64,000 bases of DNA from NCBI GenBank assembly GCA_030248195.1, contig JASAND010018129.1, positions 80,663 through 144,662 on the forward strand, given 5' to 3'. Below the pieces are notes generated by a model that did no database searches, had not been told where the DNA came from, and worked only from the letters and a program-made list of their open reading frames with translations. Numbering within the stretch: the first letter of the stretch is position 1; every line of letters begins with the position of its first letter. The translations under genes were made by a program, and so were the position numbers. Origin of the DNA: Trissonchulus latispiculum (lineage: Eukaryota > Nematoda > Enoplea > Enoplida > Ironidae). Positions 1-64,000 of the stretch are shown here, one piece after another.

Positions 1-132
1 CAGTATAGGTTTTTTTGTCAAAAATAGCGAAAGAATGACCAAGCGAAAATGTGGAAGTAGCACCAAATTTAAAAAAGAATGTAAAATTTCTATTATGTTT
101 TAACAGTGATTTTTTAAAAAATTTCTCAGATT

Positions 133-152
133 TTGGGGGCTGCCGCCCCCAA
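133..152. repeat. Short G/C hairpin, copy 1
   Basis: TTGGGGGC and GCCCCCAA are separated by TGCC, giving an 8-bp perfect stem in AT-rich DNA. It belongs to the family whose fullest form reads GGGGTCTGGGGG then a C run ending in CAG, seen at 728, 1460, 8388 and 8611. Confidence 0.6.
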
Positions 153-727
153 TCCCCCGCTCTGTATATATTGTCTTTATAATTTATGTTAAGCTTCGAC
201 AAAGTTTGAATAGTCAATCAGTATTAAGCCGTACGTATATAGATTACGAGACTTCATGCTATATACATCCTTCAATTGAATTTTTGATGCACGTTTCTCA
301 TACCATTTTCACTGAAAAGTTTTTGAAAACTTTTTCTTCGGATTTTTTCGGCATGCGCGCTACCGATCCGTGCATGCCAGTATTTAAGAACTTTTATCGC
401 GTAAATGCTAAAAACTACTAGGGATAGATCTGGATGGCAGTCCCGTCATCGCGATTTGAAGGTAAGAAAAGTAAACAGGAAAAAACAGAAAAAGGCATAT
501 ATATCCACAAAATTTCACGAGTGCGTATACATACGTATTTATATTTCCAACGTTTTCACCAAATTTTCTCATAGAAAAAGTCTAAAATGTCATTCAATTT
601 TAGCAAAAATTTCTTATTTTGCCCTCAAAAAGTGTTAATTTTTAAAACATTTTTGTTTCTGCAAAATGAAAGAAATTAAAGATTTGAAAACCGATTTCAT
701 CTAAAAAACAAAAACTTTCTTCAACTT

Positions 728-747
728 CTGGGGGATCTGCCCCCCAG
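728..747. repeat. Short G/C hairpin, copy 2
   Basis: CTGGGGG pairs with CCCCCAG across a loop of about six bases. Like the copy at 1677 it lies close to TTTGCGC/GCGCAAA words, which hints at a larger repeat around the hairpin. Confidence 0.55.
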
Positions 748-973
748 CAGTGTTTTTTTGCTCGGACACTTTTGCGCTCTTCTGCGCACTGCCCCAAAAT
801 TTTTTGCGCAAATTGCTAAAAAAGTGGGCATAGCAGGAAAAATGCGATAATTTAGCATAAAATTGTTGTTTTGTATTTATTAGTAATTACCTGACTTTAC
901 TACAACTTTCAGAGCTGTAGCAGGTAATATATAGGATGCCAGAACTTAATGAGGATTTGTTAATTTGTTTTCT

Positions 974-1008
974 GTATGTATGTATGTATGTATATATACG
1001 TATATTTA
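974..1008. repeat. TATG/TA microsatellite
   Basis: Tandem GTAT units run into alternating TA and ACGTAT. A similar TATG array lies near 58,090. Confidence 0.8.
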
Positions 1009-1459
1009 GCGAAATTATGAAAACTATTGGCAATGTTTAAGTTATTTGCAAGCTAAGATTCCTCACTGCTTTTAATAAAAAACAAAAATGAATGCTGGTT
1101 TGAAATTTCATTGAAAATTACGTAGTTTCAGAAAATGATTCAAGGTTCCGATCTTTGACTTTTCCATGATTGAATTTTCAGGGCTCAGCCCTATTTTTTT
1201 AATTTTTAAATGCTTTTTTAAAGCGTCGGTGGGTAAGAAAGCACTGATAGACACTAACGTGTGTAACTCCCCAAAAACTATACAAAAAAATAAATTATCT
1301 TAACATGAATATATATGTAATGCGAGTTGCATATAATATATACAAACTAGATTAGCTCATACATTAGGCCACGGGTGTTTGTATATTAATGTTAGCATGT
1401 TTAGTGAGTTTTACATAGGTCACAACTTAGCGTTATAGCAGCTGTATAAAAGGAAGTAC

Positions 1460-1485
1460 GGGGGTCTGGAGGCGGAGCCCCCAGG
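1460..1485. repeat. Short G/C hairpin, copy 3
   Basis: GGGGGTCTGGAGGC is followed by GGA and GCCCCCAG. The arms CTGGAGGC and GCCCCCAG pair with one mismatch. Confidence 0.6.
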
Positions 1486-1676
1486 AAAAACCAAGAGATT
1501 TTTGTGAAATTGAGAGCCAGAAGCAATTATCCTGAGCACCTAGAACAACTAATTTTCAGTAATTTTCTCTGTATTCCGCTGGAGGAAGTGCGCACGCGTG
1601 CGCACAAGCCCAAAATTTTTTGCTCATTTCAAAATAAAAGTGTGTCATTGCGCACTTTTTTGAGCAAAAAAACACT

Positions 1677-1691
1677 GCCCCCCAGACCCCC
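1677..1691. repeat. Short G/C hairpin half-site, opposite orientation
   Basis: GCCCCCCAGACCCCC is the reverse complement of the GGGGTCTGGGGG half of the hairpin family, so copies occur in both orientations. Confidence 0.5.
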
Positions 1692-1797
1692 AAATGGTAT
1701 TCTGTTAATCCGAATATTGTTAATCCTCAGTAATGTTACATACATAATAGGCACTCATATTTGTAAGTGCGTATATACGTGAGTTAGAATATGTATA

Positions 1798-2890
1798 GAG
1801 GTCGGGGAAAAAAAACCAAGGTAGTCACTTTTTGGACTCTGCAGAACTACCCAGTGGAGCAATCCGGCTACAAATTATTTTCTTATCAAGCCCTGTCTAG
1901 ACTGTCATTTTGGTATATAAATCGCCTCTCTAGGTCCTGTCGTTAATTAGTAATTAACGGTTAATTGCCGGGGTAAAAACCAATGGCGGGAAAAAACCAA
2001 CCGGTGGGAAAAAAACCAACCCCAGATTCGGTGGGTAACTCAGATTAGCGATTTTATGCATGCGGCAGGTAAAATCGGCGTCGCTGACTTCATATCTGCA
2101 GTTATTTTTGCGATATTCCTCATAATAAGTGAGAAAATCAAACATCAAAATTTGCAGCATCAACTGGCTAGGTTTCATCAAATTTGCCAGTTTCTATGTT
2201 AAAATGCAAAAATTTGTAAATCTTTCGAAATTCGATGAAATAAATTAAAATAAACGTTGTTTCAGTGTTTTTTCGCGTATTTCTTTGTCCCAGAGTACTT
2301 TTTGGCCGCTTTAGCTGAGCCAAACAGCCGATCCGCCGAAATGAGGTTTTTACCGGCTAGCACAAAATTGCCAAGTCCAAATGCAATTTTGAGCTGTTCA
2401 CGTGAAAGAACGCATTAAACTTGCTATGTGGATGACTTTTGAGCAACTAAGAACCATTTTTGGGAGTTTGGCAGCAAAAGCAAAAATTGGTTTTTTTTCC
2501 CACCCCTTGGTTTTTTTTTCCCATTTTGTAAAAATTCTGCTGGCAGCTTGCCAAGCGTCGCAGGAAGGCGAGACCGACATTTTTGGAAAGAGCACATGTT
2601 GTTCTCATAGAAACTATTAAAAGTTATTATCTAACTGCTATGGAAAATTTTTTACAGGCCTTCAAAAATAGGCAAATTTTGAATTTTTGGGGGGTCAAAA
2701 ATGCCAAAATTTTCAAAATGTCACAAAATGTTCAAAAGTGGTCCGATTTAGCTCAAATTTGGTGTGGTAGGTGGGATGGGCCCTACCAACTTGCATGCAA
2801 AATTTGAGCCCGCTAGCTCATCCCCATCGCCCAAACGGGGGGTTGGTTTTTTTCCCCACCACTTGCGGGTTGGTTTTTTTCCCCGACCTC
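1798..2890. mobile_element. TIR element of 1.1 kb, non-autonomous
   Basis: The ends are GAGGTCGGGGAAAAAAA on the left and its reverse complement TTTTTTTCCCCGACCTC on the right. Both sides are flanked by TATA, so the target duplication is TATA or TA. Internal copies of the A-rich AAAAACCAACC word occur near 1,980-2,020 and, inverted, near 2,485-2,520 and 2,845-2,880. No transposase frame is visible. A TA duplication would fit Tc1/mariner-like elements, but the class is inferred from the target site alone. Confidence 0.6.
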
Positions 2891-3133
2891 TATACTTGCG
2901 GGACAGTGTTAATTATGAAGCAACACACGCCAACACACAGGAGGGTGAGTTATGTGCTTCGCGTGCGCAGTTTATTGTTGAACTGAACTGAATAAAAAGA
3001 GTTCAGTTGGGTGGTCCTGGGGGGAGGAGGATAAAAAATTTTTGGCCCCCCTTTAGGCGGTGGTCTACTTGGCCTTAACTTTGGTATAGGGGTGGTGGTC
3101 TTCGTTCGCTGTGGGGACTTTGCTATATATACA

Positions 3134-3944
3134 ACAAGAAATAAAAATGCTCCTAAAGAGCAAAGAAAGGAATATGAGTCAACATGGAACATGTAAAATG
3201 CTAAATATTGTCGGTTGTAAATTAAGAATAAGACAAGCATGTAAAATGCTAATATGAGTCTGGTGAGGTTGGAAAGTGCAGAAGACAAGTTTGTACACGC
3301 ACCAATATGAGTGCATGCCAAATAGACTCATATTGGCATTATTAGTATTCTGAAGGCAAGTGGTTGCGAATTTCGGTTATATATCACTCACTTAATGTCA
3401 GCAAGACGAGACAGGGTAGTTTTAGGGTGGATGACAGGATGCTCCACAGGTTACGCACGTATATACGTATATTGTCACGAAAGTTATCAGATTTAACTGT
3501 AAATCTCTGAATACATGAGTTATGCAAACGCTTATTAAAAATGTTATAAATATCCGTCCGTCGGCGCATTGTTGACTAACAGCGGTTTAACAGTTTCCTA
3601 AGGAGAAAAGTTGACAATGTTGACCATGGTTGGGATATCCATGTGACGTCAATAACGCTACTTATTCGTCTTAACCTGCGTAGAAATATATCCGTTAGAA
3701 TTCCGCAATGGATGCATGCATTATTGTTTCTTGAAGGCATGCCAATATGAGTCTATTTGGCATGCACTCATATTGGTGCGTGTACAAACTTGTCTTCTGC
3801 ACTTTCCAACCTCACCAGACTCATATTAGCATTTTACATGCTTGTCTTATTCTTAATTTACAACCGACAATATTTAGCATTTTACATGTTCCATGTTGAC
3901 TCATATTCCTTTCTTTGCTCTTTAGGAGCATTTTTATTTCTTGT
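3134..3944. repeat. Inverted repeat with 206-bp arms (foldback)
   Basis: Positions 3134-3339 and 3739-3944 are reverse complements over about 206 bp with almost no mismatch, around a 399-bp spacer. Each arm carries several ATATGAGTC/GACTCATAT words. The same 60-odd-residue frame is readable outward in both arms only because the DNA is duplicated, so it is not evidence of a gene. It could be a foldback transposon or an inverted duplication. Confidence 0.75.
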
Positions 3945-4020
3945 TTATCCACTTTTTACATGTCGTTGACATAAAAGCGTTAAAGAATCATTAAGCATTA
4001 TATACGTATGCATTAAATAG

Positions 4021-5040
4021 CACAGCACAGCACAGCACTCTACAGCCACTTTGAGCATGCACTTTTATGAGAAAAGTTGCTCAGCTCGCTTAGGGCTTTC
4101 ATTTGGTACCAAATTTGACCACTTTTGAAAAATTTTATTTTTGACCCAAAATCGCCTAAGTCCCACCCCACCCCACCACAGCACTCTACAGCCACTTTGA
4201 GCATGCAGTTCTATGACAAAAGTTGCTCAGCTCGCTTAGGGCTTTCATTTGGTACCAAATTTGACCACTTTTGAAAATTTTCATTTTCGACCCAAAATCG
4301 CCTAAGTCCCCACCCCACCCCACCACAGCACTCTACAGCCACTTTGAGCATGCAGTTCTATGACAAAAGTTGCTCAGCTCGCTTAGGGCTTTCATTTGGT
4401 ACCAAATTTGACCACTTCTGAAAATTTTCATTTTCGACCCAAAATCGCCTAAGTCCCCACCCCACCCCACCACAGCACTCTACAGCCACTTTGAGCATGC
4501 AGTTCAATGACAAAAGTTGCTCAGCTCGCTTAGCGCTTTCATTTGATACCAAATTTGACCACTTTTAAAAATTTTCATTTTCGACCCAAAATCGCCTAAG
4601 TCCCCACCCCACCCCACCACAGCTCTCTACAGCCACTTTGAGCATGCAGTTCTATGACAAAAGTTGCTCAGCTCGCTTAGGGCTTTCATTTGGTACCAAA
4701 TTTGACCACTTTTGAAAAATTTTATTTTTGACCCAAAATCGCCTAAGTCCACACCCCACCCCACCACAGCACTCTACAGCCACTTTGAGCATGCAGTTCT
4801 ATGACAAAAGTTGCTCAGCTCGCTTAGGGCTTTCATTTGGTACCAAATTTGACCACTTTTGAAAAATTTTATTTTTGACCCAAAATCGCCTAAGTCCACA
4901 CCCCACCCCACCACAGCACTCTACAGCCACTTTGAGCATGCAGTTCTATGACAAAAGTTGCTCAGCTCGCTTAGCGCTTTCATTTGATACCAAATTTGAC
5001 CACTTTTGAAAATTTTCATTTTTGACCACATGACCTCCCA
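4021..5040. repeat. 147-bp tandem repeat, about seven copies
   Basis: The landmark CTCTACAGCCACTTTGAGC recurs near 4038, 4184, 4331, 4478, 4625, 4772 and 4919, a period of 146-147 bp. Units differ by a few percent. The array starts next to a short CACAG pentamer run. Frames across it are translations of the repeat, not genes. Confidence 0.9.
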
Positions 5041-5480
5041 CCTACATGACCCTCCAGATGGCAAAGTGGAACCAGCACAGCAAGATGGGTGGGTCCGACG
5101 GCAAAAGAGATGCCAGGAATGAGCTGGGCGCACCAGAAAACCCCTATAGACAAAGTTTTGAGAGGCTAAGTACAGTCCTACATGGTATTCCTGGAAGTCG
5201 GTACTGACCGGACCCTCCAGACGGCAATTTGGAACCAGCCCAGCAAGATGGGTGGGTCGGACGGCAAAACGGAGACCGGGAATGAGCTGGGCGCACCAGA
5301 AAACCCCTATAGACAAAGTTTTGAGAGGCCAAGTAAAGCCTACTATGTACCTCCCGGAAGTGGTTACCGACCTGACCCCTGAGACGGTCAAGTGGAACCA
5401 GCCCAGCAAATTGGGTGAATCGGGCAGCAAAACTGATGGCGGGAATGGATTCTCCGTCCCCAAAAACCTTTATATGCACG
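5041..5480. repeat. Tandem repeat of about 163 bp, three diverged copies
   Basis: The block GACCCTCCAGAYGGCAA, then GTGGAACCAGC and CAAGATGGGTG, recurs near 5049, 5212 and 5376. ATAGACAAAGTTTTGAGAGG occurs in the first two copies. It abuts the 147-bp array directly. The minus-strand frames of 111-180 codons here follow the repeat and have no family resemblance I can recognise. Confidence 0.75.
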
Positions 5481-6488
5481 ATTTGAAAAGTCTATCTTGA
5501 AAAATAAGCGAAAAAACTAAGTTCAAAGTCGGACCCAACATTCACCAACTTTGGCGGGCCACTGTGGCGCTGTGGCGCAACATATCAAAAATCCGACTTC
5601 AAACGTCATAATCCGGATATATGTCCTTATCAACCATATATAACTTGTCTGGTTTGTATTTGCACAAAGAGCTGGAAAGAAGCTAATCCCAGGCATACTT
5701 TTGGCCATTTCGACGTTCTGAGCCGACTTTGTGGCGCCACTGTGGCGCTGCGGCGCACTGTGGCGCGGCGGCGACCACATATATCGAAAGTCAGTAACCT
5801 ATATATATTGATGATATACCACAATAGGTGTCATCCCTTCGCTACATTCTGTGAAAGAGGCTACAAAATGGTGACATACGAGGGTAAAACGGAGACACCG
5901 GAAAAAAAACATCGCCGGCATAACTGCCGGCGGGTGTAACTTTTTACGGTAAGTGCTACGGGGATGAAATTTTCCAATTATACTAAACTCGACACGGACT
6001 TTCTTTTGCGCACAAAATTTGCGCAGGATCTGCGCAGGAATCTGCGCAGCCTCTGCGCAGCGCCTCTGAAGGCTGTCATTGGGGCGTTTTGACTCATATT
6101 ATAGGGGTCGCTACCGGGGCGGAAGCAACAAAATTGCTTGCTGATTTCTAGAAATAAGTGGGGGGAAATAGAGATGTTGGAGCTGTGTTGTAGGTTGAAG
6201 ATTTGTAGGGCGGGGGGTAGGGGGGGGGGGGTTAAGGGAGGGGCCTAGGGGTTGGGTGGGTGGTAGGGGGGGTTAAGCTGTGGGGGGGGTTTTTTGAAAT
6301 TTTGGGAATTGGAGTCTAATAAGTTGTACGTGTTCTTCTTCTTCTTCGTTGTGCACTGAGTTATTTGTGACTAATAGTGGGAGTGGGGCGTGGGCCGGAG
6401 GGGGTCGGGGCTACGGCCCTGGTCCTGGCGGGGGTGGCCTTTGGGTGATGCGTGGGGTCGGCGTTGTTTTTTTTGTGAATAATAAATG

Positions 6489-6520
<32 letters not shown>

Positions 6521-6809
6521 TAAAATAAAATAAAGCGGAGGAGCGCACTGCGTGGTGTGAGGTAAAGAAAAAGTGGCGTTGCACTGCTCTTTGAGGTGTG
6601 GTGTGACTTGCGAAGTAAACTGGCGGTGGGCGGGTGTAGTTTCACCTGGGAGTGGATACCCCCGTCACCCCCAAATTTAGAGAATATTTTTACATATATA
6701 TACCCTCCCCCAACTTTTGGCTACCCCCAAGCCCGCCCCAGCGAGTTTTGACCCAAAACGTTAGCTAAACTTGCCTGAAAAATAGTCATTTTGTGAAAAA
6801 TGGGTGCGG
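5481..6809. other. Repeat-rich stretch without a gene
   Basis: It holds GTGGCGC-type short repeats (5,560-5,580 and 5,727-5,775), a CGCCGGCA/TGCCGGCG hairpin near 5,910-5,940, repeated CTGCGCAG words near 6,020-6,060, G-rich runs at 6,200-6,290, an AT dinucleotide array and an AAAAT array near 6,515-6,535. No coding frame is convincing. Confidence 0.6.
6489..6513. repeat. AT dinucleotide microsatellite
   Basis: An uninterrupted alternating AT run of about 24 bases is followed by TAAAA-type repeats. Confidence 0.9.
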
Positions 6810-6817
6810 GTTGGAGC

Positions 6818-7317
6818 CAGTGGCGGATCCAGGGGGAGGGCCCGGCCCCCCCCTTTGCGATTTGGGCCACTCCCTTTAAGATTCTGGCCCCCCGTCCTAA
6901 GTTTTCTTACGGGGGCTATGGCGCCGTTACTTGGGGCTATGGGACTATTCCTATGGGGTCGCCACGCGCGGCCATCCGCGCACGCCGTCGGCGTGGTTCT
7001 CGTTTGGCACCTTTGACAAAATTCTTTTCGCCAAGGCCAAAGCAGTTTTAAACCGCGCAAACCGAAAAATTCAATCTGAACATGACATATTGCGAAAAGA
7101 CTGGACAGACAAAATTGGTTTTATTGATCTCAACAGGAGTTATAGAACGTTGCATTAGTAGCAGTAGTTCTAAAATCGGGAATCACAACTTAGAACTATC
7201 TCTGTACACTGTCGAAAGACGTTTAAAGATCTCAGTGTTAGCATTCGCAATTCTAGCGTTATCCTGAACCCTTTGAGCTGGGGCCACTCCCTTTACAAAA
7301 TCCTGGATCCGCCACTG
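6818..7317. mobile_element. hAT-type MITE, 500 bp
   Basis: The left end CAGTGGCGGATCCAGG and the right end CCTGGATCCGCCACTG are perfect inverted repeats. Flanks GTTGGAGC (6810-6817) and GTTGGGGC (7318-7325) form an 8-bp target duplication with one mismatch. Both CAGTG ends and 8-bp duplications are established hAT-superfamily traits. Subterminal GGGCCACTCCCTTTA words are shared by both ends. No transposase is encoded. Confidence 0.85.
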
Positions 7318-7322
7318 GTTGG

Positions 7323-8084
7323 GGCATAGGTGCGTTGGGGGGGTTTACAATGTTTTGGCAACATCTGCCAGAAAGTCGGCGTTTTGACGATTCCCCCCTC
7401 GAAATTTGCAAACGCCATACGTACGCAAATGTTTTAAAGCTTTTAGCCATAAATTAGAAATTTATAAATATATAGTTCTAAAAATTAGCGTTAAATTTTA
7501 AAATTCTCTTACGTTCGCTGCAAAAAATTTGAAATCAAAAACAGACTTTTCGCTGACACCCCACCCGAAAATTTTTACCCCACTTTTTTATTTTTCGCTG
7601 ACACCCCCCCTCAAAAATTTTTACCCCACTTTTTAGTTTTCGCTGACCCCCCCCTCGAAAATTTTTACCCCCCATTTTCATGACCTCATCTTTATTTACC
7701 TCACAAATGTGTGAAGTTTTCGACTTTTGACTGGAAAACTGATTTTTCGCCAAACAATCCCCCCAAACATAGGTTTGTTCGGGGGGGGGACCCCTCTCCC
7801 CAAATCGGCCTTCGGCCGATCCTCCCCTAACAATTTTCAACCCCCTACCTGAATTTTTGCAAATTTTTAGCCAAAAATTCTAAATTTTTAGAAAATCAGC
7901 GAAAAATTACTAAAATTCGCTTAGTTACCTTAAAAATCGCTAAAAATACCTGAAAATTGAAAAATTATCAGTTTTGTAAAGAAAAACCGATTTTTTGCCG
8001 ACCCCTCCCCTCGAAAATTTGTCGCCCCTCCCCCCTTTTTGCCAAACCCCCACCCCCACTTTTTTCGCCAGCCACACCTATGCC
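7323..8084. mobile_element. G/C-run TIR module, about 760 bp
   Basis: It starts GGCATAGGTGCGTTGGGGG and ends at CCAGCCACACCTATGCC, the terminal word shared by the modules at 9704, 9951, 10194, 10941, 11230 and 16531. The inside alternates C runs (CCCCTCCCC) with AT-rich cassettes such as AAAAATCGCTAAAAAT. The left end is a weaker match to the family than the right end. Confidence 0.45.
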
Positions 8085-8387
8085 CCAAACTCCAGAACCT
8101 CCCTTTTTCGCCAGACCCCCCCATGAAGCCCCCCCCATAAAAAATTGCCAAGGGAAAACCAGTCACTGCCTAACTACTTTTACCGAACCCCCTCAACCTA
8201 TGGGTTGGAGTGGCGCACCCAGAGTTTTCTGACAGGGGGGGCGGCACCAATGTTGAAATTTTACTTTTTAAATTTAGTTATTTCTACACATGTTTTACAC
8301 GCTTTGATAACAAGCATGTAGTATATAATTGGTTTCATTGACGGAGGTAGTTAGATAGAATCAGTCATTCCTAGAAATGTAAACGCA

Positions 8388-8415
8388 GGGGTCTGGGGGG
8401 CGCAGTCCCCCCAGA
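8388..8415. repeat. Short G/C hairpin, copy 4
   Basis: GGGGTCTGGGGGGCGCAGT is followed by CCCCCCAG. The stem CTGGGGGG/CCCCCCAG is 8 bp and perfect. This is the cleanest copy of the family. Confidence 0.65.
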
Positions 8416-8610
8416 AGTTGAAAATTTTTTGCATTCTAGACATGATAGCAGTATTTTCTGACCACTTTTTGCTGTTTCAAAGGATCATAGTTGTCTTCTG
8501 ACTGGCTCCCTGGTTTTACCAGATAAGGTATTTAACTCAAACTGATATATTACATTTTACTAAAACTAAACAACGCAACGTAGCTATGATAAAAATAGGA
8601 AGAAGCGGGA

Positions 8611-8632
8611 GTCTGGGGGCGGCGACCCCCAG
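8611..8632. repeat. Short G/C hairpin, copy 5
   Basis: GTCTGGGGGCGGCGA then CCCCCAG gives a 7-bp perfect stem. It lies 220 bp from copy 4 in the same orientation. Confidence 0.65.
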
Positions 8633-8988
8633 CTAATATATAGCTAGAGCTCTTTTTAAAGATCTACACCAGTTTTAAAATTTTCAGAGCCATTTTGTGA
8701 TTAGCGGAAGCAAAATTTGACTGACTGAAAGCATTTGTGTGTGCATTTCTTAAATTGCATTAATGTAAAAAAGAGTACCCTGTGGCAGCGCCGGGGGGGG
8801 GGGCGGTGCGGGGCGGTGAAAAATCGGTTTTTCGCTAAAAAAACTAAAAAATTTTCTTAATTTCCAGCAATTTTTAGCGATTTTTAATTGTAAGGTAATC
8901 AAGCGAATTTTAGCAATTTGTCACTTGATTTTTTGATAATTTTCGAGTTTTCATCTAAATTTGCAAAAATTCAGGTAAGTTGGCACTT

Positions 8989-9605
8989 ATTTAGATGGGG
9001 GGGGGATTTTTTCGCCTTGGTCCCCCCTTACGGTTCGAAAAAAATTTTTGCCTCCGATTTGGCTGAGAAGTTACCCCTTAGGGTAAATCGAGGTCGCTGA
9101 TTTCAAAAATCGAATCGAGAGATCTCATCCGATCGATCGATCGATCAGTAGAACGGATCAAAATTTTTTGTCACCAATTTTCGCGAAAAGTTGCCCCTAG
9201 GGTAATTCGGGGGCGCTGATTCCGAATCTGCAGTCGAAATTTCATAAAAATCAATCGTTCGCCCGCAAAAATAGATTTTCATCGATTTTTCAAAAATTCG
9301 ATAATAACTCGATTTTGGCAGCTCGGACCGAAATTTCGACTGCAGATTCGGAATCAGCGCCCCCGAATTAACCTAGGGGGCGACTTTTCGCGAACATTGG
9401 TGACAAAAAAGTTTTGATCGATTTTGATCGATCGATTCTACCGATCGCTCCATTGATCCGATCGATCTCTCGATTCGATTTTTGAAATCAGCGACCTCGA
9501 TTTACCCTAAGGGCAACTTCTCAGCCAAATCGGAGACAAAAAATTTTTTCGAACCATAAGGGGGGACCCAAGGCGAAAAAAAACGCCTCCCCCCCCCATC
9601 TAAAT
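8989..9605. repeat. Long inverted repeat, arms of about 255-275 bp
   Basis: The left arm (8989-9243) and right arm (9330-9605) are reverse complements through several landmarks: the G run beside ATTTAGATGGGG, GATTTGGCTGAGAAGTT, CGATCGATCGATC and CGAATCTGCAGTCGAAATTT. The spacer is about 86 bp. The right arm is slightly longer because of small indels. Confidence 0.85.
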
Positions 9606-9703
9606 ATATAAGAGCTGAAAGTTTAGGGGAGGTCGGCCGAAGGCCGATTTGGTGGCCCATTTGGACTCCTCCATTAGGGGGAGCGGTCCACCCACCCATC
9701 AAT

Positions 9704-9945
9704 CATAGGTGTGGCTGGGCAAAAAATCGGGGGGGGGGGCTTCCGCCGGAGGGGGGGGGGGGGTCCGCCAAATTTCCCAAAAAACCCCTAAATTTTCGAT
9801 TTTTTTGCCATTTTTGGCCACTTTTTGGCCAAAAATCGGGGGGGCCTAGCTAAAGTCTGAAAAATCTGGGGGGGGGGGTCGCGAAAATTTGTCAATTTGG
9901 TGGGGGGGTCCCCCCCCCCCCCCCCCCCCCCCTAACACACCTATG
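9704..9945. mobile_element. G/C-run TIR module, 242 bp
   Basis: It begins CATAGGTGTGGCTGG and ends CACACCTATG. It contains a 23-base C run (about 9910-9932) and the AT cassette TTTTTGGCCACTTTTTGGCC. Only six bases separate it from the next module. Confidence 0.6.
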
Positions 9946-9950
9946 CCCCC

Positions 9951-10169
9951 CATAGGTGTGGCTGAGCAAAACTCTGCGGGGGTTCCGTGGTTTCGACGGA
10001 GGAGGGTGGGAGGACCCCCTCTAAATTTTCGATTTTATGCCATTTTTGGCCACTTTTGGCCAAAAATCTGGGGGGGGGTAGCAAAAATCTGAAAATCTGG
10101 GGGGGGGTCGCCAAAATTTGTCTTTTGGGTGGCGGGGGGCCCCCACCCCCCCCCCCCCAACACACCTAG
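9951..10169. mobile_element. G/C-run TIR module, about 220 bp
   Basis: It begins CATAGGTGTGGCTGAGC and ends near CAACACACCTAGG. Its body is an intact sister of the 9704 module: the cassette TTTTGGCCACTTTTGGCC is flanked by G runs. Confidence 0.55.
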
Positions 10170-10193
10170 GCGGCCCCACCCACCCCCCACCAC

Positions 10194-10655
10194 CATAGGT
10201 GTGGCTGGCGAAAAAAGTGGGGGTGGGGGTTTGAAAAAAAGTAGGGTGGGGGGTTTGGCAAAAAAGGGGGAGGGGTCGAGAAAAAGTCGAATTGCGGGGA
10301 AGGGTAAGGAAAATTTTCGAGGGGGGGGGGTCGCTAAAAATTGGTTTTTCGCTTAAAAAACTGAAAATTTTTCTCAATTTTCCGCAATTTTTAGGGATTT
10401 CTAAGGTAATAAGGCGAATTTCAGCAATTTTTCGCTAATTTTTTGAAAATTTTAGATTTTTTTGGCTAAAAACTTGCAAAAATGTATATAGGTAGGGGGT
10501 TGAAAATTTTTAGGGGGGGGGGGTCGGCCGAAGGCCGATTTGGGGGGAGGGATAGAAAAAATTTTTAGGGGGGAGGGTCTGTGACCCATCCATTTTTTTG
10601 GGAGGGGTCCCCCCCACCCCCCCCCCCTAACACACCTCTGCCAACCACACCTAGC
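10194..10655. mobile_element. G/C-run TIR module, about 460 bp
   Basis: It begins CATAGGTGTGGCTGGCG and ends CCAACCACACCTAGC. The middle shares GGGTCGGCCGAAGGCCGATT with the flank of the 8989 inverted repeat and with 7,800. Confidence 0.55.
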
Positions 10656-10940
10656 TAAATTTGGATGAAAAATAGTCATTTTTGAAAAAATTTTCTCAAA
10701 TTTTGGCTTTGATGCTCTTTGAAATGGTGTGAAAACGCCTAAAACGTCAAAAGCAAGCCTTACTTTGAAGGAAAAAGTTTTAAAAATCAGAAAATTTTTC
10801 ATCTTTTGGTCATTGTTTGAAATTTCTGAGGTCCACAATCTGGGTGGCTTGGGGGGGAGTGGGGACCCCCATCATCACATTTCGGGAGTCGACCACCAAA
10901 GTTCCAAGATTTATATACACCACACCCACTCCACTCCCGA
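10656..10940. other. Spacer between modules
   Basis: AT-rich sequence lies between two G/C-run modules. An open frame crosses it but has no recognisable domain. Confidence 0.4.
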
Positions 10941-11177
10941 GCATAGGTGTGTTACGGGGGGGGGGTGGGGGGGGGGGCCGGGGACCCCCACCAAAATGAC
11001 AAATTTTGGCGACCCCCCCCCCAAAATCTGGTCCCCAGATTTTCGGATTTTTGCTACCCCCCCCCCCCCGATTTTTGGCCAAAACGTGGCCAAAAATGCA
11101 TAAAATCGAAAATTTAGGGGGGTAACCCCACCCTCCGTCGGAACCCCCCCCAGATTTTTTGGCCAGCCACACCTATG
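10941..11177. mobile_element. G/C-run TIR module, 237 bp
   Basis: It begins GCATAGGTGTGTTACGG and ends GGCCAGCCACACCTATGC. It is nearly the same size as the 9704 module, with the cassette TTTTTGGCCAAAACGTGGCC inside. Confidence 0.6.
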
Positions 11178-11229
11178 CTCCCGAGACCCAAAGCCAAAGT
11201 TCCAGGGAAACTATATATATACGTATACA

Positions 11230-11976
11230 CATAGGTGTAATTGGGGGGGGGGGGTTGGGGGGGTTACCCCCCCCAGCCATTTTTTCAGCCCCCCCCCCAG
11301 AAATTTGTGGGGGCCCCCTTGGCAAAAGTTTTAGGACGGGCGGGAAGGAAACAGATAACTAATTTTATGGGGGGTTAACGAAGGGAACAAGGGTCACACA
11401 TTGACCCTCCAGAAACCAGTCCCCCCCCCCCCAACATTTTTTGGGAATTTTGTGTCAAAATAATCGCACTCAAATATCGAAATACGAATAACGATCCGCC
11501 ACGGATAACCCCCCCAGCCAGAATTGGGGGGGGGGGGGGGGGGGGGGGGTAGTCGCGCCGAAGGCGCGAAAATTGGGCACAAATTGGGCATTTTTAGGGC
11601 AAATTTTGTAAAATTTTTCAAAAAAGTCCAAATTTTTGGCTTCACTTGTTTATTATCGCGAGAAATACACGTTTATAACGGTTTTATGGTCTTCTAGACT
11701 CAATATAGACCTTATTCTGGACTCAGAAACATGTTGGCAATAAAGTTTTCGAGTTTAAAAACACTGTCTAATGTTAAAATTACTTAATGATTTCATGTTT
11801 TTCGGCATTAGCAATGGCTGAAAATGCGATTTTTGACATAAAAATAGAAAAAATTTTTTGGGGAAGGTTTGGGGGGGGGTCGTGGGGGGGGGTTTGGGGG
11901 GGGTCTAAAAAGGGCCCCCCCCCCCAAAATTCCGGGGGAGGGGGCCCCCCCAACCCAAATCCCCGTTACACCTATG
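11230..11976. mobile_element. G/C-run TIR module, 747 bp
   Basis: It begins CATAGGTGTAATTGGGGG and ends CCCCGTTACACCTATGC. It includes a 24-base G run (about 11,526-11,549) and a C run at 11,421-11,432. Short frames across it are G/C-run translations. Confidence 0.5.
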
Positions 11977-11984
11977 CGTATACA

Positions 11985-12103
11985 TGTCGTAGGTAAACGC
12001 CCTATACCGGAAAATTGCCAATTTCCCTAAGACTTGCTAGGGAAAATGCAAACGACCAGTTTCTCTGGAGAATGCGGTTATAGCCGGTTTCTCTGCAGGG
12101 AAA
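11985..12103 (+). repeat. Left TIR of the Ginger-like element
   Basis: It starts TGTCGTAGGTAAACGCCC. The subterminal words CCAGTTTCTCTGGAGAATGC and GGTTATAGCC recur in the right TIR. Confidence 0.85.
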
Positions 12104-12770
12104 AGTCTAACAGTGCAGACTATATATATTTATTTTACAGTACGTATTACAAGACGCATGTGTAATGAATTGAGTAATTACTTTGGCTCCTCAAAGTCGT
12201 GTTTCGAATTGACCTTACAACCTTTGACCTTTGAGTTAATTAACTATATATACCATTGCATGGTTACGTTTAAATTTTGTACAGTTGTCTTGAAATAACA
12301 CTATAATAATCCTCTATTTTTGGTACTTTCTGGTATTTTACGTGTATAATCTAATAGTATGTGATGTTGTTAGTGCATAGGTTTTGAATAGAATCTTTTA
12401 ATTTAAATTTTTAAAGCTAGTTATTTAATTTACTTCTTTTTTCAATTTTTCACTTGCAAACGAATAAATTTCGTTGCTTTATAATATCATAACAATGACA
12501 AACGACATTGTAGAATCCTTTAAAAATTATCAATTATGTAAACTGTGAATTATAAATCAGTTAAACACTTGCATCCGTAAATTATTATTAATTGTATAAA
12601 AAAATTATCCTACGTTATCATAATTTTGTTGGTGCACACAAGTAAATTTTGAATCCTTTAAATTTTAATAAACTTAAATCAAAATGAATCTAAATAAATT
12701 ATGTGAAAATTATACAGATTAATTACGTAAAATTTACTACTTTCAATTTGTTTGTTTTTGAAGTTTGCAG
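12104..12770. other. 5' untranslated part of the Ginger-like element
   Basis: AT-rich sequence lies between the left TIR and the first ATG of the integrase gene. Nothing else is recognisable. Confidence 0.5.
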
Positions 12771-12897
12771 AATGGATTTTTACGAAGATCTGAAGTTAAA
12801 TAAGAAATACGATTTCCCATCCGCATCCACATTTGAGCTAATGATTCACACTTTGAAGCTTAAACCTGGCGAAAAGAGCGACAAAGTCGCTGCTTAA

Positions 12898-13818
12898 GGG
12901 GGCGCTTGCATTATCGGGATTATAGATATAAACTTTAGACCGATAGCTCAATTTTAAAGAAATCCCAACAAAACTTGCTTTGGTTGGCGGGGCATCTTTT
13001 GACAAAATTTCGGCAACGGAGACCACGTGCTTGGATAGCTACCGGCATGGCTGAAAATTTCGAAATTTTATTCAAGCTACAAACGACAACGTCAAATGCA
13101 CTAGGTGAAAGAGCATAAAAATCCCGTTACAACGATGTGCATATCTCTCCTGTACATGGTTGCAATCAAAAGTTACAGGCGGTTGAATATATAACAAAGT
13201 TAGGTATACCATTCCCAACGCGAATGCCAATATAAAAACAAATCGTTCGGAAATGAATTCAACAGGGCTTTTCACGTTACTTTTGTGTTGGATTTGTTTA
13301 TTATTTTATAAAATACACAGTGCGACTAATATTAAAAGCATAATATTTGCGAAAAACTGAAGTGATTAGTGCGAAAACTTTCATTTTGATTTTCTCATAA
13401 ATGCTGCGACGAAACTCGCTTAGATTTTGCATGAACGTTTATTTGACGGGTACGCAGGGGCAATTATTTTAGGTTTTGTTTAAATCGTATATTCCGTGAG
13501 ATATTGACTTTCAAAGTTTTTGAATATTCATAAAATACTCAAAACTGCATAAATCGAAAAACTGAAAAAATTGCCCCTGCGTTATGTTCATTTACGCATT
13601 TGTGCCACATTTGAGCTAATTTCATTCAGCCGTTAATGAGTGACAGCGTTTTGAAAATTTCAGCTTATCCCTCTTGTGTAAGTCGCAAGCCAAGCACTGG
13701 ATTGTTCAAATTCTCCATATTGTTAGCATTTAGCACAAGCTACCTATGCTGAAAGTTTGAAATAGGTTCGTTGGAAAATAAACTCAGGAGAACCGTTCCC
13801 GGTAATGCAAGCGCCCCC
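12898..13818. mobile_element. TTAA-flanked non-autonomous element, 921 bp
   Basis: TTAA at 12894-12897 and at 13819-13822 flanks perfect inverted ends GGGGGCGCTTGCATTA and TAATGCAAGCGCCCCC. TTAA duplication is the established signature of piggyBac-type insertion. It interrupts the first integrase exon. Part of its inside (about 13,440-13,720) is related, inverted, to 25,150-25,410. No transposase frame is visible. Confidence 0.8.
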
Positions 13819-15192
13819 TTAAGAAAAAAAGCGGATCAAGGATTCCTTTGTTATTCCACTTTCCGATGGCACCGAGATTATCCAGTCCCAGCTTACGAAG
13901 AAACCGCTGCTGTGCAGGGAAAGTGCGATGCTGGTAAGTCTAAGTAATTATTATCATCTTCGATGTAGCTCATTTTCGAATACATGATTCAGTGTAATTA
14001 GGAATTCACCGGGGTCTAAGCTTGGGACTAATTTTATTTACCGAAATTTTGCAATTTGAACGAGCAAAGGTAATGTAAACAACAAATTTCTCACAAGTTT
14101 GAATTAAGTTGAAATTTTTCGAAAATTCGGGGTTTCGAATGCCCAAAAGTGCAGTGGGAACCGAAAATAAATATGCTATTAAATATACGTATTATTGCTG
14201 ATTAGTAATGTTCACTGAGCAAAATTTCAGCTCCGGTTGAGCAAACCCACGTAAACAACATTCTCCCCTTCCAAACATCGCCCCTCCCCCAAAAATGGCC
14301 CCGCCCAAAACAGTGGGTGCCCATCTTGGTCCCAAAACCAAATTTTGCGCTAAAAAATCACCAGAAGACCATAGTTACAACTGTTTATTTTTGCACTAAA
14401 AATTTTTCAGTGAATATTTTCGGACTTTTAGTGGTGCACGGCTTCCTTAATTTCTTTCTTTCTTATGTAATTTTGTTTTTAGATCCTCCAACAGCACCAC
14501 GACAATTCTGGACATCCTGGACGGGATACTGTGATCAGAACTATTCATGACACCTACCACAACATCCCCCACGTCGTTGTATCCAAATATCTCAAACTCT
14601 GCAGCATCTGTAACTCACGTGCGGCTATCCCAAAGCCAGTTGCAGGAAAGACCATTCTCTCGAAAGGAGTCAGGCCGACTTAATCGATCTGAAGAATACT
14701 CCAGACGGGCGTCAAAAATGGATTCTTCAGGTGAAAGATCATTTCTCCAAGTTTATTTGGACTTTCCCTTTGGAGACCAAAGAATGTAAACCCGTATCAG
14801 ATCACATTCGCGCCATCTTTCTTTCATTTGGCCCTTGTCGGATCTTGCAGACGGATAATGGTGCTGAGTTTCGAGGGCACCATTTGACCGACATGCTTAA
14901 AGAATTTCCTACTGTTCGCTTATGCCATTCCAGACCCCTCCATCCTCAGTCTCAGGGTTTGATTGAAAGAGCAAACCACACTTTGGAAGACCGCATTGGT
15001 GCATGGATTCAACAAAACGGAAGTACCGACGGTTGGTCACGCGCCCTAGCCAAGCTAACCTTTGACATCAACCGTTCCTACTGTCGTGTCACTGGCACCA
15101 CGCCTTTTGAGATTATGTTCGGCAGAAAAGCGAGAGATCCTGCAGCTCCTGTCATTGATGACCAACTGGCCAACGAAGACAATACTGAGGCA

Positions 15193-15300
15193 TCATTTAA
15201 AGAGGCAGAAGAGGAAGAAGAAAAGGAAAAAGAAGAAGACGAAGAAGAAAAGGAAGAAGAAGAAGAAAAGGAAGAAGAAGAAGAAAATGAAGAGTAAAAA
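15193..15300 (+). repeat. GAA/GAAGAA low-complexity tract in the integrase gene
   Basis: A purine-only run encodes Glu/Lys-rich protein. It continues, after the frame change, to about 15,370. Slippage here is the likely cause of the frame change. Antisense Phe-rich frames over it are artefacts. Confidence 0.8.
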
Positions 15301-16377
15301 GAAAAAGAAGAAGAAGACGAAAAAGAAAAAGAAGGAATGGAAAAAGAACAAGAAGAGAAGGAAAATGAAGATCAGCATCCCAGTGGGCAGCCTTGGTTGC
15401 TATACATGCGAAATCCTCCAGCTGTCATCGCCCTAGGAATAAGGTGCCAGCAACTTTCTGTCCATGGTTCTCCTGTGAAGCAGGATGAAATTCCTTTCCA
15501 GGTGCTTCATGTCCTCACTGACCATCCGCCGTCCTGTGGGCCGTTCGATGAGCCGATCACCAGTGGTTCCTTTGTCAAATGTAAACAGCAAGAAGCCACT
15601 AGTAAGCTTGGCAACACCATTGAATCGGTAAAGAATAGAATCCCTGCCTTCCTACGGTACCTTCACGATCGAGACAGTCAAGGAAGACAATATCTTGCAA
15701 AGAGAAAATCGACACCTCATTCCAATATTACTGTGGGTAGCAGTGTTGCCGTGAAGATTCCTCGTGTTGACAGGTCCAATGTGGATCAGAAAAATTTGGT
15801 CGCTAAGGTTGTCGAAAGAAAATGTGATATCGTGAGACTTCAGACTGGAGCAGGTGTAATTGAAAGTGGTTTTCATGTTGATAATTGTTATCCTTGTAGC
15901 AGCGTTCAGGTTTATCCTAATGCTGCCGAAGCGTCCACTGTATCAGTTGTAACTGCGTTTCGCAGCGTAACCAGTTATAGCAAAGCAGGTTGTGTGTGTA
16001 ATTGCAAGGGCGGGTGTTCTACCAAATTGTGTAAATGTATGAAGAATGGTGCAAGTTGCAATAGCAAATGTCATAAGGGTATTACTTGTAAAAATAAGTG
16101 TTGATTAGATTTATAACAGTATAATGTTCGTTGTATTTATGTAGTGAATCGGTTGCAGACGTAACATTACAATGATTGATTAAACGTTGAAATTTTCAAT
16201 AAACCATTTGAATTTGAACGATTAGAATTTGTCAGTAGGTAAGCTTTGATTTGGGTAATAACAAGAGTTATTTAAACAAACATTAATGCGCAGATGTAAA
16301 CATTGTTCACAGCTTTTCAAAATATTTACAGAAACCACCGTTTGAGTTTTTCCTGCAGTGAAACTGGCTATAACTGC

Positions 16378-16496
16378 TTTCCCTGCAGAGAAACTGGCTA
16401 TAACCGCATTCTCCAGAGAAACTGGTCGTTTGCATTTTCCCTAGCAAGTCTTAAGGAAATTGGCAATTTTCCGGTATAGGGCGTTTACCTACGACA
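16378..16496 (-). repeat. Right TIR of the Ginger-like element
   Basis: Reverse complement of the left TIR. Just inside lie two more copies of the GAAACTGGCTATAAC word (from about 16,361), so the end has three subterminal repeats, a possible transposase-binding array. Confidence 0.85.
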
Positions 16497-16530
16497 TATA
16501 TATGTTGGGGGAGGCTCCAGTTTTGTTTGG

Positions 16531-16987
16531 GGCATAGGTCTAGGTGTAACGGGGATTTGGGCTGGGAGGCATAGATGTGTTTGGGGGGGGGGTGGGAGGA
16601 CCCCTCCCCCCAAATGGAGGGGTCGCCAACCCCCACCCTAAAAATTTTTTCCTACCCCTCCCCCCAAATCGATTGTTTCAGACCCCTCCGGCCCTCCCCC
16701 CTAAAAATTTTCAAACCCCCACCTAAATTTTTGAAAATTTTTAGCTAAAAATTCGAAATTTTTCCAAAGAATTCCAAAAATTAGCGAAAAATTGCTAGAA
16801 TTCGCTTATTTAAGCTAAAAATCGTCAAAGTTTTTCAATTTTTTAACGAAGATTATTTTCGAAATTTTTCTTACCCCTCCCCCCAAATCGACTTTTTGCA
16901 ACCCCCCCTCCCCCTTTTTTTGCCAAACCCCCCTCCCTACTTTTTTTTGAACCCCCACCCCCACTTTTTTCGCCAGCCACACCTATG
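16531..16987. mobile_element. G/C-run TIR module, about 457 bp
   Basis: It begins GGCATAGGTCTAGGTGTAAC and ends CGCCAGCCACACCTATG. The middle carries the AT cassette (AAAATTAGCGAAAAATTGC) shared with 7,860-7,990 and 8,850-8,930. Confidence 0.6.
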
Positions 16988-17428
16988 TTGGGGGGACCCC
17001 CCTTCCCCGGAATTTTGGGGGGAGGGCGGGGCCCTTTTTAGCCCCCCCCCATGGCAAATTTTCAAGTTTTCAAAATATAGCCAAATTTTAGATCAAATTG
17101 AAACTCTCGATGCCCTGAACATTTTAGCTTCTTGCACCAAGTCTCTACAATGCAGTATGAGAAAGCTAGAGCGTGTTAAAGTTTTAGTAAATAGCAGTCG
17201 GAATGAGCTTGATCATATCGTTCAGGCAGCCTTGTACTTGCTAGCTACTTCGCGTATCATTGTCGCTGGCTACTTGTTATACAGCAATAACTATCCCCAA
17301 ATAGATGCTTTAATTTGATGTATTGGTTGGGCCGTAGTCCTTTGTCATCCTATGCGTACACGGTTTTGAACCCTCAGAGAGGTATACTGGTGCAAATACT
17401 GAATTGTACAAATTCAAATTCTGCACTT
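16988..17428. other. Unique sequence with a weak open frame
   Basis: A plus-strand frame from about 17,060 to 17,318 reads as an ordinary soluble-then-hydrophobic peptide (LDQIETLDALNILASC ... LLATSRIIVAGYLLY). It could be a host exon remnant, but I recognise no family and no splice sites stand out. The solo LTR begins at 17,429. Confidence 0.3.
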
Positions 17429-20141
17429 TGTAATCAAGTGGCTAAGATTAGGCTCCAATTTCTTTCCAATAGAATTCCGTTCCGTTTCGGTCTAACAAGA
17501 CACTAGCTCTGGGTGACAACCACTTCAAAGCACGGAAGATCGGCACGTTTATCTGGAAGATAAACTTAGGCACTGGACTCTCAGAAGGTGATGTGACCAA
17601 AACTGAGAATTCCTTGCGTCTTGATTGGTGTCTTGATCGTGAGTCCGTTTGATAGGGGTAGGGCTTCTGTGATATCCTTAGCAAGCAGGGTCGACACTTG
17701 CTTTCCAGAGGGTACGTCGGTTCAGTAGCAATGAACTCTGCTGAATAGATCTTGATTGACAAATCAAGATCCCGAATCTGGGGTGAAGTCTTTGTAGGGT
17801 CCAAGGGGACAGATTAAGTCACTTACTTGTTCAGGGGTCGTATCCGGCTCTAATCTCTTGATCAGGATTAAGTGCCTTAGTTCAAGGGTCTGACTACAAG
17901 GCACTGCAGTTTATTAATTATAGCAATAATGATAATAACAGAGTAATAATGATAATGCGTACAGGGGTCAAACAAGCTGTGAACAGGGCGACGTGAGGTA
18001 TAAACAATAAATAAGATTACAATTCAAATAGTGCAGGCAAACAGGTTACAGTTTGCCAGAGTTGCCAGTCTCACTTTTACCCAAACTAATTGTTATTGAT
18101 AGGGACAAGGTTTTGACTCTTTAACTCAGATCAGCTACTTCTTTCTTTCTTCCTTTTGTCGTCAACTAACTAATTGCTTAATCCTATCACTAAACTCTAC
18201 TGTGCGATCCCTATATGCTTGTGCTCGTGCTTTAGATTAAAACTCTTTGTCCATCCTCCTTACCAAGGACAATATAAACTAATAACAAGATCATAAAAAA
18301 AATTAAATTAACTAGTTAAAAGGGTTAGTAGTACAAGATTCCGGTCTATGGGTGAGCTCGAAATGCCAGTAACAATAACACTTTCGGATGCTGTTCGATC
18401 ACCTCGGGGGACAATACAAGGGTCGGTCCGGTTGGAGGTTTCCTGGAATACTGTTATGGGTGTTAGTACAGGTTTCTAATTTAATCTCTTCTTTAAATCT
18501 TCTACTTCCGACGACTGCTAACAAATTGGGTGACCTAAGCCAGAGACAGGGGGATAACAACCCCCAATTTGGTAAGAAAAGACGAAGTGATAAAACTCAT
18601 TTTTGAACAGAATTGATAAGAGTTAATTTAGTACGATTAAAGATTCAGATTTCCAATAACAAGCATATCACAGGTTCTAGGTCCCACAATTGATCCGGTG
18701 CAATGTTCCAGACTGTCTCTGCCTTATCTATCTATCCAGAATACTCAGCTGACAATGTACCTTCCAGAATCTGATTCCAAACGAGCAAAGTTCAATACAA
18801 ATTCCCAAATCACTGTGTCCTACTTCCGGACGAATAATCTCACTAAGTACAGATCGTTACTAAATCGATACTTCGGTCCAATTTGACTGAGATTCAGGCA
18901 ACAGGTTGAGCAGGACAGTACTTCTCCGCACCTCAATCAAATGGGTTAAAACCCATTAGTACAAATTATAGGTGCGGGATTCAAACCCAGCAACCATTAC
19001 TCACATTTTTGTCTTTCTGAACATGTATTAGACTTTAACCTTGAGTTTACTGCGAAAAACTTGATATTTTGGTGAAAATACCACAGTTTTAACTATTTCA
19101 GTAATATCACAGCCTTAGAGGTTAATTTTGGGGTAAAAAACCATTTTTCGGACAATTTCTTGCACTATTGGGCAAGAAACTGTAGTTTTCACCTCGATTT
19201 CATCTTGCATAACTTGCTTCTGCACAGTTCAACTCAGAAACGTTGAATTGGGACTTTCATAAACCTTTTTGAACCAGACAGATATTTATTTGTCTTAAAA
19301 CGCGTAATGTTAATTTGTTTAGGCGTAATCGAATCTAGGACCTTTCGTTTTCCAGGTCCGAACGAGGAAGGTGACAACTTCCTGCTTGTAACAGACATTA
19401 ATTAATTAGAAAAGAGTTATCACGCCGATTTGATAAAAATACGGTAGTCAGGTTTAGAACCTCCAATTTCCTGAGTCCTAAATGGGGAATGTAACAACTT
19501 CCCGCTTCAAGGAGTATCGGCCTTTGGAAACTGATTAAATTAAAGAACTTTGTTAATTTCGCATTCATTGGAAGATGGTTCCAGTAACTATTCATAATAC
19601 CTGCGCAACTGATTGCTATCTTATTTATTTCAGGTACATTGTTGATTACTATTTAATGTCAGTTAAAACTACTGTTTTGCTGTTATTCATTATTGCCATT
19701 TGTGAACAGTCATTGTAAACCAAGTTTGTAAGTTATCAGCTGAGCAAGGTTGATCTTTTACTCTTGCCAAACATTGTATAACAGAATTTCGCTAGGTTTG
19801 CTTTTAAACACAGGTACTGACATGAGATGGTGTCAGACCGTCCTTGCGGTCATTATTACTAACGAAACTTGACACCAATTTCGAACTAAAAGAGACGACA
19901 TCGGTCATTATTATGAACGAAATATATGTTGAATATGGTTAATTTGACCAAAAATAGCAATAACAGTGTGTATTGATCTCAAACTAAAAGAAACGATACT
20001 AACAACTAAGGACTACCTCCATTATTGATCTTACGTACTATTCTTACAAATTTTGTGCGAAATTGTGAAACTAATAGTTTTTGAGCAGACAATGTATTAA
20101 TTTTGCACAAAAATTCAATTGCTGAAGAGATTTCCTTCATG

Positions 20142-20188
20142 CGATTAGTCCGCACTCTTAACAAAGAGTGGCCTACGCGGACGAATCG
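20142..20188 (-). other. Conserved hairpin in the solo LTR
   Basis: CGATTAGTCCGC pairs with GCGGACGAATCG (one mismatch), with an inner CACTCTT/AAGAGTG stem. It corresponds to 28,590-28,639 and 47,697-47,743, where the outer stem has an A-T pair in place of G-C. Confidence 0.7.
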
Positions 20189-21159
20189 AGGGCATCTCTT
20201 TTCAGACCGATAAAAACCTAATATTGGATCCCCGTGACCCTAGATCCACAGTCTAAACCTCATTTGCATATTTGCCATTCAGGACCTAAACCTAGATTAC
20301 CCACCTAGTCATGCACTCGCAGGCTTCCAGATGTGCTTACAAGGTTTATCCGCTAAAACTACGTTATCTGGCATTATTTTCCTGCGTACTACGTGAATCT
20401 TGGTGTAATTTCGGTGTTTCACATATGCCATAAGTACAGTCAGTTATCCCACGTTTACACTGTCACCTTCCTAATTATTATTATCAGTTGTACCTCAGAA
20501 ACTTGCAACAATCACATATACACTACCACATCACAGATAACCTATGTAATACTTAATTACATAATCCTATTTCTTAGCTAAACAAAGTTCATACAGCACA
20601 TTAACACATATTGATATTGCCAATTAAGGACTATTTATACCAAACTTACACAACACTTATGCGGACACTTAAACCGTCAACTAAAAACAGTTATGCTACA
20701 TTCATACCACATTTGTGCTTCATTCAGACTAGAATACACCCATACTAACCTCGAATATATTTACTTACATGAACCACAAATATACTTTTTTTCCTGCTTG
20801 CTACCTGAGCATTACTCATTCCTGGCAGAGCTCACAACCCTCGTCAGACAGAAGGAGTCTACGTGAGTTACCCCCATACAAACGAAGTTGCAGGAACTAT
20901 CATACACACAGTTATTCGTACAAACACACACTCAAATATACGATTTCTTAACTAACTACTGCCTAACTTTCCTAACTACAAACGTAATTATAAGAATAAT
21001 TCTAACAAAACCTAATTCTAAATATACTAACTATTCTGACGTCCTAGCTATTGTTTCAACCAAATCTAAATAATATTAACTGCTACTTTACAAAAATTTA
21101 GGTTGCGATTATGGTGCGAGTTTTAGGGTTTTACATCTCGGCTTATAGCGCAGAACTTT

Positions 21160-21501
21160 GAGAAATTTGTAATATTTTGGAGTAAAAGTTTGAAGTTTCA
21201 GAAAGCCACGTGAGTAATGATTGCTAAGCAATCATTACAAAACCAAAACTACTAACAATAATTAAACCAACTACTGGGGAGGCCGGTCATTCCCCCTGGA
21301 AACGCTTGATAATTAATAATTAAAAGGTTTGAGAAATTTGTAATATTTTGGAGTAAAAGTTTGAAGTTTCAGAAAGCCACGTGAGTAATGATTGCTAAGC
21401 AATCATTACAAAACCAAAACTACTAACAATAATTAAACCAACTACTGGGGAGGCCGGTCATTCCCCCTGGAAACGCTTGACAATTAATAATTAAAAGGTT
21501 G
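21160..21501. repeat. 171-bp tandem duplication inside the solo LTR
   Basis: GAGAAATTTGTAATATTTTG begins at 21,160 and again at 21,331, and the two copies are practically identical up to TAATTAATAATTAAAAGGTT. The unit contains the GTAATGATTGC palindrome. The single version in the other LTRs shows that this is a local, recent duplication. Confidence 0.9.
21214..21238. other. Conserved palindrome (GTAATGATTGC, TAA, GCAATCATTAC)
   Basis: An 11-bp perfect stem with a 3-base loop, duplicated at 21,385-21,409. The counterparts at 30,756 and 48,683 read GTAATAATTGC/GCAATTATTAC, a compensated pair change. Confidence 0.75.
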
Positions 21502-21642
21502 ACTAGTTGTTTTTAAAAGCTGATTTAAAGTTAGTTTCACTTTTAGAACGCCTATTAATTTAGACACCGACCTGACGCTGAAATAAAACAAAATACAGAC
21601 AATGATTTTTGAGGCTTGACAAAGCCGTGGCGCAACAATATG

Positions 21643-21665
21643 GCCGGCAACTCCTAGTTGCCGGC
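21643..21665. other. Invariant palindrome in the solo LTR
   Basis: GCCGGCAACT, CCT, AGTTGCCGGC: a 10-bp perfect stem identical to 31,041-31,063 and 48,967-48,989. Confidence 0.8.
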
Positions 21666-22595
21666 TGTGGGGCATACATTCCTATTACTAACTTAATATT
21701 CTAGGGTCGTAGCAAAGGGACCCTCTAACTCAAACTTAGGGAGTGGGTCCCCACTTATTAATTCCGAAATCTACTTTGAAACCCCAAATTACTGGCCAAA
21801 CGGGCCTTACAAAAAGAGTAAAAATTGCTGGTCATTGCTTGATCGAAAAGAACGAATGAAAATAGTAAGAATAAATGAAATAAAGAAGGGGGAGGTCAAC
21901 AAACCTCGATAGTAAGAGGGTGTCGGGTATAAAAACAGAAAAACAAAAGTAGGGACAATTCTCAAGACCTCCATCGAACAGGAGGGGTTTACATGAGCTG
22001 CCCCATTATTAAAATAATAAAATAATAAGTATAAGGATTTTAAATTAAAAGAACTGAAAAATGGCTCAAAGGCCCACGCATGCTAGAGAAATAATTACTG
22101 GACTTGGGCCCAAAATACTGATAAAAACGGGGCTCGGCGGCCCAAAAAGATGCTTGAAAAAATGGCCCATTGGCCTCGTAAAAACATAGAAATTGGCCCA
22201 AAGGCCTCAAAAATCACACTATAAAAATGGCCAAAAAGGCCTCAATATGTATAGAACATGGCCAAAATGGCCGGTAAATCCTAGGCTTCTTTTCTTCCTG
22301 GTTGTGATTTCTGGCCGAGTATAACAAACCCATATGGCCCTAAATGGTGAGTGTTCGTTGTTGTTTTCTCAATTTCTTTTCTGGCCCGAAGGCCAGAAAA
22401 GTCCTAATTTTGGCCTAACCAGGGAGAGTGCGCTTGATTCCCCATGCAATGACAATTGCACTGGAGAACGCACTATAAGGGAGGGGTGAAGCAACCGCTC
22501 TCGGTTGCACTCAAACGAACACTGATTAGAATAAAAATTTTGGGACCGAGCTGACAGTTTTGCTGACAGCTCGGTGACAGGTCATTAGTGAGTTC

Positions 22596-22658
22596 GGGGG
22601 CGGACTTTTGCTTTGACTTTAAGGCAAAGCTTCTAGAAGGTTCTAGAACTTTCTAGAA
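22596..22658. promoter_or_regulatory. GC box and six-unit heat shock element, solo LTR
   Basis: GGGGGCGG at about 22,596 is followed at 22,631-22,658 by TTCTAGAA, GG, TTCTAGAA, CT, TTCTAGAA. That is six alternating nGAAn/nTTCn units with exact 5-bp spacing, the established heat-shock-factor binding array. It is conserved with the two LTRs of the full element despite general divergence. Confidence 0.75.
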
Positions 22659-24145
22659 ACTTGCCACCTTTATCACTTGGGCCGCAGCGGCGGGCTGAGC
22701 CAGCTGGCCACTGAGGGTCAAAATTAAAGAGATTTTAAAATTATTGCCCTCCAACTGGCCCTTTTTTTATATATTTCGGGTCCTGAATTTTAGCAAAATT
22801 TTGCTAAACTTTCTTTAACACATAAACGCAACCAAAGGGACAATTTTATGAAATTTTAGAACTTTAACTAATTGTTGTGCAAATTACATAATTTTCAAGG
22901 AATTATAAATTACATAATTATATGATACCTACGTACGTACACCCATCTACCTACTTTTTGTTGTGATTTTATTATTAATAAAGGGCAACGGCCCCCTTCT
23001 TGTCATGACTTGGGCTGAAACTACGTTAAATTTCATTTCCCTTCTTGTTGGCTTTGTCTTCGGCCAGAAGTTCAAGGGGAAGACAACTGTTGGACCCTAG
23101 AAGAAAGAGGCCCAACAGAATGGAGAGAAGAAAAGAGGAAAAAAGGTTTGACTTAAGTCTAACCAAAACAAAAACCTTTTTGGAACGCTCCTTTTGGAGT
23201 GTTAAGATTACGAAACGAAGACGTAATCTTGTTAAAAGACATTTTTACTTATAACTTTCTTAATTTTGGGAGTTGAAAAGTCGGGTTTGGATTTTTGGAA
23301 TCAGTATCAAATTCCCCTTTCATATGAGCCCAAGTCATGTTTCGGACCAAAATTACGAAATTTCACTAAATATTAGTTAATTAACACTAATTATCACTAG
23401 TAAAGCCTATCTAATTACGTACTTAGCTATTTAATAGATTTGAACCATCTTCCAATATTTGTTATCTTTGGTGCAATTCTGCGTTTTATGGGCAATTTTA
23501 CGACTAATTTTCGACCTGCTAGATACATAAACTCCATATTATTGGTTGATGTTTTTTCTGCTAATTCATGTTCAGTCAATAGTAAACGCATAAGGTGGTG
23601 AAAAGTTCATTCTTGATTCCGTTTATGAGTGACAACTCATTGATATGCTGAAGATTGGTCAAAATGTCAATATTTCTCTTCGTGGGGAGTAACAACTCAC
23701 TAATTTTCTTTAAGATTTATCAAGATACTACCGTTTAAGGTCGAGTGGAGTGACAACTTCGGTTATCAGGGGATTGGTGACCGAATTTACCCTTCTTACA
23801 CTACTTCTAGAGTAATATTGTTAGTAGATTAAACATTACTTAAATCGAATTACACTTAGAACCATAATTAAAACTAGGATTTCTGCCCTAATTGAGTGCA
23901 AACCTCGGACCCTATCTAAGATTTTCCCTTAATTTTGAGTACTAGACAACTCTGGCTTGGCAACACAGAACAATTTATACAATTAATGCTTGGACATCAT
24001 TAAATAGCTATATTCCATGTTGATGACGGTTGATCTTCTTCACAAATTCATGGCATAAGAGTTCATCTTCGCTGATTTACTAATTTTAACCATTTTTCGA
24101 CCATTTTAACAGATTTTAGCCTTAGGCTTTACTAATTCCATTACA

Positions 24146-26115
24146 ACTTGTTTCTTTTAAGGTTGTGATTCCTTTTGGGCACATATTTTTGGTTGGCGGC
24201 GTAAATGAAGATGAAATTTGACGAAACTTTCCGAAATAAGTTCTTTTAGCGTTCTAACACCCTCTGCTCAATCCCGATTCAAAAATTCGAGATTTCCGGT
24301 TAGAGTGGTTTTTCCCAATTTCTGAACGTTTGGCAGCTGCTATACAGTTATGACTTCATTCGACAGAACTCAATGAGCTTCACATTTTTGCTTTTTAAAG
24401 CAAGTTTCTATCGTTTTCTCTAACGTGAGATATAGCCAATTTTCTTGTTTTGGCGTAGAAAACTTGTCATTTTTGCAGAAATCAGATAATCCAACATTTC
24501 TTGAACTACGCAAGCCGTAAAATCAAACTAAGGGCGTCGATCCGAAGGTCTCACAGGGTCAAATTATCCGACGCATGATCGTCTTCCAACTGCTATCCTG
24601 TAGACTGCTATCATAAAAATGTAGTTTTTGCAAAAACACGACCAATTTTTTCCAAAGATTGTGGAGCATTCACCATGCAAGCTGGAGGGCTGCTACTGAA
24701 CACCTGTGTTCTGCACAAATATACCCAGGGACGATTTTTAGTTGCCCCGATTGCTGCTTTCTAGCTATAGTAATCGCTTGACAAATTTGGAAAAAGTAGG
24801 CAAAATACAGGTTACGCACACATTTCAGCTTATTTCTCTATAACGAAGAGCGATTTCACAATAACTAAAAAATCGTCCCCAGCTATTTGATGGTGGAATC
24901 GAATGATATGGCCGATGCCTCTCGAAAAAATTTCCTTGAGTCTGCAAAAATTCTGGAAAATTATACTTCTTCTAAAATGTGTTAATAATATTTTAGAAAA
25001 GCATCATTAGTTTCGTGGCATGCATTAAAAAGAGAAAATGCCAAGCTACATTTTGATATAGAAATGGCTTCTTAACTCCAAGTAGTGAATGAGTAATAAT
25101 GGTGCAAACTTTATGTGACGAAATTGAATCACCACCTTTAAATGCTCTCAATATATAGAATTTGAATAATCCGTGATTGGCTTGCGACTTACATAACAGG
25201 GATAAACTGAAATTTTCAAAACGGTGTCACTCATTAACAGCTGAGTGAAATTAGCTCAAATTGTGTACAAATGTGTAAAACCTAGCGCAGGGGAAATTTA
25301 TTCAGTTTTTTATTTATGCAGTTTTCAGTGAATATTTGAAAACTTTAAAAGTCAATATCTCACTGAATATACGATTTAAACAAAAACTGAAAAAAAATTA
25401 CCCCTGCATACTGCTTATAGTGAGACCGAACTTAAAGAACTAAGAAGCTATAGTCCGTATACCGCTCCTCGGTCTTGCTAGATTGTGAACGGGTTCCATT
25501 CTGACCCGTTTGCTTGGTTGACGTGCGTGCAGTGACTAGTGGAGCTATTAAATAAGCTCATTAGGTTAGGATAGGATAGGATTGATTGAGCGTGAGAACG
25601 GTTCAGATTTTCAGGGTTTAGCAGTGAACTACAACTGATACTGAGCTGCGGGTGCAGTAAAACATATGAACTGTCCCCTTTCCCTTTCTGTTTCTATCTT
25701 TGGTCATGTCGGAGCTAGATACCTCTTGTCCTTAAATTATGCTCCCGAGCGGGTGGACCCATTTTATTGCCCATTTTGGACTTCCCTTTGTGGTCCGCCT
25801 TGCTAAGACGTGTGCTGGACGAGGACGTGGACGCCGCTAACGACGACGACGAACTGTCCCCTAGATTACTGTTTTTGGGAAGCATTAGAGAACCAAACGC
25901 AGGCACCCTACGGCGGACCGTTAGGCTCGAGTTGACCAACACCAGGCTAGCTTTATTTGGTTATGAGAATATCTTCATCATTTCGCGTCTACCACTGTGT
26001 AGCAAGAAAAGTTGCGCACTTTATATGCCAAAGTCTCAGTTATTTCGTTACTCTTATGACGAGGCTGGACGATAAACAGTTCTTCTGGCTCTGGGGAACT
26101 ACCTGTGTCAAAATG
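24146..26115. other. Stretch without a recognisable gene between two LTRs
   Basis: It holds a diverged inverted relative of the 12,898-13,818 element (about 25,150-25,410) and, at 25,715-26,075, open frames on both strands with a Ser/Asp-rich stretch that I cannot assign. The first base of the full LTR element is 26,116. Confidence 0.4.
25150..25410. repeat. Diverged copy of part of the TTAA-flanked element
   Basis: Blocks TTGGCTTGCGACTTA, GTGTCACTCATTAAC, AAATTAGCTCAAATT and GTCAATATCTCACTGAATAT match the reverse complement of 13,480-13,700. No TIR or TTAA could be placed confidently. Confidence 0.55.
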
Positions 26116-28589
26116 TGTAATGAACTGAGTGAGATTAGAATGGAAAAACTTGACCAATTTAATTTGATTTCGAAAGTGGGGTCACTTAGGTTGAAAGTTC
26201 ACTTACACGGAAGGTTAGCGCGTTTGCCTAAGGTAGACAAACTTATGTACCAGATTCCCGAAAGGTGGTTTTCCAAAATCGGGGATCTCTACAGCTAACC
26301 TGTTAGGGGTACTATTGTGAGTTCGTTTAGTTCAGAGGGGTTCGGCACTATCCAATCGCACCAGGAGTATGGATAGGATCGCTTTGACGCAACAGGTTAA
26401 AACTAAGATCAGACAATTAGTCTTCGACTTGAGATAAAGATCCAACTTAATTGGATCTGAGCAAATTACCTTTATTATTATCCCTGGGAGATCTCACCTG
26501 GATCTCTTTTCAGCAGCTGAAATGTAGACTAACAATTGCACGCAACAAGGTTAATTTATTATCCAAGATTGAGATGATTACAATTAAAGGGACAGAATGG
26601 TTTCAAGACAATTATTAACAGCAAATAGAATTACAGTATTCACAGGATTACGGGTTACTCAATTTACCAGAGTTGCCAGCCCTTGGTTGGGAAGGGTTAT
26701 TTTTGGGGATGAGAGATTACCAAAATATAACTTAACCAGATTAAGGTCTGACCGGTCAATGACTAATTTAAGACTAATTATTAGTCCTCTTCTTCAGGTA
26801 TTATGACTGGGCACGTTAGGTGTGTTGCGTGACGTGTTTAAACTCAAATATACTCTCTCTCTATTAGTCTTTTACAGAGAAACTACAACACAGGTTCAAT
26901 GTAACAGATAATTAGCTAAAATTAACAGAGTGTCGGATATTACAATTCCGGTCTATGGAGTTGGGTGATCCCGTCAGGTTACACCTGCAACCTCACGAGT
27001 GGTTAGGGAAGTTTGGATAGTAAACAGTAAAAGGGGTCGGACCAGGCGGGGTGATACCGGGAGATGGCTTCAAGTATAGTTATAAGTTAAATTAAAAGGG
27101 CTTTAAATTAAGTTTCTTCACTAGATCCTCTTCCTTGGATTTATTTCTATCCACTTATAGTGGTCTAAACCAGAGACAGGGCAGGAACACCGGTTCCTGA
27201 ATAGGATAGGATAGAGGTGATCTTCTGACACATTTTTAGGCAAAGTTTAAAGATAAGTTTTAGGCTGACGTCGAAAGTAACTGATGTTTTAGGTTAGTAA
27301 CTACAGATGAACAGTTCAGTTGATTTTGGCGGTTTTCCCAGTATAGATCAGGTTGTCGGATCAAGTGTCTCTGCCTCAGACTACTATCTTCAGAATTCCA
27401 ATCTCAATGTACCTTCTAAAGTACTGAACTACGCCAACGGAAATCAGGTCAAATCAATCAATCTATCAATCAATACTGGATCAGGCTACTAAATCACAGG
27501 CTCCGGTCAATCTCAATAGTGTTCCACTGGATCAGGCTCCACTGACAATGATCTGGCAGGACAGGATCACGGCGAACCTGAATCAAATGGGTTAAAACCC
27601 ATTAGTTCAGAATACAAGTGCGGGAATCAAACCCAGCAACTATTACTCACTTTTAAGGCTTTCAAAGACGAAAATTGAGGCTTTGGTTAATTCTGGTTAA
27701 GATTTTATTAAAAACTGGAATTAGTGTACTTTGACCACTTTTGCAAGACAAAAAATGTGACTAATTATGCGCTGTTAGCTTAAAATAGATAGATTTCGCC
27801 GAATATGAGTTTTTGGGGCGATTTCCTGCATTGAGATGCCGGAAATCGCCGATTCAACATATATTCTTTGCAATCATATTCGGTCTGCGCATAATTAGAT
27901 TTTAGGCGTAAGATTCGCGACAGGAAAGCACCTGTTTCCTGTATAACAAGTTTACAAAGGTAGAAACGTGTACTCGCAGGATTATTTCTTTTAAGCTTAT
28001 TAGAAGATGGTTTCATTGTAATCTTTAATTCTTACGTAATTACACAGTATTAATATCCTAACTAACTATTATTTATGTGATTTTAGGTTTATTTGATGCT
28101 TACGTAAAGATATTCACCATGTGTGCCATTAAATCCCATAATTGCTTGCTTGCATTGATTAACGAGTATAATTTGATGCTTACAGTCAGATTTGGCTAGT
28201 ATTTTCGATAGAAAACGTTTACTCTTTTGGAGTTACTTGTCTGAGCTGTAGAAACGATATACTTTGCAAAAATACAAACTACAGCCAGATTAGTTGTCCT
28301 GTTAATGAGAACAAGTGAGGGCAAGAATAATAACTTCAACATAATTCTTGCAATTTGGTTAAAGCTGACTTTTGCCTTTTATGCTAAAGGCTAACAAAAC
28401 GTATGAGTTATTTTGTGATGCACTGCGAGGATTACTAGCTCGAGATGGATCTACTGGCACAGATCTAGCTAATGAACACATATAATTAATACGAGACAAT
28501 GGACAGACCTAACTAATTTATGTTACAGATTTTGGGACAAAATTCGGCTCTAAACAGATAAAACAGACCAGCACGAAGTCCTTTATTTG

Positions 28590-28639
28590 CGATTCGTCCA
28601 CTCCCTTCTTGCGGGTATACCTAGTACGTGGACGAATCG
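28590..28639 (-). other. Conserved hairpin in the 3' LTR
   Basis: CGATTCGTCCAC pairs perfectly with GTGGACGAATCG over 12 bp, with an inner CCC/GGG pairing around TTCTTGC. See the copies at 20,142 and 47,697. Confidence 0.75.
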
Positions 28640-28739
28640 AGGACCACCTGGTAATACCAGCTTATCCTGGGGATCCCCGTGACCCTGGTCTAGATTAACT
28701 ACCTAATTTGCATATTACCTCGATATCGAAATAGGTACT

Positions 28740-28936
28740 CATTCACACTGTTTATCACACTCATATCCCTCAGATCCGCAAGCATTCACAACAAACACAC
28801 ATTTATACATATTCACAACCGAAAGGAAGATAAAGGGGGGGGGGGGGTTTGGGGGGCATTCACACTGTTTATCACACTCATATCCCTCAGATCCGCAAGC
28901 ATTCACAACAAACACACATTTATACATATTCACACC
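28740..28936. repeat. Local 78-bp duplication split by a G run
   Basis: CATTCACACTGTTTATCACA through TTTATACATATTCACA occurs at about 28,740 and again at about 28,858, with a short segment containing a 13-G run between. The 5' LTR has a single copy. Confidence 0.8.
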
Positions 28937-28948
28937 AATTTCCTGCCT

Positions 28949-29914
28949 TTTTTTCCTGTACTGCCACACCCCGGTTGCTTTCGCGAGGAGGGGTAACGCC
29001 AAACCAAATTTGCTCAGGGTCCACGGTTTGGCGTTGAATAATTGCATAAGCAATTACCCGAGGCGGCGGCAAAGCTACTGCCGGAGCAGAAGTAATCACA
29101 ATACTTCGATCGCATCATGACCACCCGTCAGCTCCATTCAAGGGGTTTCCCCCCTGGACGGCCAACTCCTTGAAAAACTCGGATAACAACCATACAACTA
29201 TTGGGGGGGGGAACTATTGGCACAGCCGTACCAAGCCTATCATAGATGGTTGACTGTTATCAGCTGACAACAGATCCAGTTTGATTAAAGTTGTATACAG
29301 TTTCAAACAATTTTTAAAAGAATTTTCTTTTATCAGACCCTTAGGATCCAAAGTTCCGTGATTGCGGCCGACATGAATGCAGAGGGTACATTCTCCCCTC
29401 TGGTCAGCCTGAGGTGCGAGTTTGCGTCATAAACTGAATCCATTTAAGATTCAGGTTTAATTTCAAATTAAATAAAAAGACAAACTAAGTTATTATTACT
29501 TTGGTTTGATTCTTACCACTCGCCTGGTAACCCCTGGCGAGTAAGGGGGGATGAAATCCTAACTTGGAAAAAGCAGTATTTCCGTATCCCATTTCAGTCA
29601 GGATGTGTTGTCTTTGTTGTTCCTGTTTTGTTGTTCCTGCTTTTGTTGTTGTTGTTGTCGTTGATCTGAGTTTGTAGACAAGTGAGACCTCTAATCCAAA
29701 GGATTTGCTTAGATCGCTTCATGGTGGGATCATCCGCTCCCTCTCCGCTGATCGGGAAGCTCCATCTCCACTATTTCCCGACCTACAGCTGCCTTCTTGG
29801 GTAAGGCTTTGGAAGGTACAGTCGTTACCAGTTGTCCCCAAACTAAGATGAAGTGGGTTTGAAAGAAATTTAAAATTGTTCCATAAATTGATAAAAATTT
29901 CCAATTTCCTGCCT
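28949..29914. mobile_element. 966-bp insertion in the 3' LTR
   Basis: CCAATTTCCTGCCT occurs at 28,935-28,948 and again at 29,901-29,914, a 14-bp duplication bounding sequence absent from both other LTR copies. The left end starts with a T run, so a minus-strand retroposed insert with a short A tail is possible. No family is recognised inside. Confidence 0.6.
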
Positions 29915-30369
29915 AATACAGGAATCCTAAGACAAACTTCACAAGGTTGGTCTCATGCACCTGATGAGGACCGGTGAGCTATCACATGTCAAGGTAATCC
30001 AGTGCAACTGACATTCCGAACTGTTTAGGATACTATCTTTAATTAGTATAAGATTTACCACACTTTACCGTTTGACAATTATTGGTAGAGCATACTACAA
30101 CTTGTTGGGCCTTGGAATCCCTGGATTATCCCAATGTGCCTAGCTATATTTTTCAACAATCATTCATTCGACTAACATTCATACTGATTTGACAATTCTC
30201 ACAACCCCTACCGTACAAGGGGAGTTTCCGTGAGTTGCCACCACAATTATACGAAAACATTCATTCCGCATACATGCAATTCAGAACATTCTACAGCCAT
30301 TCAACCAGACATCCTTGAAACTTGGTTAATTTCGGAACCTCACGCTCCATGAGGAGTTTACCCGAATAA

Positions 30370-30545
30370 CCACCTTAGGTACTTTTTGGGGACACATTCA
30401 CACATTAATTTTGCAACACATTCACGCTTCAATTGTACTAAACATTCACACTTCAGGCTTACAAAACATTCACACCTCAGACTTACAAAGCATTCACACT
30501 TTGGACTCACAAAACATTCACACTCCAATTGTACAGAACATTCAT
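30370..30545. repeat. Degenerate ACATTCACAC tandem repeats
   Basis: About seven units of 22-25 bp built on ACATTCACACTTCAGGCTTA. The same array is shorter by about 75 bp in the 5' LTR (48,360-48,475). Confidence 0.7.
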
Positions 30546-30755
30546 ACTAATAACTATCTAGCTACTTAGACTAACTAATGAATTAAACTTAGGCTCATTT
30601 GTGTAAGAACTTTGTAAACTTTGGACTTTGTTGTGCGCGACTTTTACAGCTTTGCAATTCCTCAGAATTGCCTATAAAAGAAATTTTATGGGAAAAAGTT
30701 TAAATTTTACAAGTTTGGAAAAAGGTTTGACTTGAACTTTGATGAAAGCCAGTGA

Positions 30756-30780
30756 GTAATAATTGCTAAGCAATTATTAC
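30756..30780. other. Conserved palindrome (GTAATAATTGC, TAA, GCAATTATTAC)
   Basis: An 11-bp perfect stem. The solo LTR has G-C instead of A-T at one paired position, keeping the stem. Confidence 0.75.
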
Positions 30781-31040
30781 TAACAACAAAGAACAGTTAA
30801 GTAAACTAAATACACAATTAATTAAAACTACGGAAAGTGAGGAATCCGGCCATTCCTCTTGAAAGACTGCTTGATAATTAATTAAATTAAACATAAAACA
30901 ACTCAAGTTTTAGGAATTAGCTTTTAAAACATCCTATACTTTTTTAATACCTAGCGATTTAATGCCGACCTAACGCTAAAAATAAAACATAATACTGACA
31001 GTATAATTTTTTTGTGCAATATGGCGTTTTTGAGAACATG

Positions 31041-31063
31041 GCCGGCAACTCCTAGTTGCCGGC
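31041..31063. other. Invariant palindrome in the 3' LTR
   Basis: GCCGGCAACT and AGTTGCCGGC around CCT, identical in all three LTR copies. Confidence 0.8.
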
Positions 31064-31871
31064 TGTAGGGAGTTACTTTTTCTTAACTAGCTTAGTAATT
31101 TTAGAGCCGTAATTAAGGGGCTCTCGAACTAAGAATTAGGGGTTTGGGGTCCCACTCATAATCCCATGAAAACTACGAAAAATAACCCCAAAAGTGACAA
31201 ATAAAGAGAATAGTTTGACCATAAAGGCCTACTAATTTTTAGGCCAAAAGGCCGTGGCTTGGTAAATGAAAAAGGGATTAAAACGAGAAAGTAAAAGAAG
31301 AGAAAAGTGGGCATGCTTCAAGACCTCCATCGCACAGGAGGGGTTTACATGAGCTGCCCCTTGATTTTTGGAATAACTTAAATAATAAAATAAAAGGTAA
31401 AATAAACCTGGCCCGGAGGCCCAACATGCTATGGAAATAAAGAATGGCCTTGGGCCCAAAAAATGGCTATAAAATCGGGGCTCGCTGGCCCAAAAACTTC
31501 ATAAAAACTGGCCATGAAGGCCCAAAAATACCATAAAAAATAAGGCCTAAAGGCCGAAAAATACAATATGAAAAATTGGCCAAAGGCCACTATAAAAATT
31601 CCTAATTATTTTTATCCTAGGCAGAAATTATGAGCCGGGCATAAGAAACCCATAGGCTCCTCAAGTTGGAGTGTTCGTGCTTTGTCTCAACCCTTTTCTG
31701 GCCAGTGTGGGCCAGAAAAGTCCTAGGTGCATCCTATGGGGAAGTGTGTGTTACTATATTCCCGTACCACACCAGTGGTCCGAGAAGTAACACACACGGG
31801 GATGGGGGACTAAAATTCAGGCCGCTCTCGGCCACTGCTAAACGAACACTGACTAACTTAAAATTTTGGGG

Positions 31872-31988
31872 ACCGAGCTGACAGTTTTGCTGACAGCTCG
31901 GTGACAGGTCATTAGCGAACTGGGGGCGGAATTTCTCTTTTATTTTAGCCTAAAGCTTCTAGAAAGTTCTAGAACTTTCTAGAAGCTT
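31872..31988. promoter_or_regulatory. Hairpin, GC box and heat shock element of the 3' LTR
   Basis: CCGAGCTG...CAGCTCGG forms a hairpin from about 31,873. GGGGGCGG follows at 31,922. Positions 31,953-31,988 form a perfect 36-bp palindrome whose core (31,957-31,984) is TTCTAGAA three times with 2-bp spacers, six perfectly phased heat-shock pentamers. In element orientation this lies about 1.57 kb inside the LTR, where a U3 enhancer would be. A TATA-like AAATAAAA follows on the minus strand in both LTRs of the full element. Confidence 0.75.
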
Positions 31989-33552
31989 GCTATCTTTTGC
32001 ACAGGGCCAGCAGCGGCTGGTTGAGCCAGCTGGGCCATTAAGAGCTGAAATTAATGAGATTTGCGAATTATTGCCCCCCAACTGACCCTTTTTTGATGGA
32101 TTTTCGATGCTGAAATTCTGCAAAACTTTGCAAAATTTTGGTTAACATGTAAACGTAACCAAAGGGGAAATAACATGAATTTTGGCATTTGTTTCTAACT
32201 TTTACGCAATCTACGTAAGTGCTAAAGACTTAAAGCGAAAACCTTGATTTTCTACAAGTTTAGCTAGCCATAACCGACTAATTTTCATAATAATTTTAAT
32301 TGTGGGGAATTAATTAAGCCCCCTCTGAAGTTTACCTATGTGTTAAATTTGTGTCCTCTTTTCTTTTCTTGAGGCGAACTTTTGTTGTCCTCCTCTTGTT
32401 GGACTAGGCCCAACAAAAGTTCACCTGAGGACAGCCTAGCGTACGTAGGAAGAGATGAAAGAAAGAGGGAACAGCAGCGCACCTGGCTGCCTTGTAGTCT
32501 GGGAGGTAGACAACCTCCCAGACAAAGAAAGGAGAAAGGAAAGGAGGAAAGAAAGTTAGTATAAAGGTTTTTTAGAAGTCCCCTTTTTGGACTTTCCTTT
32601 TAAGCAAAGTAAGATTAGGAAATAAAGGCTAATCTTGCTAAAACATTTTTGCTTATAACTCACTCAATTTTGGGAGTTAAAACGTGGGGATTGCATTTTT
32701 GGAAAGGGGAGAAATTTCTCTGTCATATGAGCCTAAGTTGTATCACAGACCAAAAATACATTTCTTACGTAATATTTAGCTAATTAACATAAATTAAACC
32801 TAATTAACACTAGTTAACATGATTAATAACAATTTAAAATCCTAAAACATTGTAAAACACGAATTATTGCAAATTAACGCACTGAGGTACTTATTACTTC
32901 TAGTTTCTTACGTATAACCTAATTATGTGATTATTTGGTCAAACCATCTTCCAATATATGTTATCAGACACTAAAAAGGCTTTTAAAACACTGCTGACAA
33001 AGATTAGTGTATTCTTTTCGGCTAGAAATGTTGAGTTCCTTATCATGGTAATTATAAATTTCGCTTTCACGCCAACACTAGGATTTCTAGAGTTTTACGA
33101 TTCTTCCGTTCTTATTAACCTCTAGCAATGGAAGGGTAAAGTGACCGCACCCGGGCCACTGAGGGAAAGGACACCTGTCCTTTCAGAAAGGGGAATTGTG
33201 GAATTGACCTTATTGTTATGATTTTTATCACTCCACGTGTAATAGTTCATTATTTGGACTGATTGATCCTAACTAAGCTTGTAAGTGCCCTTCTCTTGTG
33301 TTAATGCTGGAGTAACGTTAGGCCTTTCTTCTAGTATTAGTGAAAAAATGCTTATTTGGGACTGGCAACTCTGATTTCAACAGTTATACAACGACAATTA
33401 ATTATGGCTTGGACACAATAACAAACTAAAGCTTAACATCGATAAGATCTGTTAGATTTCGTTTCCTGTAGAAACCTCTTTTGGGATGGTGACCAATTAG
33501 AAACTAACTTTTTAACCACTTTTGAGCACAAGATCTAAGTCATTCCATTACA

Positions 33553-35333
33553 ACCTCCACAAGAAAAATGGGTGGGATTTCTGCTAGGGGGAATAAACCA
33601 AAATGTTAACCCATTTCTTTCCAAAATGTTATCAATTACACATCATAACAATTATCTATCACTTCTAATCAATGACTACTAACAATAGCTCTATATAACA
33701 GTTCTTCTAATAATCAAGATTAAGACCAATAAAGAGTATTTTACATGTGCTGTGTTTCGTGCTTGACATATATCCCAGTTCATATCATTATTCCTTTTGT
33801 AGTACACTAGCCTCCTAGGGCTTACCAGTCACAGTTCGTTATATTATCTGCTCTACATATTAAATTCTAACTTCTACTTCTTCTCTTTCTTGCAGGTGGG
33901 GTCGATCTACTATGGATCCGTTCCGCAACCACCATAACCTTCAAAATGTAAACTAATTTGCATATTCCTTTCAGGTGGGGTCGATCTACTATGGATCCGT
34001 TCCGCAACCACCATAATCCTCAAGACGTATACTAATTTGCATAATTTTTTAGTTCAGTTTTGCACTGAACACACCTGGTTCAGTGTCAGCGGGGGACTTG
34101 GGTTCATAAGCGCACCTGGCTTATATTTCAGCATGGGAATTCATAAGCGCACCCGGCTTATAGTACAGCATTTATTAGGGGTCGGCCTTCAATGGGCCCG
34201 TACCTCCCTAATCTCGTCTCCTTTTCTAGATATCAATATGAAAACTGAAATATTGGTTATCCATTTACTATTCCCGTCTCACGTCATTACAATTCATTCC
34301 AGCAATACAAAGACCATCTCCTCATTCAATACTAAATTCATATTATTATCGACCGTTACAGTATAAAAATAAGCCACGGGACTGTCTCAAAATGACTCAT
34401 CATAAAGATTCCTCATTCTTTTTAACTCATCAATTTTCATATCTCGGGATAACCAATAGGGCACAATACAGATATAACAGTTACAAACATTCAGCTAAAT
34501 ATTTCCTGATTAGCATATTAAAGTTTGATTCCACTCATTCAAGCTTTCACGATTAACTTTGAAATAAGCATCGAACTTCCCCGTTTTAACGTTCTCGAAT
34601 TATTAACAACTACACTATCAGCAATTATTCAAATTCGTTTTTTAAACTGTCACAAGCACATAATCATTAAATATAATTAATTAATACAACAGACACTCAT
34701 TATGAACATTCTGATGATTTGTACAGCAATACAATTAAAACGTTATTAATACCAATATAACACAACAGAATAACATAGCATATGAAATTACTGAATGACA
34801 GATTCAACAAACACAACAAACTAACCAGATTTCTGAATAAAATGCAACAGCTAAGGTTCTGAACTGGAAATTACTAGACACGTTATCCTTGCCATATGAT
34901 TTTTATAACATTCCCTCTTTAGCCAACCTTCTCCCTCTTCACACAATACTCACACAAGATTCCAAATACTACAACCACAATTAATATTACAACTACAATT
35001 CTAAACCCAAACAATATTATAATGACCAATATAATGATACAATTAGCTATGCTTTACAAGATACTGCAATTATTTCTAAATCTTTCGTCATGGTCATGAA
35101 ACTTTCTGTACAAATAACCGCATACTATTTTTGGTTCTTTTTGAGTTATTAGATACTAACAATTACTTAGTTACTTACAAAACTTCACAGTTACTACATA
35201 TACAGCAAAATACACTTCACTATTTTTTGTTTTATATGCATATCAGATTTTTTTTGAATTTTTTCACGAAATAGTACCTTTTTTGTTATCTTTTGAACAT
35301 TTTTAACTACAACTCTCTATTATATAGTTAGAT
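33553..35333. other. 3' untranslated interior of the LTR element
   Basis: AT-rich, with no minus-strand frame of note. A purine-rich GTGGAGGT abuts the 3' LTR on the minus strand and is the candidate polypurine tract. One 109-codon plus-strand frame near 34,100 has no recognisable content. Confidence 0.5.
33893..34043. repeat. 79-bp tandem duplication
   Basis: CAGGTGGGGTCGATCTACTA begins at 33,893 and at 33,972. The copies are nearly identical through ATCCGTTCCGCAACCACC and ACTAATTTGCATA. Confidence 0.9.
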
Positions 35334-36627
35334 CTAACTGCTCCAGCGAGGGGGAGTGTAATCTTCCTCCTCATAGTAGAAGGGCTCAGGGGACTCTGTG
35401 AGCCAACGCAAATAGTCTTCCATTTGTTCCTCCAAGGTGGGAGGATCGCATTCTGCGCAAGCGCAAGGGAGGGTATCTGGTGGGACGTTGGTCGGTTCTG
35501 GCTCCCTTTCAGGTTCGTTGGCTCTGCAAAGGAGCCGCAATTCTTCGAGCTGACGCCAGTACTCTCTGGCTGGAATGATTTCGGCCTCCAGACAGCTGCG
35601 TAGAGCTTGAATCTCCCTAATGATGTAGTTGGGGATGTCATGGCGCCAATCATCAGGAACCAGAGGAGGTGCCATTCCAGGTGGGGGTAGTGGATCCAGA
35701 CTGTCTACCACGGATTCCGGGAGGGACTCAGATTCAGGGAGGGATTCGGTTTCGGATGCAGGTGTGATTTCTTCAACATCTTGCTCTTCTTCTTCCCAAT
35801 CCTCCTCGACAGAAAAGTCCTGGTTTGGGAACTTGGGGGGTGAAATGGGAGGATAGGGGCGGGTCTCATTCAGCATCGTAGGGTAGTTGGGCTCCGGCCC
35901 AAAGGGCGGTGGAGGGTAATAGGGTTGTGGGTTTGGAATATCCGGGTTGTTGACTATCTGCAGAATTTCCTTTCGCAGATTCTCCAAAGAGACAGCGTAG
36001 AGGGCTCTATCACCCGGAGTATCATCTACCTTATAAGTGTTGAGTGAGAAAATGCGGAAGGCGGCTTGAATATGATCCTGAACGGTCGTGTCAGGATGGA
36101 TACTGACAGCGTTGTCTGTATCAATCTGAGCCTTTCTGAGCCGCAAGCCAGTATCGCCGAATTTGGTCTTGTATCCCGGGTATTGTGTGGCAACGGGATA
36201 TTTATCTTCTTTGGGGAACATTTCCAGGAGACGTTCTGCTCTATATGTCTTCGGTTCATGATGAGGGTGGTCGTTTAGGCTCTTCAGGACAGTGTAGGAA
36301 CCCAGCCAATGAGGCACTTTTACTGGACAACGGGTCGCGGCCTGCTTCTGGCCTGGTTTTGCGAATGGAACTCCGCATTGAGGACAGATTGCCTGGCCAT
36401 CTGATGAGGGTGTACAGGTTGTGGGCCTGTAACCAAGATACGGTTGGGCAATTGGGGGATTTGGCATCGCAGAGGGAACTGGAGCTCTGTGTCGGATGGC
36501 TGGTGAAGGATCCGTTGAGATAGAATATATGCCCCATTCCATCAGGGCTTCTCTGACACGGTTCCGTTGGGGCGGTTCTGTGGGGTCATAGGTATTGGCA
36601 TATGGGGTTGTTTTCTTTATTTTCCAT
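35334..36627 (-). CDS. Orphan protein of the LTR element, proline- and acid-rich
   Basis: The open frame is about 430 codons. It runs up to a splice-acceptor-like TTTTCTACTTTCAG ending at 36,628, so it is probably the body of a spliced mRNA. The first in-frame ATG is at 36,542 (MEWGIYSIST). Visible features: a CPQCGVPF cysteine pair with a later Cys and His residues that may bind zinc, a Pro-rich middle (YYPPPPFGPEP), a strongly acidic stretch (EEDWEEEEQDVEE) with SLPESE repeats, and a CACAEC cluster near the end. I recognise no family. Its position last before the 3' LTR and its spliced look suggest an accessory gene. Confidence 0.65.
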
Positions 36628-36645
36628 CTGAAAGTAGAAAACACT
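36628..36645 (-). promoter_or_regulatory. Splice acceptor before the orphan frame
   Basis: The minus strand reads GTTTTCTACTTTCAG followed by ATGGAAAAT, a pyrimidine-rich tract ending in CAG. The long frame is open across the junction in a phase that needs an upstream exon. Confidence 0.5.
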
Positions 36646-36932
36646 AATGCCACAGATTAATGAATTCTAGCATGGAATTTGTGTATGTTATGCAGTCTAG
36701 CCTGACGTACCCAGTCGAGGTCTATTAGACGCATGATTTTTGCGAGTGGGAAATAGGAGCAGTTAGAGAATTGAACTCCTCAAAAATGTATCATTTTCAA
36801 AATTAACTAGAAGAAATAGTTATTAGATACATGTCCCATATACAATATACAAACAGGCAAGACAAATATCTGTACACAACAATTTCAACTATAACAAAAA
36901 GAATAATATATATCACAGCCTTAGACAACAGT
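36646..36932. other. Spacer between NADAR and orphan frames
   Basis: AT-rich and non-coding. It probably acts as the end of the NADAR message region and as intron for the next gene. A cluster of ATAATATATATC lies near 36,900. Confidence 0.4.
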
Positions 36933-38393
36933 TCAACGGCGTCTGGGCCTCTTCGAGGGCGGTCCATGGAATCGGGGGCGATCATGCAGGGATAGGGGCA
37001 TTAGAGATGGGACAGAGGGTGACCGCTTCTTCGGAGAGGAGTGAGGTTCCTTCCTCTTTGGGGGATCAGGGACCTTTCTCTGGGACTCCTTGGGCTTTGA
37101 AGAGCCATAGGGTTTGGTATCTGGATGGCGGGGCCGGTAGATGGGGGAATCCTTGTGAGGCCGTTTACTGAGGTAAACGGACAAGGGGACTCGCTTCAGG
37201 GAGGTGGCCGTCCAAGACTGAAGAAGCCTCTGGTTAAAACAGAGGGGAAGGGCATAAGTGTGCCCGGTAGGGATGGCCACGGGATCCTGGGGCCGGAAGT
37301 GGGTGCCGTCATCACGGAATGTGTAGCATCCCCACACCAATCCGGCCCAGGCAGGATCTTTCTTCATGGTCTTCACCGGGTCGACTGAATCCGGAACATA
37401 CACCAATGTTGGCAAGGCCCGGATCATGGGCACCGACTCCATATAGGGTGGAATATCCTTGAACTCCTGGTGGAGTCGCATGGCCTCGTCCCTGTAGAGG
37501 TCGTTGGGACATTTGTGGATGGTAGTGTCGATTTCTGGTACCACCACAATTCTGGTAAGCAGGGGGGAACGGATGGCCAGAGCCACCCGCAGACAGCGGA
37601 CAGGGGTGGCCTTCGTGATAGGGAACGTCAGCGGTTCTGACGTTCCGGCAATTTCTCTGAGAAGGGCCAGGACCTGGGGATTTTGGAGGGCGCATCCTCC
37701 AATCACGGCCACACGAGGGCGCACGGTATAGATACCTTCAGCGTCCTTCAAATAGACCCTGAAGAATTCCAACAACTGGCTAAGCATATTGGCGGCCTGA
37801 TGGGAGGCACAGTGATCAGAAGCCTCCTGATCGAGGGTCTTCTTAGACACCTCCAATTCTCTGAGGCGAAGGTCTAGGAGTTCCTGGTGGATACCCCAGA
37901 AGCGATTTCTGGTGGCCTCCATGAGGCGACTGTCTCTGGTCGCCAACAGTTCTTCCTTGAATTGGGGGAGGGAAAACTTGGCAAAGAGGACTGCACCCAT
38001 AACGAGGGTTTTGAATGGGTAGTGGTAATTTGGATTCATGAGGAGGCGGCTGAGCTGCACATCCGCATTGGCCATCTGTTTGGCCTCCAGGGGTTCACGG
38101 ATCTTAAGGATCTTGTAGGCGGTGGAGAATGATCCTGTAAGGAAGGCAAGAATCGCCTGATATAGGTTTTCCGCCGTGAAGGCGGCCTTGTTCCAATGAC
38201 GGATCATAATGGGGTCGCCCTTGGCATCGCGACCTTCAACTCTGGCGAAGTTGGACAACTTCTGGTATTCAGTGGCATTACTCCTAAAGTAGATGTAATG
38301 CCCAGGGCTATCAGGATGGTATGGGAGTTGGAATAGGGACAACCTTCTCAATTGTTCAAGGGAATTCTGGTGAATCACGTTGATGTTGTTCAT
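36933..38393 (-). CDS. NADAR-domain (YbiA-like) protein of the LTR element
   Basis: 486 aa from ATG 38,393, directly behind a splice-acceptor-like TTTTGCATTCTAG. Residues 33-170 read as a NADAR (DUF1768/YbiA) domain: YFRSNATEYQKLSNFA, the Glu of FTAENLYQA (family catalytic-position Glu), FAKFSLPQF, then LLATRDSRLMEATRNRFWG, the conserved C-terminal signature. Known NADAR enzymes cleave N-glycosidic bonds: YbiA-type on riboflavin intermediates, DarT-linked ones by removing ADP-ribose from guanine. Residues 225-345 form a second region I cannot assign (RVAVIGGCALQNPQ). The tail is basic and proline-rich, ending KRPRRR, a possible nuclear signal. Inference: it may act on ADP-ribosylated nucleic acid or NAD-related metabolites in the host. 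The frame is intact. Confidence 0.78.
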   Translation of the reverse strand: MNNINVIHQNSLEQLRRLSLFQLPYHPDSPGHYIYFRSNATEYQKLSNFARVEGRDAKGDPIMIRHWNKAAFTAENLYQAILAFLTGSFSTAYKILKIREPLEAKQMANADVQLSRLLMNPNYHYPFKTLVMGAVLFAKFSLPQFKEELLATRDSRLMEATRNRFWGIHQELLDLRLRELEVSKKTLDQEASDHCASHQAANMLSQLLEFFRVYLKDAEGIYTVRPRVAVIGGCALQNPQVLALLREIAGTSEPLTFPITKATPVRCLRVALAIRSPLLTRIVVVPEIDTTIHKCPNDLYRDEAMRLHQEFKDIPPYMESVPMIRALPTLVYVPDSVDPVKTMKKDPAWAGLVWGCYTFRDDGTHFRPQDPVAIPTGHTYALPLCFNQRLLQSWTATSLKRVPLSVYLSKRPHKDSPIYRPRHPDTKPYGSSKPKESQRKVPDPPKRKEPHSSPKKRSPSVPSLMPLSLHDRPRFHGPPSKRPRRR

Positions 38394-38412
38394 CTAGAAT
38401 GCAAAAGAATAC
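38394..38412 (-). promoter_or_regulatory. Splice acceptor abutting the NADAR start codon
   Basis: The minus strand reads ATTCTTTTGCATTCTAG immediately followed by the ATG. Acceptor and start are adjacent, as in genes expressed from spliced or trans-spliced mRNAs. Confidence 0.55.
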
Positions 38413-39242
38413 ATAGGAACAATTGTCGAACCATAACAATCATTCCTCTACTTGCGACATTGGGCACATTAAGAAATACCTATTTCTTAACGGAGAATCA
38501 AGCTATGAAGTGCCACAGACTTTAGCTTATTAAGAAATACCAATTTCTTAGTTTGATTTAGTAACTAACACAGGGATCATTTACAAGTGCTGGCAGTAAA
38601 CCCAGGAATCGTGTATGTGTAATTACAGTATAAATATACATTTATAGTAATTAATATAACAGAGTAACATTATAAAACATCTAATTAGACATACTAGACA
38701 ATAAGATCAAGAATGAAAGTACAGCATTTACATAATTAACACTTGTGTGAGACGGGAAGGAAGGGCATGGCTTACTATTGGCAACTCTGGTTTACACTTC
38801 TTGACTAGACTTACTCACAAATGCATGCACATACAATAATTATTTATACTCCTTTAACACATTTCATATTTTTAAAACTTCATTAAATCTTCCAAACCAA
38901 ACTTTACACGAAATGACCAAATTCTAAACTATTAGTTCATATTTTTATGTTATTTTTCTTAATTATATATCTTTTTATATGATTTTCCTGTTATCATGTG
39001 GGGGATGATAATCGGAGATTTATACACAAACAATTTTGTTTTATTTTTGGTGTTTAGTGGTTAATTTTGAGATTATTAATTTTTAAATTTAAAATAGACT
39101 TTTGTTTAGTGGATGAATTATTTAAGATAGGTAGTTTCTCATAGTATATGCTAAATAGACTGAAAACTGAACTACACTTCCAATTATCATCCTCGGGGAG
39201 AGAGCTGACTCCCCAGTTTAAACATATTTAAGATGGTTAGTG
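38413..39242. other. Spacer between the protease/Gag-like frame and NADAR
   Basis: AT-rich, no frame. Two short palindromes (TTAAGAAATA/TATTTCTTAA near 38,470 and a variant near 38,529). Confidence 0.5.
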
Positions 39243-42200
39243 CTAGTATTCTGGGGAAGCAGGTTCTTCTGGCTCCAGCGACCAAGGGGCTCCGGACCTA
39301 TTACGAATTCGCTCTCGAACTTGTGGGGCTGATTGTGGGTCGGCTGTTCGTCCCTCTAAATAATGTTGTGTTGTTGATGAGTCCCTGGAGGAATATCTAG
39401 AACCTTCACGTGGGATTGAGTAATCCAGGGGCATATGAGCATCTTCCTCATTAAAGTATCCTCCTCCAAATCCGGGAGGTACATTTATTCCACATTCAGT
39501 AGCTCGACGCCTGTGACTTCTTTGTTCTGTAGTAGGGGTTGTTTGCGGGACTCGGGGTTGATCAGCCGTGGATTGTGCAGCATAGTTAGGGAGTGGTGCT
39601 TGTTGTTTCTCTCTTGGTAAATACCGTTCTCCTATCAATGCAGATTGGTACAGATCATACAAACTCTTGGCCTTATCTGGATACATTTCTGTTCGATCAC
39701 GCACTTCATGTCTTAACCCGGCAATAAAAAGCAAACTGAGGTAGGTGTCGACAGATTTTGCAGTCATTCGTTCGGGATACACTTGCCCGGCATAAGCAAG
39801 CAACCGTTCGTAGAAACTATCCACTGATTCGTTTTCCCTTTGTGCAATTGTACTCAGCAATTCTCTCCAAGCACGAAAATCTGCGGGAGATTGAGTCGTC
39901 CTGTCGGCCAGTTTCGGTGTTACTGTTCTGGCAGGAGTTGTCTGAACCTCTGACGCGGAAGCTCTCATCCGGGTTGAAGGGCCTGGTTTATCTTTATAGA
40001 GATCCTCTTCAACTGAGAGAGCCAATAGATACAATTCATCTAGTCGACCAGTAGAAATAGGCATTTGAAGGCGTATATCCCTTTGTAGTCCAATGATGAA
40101 GATTCTTCCTAGGCTGATCATGATTGATTCTGAATTAATGTAATCACCATAGACACTATCCGCATAGTCACGAACTCTATGGTAATACTGCTTTATGGTT
40201 TCTGATTCACCCTGCTTAACCGGGGGTGAGGAAGTCGTTGATGGATGCGCTTTAGAAGGCCGCGGGGAGCGTGCTCTCGCTCCTTGGGAAGCTTCTGTCT
40301 TGACATCCGGCATATGACGTGATTGGGTAGTTGGAGCCATAATTTTTCTTCTAAGATCCCTTGAGATCATTTCAGATACTCGATGTGTTGTTGTTAAGGG
40401 GATGGAGTATGCTGCGGGTGGAGGGGTAAGGTGTATCTTCAACTGTTTTGTAGAAAGGCAAAGTTCAAAGGAACCACTGAACTTAGCCAGAACATCAATT
40501 CCCAATAGCATCGCCTGAGGTAGGTGAGGGCTAACTAAAATAGCATGAGGGATCGGTGGGTGGTTGGGACACCCTGGGAAGGAGATAGCTGTTTCGAGTT
40601 TCTTTGTAATATTCAATTGATGTCCGGTGGCTGAGGAGCTCTGTCGTGGACGTTCTAGATTCGTCAGGGGAAAATTGTGCCTCTGAGCTATTTCTTCGGA
40701 CATCACGGTAATACTGGCTCCTGTATCAAGAACAGCTTCAATTGTAATTCCTTGAATAGATATGTCGATACAGGGTATGGGAAGGATTGTGGGTGTACCT
40801 CTAGGTGTATAGTCGACTTCATCCATCAGGCACCAGATCCTGTCTCTCCTGCCGGTGGATGAATCTCTGGATCGATTACCTTGATACGGCGGGGGAGTAA
40901 CGGCTCGAGCTCCAGCTCTTCCAATATCTGGACTTGCAGCGCGCAATGGCGGACTTTCTCGTTCATATGAGCTTGCTCTATATTGGTGTAGCTGGTGAAA
41001 TGGTTCATTTCTTAGTTGTTCTTCTTCTGGTGCAGACAATAATGGTCTTCTAGGTCTGATAGGGTTAGGGTATCCAGATTCTGGGGAGTAGGGTGGATAG
41101 GGTGGTAGTGGTTCCAGAGGAATGTCTTCGAATCTTAGCTGTCCTCTTCCAGGAGGATGAGCATAGGATCGAGGCCTAGCTCCTTTGGCCCTGCCTTCTG
41201 TGACAGCGTGTATTGGATGTAATGGTCCTCCAAGCAGAGGTGACCGGCTACGCAATTCGGATGGGCTTGAGCTGTCAGGAGGTGACGTTGGAGGTGAGGT
41301 TGGAGTTCTTTGAGTTCCTGTTCCCAATCTACTCAGTCTTTGTCCTAATCCGAAACATGATCCACGTATCCGTTGGAGAAGATTTTCCCTGAATTCACTC
41401 ATACACGGGGAAAACCAAATGGTAACAATCACTCCCACCACAATCAGGATAAGAATGATTATGAAACCAGTCCAAAAGTTCATGTTGAGAGGGTGGATGA
41501 CGAGCGGTGCAGTGCGGTGATGTTTTTCCAGCAATTTCTTCACGGCTTTGTTTTCATATTCTGCTCGTTCTAGATCAGTGAATTGGATAGGCACTATGCC
41601 CAAATCGGGGGATTCGAAGGGGACTTTATAGGTAATGAGGGGCGCTGAGTATTGTACCACCTCTATTGCGCTGGTTAGGACCAGATCACCAACTATAATA
41701 TGATTGTAGGATCCATGCTCTATCCATATTACACCATTACTGGGTACTGCGATTGTTTCCCCACGTGATACATGTTGTAATTGTGGAGTTTGAGTCAGCA
41801 TGATTTCGGAATGACTGGTTCTGATTAATACACCAGCTGGTGTGGAGGCAAAATCTGTATCGGGAGTTAGAACTTTCACCATCATCTGTTGCCTACAGTT
41901 TGCGGAATCAATAGGAGTGGCTGAAACGATAGCTTTGAGGCAAGCTGATTGGGGTGTTGAAATCAACGATTCCGGTCCACAAACCCATAGTCCCGGTGAT
42001 GATCGGCACTCTTCAAGCTTAATTTCAGAGAATTCGGAATTACGATGATTAACCTCGTGTCTGACGAAGCGCGGAACTGGGGCCTTCATCTGAGCATGAT
42101 TTGAGGGATCATTATATCCAACATTGCTGACCTCGTAAATGGGTGCCACATCCTCTCGTGTGGGAGTGGGTATTTCCATAATAAATCCGAAAAGTAGTTT

Positions 42201-42653
42201 TCTGATATCCATTCGTACAGGATAGATCTTCCCAAATCTATAAATCAAGCTAGGTTCGTCCCTCAAGATTGTTTGGTTAAGTTGAGCGTGTCCATTCACT
42301 ATGTCACGGATGATTTTGTAGTTGATAAGACTAGGAGAAATCCGTCCGTCCAATCCAGCGGTCATGACGCTATCAATACTGTGCTTAAGGGAATGCTCGA
42401 AGTTGGACACAATTAATGAATACTGCACCTGAGTACTCATGGTCAAGGCTTCACATCGTGCAGAATTGATCAACCCAACTAATTCTTGTACGGAGTAATG
42501 CATGAAAGAGTAAATTTGTTCATTCGCCTCAACTAACTTCTCCAAGGCTTCGTTATGAGCGATTACCTGTTCATCCAGTTTTTGGGTGGCTTCAATGACA
42601 GCATTGACCTTATCTTTTACGGATCCCAAATTAACAGTATTGGATATGGCCAT
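39243..42653 (-). CDS. Envelope transmembrane part, aspartic protease and Gag-like modules
   Basis: 1136 codons from the first ATG; the frame stays open about 120 bases upstream of it. Residues 1-120 look like a heptad-rich fusion-protein ectodomain ending in GRISPSLI, as in baculovirus-F/errantivirus-type envelopes. Residues 393-413 form a membrane anchor. A Pro-rich tail with a PPPY late-domain-like motif follows. Residues 640-725 are a retroviral-type protease (VLDTGASITV with LLGIDVLAKF). Residues about 815-895 and 920-1010 are two Gag-like helical modules (FIIGLQRDIR, FIAGLRHEVR). Protease placed behind envelope is not the usual order. Bases just upstream of the ATG encode a basic RNRR site and a hydrophobic segment. 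Splicing or processing probably separates these parts. Envelope identity is by architecture, not alignment. Confidence 0.72.
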   Translation of the reverse strand: MAISNTVNLGSVKDKVNAVIEATQKLDEQVIAHNEALEKLVEANEQIYSFMHYSVQELVGLINSARCEALTMSTQVQYSLIVSNFEHSLKHSIDSVMTAGLDGRISPSLINYKIIRDIVNGHAQLNQTILRDEPSLIYRFGKIYPVRMDIRKLLFGFIMEIPTPTREDVAPIYEVSNVGYNDPSNHAQMKAPVPRFVRHEVNHRNSEFSEIKLEECRSSPGLWVCGPESLISTPQSACLKAIVSATPIDSANCRQQMMVKVLTPDTDFASTPAGVLIRTSHSEIMLTQTPQLQHVSRGETIAVPSNGVIWIEHGSYNHIIVGDLVLTSAIEVVQYSAPLITYKVPFESPDLGIVPIQFTDLERAEYENKAVKKLLEKHHRTAPLVIHPLNMNFWTGFIIILILIVVGVIVTIWFSPCMSEFRENLLQRIRGSCFGLGQRLSRLGTGTQRTPTSPPTSPPDSSSPSELRSRSPLLGGPLHPIHAVTEGRAKGARPRSYAHPPGRGQLRFEDIPLEPLPPYPPYSPESGYPNPIRPRRPLLSAPEEEQLRNEPFHQLHQYRASSYERESPPLRAASPDIGRAGARAVTPPPYQGNRSRDSSTGRRDRIWCLMDEVDYTPRGTPTILPIPCIDISIQGITIEAVLDTGASITVMSEEIAQRHNFPLTNLERPRQSSSATGHQLNITKKLETAISFPGCPNHPPIPHAILVSPHLPQAMLLGIDVLAKFSGSFELCLSTKQLKIHLTPPPAAYSIPLTTTHRVSEMISRDLRRKIMAPTTQSRHMPDVKTEASQGARARSPRPSKAHPSTTSSPPVKQGESETIKQYYHRVRDYADSVYGDYINSESIMISLGRIFIIGLQRDIRLQMPISTGRLDELYLLALSVEEDLYKDKPGPSTRMRASASEVQTTPARTVTPKLADRTTQSPADFRAWRELLSTIAQRENESVDSFYERLLAYAGQVYPERMTAKSVDTYLSLLFIAGLRHEVRDRTEMYPDKAKSLYDLYQSALIGERYLPREKQQAPLPNYAAQSTADQPRVPQTTPTTEQRSHRRRATECGINVPPGFGGGYFNEEDAHMPLDYSIPREGSRYSSRDSSTTQHYLEGRTADPQSAPQVRERIRNRSGAPWSLEPEEPASPEY

Positions 42654-42775
42654 ACCAAGTCCAACTATACCAATAATGGAACCGACGGCTCGCCTATTTC
42701 TCTGAAGAGGGAGTTTGGATTGGACATGTTGGAATCCAGTATCTGCGTAAAGCGTTGTATTCTTGATATTTAGGT
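42654..42775 (-). other. Frame break at the envelope cleavage region
   Basis: The upstream frame (surface part) stops at 42,694. The downstream frame (transmembrane part) is open from about 42,770. In the downstream frame lies RNRR followed by a hydrophobic, glycine-rich segment, the pattern of a furin-type site and fusion peptide. Whether the change of frame is recoding, splicing or a mutation cannot be told from one copy. Confidence 0.55.
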
Positions 42776-45700
42776 TGCGAGGTGTTACACAGGATAGGAC
42801 TTTTGTCGCAGATTATCTTCATTATGGACGAGTAGTATCTAGTGTTGAGTATTCCACCATACATCTCATGATATTCTTCTGTTACGTTCCTAATCAGTCC
42901 AGTTAGATGTGGTTCATGAGGGCAGTCAGCAAGTAGTTCGTTCGCTCGATTCCGAGGGGTGTCGCATTTCTCACACTGATCCCGAAGGCTTTCTGGAACT
43001 GAAGAGGGCTCTCCTCCACAGAGGGAGCAGAAAAATACCCAAGCTTGCATCTTCTTAAGTTGTGGAGGTTTGGGCACCTTCATGTGAATCAGGATTGGAA
43101 CATATTCTGTTTTAGTGTAGGTTGCCATTAATCCTTTAGGAGATAGGGCTAATCCCCATTTGGTGGATACCATGGTGTTCATCGCTTTAGCCTTTTGAGT
43201 GAGGTAGTCTTCATTTTCCTGTGCTTGGATACAGGGAACCAACATGGCTATCATCAGGCCAAAGGCAATCCACATTACTAGGATGCGAAAAGGTAGTGAA
43301 GTTGAACCCTTCACTTTATTAGGTGGCTTAGACATTGGGGATTCGTTATGTTCATTCTCGGGGGGAGATAGATCCATCTTTTCCCTTTTGGATAGTCGTA
43401 CGGTCGTGGGGACAGAACTTGACCTAGGATTATTCTTGCGGGTCGGTGTAGGAGTTCTTCTTTTGGGCACTATCGGGGGATCGGTTGTTTTCCTGACGGG
43501 ATGAAGGGCTTCCATTCGGGCTCGAGCGAGCAAGAATTGCTGGTATGATTCCCAACATCGTTCCCTTTCTCTCTTCATCTGCCGTATACGACGTTCTTCT
43601 TTTTGGGCGCGCTTTCTCTCTTTACTTCGAACATCTTTCAAGAGTCTACGGAGAAACTTGATATCTTGGGGGCAGAGGTCAGATTCAGGAATATGAATTT
43701 CTCCAATCGCTTTCTTTATTTTCTTGATAACCTTCTTCCTTTTCTTCTTACTCTTCCTATTCTTTCTAGTCTTTATGACAGTAGGCTCGACAGCATTTAA
43801 GTTCACTCGGACTTCTCGAGTTCGGAGCTTCTTTGTAGCATTATCCAATTCCTCATCTGTATCTTCTGACATTTCTGAGCTGGATGTATCTGTTGGGCTA
43901 TCCATGAGATCATTCTGGATCAGTTTTCCTTGGAATAGGCCAAAGGTCTTATTTTGGAGAGAGGGATCAATGTTTTCTTTGTTATCGTCCGTTAGGCCCA
44001 ACGTCAAGGGAATAGGGGGATTTAATAAGTTTTCGACCCATAGATCGAGTCTTCCGGCATGGGGAGATTCTTCAGGGGCTTCCAATATGTCACTGTCAAG
44101 GCAGCAGTAGAATTCCTCATCAGAAACTGATCTTTCCAATCTCTTCAATATCCGTCTGCTGACTTCATAGATGGCATCCTGATCAATAGGCTTAAACTTA
44201 CTTTTCCCTGGGTATTTGATGAGATCGGTGATTTGATATTCCAACTGAGGAGGAGATGAGGCTCCGCCCTGGACCATGAAGATACTAGGGTCTAGGACTC
44301 GCAGGAGCTCTTCTTCGGTGAGCATTTCTCCAAATCTGTCCAGAACTCTTCGAGCAAATTTCACAACTGGGCCCATCTCGACAGGGGTAGGTTCCGGCTG
44401 ATGTTCTTGTTTTGATTGAGGGATGTCAGAGTTCTGAATCCGTGATATCCGGTCTTGTTCCATCTGACTCCGGTCATCTTGCTTCTTTTGTTCCATCAAT
44501 TCCTTTTCAGAAACCAAGGGAGCATGTAACAAATCCATTGCCATACTACCATGCGCAAGTACCTTCCGTGCACTTTGCATCACTGTAGGCATATCAATGT
44601 CAGAATTTGGCTTAGGACCAATAGGTGCTGGGTTAGGATAAAGAGAGATGATTCCATTCTCCTGATGACTGAGAATAGGCCCAACCTGAGGAGTGGGGGA
44701 CAGCCCAAGTTGTATTCTGAATTCTCGTACTGCTTCTCCCAAACCAATGGCCAAAACATCTGAGGGAGGAACTGACTGAAACCTGGGGGCAGGATAGGTT
44801 TGAGCAAAATCATGACATCGAGGACTTCTTCGCAATCCTCGTCCACGTCCTAATGACCGTCCTCGTGCTTGGTTCCTTGACCGTTCCACATCATAAGGTC
44901 CAGGGAACCTTCTAGTTGGAAGCTGAGTCACTTGGATTGGCTCATTGATTGATTGCTCCGGAGAATTTTCCTTTTCCGTGTTTCCCTCAGTGGGGGAGGA
45001 GGTGGAGGATGAATCCTGTGAAAGCCTCTGTTTCACATGGGAAGGATAGCCATACTCTATGGTCTGAGGTTCTTCCAATCGGTGAGTGCGAGGATAGGTG
45101 ACAGACATTGGCTTCTGATACATAGGCAGGGAGTAAAGTTCACGATCCAGTTTTTCAGTCTCAGGATCCACTGATTCCTTCTCCGCATTCAAAGTATAGG
45201 TGGATTTCTCCTTTGGTTGTTCAATCTTCACATAAGGAGGGATAGAGAAATATTGTCCTCCCAAATCCTTGATTTCTTGTTCCAGTTGTAGAATCTGGGT
45301 GGGAAAACTAGAACTCTCAGGCGGAAAATAGGCAGTTTTCCTTTCTGGTTCCGCTCCAATGACTTTTACCATGGAAGGGGCGTTCCTCTGCTGACCCACG
45401 TCAGCAAATCTGGATCCATATGGTGTGTGAACGGCTTCAGCAGCATCTCGTCCGTCATTTCTGTTCAACTGTTGTCTGGGCTGCGGATATTGTTGTTGCT
45501 GTCCTGGTGGTCCATTTCGGGGTGGATATCTATCATTATAGTTCCGATTCATTCCATTTCCATTTCTCGGATACCTGGACTGTCCATTGTTGGGTCGGAA
45601 GTTATTGGAATTTCCGTTACTGTTGTTGTTGTAACTATTGCGCGGAGGACCTGGATACTCAGTTCTGGGTCGGTAGGCTCCACCTCCGGGCGATCTGCAT

Positions 45701-46677
45701 TCACGCTTTGAATGTCCGGCTCTTCCACAGTTGAAACATCTGAAATCATTGGGGAAAGGAATCTTATCGTTTCCTCTTCGGGGAGGAGAGGCAGATTTAG
45801 ACTGTTCAGGGGAGGAAATTTTGATTTCTTTTATTTCATTGGCAAGCACGGCTGTGCTCTGGACCAGGGAGCTGATGGTATTTAGAAGGGCGGGACCTGT
45901 GAGATTCGCACTCGAGACGGCTGCCTCCGGATCCACTTCCAAAAATGCAGGTGTTCCTTCTCCGGGGTAGACACCTTCTGCTTCTCGAGCCTTTTTAAAG
46001 GCTTGGGAATAATCTGCAGTGTCCATTGGAACATGCGGCTTGAACTCATTCCGCAATCCGATGAGAAAGGTTTTCAGCTTGATATCCTCTAGCATATCAG
46101 GATCTCCTCTGTCTTCCCACGCAATTCGGGCGTATTTCTGCAAACGGAGAGAATAATCCGCGATAGACTCGTGTGGTGCCTGTCTAATACTGAACAACTT
46201 AGCCGTGGCATGCATATCTGTCATGGGTGGCATCATGACCTCTCTAAGGGCTCGGACAGAGGCTTCCCAGTCGTTCTGTTGCGTGGCACCCCTGGGCATG
46301 CACTTGAAAATTTCCGCAGCTCTGCCTCTGAGAGTTGAGGAGATGTTCATAACTTTCTGATAATCATCCAAATTGAGTCGCTGACTGAATCTCTCGTAGT
46401 TGACGAGGTGATCATCAAAATTTTCGTGATCTTTTCCGGAATAGGTGGGCATATCTAGGTAAGAGGCGGCTATGGCCTGGTTCTGAATGCTATCACGGAG
46501 CTGGCCTAGTAGATCTTCAATATTCCCATTTGGCATCATAGGCACTTGAGGAAATACCAACTGCGGCATCTGTGGATTGAAGGGAGGGGGTGCTCCTGGA
46601 GGGCCGGGAGGTCCATGTTGTGGACCCATGTTTGGGGGTCCGTTTCCATCTTCATCGGCGGGATTGAATTGATCCAT
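42694..46677 (-). CDS. Gag with zinc knuckle, long linker and envelope surface part
   Basis: Start chosen at ATG 46,677 (MDQFNPADED); the frame is open back to about 46,853. Numbering here is from 46,803. Residues 110-285 are a Retrotrans_gag-like capsid region (SYLDMPTYSGKDHENFDDHL, TFLIGLRNEF). Residues 356-369 are a CCHC knuckle, CFNCGRAGHSKREC, followed by an Asn/Arg/Gly-rich nucleic-acid-binding stretch. Residues 740-907 contain related helical segments (FARRVLDRFGEMLTEEEL and VSRRILKRLERSVSDEEF). A very basic region (KKKRKKVIKKIKKA) follows. Near 1170-1197 a signal-anchor-like segment ends in CIQAQ and opens a Cys-rich stretch (CSLCGGEP) with N-glycosylation sites, probably the envelope surface subunit. 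Gag and surface protein in one frame suggests an internal spliced start for envelope. Confidence 0.75.
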   Translation of the reverse strand: MDQFNPADEDGNGPPNMGPQHGPPGPPGAPPPFNPQMPQLVFPQVPMMPNGNIEDLLGQLRDSIQNQAIAASYLDMPTYSGKDHENFDDHLVNYERFSQRLNLDDYQKVMNISSTLRGRAAEIFKCMPRGATQQNDWEASVRALREVMMPPMTDMHATAKLFSIRQAPHESIADYSLRLQKYARIAWEDRGDPDMLEDIKLKTFLIGLRNEFKPHVPMDTADYSQAFKKAREAEGVYPGEGTPAFLEVDPEAAVSSANLTGPALLNTISSLVQSTAVLANEIKEIKISSPEQSKSASPPRRGNDKIPFPNDFRCFNCGRAGHSKRECRSPGGGAYRPRTEYPGPPRNSYNNNSNGNSNNFRPNNGQSRYPRNGNGMNRNYNDRYPPRNGPPGQQQQYPQPRQQLNRNDGRDAAEAVHTPYGSRFADVGQQRNAPSMVKVIGAEPERKTAYFPPESSSFPTQILQLEQEIKDLGGQYFSIPPYVKIEQPKEKSTYTLNAEKESVDPETEKLDRELYSLPMYQKPMSVTYPRTHRLEEPQTIEYGYPSHVKQRLSQDSSSTSSPTEGNTEKENSPEQSINEPIQVTQLPTRRFPGPYDVERSRNQARGRSLGRGRGLRRSPRCHDFAQTYPAPRFQSVPPSDVLAIGLGEAVREFRIQLGLSPTPQVGPILSHQENGIISLYPNPAPIGPKPNSDIDMPTVMQSARKVLAHGSMAMDLLHAPLVSEKELMEQKKQDDRSQMEQDRISRIQNSDIPQSKQEHQPEPTPVEMGPVVKFARRVLDRFGEMLTEEELLRVLDPSIFMVQGGASSPPQLEYQITDLIKYPGKSKFKPIDQDAIYEVSRRILKRLERSVSDEEFYCCLDSDILEAPEESPHAGRLDLWVENLLNPPIPLTLGLTDDNKENIDPSLQNKTFGLFQGKLIQNDLMDSPTDTSSSEMSEDTDEELDNATKKLRTREVRVNLNAVEPTVIKTRKNRKSKKKRKKVIKKIKKAIGEIHIPESDLCPQDIKFLRRLLKDVRSKERKRAQKEERRIRQMKRERERCWESYQQFLLARARMEALHPVRKTTDPPIVPKRRTPTPTRKNNPRSSSVPTTVRLSKREKMDLSPPENEHNESPMSKPPNKVKGSTSLPFRILVMWIAFGLMIAMLVPCIQAQENEDYLTQKAKAMNTMVSTKWGLALSPKGLMATYTKTEYVPILIHMKVPKPPQLKKMQAWVFFCSLCGGEPSSVPESLRDQCEKCDTPRNRANELLADCPHEPHLTGLIRNVTEEYHEMYGGILNTRYYSSIMKIICDKSPILCNTSQPKYQEYNALRRYWIPTCPIQTPSSEK

Positions 46678-46825
46678 ATCTTCTTCTGGGACTGATCTGT
46701 AGGGTTTCAGTTGATTCCTTGATAGGGTAAGCGTTGATCCTCTCTTGATCTTAATGATGAGATCGTTGGGTCGTGATGTTTCCTCACTGGTAGGTTTCTT
46801 CAACAGGATTGTCTTCGCAGGATTA

Positions 46826-46857
46826 TCCTCACTGGGGGCTCCAAAAACTGTAGTTTA
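46826..46857 (-). promoter_or_regulatory. Leader end: possible primer-binding site and splice acceptor
   Basis: On the minus strand, 17 bases inside the interior, TGGAGCCCCCAGTGAGGAT begins with the TGG typical of primer-binding sites. The offset is larger than usual and no tRNA match is claimed. TAAACTACAG just before it also looks like a splice acceptor, since the Gag frame is open immediately afterwards. Confidence 0.3.
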
Positions 46858-47696
46858 CCGTGTAATGAACTGAGTGAGATTAGAATAGAAAAACTTGACC
46901 AATTTAATTTGATTTCGAAAGTGGGGTCGCTTAGGTTGAAAGTTCACTTACACGGAAGGTTAGCGCGTTTGCCTAAGGTAGACAAACTTATGTACCAGAT
47001 TCCCGAAAGGTGGTTTTCCAAAATCGGGGATCTCTACAGCTAACCTGTTAGGGGTACTATTGTGAATTCGTTTAGTTCAGAGGGGTTCGGCACTATCCAA
47101 TCGCACCAGGAGTATGGATAGGATCGCTTTGTCGCAACAGGTTAAAACTAAGATCAGACAATTAGTCTTCGACTTGAGATAAAGATCCAACTTAATTGGA
47201 TCTGAGCAAATTACCTTTATTATTATCCCTGGGAGATCTGCTTGCTTGCATTGATTAACGAGTATAATTTGATGCTTACAGTCAGATTTGGCTAGTATTT
47301 TCGATAGAAACGTTTACTCTTTTGGAGTTACTTGTCAATATAAAAGTCTGAGCTGTAGAAACGATATACTTTGCAAAAATACAAACTACAGCCAGATTAG
47401 TTGTCCTGTTAATGAGAACAAGTGAGGGCAAGAATAATAACTTCAACATAATTCTTGCAATTTGGTTAAAGCTGACTTTTGCCTTTTATGCTAAAGGCTA
47501 ACAAAACGTATGAGTTATTTTGTGATGCACTGCGAGGATTACTAGCTCGAGATGGATCTACTGGCACAGATCTAGCTAATGAGCACATATAATTAATACG
47601 AGACAATGGACAGACCTAACTAATTTATGTTACAGATTTTGGGACAAAATTCGGCTCTAAACAGATAAAACAGACCAGCACGAAGTCCTTTATTTG

Positions 47697-47743
47697 CGAT
47701 TCGTCCTTTCCCTTCTTGCGGGTATACCTACGTGGACGAATCG
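47697..47743 (-). other. Conserved hairpin in the 5' LTR
   Basis: CGATTCGTCC pairs with GGACGAATCG. Small changes shorten the outer stem compared with 28,590. Confidence 0.65.
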
Positions 47744-48682
47744 AGGACCACCTGGTAATACCAGCTTATCCTGGGGGTCCCCGTGACCCTGGACTAGATT
47801 AACTACCTAATTTGCATATTACCTCGATATCGAAATAGGTACTCATTCACACTGTTTATCACACTCATATTCCTCAGATCCGCAAGCATTCACAACAAAC
47901 ACACATTTATACACATTCACACCAATTTCCTGCCTAATACAGGAATCCTAAGATAAACTTCACAAGGTTGGTCTCATGCACTTGATGAGGACCGGTGAGC
48001 TATCACATGTCAAGGTAATCCAGTGCAACTGACATTCCGAACTGTTTAGGATACTATCTTTAATTAGTATAAGATTTACCACACTTTACCGTTTGACAAT
48101 TATTGGTAGAGCATACTACAACTTGTTGGGCCTTGGAATCCCTGGATTATCCCAATGTGCCTAGCTATATTTTTCAACAATCATTCATTCGACTAACATT
48201 CATACAGATTTGACAATTCTCACAACCCCTACCGTACAAGGGGAGTTTCCGTGAGTTGCCACCACAATTATACGAAAACATTCATTCCGCATACATGCAA
48301 TTCAGAACATTCTACAGCCATTCAACCAGACATCCTTGAAACTTGGTTAATTTCGGTTAATTGTACAAACATTCACACTTCAGGCTTACAAAACATTCAC
48401 ACCTCAGACTTACAAAGCATTCACACTTTGGACTCACAAAACATTCACACTCCAATTGTACAGAACATTCATACTAATAACTATCTAGCTACTTAGACTA
48501 ACTAATGAATTAAACTTAGGCTCATTTGTGTAAGAACTTTGTGAACTTTGGACTTTGTTGTGCGCGACTTTTACAGCTTTGCAATTCCTCAGAATTGCCT
48601 ATAAAAGAAATTTTATGGGAAAAAGTTTAAATTTTACAAGTTTGGAAAAAGGTTTGACTTAAACTTTGATGAAAGCCAGTGA

Positions 48683-48707
48683 GTAATAATTGCTAAGCAA
48701 TTATTAC
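48683..48707. other. Conserved palindrome, 5' LTR copy
   Basis: GTAATAATTGC, TAA, GCAATTATTAC, identical to 30,756-30,780. Confidence 0.75.
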
Positions 48708-48966
48708 TAACAACAATGAACAGTTAAGTAAACTAAATACACAATTAATTAAAACTACGGAAAGTGAGGAAGCCGGCCATTCCTCTTGAAAGACTGCTTG
48801 ATAATTAATTAAATTAAACATAAAACAACTCAAGTTTTAGGAATTAACTTTTAAAACATCCTATACTTTTTTAATACCTAGCGATTTAATGCCGACCTAA
48901 CGCTAAAAATAAAACATAATACTGACAGTATAATTTTTTGTGCAATATGGCGTTTTTGAGAACATG

Positions 48967-48989
48967 GCCGGCAACTCCTAGTTGCCGGC
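48967..48989. other. Invariant palindrome, 5' LTR copy
   Basis: GCCGGCAACT, CCT, AGTTGCCGGC, identical to the copies at 21,643 and 31,041. Confidence 0.8.
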
Positions 48990-49844
48990 TGTGGGGAGTT
49001 ACTTTTTCTTAACTAGCTTAGTAATTTTAGAGCCGTAATTAAGGGGCTCTCGAACTAAGAATTAGGGGTTTGGGGTCCCACTCATAATCCCATGAAAACT
49101 ACGAAAAATAACCCCAAAAGTGACAAATAAAGAGAATAGTTTGACCATAAAGGCCTAATTTCTAGGCCAAAAGGCCGTGGCTTGGTAAATGAAAAAGGGA
49201 TTAAAACGAGAAAGTAAAAGAAGAGAAAATTGGGCATGCTTCAAGACCTCCATCGCACAGGAGGGGTTTACATGAGCTGCCCCTTGATTTTTGGAATAAC
49301 TTAAATAATAAAATAAAAGGTAAAATAAACCTGGCCCGGAGGCCCAACATGCTATGGAAATAAAGAATGGCCTTGGGCCCAAAAAATGGCTATAAAATCG
49401 GGGCTCGCTGGCCCAAAAACTTCATAAAAACTGGCCATGAAGGCCCAAAAATACCATAAAAAATAAGGCCTAAAGGCCGAAAAATACAATATGAAAAATT
49501 GGCCAAAGGCCACTATAAAAATTCCTAATTATTTTTATCCTAGGCAGAAATTATGAGCCGGGCATAAGAAACCCATAGGCTCCTCAAGTTGGAGTGTTCG
49601 TGCTTTGTCTCAACCCTTTTCTGGCCAGTGTGGGCCAGAAAAGTCCTAGGTGCATCCTATGGGGAAGTGTGTGTTACTATATTCCCGTACCACACCAGTG
49701 GTCCGAGAAGTAACACACACGGGGATGGGGGACTAAAATTCAGGCCGCTCTCGGCCACTGCTAAACGAACACTGACTAACTTAAAATTTTGGGGACCGAG
49801 CTGACAGTTTTGCTGACAGCTCGGTGACAAGTCATTAGCGAACT

Positions 49845-49944
49845 GGGGGCGGAATTTCTCTTATTTTATTTCTTTCTTCTTTTATTTTCTTTCTTTTATT
49901 TTAGCCTAAAGCTTCTAGAAAGTTCTAGAACTTTCTAGAAGCTT
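49845..49944. promoter_or_regulatory. GC box and six-unit heat shock element, 5' LTR
   Basis: GGGGGCGG at 49,845 and the triple TTCTAGAA array at 49,913-49,940. The spacing between them is extended by a T-rich insert relative to the 3' LTR. This is the copy that would drive the element. Confidence 0.78.
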
Positions 49945-51420
49945 GCTATCTTTTGCACAGGGCCAGCAGCGGCTGGTTGAGCCAGCTGGGCCATTAAGAG
50001 CTGAAATTAATGAGATTTGCGAATTATTGCCCCCCAACTGACCCTTTTTGGATGGATTTTCGATGCTGAAATTCTGCAAAACTTTGCAAAATTTTGGTTA
50101 ACATGTAAACGTAACCAAAGGGGAAATAACATGAATTTTGGCATTTGTTTCTAACTTTTACGCAATCTACGTAAGTGCTAAAGACTTAAAGCGAAAACCT
50201 TGATTTTCTACAAGTTTAGCTAGCCATAACCGACTAATTTTCATAATAATTTTAATTGTGGGGAATTAATTAAGCCCCCTCTGAACTTTACCTATGTGTT
50301 AAATTTGTGTCCTCTTTTCTTTTCTTGAGGCGAACTTTTGTTGTCCTCCTCTTGTTGGACTAGGCCCAACAAAAGTTCACCTGAGGACAGCCTAGCGTAC
50401 GTAGGAAGAGATGAAAGAAAGAGGGAACAGCAGCGCACCTGGCTGCCTTGTAGTCTGGGAGGTAGACAACCTCCCAGACAAAGAAAGGAGAAAGGAAAGG
50501 AGGAAAGAAAGTTAGTATAAAGGTTTTTTACAAGTCCCCTTTTTGGACTTTCCTTTTAAGCAAAGTAAGATTAGGAAATAAAGGCTAATCTTGCTAAAAC
50601 ATTTTTGCTTATAACTCACTCAATTTTGGGAGTTAAAACGTGGGGATTGCACAGACCAAAAATACATTTCTTACGTAATATTTAGCTAATTAACATAAAT
50701 TAAACCTAATTAACACTAGTTAATAACAATTTAAAATCCTAAAACATTGTAAAACACGAATTATTGCAAATTAACGCACTTAGGTACTTATTACTTCTAG
50801 TTTCTTACGTATAACCTAATTATGTGATTATTTGGTCAAACCATCTTTCAATATATGTTATCAGACACTAAAAAGGCTTTTAAAACACTGCTCACAAAGA
50901 TTAGTGTATTCTTTTCGGCTAGAAATGTTGAGTTCCTTATCATGGTAATTATAAATTTCGCTTTGACGCCAACACTAGGATTTCTAGAGTTTTACGATTC
51001 TTTCGTTCTTATTAACCTCTAGCAATGGAAGGGTAAAGTGACCGCACCCGGGCCACTGAGGGAAAGGACACCTGTCCTTTCAGAAAGGGGAATTGTGGAA
51101 TTGACCTTATTGTTATGATTTTTATCACTCCACGTGTAATAGTTCATTATTTGGACTGATTGATCCTAACTAAGCTTGTAAGTGCCCTTCTCTTGTGTTA
51201 ATGCTGGAGTAACTTTAGGCCTTTCTTCTAGTATTAGTGAAAAAATGCTTATTTGGGACTGGCAACTCTGATTTCAACAGTTATACAACGACAATTAATT
51301 ATGGCTTGGACACAATAACAAACTAAAGCTTAACATCGATAAGATCTGTTAGATTTCGTTTCCTGTAGAAACCTCTTTTGGGATGGTGACCAATTAGAAA
51401 CTAACTTTTTAACCACTTTT

Positions 51421-51937
51421 GTATAACTCATACTAGTTTTTTCAACGGAAGATTAGTTCCTACATATAGATGAGAGCACGCTCTGACGTGCATCGTGCTA
51501 CAAATTATTTGTAGCACGTTGCAGCGTGCTACAAATAAATTGTAGCACGGAGATTACGTAATTTTTGGTAATTTCAGTACATGATCTTATCTCGATAAAA
51601 ACTATATTTTTGCATTTTAATGGCTTTTAAACGCGATGTACACATTTTTGGAACGAAAACTATGTAAATATAGTCGGGGTACTTATCTCAGTAAAATTAA
51701 TATTTTATGTATTTTAAAGGTTTTAACCGTGGTGACAAAGGTTTTGGGCCTTATTCGTTATACAAGTGCTTTGTAGCACGGTTTTGCATTCACAGTTTTG
51801 TAAATTCATCGGGCGGGAAGCCCTCGTGCGCGACACTCGTGCGCTTCGCGCACTCGTGTCGCACACTCGGAGCTTCCCGCACGATGAACGTACATATCTG
51901 TGAATGCACTAAAAACCGTGCTACAAAGTATACTTGA
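51421..51937. mobile_element. 517-bp hairpin-rich insertion in the 5' LTR
   Basis: It interrupts ACCACTTTTGAGCACAAG, which is intact at 33,522. The ends read GTATA and TATAC, with a 2-3 base duplication (TT or TTG). Inside, GTGCTACAAAT/ATTTGTAGCAC is a perfect palindrome, and 51,769-51,929 is a long inverted repeat (TTTGTAGCACGG ... CCGTGCTACAAAG) whose centre carries GCGGGAAGC/GCTTCCCGC. No coding frame is likely, so it is probably a MITE. Confidence 0.7.
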
Positions 51938-51964
51938 GCACAAGATCTAAGTCATTCCATTACA

Positions 51965-52771
51965 AATGTCACTGTTGTTACTGTGTTGCAGAACTCAAAA
52001 ATTAATCAAATTTATCACGATTGTAAATATATTTTCCAAATTTGTTGGATACTCATCATTCAATAACATTAACCCTCTCCCCTTCATGTGGGTAACAGGA
52101 TCTGGAGATATTAGGTAACTATCTATATCAGGCTGAGTCTAGCCTCTCTCATGCGCTCTTTCTCTCGTCTAGCCAGTCAATAATTTTTTCATTATTTTAG
52201 CTAGTCACACAAGCCTTCCTTCCTCCCAGAACGTGCTCCGTGACGCCTAAGCATATTCTGAGTAGGCTTTTAAGCCTGTAGGATGCTATAACTTATGCAC
52301 TCGTCGGAAATCTCTTCTCTTGCGAAACAGAAAGATCACGTTCGGGCGTTCGGCATTTGGCATTAGGCCAAGCTGTTCAAAAACCATTTGCGTCATTTTC
52401 CACAAAATTAATCTCAGACCTAATAGGAAATAAATAGTTTGCGGTAGCCTAGGTTCAATAGGCCGTGGGCGAAAATTCTGAATCTACACAGGATTCAAAA
52501 GCAAGCTACATGAATGCGTTCAGTTAATCTTTCCATGCCCACGTCAAATCAAGCAGCTAATGCGAAACGTGCTCCTAATTCATTCCAACTAATGTTCAAT
52601 TTATGCCTCTTATCATAAAATTAGCAGGCTGTATAAACAATATTTGTCCTTGAGCACTGCGCGTTATTTAGCAGACTACAGAAGATAGGAATAGCTTTCA
52701 CTGTTCTTGATTTGGGCACAAATCACCTGACTCGACCAATAACGTTGAAGCAATTTATTTTAGTGCTAACA
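51965..52771. other. 5' flank of the transporter gene
   Basis: Non-coding. It should contain promoter and 5' untranslated exon(s), but no specific signal can be supported. The LTR element ends only about 800 bp from the start codon and is transcribed away from the gene. Confidence 0.45.
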
Positions 52772-55512
52772 ATGAACACATCAACGAACTCTGAAGATCT
52801 TGAAGATAATTTTCATCTGGCAAAAGCGATCAAGACCGGAGACGGATTTAGATCAATTGATGCCAGTGCCAACACTCTTTGTAGCAATAATGGCGATTCT
52901 CCTATACCGGAAAGCAAGCGGCCATCCCCAGTAAATCTACATTTCTTTCGTCGGGATACTTTGCCTGAGAACGAGCTTGCTGAACCAGCAAAGGAATCCC
53001 ATGGAAGGGTGCGATTTCTGAGCGAACCATCGAAAGGAAACAGTCCACCGAAGCACAGACAACGAGCTGCCACAGGTTGGGCACCAAACAAAGGACGAAG
53101 ACGGCGACACCTGTCAAGACAACTTACGGGACAGCTGAATAGGACTGCCAGTATGACTCTTTTAACCATGCGGGATGTATCGCAAAGAACCTTCTCTTCC
53201 GTGAACGCGGACGATGAAAATCCAGAACGTGGCACATGGTCTTCCCAGTTTGAATTTTTCCTGTCATGCTTGGGCTATGCTGTTGGTTTAGGTAATGCTT
53301 TATCATTTGTTAAATTCAATATTCAACCCAATATATTTCGTACTCTATGCACTAGTCTTTGTAGAGCAGTTTACAATATTACAATATACCTGATATCAAA
53401 ACATGAGATTTATCTTGCAAAAATGTATTAAAGAACACGGTATATGTATAATACCTTATTGCTAAAAGTTTACAGTTAAAAATTAACACTCTAGAAAGAG
53501 TCTGGTGAGTGTAATCAAAAGAACAAAAGACAAAGTGTACATAATAAATAGCTCTCATGTACTTTTGATAATACATATACGCGAGTAGGTAGAGCATAGT
53601 CTCACACTTTAGGCATTAAAGGAGCTACCATACTCTCCTCGCAATACCTAATTTACCCTACCCTAATCGTTATGGTAATTCACCCAACTCTACATTTGGT
53701 TGGCGTGTACTTGTATATTTTGCTCTCGGCTCGAAAGACCTATATACTCAAGTTTAAACCGAATGTTGTCATGCCTTGCGCTGGCCATAATTTATGCTAT
53801 AACAAGCTAACTGAACTAAGCTAAACATAAATCAATTATTGCCTTTATTTTTAGGAAATGTTTGGCGATTTCCATACTTGTGTCATAAAAATGGTGGTGG
53901 AGCTTTTCTAATACCCTACTTTTTGGCCCTTGCCTTGTGCGGTTTGCCAATCTTATTCCTGGAGCTAAGCTTGGGTCAGTTTTCTAGTGAAGGTCCTATA
54001 TCAATTTGGAAGGTTTCAAGACTCTTTACTGGAATTGGGATCGGCATGATAATGACGTCCTTTTATTTGGCAATTTATTACAATGTTGTAACTGGGTGGG
54101 CCTTTTACTACATTTATGCTTCCTTCACAGAGCAATTGGATTGGCGTTGTTGTGGAAATGACTGGAATTCCGATGAGTGTTTTTCGTTTGCCACTGGATG
54201 CTCTGAAAATCAGTCCATCGCCAATCTCAGTCTCAACTCAAATCAATCCTTTAAGTTTTCGGCCGACGAATATTTCCACAATGTGGCGCTGAAAATCAGC
54301 AACGGCATTCATCACATAGGCTCAATTCAAGGCCACCTGTTTCTTGGCTTGGCTGTGGCATGGGCAACCGTTTTTCTTGTTCTAATGCGTGGGATTAAGA
54401 GCTTTGGTAAAGCAGTATACTTTACGTCTTGCTTTCCCTATCTTGTTCTGTTCATTTTGCTGGTAAGAGCGCTGGTAGAGCCAGGTGCGTTGAAGGGAAT
54501 TAAGTACTATTTAACTCCAGAATGGGGCAAGCTATTGGAGGCTGATGTATGGGGAGACGCAGTAACCCAAATTTTCTTCTCCACCAGCATTTGTACTGGA
54601 GGTATCATAACACTGGCTAGCTATAATAAGTTCCACAACAACTGTTACAGAGATGCACTAATCATCGGAATAGGGAACAGTATGACATCAATTTTTTCTG
54701 GCTTTGTCGTCTTCTCTATTTTGGGGTTCATGGCAGAGCATATGGGCAAGGAGGTTAAGGATGTTGTTCGAGATGGGCCGGGGCTTACTTTCATCATATA
54801 TCCGCAAGCTGTTACTTTGCTTCATTTTTCACCGGTATGGTCAGTGTTATTTTTCTCTATGCTAGTAACATTGGCTTTGAGCTCGATGTTTCCTACAGTT
54901 GAAAACATCACTACGGCTATAATAGATCAGTTCTCCGTGTTGCGCCCGTACAAATTTTGGCTGACCTTGGTCACTTGTCTTTTGCTTTTCTGTCTGGGCT
55001 GTTTGCTTACTACTAGTGGAGGGATGTATATTTTGTTGATTTTGGACAAGTTTGCTGTTGGATATGCTCTTGTGATCTTGGGTATGTTTGAAGTGCTTGT
55101 ACTTGCCTGGTGTTATGGAACTGATCGAATCTATGCGGACATTCAGGCTATGACTGGGACGAAGCTGTCACCGCACTGGAAAATCATGTGGAAGTACATA
55201 TCACCTTTGATGCTGTTATTTTGTCTATTGTTTTCATGGGTAGACTTTAATCCTTTAAAATATTCTGGCACTGACTATGTATTCCCTGGATGGCTTAATG
55301 GTTTTGGGTGGTTCCTTTCGTTCACGTCATTCTTTCCAATACCTATATGTGGGCTATATTATTGCTGGAAGTACAAAAACGTAATTGGACAGGGTTGGCA
55401 CAGTGCCAGTAAATGTCTCCTGGAACCGTCTAACAGTTGGGGCCCGGCCTTGCCACAAAATAGACAATATGTGGGCTTCGAACGATGGGATGAAGATGAC
55501 GTCTTTTCGTAG
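52772..55512 (+). CDS. SLC6-family Na+/Cl- dependent transporter (join 52772..53291, 53855..55512)
   Basis: A 12-TM plasma-membrane symporter of GABA/amino-acid/osmolyte type. ATG 52,772 has A at -3. The 563-bp intron falls within Gly of GLGNVW and the join keeps frame, giving 725 aa. A hydrophilic N-terminus of about 170 aa is long for the family. TM1 carries GYAVGLGNVWRFPY, with Gly where monoamine carriers have Asp. TM2 is IPYFLALALCGLPILFLELS. The EL2 loop has Cys residues and N-glycosylation sites (NQS, NLS). TM6 is IFFSTSICTGG with SYNKFHNNCYRD. TM7 has GNSMTSIFSGF with the Asn/Ser expected of a chloride site. TM8 reads LALSSMF where GLDS is usual. WCYGTDRIYADIQAMTG marks TM10-11. The tail contains SNSWGPALPQNR. 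Substrate cannot be fixed. No break is seen. Confidence 0.93.
53292..53854 (+). other. Intron of the transporter gene
   Basis: It starts GTAATG and ends TTATTTTTAG, 563 bp. Splicing here restores the invariant GLGNVWRFPY core, which fixes both borders. No repeat of note inside. Confidence 0.9.
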
Positions 55513-55959
55513 TGCCAAGAAAGCATTCGGAAAATAAGTCATTCCACAATATCATATAAATACATACTACAAGATAACAGTATGTTTTAGTTTTGCTTTG
55601 TGTTGTTTTGATTTGTTTTGCCATGTATTATCTCGACTTTATTGTGTACCAGTTACATTAACAACCTTAATTCATTTAGGTAATTAAATTTAGCTTAGTC
55701 GTCGGTGATTTCGTAGTTTAGCTAAAGTGCGCCTTCGATACCGCAGTGGCAGTTGAAAAGTATTCTTCACCATTGGCAAACTGGCACATCAACGCAGCAA
55801 TGATTGCGCCCGCCCCCGGTATTCGACATGTTTTTCAATTAGTGACAGTAGCATATGTAACTATATTGCCACGACACGATATAGTGAGCTGGTTTTATAA
55901 ATTATGAATAGTTAAGCTTTCTCAAAGGTACAGTATAAGCTTGCTATACTTGCGATCAG

Positions 55960-56062
55960 ACATGTGCAGGAGGGGATGTTCTGGTAAAGGGTGAGCCGGC
56001 TGCCGAAGGCCCAAGGAAAACCGGATTTGGGAGTGAAACCCTCCCCGGCCCCAAGCACATGT
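55960..56062. repeat. Small repeat with ACATGTGC ends, copy 1
   Basis: It starts ACATGTGCAGGAGGG and ends CCCCAAGCACATGT. A related copy with the same ends lies at 58,832-58,994. Termini are inverted (ACATGTGC/GCACATGT). Confidence 0.6.
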
Positions 56063-56503
56063 ATGCTTACGATTCTAAAACATTTAAAACGTTTTGTGAA
56101 AGCTACAGGAAATGTGATGTTTGTGCTAATAAGTAATAAATGCTCCTGTCCATGTCCATGGGTTATAAAATCGTATACCATGTCTACAAAACTAAAGTCT
56201 TTCAGAGTCTGGTTTTGACTTAGCTTTTGACTTTTGACTTAGCAAATTTTTGTTCAAAACTTGTAGAGTTTGTGTTCTGGTGAGAAGTCAGCCTGGACAG
56301 TGTACCAAACAAATTTTGCTACGGAATAGCAATAGACTATACTTCCCATATTTTAGTGGGGAGCTGTCGTTAGTAGTTTATCTTCTGTTGTTCTACAGCT
56401 TCTTAAACAGTCCACGTTAGTTTGCTTTTGTCTATTATTTCAAATAAATTATTATGAAATCTAATTTCAAAGGAATAAGTTTTCAAGTAAGATGAAATTT
56501 ACA

Positions 56504-56764
56504 CTACTCTACCAAGACAGAGCATGCAAGGCTAGAATTGTACAGTACCATTCCTCCATAGTCCATACAGTAATGCTTTAAATTTAAAATGGGTTGTAAT
56601 TTAACCTTCCTGTACGTGATTTTATTCTTCAAAGCAAAGCCGGTGACCAAAGGAGCTGCCAACGCAAGAAAACAGCGGACTCTTTTCATCAGTGCAGGTG
56701 CGATATCGATACTGTCGTCCGAGGCGACATTCTGACCAGTTGGACCAGCTGGTCCAGAGATAAC
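56504..56764 (-). other. Weak candidate terminal exon
   Basis: The minus strand shows an acceptor-like TTACATTACTTCCAG at 56,765. It is followed by an open frame beginning VISGPAGPTGQNVASDD and ending at a stop at 56,504. The short Gly-X-Y-like start and hydrophobic middle (CFLALAAPLVTGFALKN) match no family I know. It could be chance. Confidence 0.2.
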
Positions 56765-57698
56765 CTGGAAGTAATGTAAAGTTTAACTCCAAATAGTCTC
56801 ATGATATATAATCACAGAGAAAATAAATTCTGACCAACTTCAAGCAAGAATAAAATTCAGAAAGCATTCAACCGACTCAGTGAAAAGTATTGTCCCAACA
56901 GTATGGGAAATGGGAATTTCAGCTAGAAATCTGTGGTTATTACAGCATAGATCATTACTATTGCAAATACAAAAGACTATTGCAACTATGTAAGTAAGTG
57001 CTTGTGCTAGTTTTCTATTTAAGAACTGGCTTCTCCTATTTGCCAACTATTATTGTACTTATTTCTTGCAGTGTGTCTGTTCTTAAATTAAGTTGGTGCA
57101 ATCCATGGTCAAAAGCTAATGCTTGAAGATGAAGACAGAACCAGTGAAAATAGTGTGACATACATGTGTTACAAAATGTGTCACATATATAAATGTACCG
57201 AATATGATCATTACATAATCGATACTTCTGCATACATACTGTTAATAATTCTCAATTTCACCACAGAATTCTGCCAAGGATTTTCCGACGCAGCTTCAAG
57301 GGTCTTTCTTTCCGGAGGAATGTATCTAGTTCTTCCTATAAAATGAACCTTTAAGCTTAACGAATGAACACGGAGAAAAATTTATTAATTTACTAAATCA
57401 AAATAAAATTCAGTTTTGTAGCTCTCCTCCGCATTAGAGATATTATAGGCAGACTGCTATCCACTGCATTTTGCGTCATCTTATGGGGCGAGGATTATAT
57501 AGTAGCTTGCCAATCGGGCCACCCGTAACCCCTTCCTTTCATCCTTCATCGTTGTGTATACGGTGTTCAAGAATACTTAATATATATTTGCAAGAATTGT
57601 TTTGTTGTTCTTTCTTGGTTTGTTTGTTTTAGTTTGGAAATAGATGATACTAATGCTAATAAATTGTGACTTCAGCACCCGAGACCCGAAAAATTCCG

Positions 57699-57770
57699 GC
57701 CTCGGGTGAGATTCAAGCCTATGACTTCCGGCTTAACGCTCCAACTCTTTGCCAACTCTGCTGCCGAGGC
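57699..57770 (-). repeat. Degenerate tRNA-like sequence (SINE head or tRNA pseudogene)
   Basis: On the minus strand, GCCTCGG and CCGAGGC make a perfect 7-bp acceptor-like stem 72 bases apart. Between them lie an A-box-like GCAGAGTTGG and a B-box-like GGCTTGAATCT. D and T arms no longer pair well, so a working tRNA is unlikely. Confidence 0.5.
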
Positions 57771-58080
57771 TACAGTCGTACCAGGCTAGAAGGAGATCGT
57801 ATCCAAACTGAAGCGAGAATGAGTTAATAAATGCGTTTTACAACGCGGACAAACACATGACGAACAGAAATGCAAAGTCGATGTCTTGAATAATTTCGTT
57901 CCCCCCTAACTTTGGTCCTATTTGCCCCTCATTGTGATAAAAGTAACAAAATCCGGTGTCGTGGAATTTTTGATCCCTCATAGCCAACTTTTAGTAGAAG
58001 TAACCGATCTTGTTAAGTTTCCAGAGCAATACATACATTCCTCTCGCGAAGTCCAGTATATGATTTAGCTTTGGGATGGT

Positions 58081-58081
58081 A

Positions 58082-58115
<34 letters not shown>

Positions 58116-58135
58116 AATGTATGTATGTATATACA
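58081..58135. repeat. TATG microsatellite
   Basis: AT dinucleotides lead into about ten TATG units with one GAAT interruption. Confidence 0.9.
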
Positions 58136-58704
58136 ATGTAAAAACCACCCCACGCGAGGGCGACAAAAGAACGCGTTCCTCCGTGGCAGCGCCTTGGCTT
58201 ACCGAGAGCGTGTTAGGCTTAGAATAGAGTTTGCTTTTACATGTCTAAGCCTAAGTCATTTTTAAGCATAAGCTCAGCATATATATAGTTGTGACTTATG
58301 GTTGCGTGATGATTTTTATTTGAAGCTGAGGTAGAAAAATTTCAAATTTCACGGGGTCATGTTAGTCAAAATACTCTTAATAAGAGGAATTCATTGGTCA
58401 ACTCGTTAAACTAGATACCTAAACATTTCGAAGAAAAAATCGTGATAATTTAGTATTCCAGTTACTTATCAAACCATCTCGATATTATTTCACATGATAA
58501 AAGTTTTGCGTATGACTTAAACTGCCTATGCTAATTTTCGGATGACGATTACGTTGTTACCATGTTATCACACATCAAGTTAATAGTCATCGTGGAGTGT
58601 ATTGCTGTCAAAGTAATAAGATAGGTAGCTCCTACAAAATGCTTGCTATAAAGGCGACAAATATTTCAGAGGGTCATGACGCCATCGGGGGCAATTGCAT
58701 AAAG

Positions 58705-58737
58705 ATCTACTAGTTGCGGATTCCGCAACTAGTAGAT
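58705..58737. repeat. 33-bp near-perfect palindrome
   Basis: ATCTACTAGTTGCGGA and TCCGCAACTAGTAGAT around one T. A partial repeat (TGCGGATTCCGCA) follows at 58,744. Confidence 0.85.
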
Positions 58738-58831
58738 ACTAGTCTGCGGATTCCGCAATGCGAGTGTTCCATAAAGTGCAAGTGCGAAATCCGCAGCTAG
58801 CAGTACTAGTGCGGGTCAAGAGACTTAGCAG

Positions 58832-58994
58832 ACGTGTGCAGGAGGGCAAGTTTGGGGGGGGGGTGAACCGGATTTTCCCAAAAAAACAGAAAAATCCAGA
58901 CTCTGGGGGGGGGGTGAGGGACCCCTCTGGGGTGTGAGGTCCAGGTCTGGGAGGGGGGGGGGTGAACCCCGCAATCCCCTCTCCAAGCACATGT
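58832..58994. repeat. Small repeat with ACATGTGC ends, copy 2
   Basis: It starts ACGTGTGCAGGAGGG and ends CCAAGCACATGT. It is longer than copy 1 because of G runs (GGGGGGGGGGGTGAACC). Confidence 0.6.
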
Positions 58995-59907
58995 AGGTCA
59001 GAGATTCTAGTGAAGTGAGGCTTAGGTACAATACCTTTAGTTTTATACCTATCCTTGAATTTTATTATATGTGAAAAGGGGAAGGTATTATAATATGTTA
59101 TGTACTCGCTATTTGAAGATTAAAACAAACGTAAGATTTCCTTCCTTCGAGAATGGAACCTGAACAAAGTACTATCTACGTACCTGCAATTTGAGGATTG
59201 GTGGTAATCAGACAAATCGGACAAAATAGAAATAAGGGGAACATCCAAGGAATTCGGTACATTTGAAAGTTCACAATGAGTAACTCAAACTTCAATGATG
59301 AAGTGATGAAAACAAATTTTCTCAACCGTGGCTGAGCCCCGATAAAAGATTCTACATTCATCGGGTTCAAAAAGTAGAAAAGCGATATTACTTTAACAAT
59401 AAGTTTCTGAATGAAAACTTATTTGTTTTCTTGCATACCATTTCTAGGCTGAATTGATGCAGTAAAAACTGTGAATGGCATTTCAGAACATAAAGTAACC
59501 TAATTCGGATTTTCCACTTTCAAAAGTCAAGTAATCTACGTACTTATAAACTCAGTGATAGACAGATTAAGTACATACAAGAACTTTACTGACAAACAAA
59601 TAACAAGCATACAATTACTGTACAGTAGACAAAAAGTTTAATACGATATCGGGCATATTAGTACTGTACAAGGACAGGTAAAGTGGAGTTGAGCGTAGCA
59701 AAGTGAGAAAGGGCAAAGTTGAAAGACAAGTTGAGGAAGACAAGAGAAATCAATGAAATAGAAGACTCAGGTAAGGGAAGGCAAACACTGAGTTATCTGA
59801 AAATAAAAACAAAAATGCAAAGACAAAAGTATACCAGCAACGCCACTAAACCTAAGTAAAACGCATTAAACCTCGAATAGAGCTCCTTTTCCTAACTCCT
59901 CTTATAA

Positions 59908-60074
59908 GGGCCTTTTCGCGCATCGAGTTAAACGAGTTAAAGGAGTTAGAGTTAACTCAATCCTTTTCGCGCATTGGGTTAAAAGAGTTAAACAGTTCAT
60001 TTCAGCTCGCCTGCAGGATTGAACTAGTTAAAATTTTTTAACTCTACACTTTTAACTCGCGCGGGAAAAGACCC
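59908..60074. mobile_element. 167-bp MITE, PIF/Harbinger-like by target site
   Basis: Ends GGGCCTTTTCGCGC and, inverted, GCGCGGGAAAAGACCC. TAA flanks both sides (59905-59907 and 60075-60077). Internal GAGTTAAA words repeat in both orientations. A 3-bp TAA/TTA duplication is typical of PIF/Harbinger elements; the class is inferred. Confidence 0.65.
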
Positions 60075-62282
60075 TAAGCGAAACGTGAATGGTTTAGTTT
60101 CCGAATTTCCTCTTCCAAGTAGACGCTCTCTATGTTATATCTTCATAACATGAAGGCCTGGTTTTTCAGAAAATCCTAAAATGTCGCAATAATTTGTATT
60201 TTGTCTAGAAAGGCTAAAGTTTTGACGTGCTTGCTCTGTAATCAGTCCGAAAATGAATTAATCAAAATTAACAGTTTTGTTGTTTTACAAAGAAGAAAGA
60301 AGAAGCATTGTATTTTTTAATGTATTATGAAGAATAAATTTTTCAAATTTTTCAGCACTTCACAGTTATAAGCTGCATCTCTGAAAATTTGCACAGGTAC
60401 TGTGCAACATACGCAGCTGCCATCGAAGCGAAGTGGTTTAATACTGCGCTACAGCTACAGGTGGAGGATCATGTCAAGTCTAGATGTGAAGTAATAACTG
60501 CACATGTTCCAATCGAAACCGGAACAAGCCAGCCTCAGCCTCCCTTACCTTGTAAAAATTATATAGTTCGGTTTAGGCAATCCCTCATAAATTCAGCAAC
60601 AACGTAAGGCATTTAGAAAAAATGATGAAATTACCAGAATTTTCCTGGCAAGGATGCTTTATTGCCGGTATTGTAAGAGATTACCTAAACCGAACAATAT
60701 AATGTTTATATCGTTAAAAAGATCTCATTCTACGCAACATAATGATATAAAATTTATTGCTATACGACGTTCCTAGCTCAAGTTATAGTATTTAATTTGT
60801 CGAAAACGCCCATTTTTGAAAAATGTCAGCGTTGTATGTTGACACGCTGAAAAGCCCCCCCGAGATTTTGGCCTTAATGTGTCGTGCATCTCGCAAGCTT
60901 ATTCTACTAGGAAGAGCTGAGTGTAATTTTAGTTGAAAGTACAAGCCCCCTCAGAATTTTCTTGGGGCAAGCCCCCCCCCAGGATCCGACCCTATGTTAA
61001 TGTATGATTATAATAAGCTGTGGATCGCTCTAATGGGTACATTAAGAATAGGAAGGAGCAGGAAGAGCGTGGGTCAATATAGTGGAGGGGCATAACATTG
61101 TTAAACCGGTTATTTATATTGAATATACCCTTTTTAGGAGCCTGTTGCTTTTACCGTTGAGCTAATTCTAACGGTTATGTCTGTCTACAAGAAAAATAAT
61201 TTTGGGGTGTAATAGTTACCAATTTCGAGGAAATCAGTTTATTCGACATTACTTACTGCCTCACATCTTAAGGAGATTGTTGGTTTATTTATACTCAGAC
61301 ACACCGCACAAATGCACATTTTTCCAATGCCTATTAGCTGGAGTTTATTGTTTTTAGGTCGAGATTTGGACGAAAAATCATTTTGGCAAAACCGCGATTA
61401 TTTTGTTTGACCAAACTACCGGACGGCTTCGAAATATTCTTGGCATAATGCAACTTAGCACAATTGCGGAGAAATGTTTCTCCGGGTCTCGGTTAAAACG
61501 TTTCCTGTCTCGAGAAAACGCAATGCAAATTTGCAGTGTAGCCGTGCATTTTGAGGATTTGCTGAACCATTAGGAGCCACAGAAACATATCCAAAAACGA
61601 CCCACGGCCCATACCTCCTACTTATGACAGCACAAAAAATGTGGAACTTTCTGCAGATTTGAGAAATCCATGTTTAAAAATCGCCCAACGGTCTATCTGG
61701 TTTGTCAAAAATGTAAGTTATTTTACCAGTTACGCATTACGAGCAGAATGTACTCTTTAAAAGCTTTCAAACTGAAGAACCCAATCAGATGCGAACCCAA
61801 TCAGGTGCATTTCAATTCAGTCACATTGGAACTTATATGCCCGTTCATGATACTAACCATGTTACTAACACGTCTTCTACGAAAGCCTGGGACAATGGTC
61901 AGCGGAGGTACTATCTAGTATCTAACATAGTAACATGGGCATTGGGGATACTGTCCTAACTTTGCTCGTGTTGTAAGCCGATACATTTAAGGAATAAAAA
62001 AGTTGACCTGAAAGGCGCTAACATTAGATTTGACTCGAAGGCTCTTTGTGCTCGAGAAAATCTCTCACATGTACCTGGCCTGGACGCAATTTTCGTTAAT
62101 TCTCATTGTTTTTCTCGAGACTGAAATTTTTCATTGCATAGATTCACTGTAAACAGTTGACCTTTCATTGGTCAAAAGTCTTGCAGGGAACAGAATAATA
62201 TGATCTATAAGTGCATGTCAGGCTGTGACAGTATTTCATCAAGAACAAAGCAAATTTTACGGCAACAGTAGAACGTTATTAT
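60075..62282. other. Intergenic stretch without a supported gene
   Basis: It includes a short inverted repeat (60,561-60,582 with 60,679-60,701: TAGTTCGGTTTAGGCAATC against its inverse). A frame of 72 codons at 60,389 and one of 82 codons at 61,670 have no recognisable domain. Confidence 0.45.
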
Positions 62283-63430
62283 AGTACGACCAAAAAATGT
62301 GTGCAAACTTTAACCGTTTACAGCAGATTAATTAGCCTTTGGAGTAAACCCCAACAATGTATATATTTTTAGAATCGTCAGGACTCAGGAACTCGGATTT
62401 CGAAAATTTGGAAAAATCCCGGAATTCCGAGTTTCATTTACGGAAAATCCAAAATTTTTAATTTTTCGCCCAAGTTTTATGGGAATCAAACTTTTGTTTC
62501 AAGGATCGAATAGAGCGGATCATTTTTGCTCTTATAAGCTTTTCACGAAATGCACCCATTTTCCGGAATTCCCGTTTTCAAAATTCCCGGATTTAAATAC
62601 TATTCACCAATACCGACAAGATAGGTATCATTCGAAAGCTCTTAACGAGCTGAATAACTTTTGGACTAGAACGAACTCGTGAAAATGCACTCAGTTTTTG
62701 GAATTCGCGAAAACCGAAAATTCCGGATTTTAGTGGTTGCCCCCAATACCCCACAGTGGAAGTATCATCTGAAAGCTCTTGATGAGCTAAACAACTTTTG
62801 TAATAGAGCCAACTCTCAGAAACGCTCCCACTTCCCAAATTAACGAATTCCGGATTTAACTCTAGCTAGGGAGTCTTTCCTAAATTCCGCGAAATGGGCG
62901 CATTTCTGTTAGTTGTCTTTATTACAAAACTTGTTCAGCTCATCAAGAGCTTTCAAATGATATCCATATTGTGGGGCATTGAAGAAAATTTTTAAAAACC
63001 GGAATTTTCGATTTTCGCAAATTCCGGGAACTGAGTGCATTTTCAAGAGTTCCTTTTATTACAAAATTATTCTGCTCGTTAAGAACTTTCAAATAATCCC
63101 ATCTCCGGTATTGGAGAAGAATTTTAAAATCCAGGAGTTTTGAAAACCCGGAATTCCGTAAAATGATTGCACTTTCGTGAAAAGCTTGTAAGAGCAAGAT
63201 ATGCAGTCGGACCAGCTGTATTTCGATCTTCGAAATAAAATTCTGAAGGCCATAAAATTTTGGCGAAAAACTTAAAATTTTAAAATTTCCGTAAACGAAA
63301 CCCGGAATTCCCGATTTTTCCAAATTTTCGAAATCTCGAGTGTAAAAAATATATACATCGTTGGGGTTTACTGCAAAGGCTTATCTGCTATAAACGGCCA
63401 ACGTTTGTACACACGTTTTTGGTCGTACTT
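62283..63430. mobile_element. 1.15-kb element with long inverted ends
   Basis: Left AGTACGACCAAAAAATGTG and right (inverted) AAGTACGACCAAAAACGTG open arms of about 200 bp that share GTAAACCCCAAC, TATATTTTT and CGAAAATTTGGAAAAATC. The inside consists of related units of about 120-130 bp (GAAAGCTCTT.ACGAGCT words), two in one orientation and two in the other, so the whole is mirror-like. No coding frame is convincing and the target duplication is unclear. Confidence 0.65.
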
Positions 63431-63575
63431 CATTCAAGGGTCACATTCTTTGATGGATTCCAGGTTAGTGTCTTTATAGGCTGACAGATTTGGTGTTATG
63501 TTGAGATGTGTAATAATCAAATAAATAACCGGTTTTAAACGTACCATCTACTGGGGTCAACACTGACTATATATC

Positions 63576-64000
63576 TCAGTATCCACCTCCTCCCGAAGAT
63601 TGACCACCCATGCTGTATCCACCAGCTCCATTCATCGGACTGGGCCGCTGACCACCTGTGGCACCGCTGCTACCTCCATAGCCGCCTCCACCTCCTCCCG
63701 AAGACTGGCCGCCCATGCTATAGCCACCAGAGCCGCCTCCACCTCCTCCTGAAGACTGACCACCCATGCTGTATCCTCCGCCGTTGCTTCCACCTCCATT
63801 CATTGGGCTGGGACGCTGACCACCTGTGGCACCGCTGCTACCTCCATAGCCGCCTCCACCTCCTCCCCGAAGACTGGCCGCCCATGCTGTAGCCACCAGA
63901 GCCGCCTCCATCTCCGCCTGAAGACTGACCACCCATGCTGTATCCACCAGCTCCATTCATCGGACTGGGCCGCTGACCACCTGTGGCACCGCTACTACCT
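63576..64000 (-). CDS. Glycine-rich repeat protein, C-terminal end, with a frameshift
   Basis: The gene runs off the window edge. The stop is TGA at 63,576-63,578. The protein is built of repeated GGYSMGGQSSGGGGG, GYGGSSGATGG and QRPSPMNG segments. Glycine-rich low-complexity proteins include RNA-binding, cuticle, silk and eggshell proteins; nothing here chooses between them. One unit at about 63,866 has CCTCCCC where sister units have CCTCCC (plus strand), shifting the frame; upstream of it the repeat continues in another frame. This is either an assembly or sequencing error in repeats or a real truncation. Confidence 0.6.

What the first reader, a model, noticed from the sequence alone, without database searches (positions are those of the whole stretch)
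26116..51964. A 25.8-kb LTR element with Gag, protease, envelope and NADAR but no polymerase
LTRs with matching TGTAATG/CATTACA ends and AATG on both sides prove a single insertion unit. The interior has intact long frames for structural and accessory proteins. Yet no reverse transcriptase, RNase H or integrase motif is seen in 13.3 kb, and the non-coding gaps (0.3, 0.85 and 1.8 kb) are too small to hide an intact pol. Keeping Gag, envelope and two accessory genes while relying on pol in trans would be an unusual life style, closer to a satellite virus than to a usual non-autonomous LTR element.
Basis: partly seen in the sequence, partly recalled or inferred. Interest (0 to 1): 0.93.

Follow-up and report, generated by a model that had tools for sequence, protein, structure and literature searches.

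The report
Pol-less giant enveloped LTR element
A retrovirus-like element in what is probably an animal genome keeps genes for its shell, protease, cell-entry protein and an ADP-ribose-related protein but no copying enzyme, so it probably borrows one from a relative, like a satellite virus.

Summary
Left LTR 26116-33552 and right LTR 46861-51964 differ at 32 of 4540 aligned sites, have TGTAATG/CATTACA ends and are flanked by AATG. The interior is read on the minus strand: four long ORFs, no RT, RNase H or integrase found by Pfam or motif. New anatomy: the envelope matches paramyxovirus-type F protein (PF00523, E 5.7e-9 for the whole open frame of ORF2; the match needs the frame upstream of its first ATG). 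ORF2 runs F1 - transmembrane helix - protease - two extra capsid C-terminal domains, where RT would be expected. ORF3 has a NADAR domain in which a lysine and an aspartate that contact ADP-ribose are not conserved. The order Gag-Env-PR is not what simple pol loss from Gag-Pol-Env leaves; it is the order published for planarian Burro giant Gypsy elements, which carry RT-RH-IN after PR. Best reading: a pol-less, probably helper-dependent, Burro-like element. TelKA2n (env kept, most of pol lost) and NADAR-bearing retrotransposons are precedents for single features; I met no report of the combination in my paper searches. A pol-less family versus one deletion derivative is open, because the host genome search did not complete. 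New variant of a known kind; interest 0.62.

The parts
46861..51964 (-). 5' LTR in element orientation (5.1 kb; holds a 0.5-kb segment at 51422-51933 that the other LTR lacks)
26116..33552 (-). 3' LTR in element orientation (7.4 kb; holds segments at about 26495-28142 and 28949-29900, and a 117-bp local duplication, that the other LTR lacks)
26112..26115 (.). target-site duplication AATG, left copy
51965..51968 (.). target-site duplication AATG, right copy
42694..46803 (-). ORF1, 1369 aa from its first TTG: Gag, long linker, hydrophobic signal-like segment, about 180 aa that may be the F2-like part of the envelope
46051..46341 (-). Gag capsid domain (PF03732 E 5.8e-8); ORF1 Gag is 38% identical (114 of 303) to metagenomic protein P0005
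45694..45741 (-). CCHC zinc knuckle (E 6.9e-4; 20.0 bits, just under Pfam's 20.8 cut-off)
43228..43284 (-). hydrophobic segment near the end of ORF1, read as signal peptide of the envelope (inference)
39243..42812 (-). ORF2, open from 42812, first ATG at 42653 (1136 aa from there): F1 - TM - tail - protease - two capsid C-terminal domains
41910..42743 (-). paramyxovirus-type fusion glycoprotein match (PF00523, 35.2 bits in the whole open frame, cut-off 29.8), with furin-like RNRR at 42690-42701 and a hydrophobic fusion-peptide-like stretch after it
41412..41468 (-). hydrophobic segment, transmembrane helix of the envelope
40476..40775 (-). retroviral-type aspartyl protease with DTGA motif (PF13975 E 1.2e-9)
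39954..40241 (-). extra capsid C-terminal-like domain CA2
39594..39911 (-). extra capsid C-terminal-like domain CA3
36933..38393 (-). ORF3, 486 aa; NADAR domain at 37881-38291 (PF08719 E 1e-8, 36.0 bits, cut-off 35.1)
35334..36653 (-). ORF4, 439 aa from its first GTG, proline- and acid-rich, no family found
33553..35333 (-). non-coding 3' interior, 1.8 kb, with a 79-nt tandem repeat at 33886-34043

Best explanation
A non-autonomous giant enveloped element, Ty3/Gypsy-type and Burro-like in layout, which lacks RT-RNase H-integrase and is copied and integrated by the pol of a related element. Shown: LTR pair with 4-bp duplication, Gag, F-type envelope match, protease, extra capsid-like domains, NADAR domain, no pol found. 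Inferred: its RNA is packaged by its own Gag; the ORF2 protein, an envelope whose inner tail carries protease and two capsid-interaction domains, is drawn into the Gag lattice by those domains, so one protein brings entry and maturation functions to the particle, much as Gag-Pol fusions bring enzymes elsewhere; RT and integrase come from a co-expressed helper with compatible Gag and LTR ends; NADAR blunts or senses host ADP-ribose-based defence, or acts as a binding module.
Confidence: 0.55

Rival explanations
1. One-off deletion derivative: an autonomous Burro-like element lost RT-RH-IN in one copy, which was mobilised once; no satellite lineage exists.
For: Pol-less derivatives are known; TelKA2n is a published family missing most of pol (PMC5408684, passages). 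Only one copy is seen here.
Against: PR is followed in the same open frame by two capsid-like domains and a further tail, not by a recognisable truncated RT. All four ORFs are open.
Confidence: 0.24
2. A retained host locus: the insertion is kept by the host for its Gag, F or NADAR genes and is no longer mobile.
For: Fewer disabling changes than expected from LTR divergence (P 0.018) although both LTRs differ by large segments.
Against: LTR sequence may be more indel-prone than genes; the ORFs were chosen for being open; one locus; LTRs 0.7% apart suggest a recent insertion; the envelope frame is split.
Confidence: 0.1
3. Assembly artefact: pol was dropped where two copies were joined or collapsed.
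For: No reads available; long repeats are hard to assemble.
Against: ORF2 runs open across PR to the end of the second capsid-like domain and beyond, and matching duplications frame the unit.
Confidence: 0.06
4. Pol is present but too divergent to be seen, in the ORF1 linker or ORF4.
For: 651 aa of ORF1 and all of ORF4 have no family match at E<=10.
Against: No RT-box pattern in six frames; by eye the linker and ORF4 are largely low-complexity, charged or proline-rich.
Confidence: 0.05

Closest known systems
Burro giant Gypsy-like elements of planarians (PMC6431247, section 7 read; the original Nature paper is not held)
   Same: Gag with Retrotrans_gag and CCHC at the start, accessory regions, envelope related to fusion glycoproteins between Gag and protease, very large size
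   Different: Burro carries dUTPase-RT-RH-IN after PR in one 4,873-aa polyprotein and apoptosis- and ubiquitin-related domains; here no pol was found, two capsid-like domains follow PR, and NADAR is the accessory gene
TelKA and TelKA2n LTR elements of bdelloid rotifers (PMC5408684, passages)
   Same: Envelope of paramyxovirus F type (pfam00523); TelKA2n keeps env while lacking most of pol
   Different: in TelKA the env is an ORF3 after pol; [quoted passage not shown] no NADAR or capsid-domain fusion in the passages seen
Errantiviruses (gypsy of Drosophila; layout recalled, baculovirus origin of env also in PMC5408684 passages)
   Same: Ty3/Gypsy-type Gag with a class I envelope
   Different: Envelope of baculovirus origin, after pol (recalled); Baculo_F (recalled as PF12259) is not among the matches listed here
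Atlas virus, a retrovirus-like element of hookworm (PMC9094657, abstract start in a listing only)
   Same: invertebrate retroelement with an envelope related to that of an RNA virus
   Different: envelope is of the phenuivirus GN-GC kind; described as intact
Ectocarpus Gypsy elements and oyster Tx1 LINEs with NADAR (PMC12477816, passages)
   Same: NADAR captured by a retrotransposon
   Different: [quoted passage not shown] here a separate ORF in a pol-less element
Non-autonomous Gag-only LTR elements, TR-GAG (search listing only; nature recalled)
   Same: Gag kept, pol supplied in trans
   Different: no envelope or accessory genes (recalled)

Membership tests
LTR retroelement, Ty3/Gypsy type | LTR pair with TG..CA ends and short target-site duplication | tested here: met
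LTR retroelement, Ty3/Gypsy type | Retrotrans_gag capsid plus CCHC knuckle | tested here: met
   (knuckle slightly under Pfam's cut-off)
LTR retroelement, Ty3/Gypsy type | primer-binding site complementary to a tRNA next to the 5' LTR | tested here: inconclusive
   a TGG-starting stretch at 46843-46826, 17 nt inside the LTR edge; no tRNA gene in the window to compare with
LTR retroelement, Ty3/Gypsy type | pol with RT-RH-IN | tested here: not met
Burro | envelope between Gag and protease | tested here: met
   published order
Burro | PR followed by dUTPase-RT-RH-IN | tested here: not met
Burro | sequence kinship with planarian Burro | not tested
   no Burro sequence was at hand
Paramyxovirus-type F protein | PF00523 above curated cut-off, furin-like site, fusion peptide, TM anchor | tested here: met
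   35.2 bits in the whole open frame of ORF2 and 37.2 in a 486-aa piece, cut-off 29.8; two pieces overlapping by 22 aa match in register below cut-off, E 2.6e-4 and 0.022, the first beside other coiled-coil families; RNRR and hydrophobic segments; no match if read from the first ATG
Paramyxovirus-type F protein | recognisable F2 subunit | tested here: inconclusive
   the last 238 aa of ORF1 have no Pfam match at E<=10
Errantivirus | envelope ORF downstream of pol | tested here: not met
   envelope lies before PR and no pol was found
Active NADAR hydrolase | family profile match | tested here: met
   PF08719 36.0 bits, cut-off 35.1; phrog_1017 E 7.3e-11; NCBIfam NADAR models below their cut-offs; no single-sequence match in PDB or the protein set
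Active NADAR hydrolase | residues that bind and cut ADP-ribose: two glutamates, lysine, aspartate, tryptophan (Mol Cell 2023, passages) | tested here: inconclusive
   both glutamates and the tryptophan kept; lysine reads leucine by count from the first glutamate, aspartate missing, in a 3-sequence alignment
Satellite of a helper element | several pol-less copies and a helper in the same host | not testable with these tools
   The genome search did not complete

The most novel reading that the evidence does not exclude
A lineage of self-enveloped satellite retroelements: pol has been given up for good, and its place taken by duplicated capsid C-terminal domains fused to envelope and protease, so that the entry protein itself is the carrier that loads protease into the particle, while RT and integrase are taken from a helper; a NADAR protein handles host ADP-ribose defence.
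Probability: 0.33. Interest if true: 0.85.

Novelty: new variant of a known kind. Interest (0 to 1): 0.62.

Why it matters
Non-autonomous LTR elements are best known for keeping little beyond the ends, or Gag alone (recalled). An element that keeps Gag, protease, a virus-type entry protein and an accessory gene, but no polymerase, would show that reverse transcription can be the borrowed function while particle building and cell entry are kept. An envelope-protease-capsid chimera would be a new way of loading both functions into a particle, testable by simple binding assays.

Tried and rejected
Simple Gag-Pol-Env element with pol deleted: rejected as the parent layout, because Env precedes PR. 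Baculovirus-F envelope: not listed among Pfam matches at E<=10 (the filters drop weak ones). Relatives: NADAR protein and ORF2 protein gave no hit among the candidates scored (7997 at E<=0.001; 7992 at E<=0.01); ORF1 residues 40-400 gave 1 of 5956 candidates; viral contigs none for P0001, P0002, P0003 or alignment A3; phage records none for P0003. Envelope model from one sequence: pLDDT 38, discarded. Profile of the three capsid copies against PDB sequences: no hit. ORF1 linker repeats: only one of three pairs exceeds shuffles (z 6.8, 0 of 1000; the others P 0.029 and 0.156); the linker comparison used overlapping windows and is void. RNA structure of the 79-nt repeat region: no better than shuffles (z -0.08). 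Interior proteins against the window's flanks: no match at E<=1. Rfam at gathering scores and tRNA scan: none. Two matches to a loose HHCC pattern: one antisense inside gag, one crossing stops. LTR divergence was first counted with slightly overlapping blocks (32 of 4557) and recounted (32 of 4540); one search used the first figure.

My statement that I met no report of the combination rests on the listings and the passages named; most subscription papers are not held.

Full report
Observation. Two direct long terminal repeats bound the unit: 26116-33552 and 46861-51964. Over seven non-overlapping aligned blocks they differ at 32 of 4540 sites (0.70%). Both have TGTAATG/CATTACA ends, and AATG stands on both outer sides. 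The LTRs are unequal because each holds segments that the other lacks: in the left copy 1.65 kb, 0.95 kb flanked by a 14-bp direct repeat, and a local duplication; in the right copy 0.5 kb with inverted repeats, plus shorter differences. So this is a single insertion unit, recent but not brand new.

Interior. The genes lie on the minus strand, so the right LTR is the 5' one. Four ORFs cover 10,302 of 13,308 interior bases. ORF1 starts with Gag (Retrotrans_gag E 5.8e-8; CCHC E 6.9e-4, just under cut-off), continues through a long linker without family match and ends with a hydrophobic, signal-like segment and about 180 aa. ORF2 opens in another frame (overlap 42694-42812). It has a furin-like RNRR, a hydrophobic stretch after it, and a match to fusion glycoprotein F0: 35.2 bits, E 5.7e-9 for the whole open frame, 37.2 bits, E 1.5e-9 for a 486-aa piece, cut-off 29.8. 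Of 15 PDB sequences listed at E<=10 for that piece, 11 are paramyxovirus F proteins, E 8e-4 to 0.13. Against this: read from its first ATG (42653), which lies behind the furin-like site, ORF2 gives no F match, so the reading leans on the frame upstream of that ATG. Two pieces overlapping by 22 aa match the profile in register, E 2.6e-4 and 0.022, both below cut-off. A transmembrane segment follows, then a DTGA aspartyl protease (E 1.2e-9).

NADAR and ORF4. ORF3 holds a NADAR domain (36.0 bits, cut-off 35.1; phrog_1017 E 7.3e-11). In an alignment with E. coli YbiA and a fragment of chain 8bau the two glutamates and one tryptophan named in the Mol Cell 2023 paper (passages) are kept, but a lysine that contacts ADP-ribose reads leucine and an aspartate is missing. 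I placed the paper's residues on 8bau by counting; that this chain is the paper's protein is my inference. Activity is uncertain. ORF4 has no match.

No polymerase. Pfam finds no RT, RNase H or integrase in any ORF, in the 13 of 13 gap pieces of 45 aa or more, or in the three LTR pieces tried out of many. No RT-box pattern occurs in six frames of the interior.

How it probably works. Gene order Gag-Env-PR is not what pol loss leaves in a Gag-Pol-Env element. It is the order published for planarian Burro elements, where dUTPase-RT-RH-IN follow PR (PMC6431247, section 7). The simplest reading is a Burro-like element without RT-RH-IN, copied by a relative's pol. The capsid-like domains after PR suggest that the envelope-protease protein is pulled into the Gag lattice through them (inference). 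[quoted passage not shown] that would fit ORF3 if it still binds ADP-ribose (inference).

Selection. On the usual model the two LTRs are identical at insertion, so their differences arose later. At that rate 10.3 kb of neutral ORF should show about 1.4 nonsense changes and 4.5 frameshifting small indels; at most one is seen, the ORF1/ORF2 frame break if it is one (P 0.018; 1.4e-5 to 4.1e-5 if 7 or 6 large differences are counted). LTRs may be more indel-prone than genes, and the ORFs were picked for being open, so this is a hint only.

What is open. No second copy was found. The host genome search did not complete; the protein set gave one relative of ORF1 and none of ORF2 or ORF3. A diverged LTR relative lies at about 21.2-24.1 kb, so the LTR family has at least one other member.

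Verdict. Real, well bounded, pol-less, with an unusual envelope-protease-capsid ORF. Several features have a precedent (Burro order, TelKA F envelope, TelKA2n pol loss, NADAR in Gypsy and LINE elements); I met no report of the combination in the searches named under Tried and rejected. New variant of a known kind.

Noticed in passing
window 21163-24145: Diverged relative of the LTR (68-76% identity in pieces between 21163 and 23393), same orientation, apparently ending in ATTCCATTACA at 24145; no match to the element's proteins in the flanks.
   Followed up: partly
window 14614-16104: Integrase core fragment (PF00665 E 1.1e-7, 32.5 bits, cut-off 32.6) with a cysteine-rich stretch in the next open frame; a different mobile element, strand +.
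   Followed up: no
window 51422-51933: 0.5-kb segment with inverted repeats inside the right LTR, MITE-like, absent from the left LTR.
   Followed up: partly
window 28949-29900: 0.95-kb segment in the left LTR flanked by the 14-bp direct repeat CCAATTTCCTGCCT, retroposon-like.
   Followed up: partly
window 33886-34043: 79-nt tandem duplication (91% identical) in the non-coding 3' interior; predicted RNA fold of the region no better than shuffles.
   Followed up: yes
window 43411-45363: ORF1 linker has short helical-looking repeats; one pair of three is significant (z 6.8), function unknown.
   Followed up: partly
window 42694-42812: The possible F2-like part and the F1 part of the envelope lie in two frames with a 118-nt overlap; decay, frameshifting or splicing not decided.
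   Followed up: no
window 21157-21498: Tandem pair of a 171-bp unit (99% identical) at the start of the diverged LTR relative.
   Followed up: no
window 53839-55512: Sodium:neurotransmitter symporter gene (PF00209 E 1.1e-181) next to the element.
   Followed up: no
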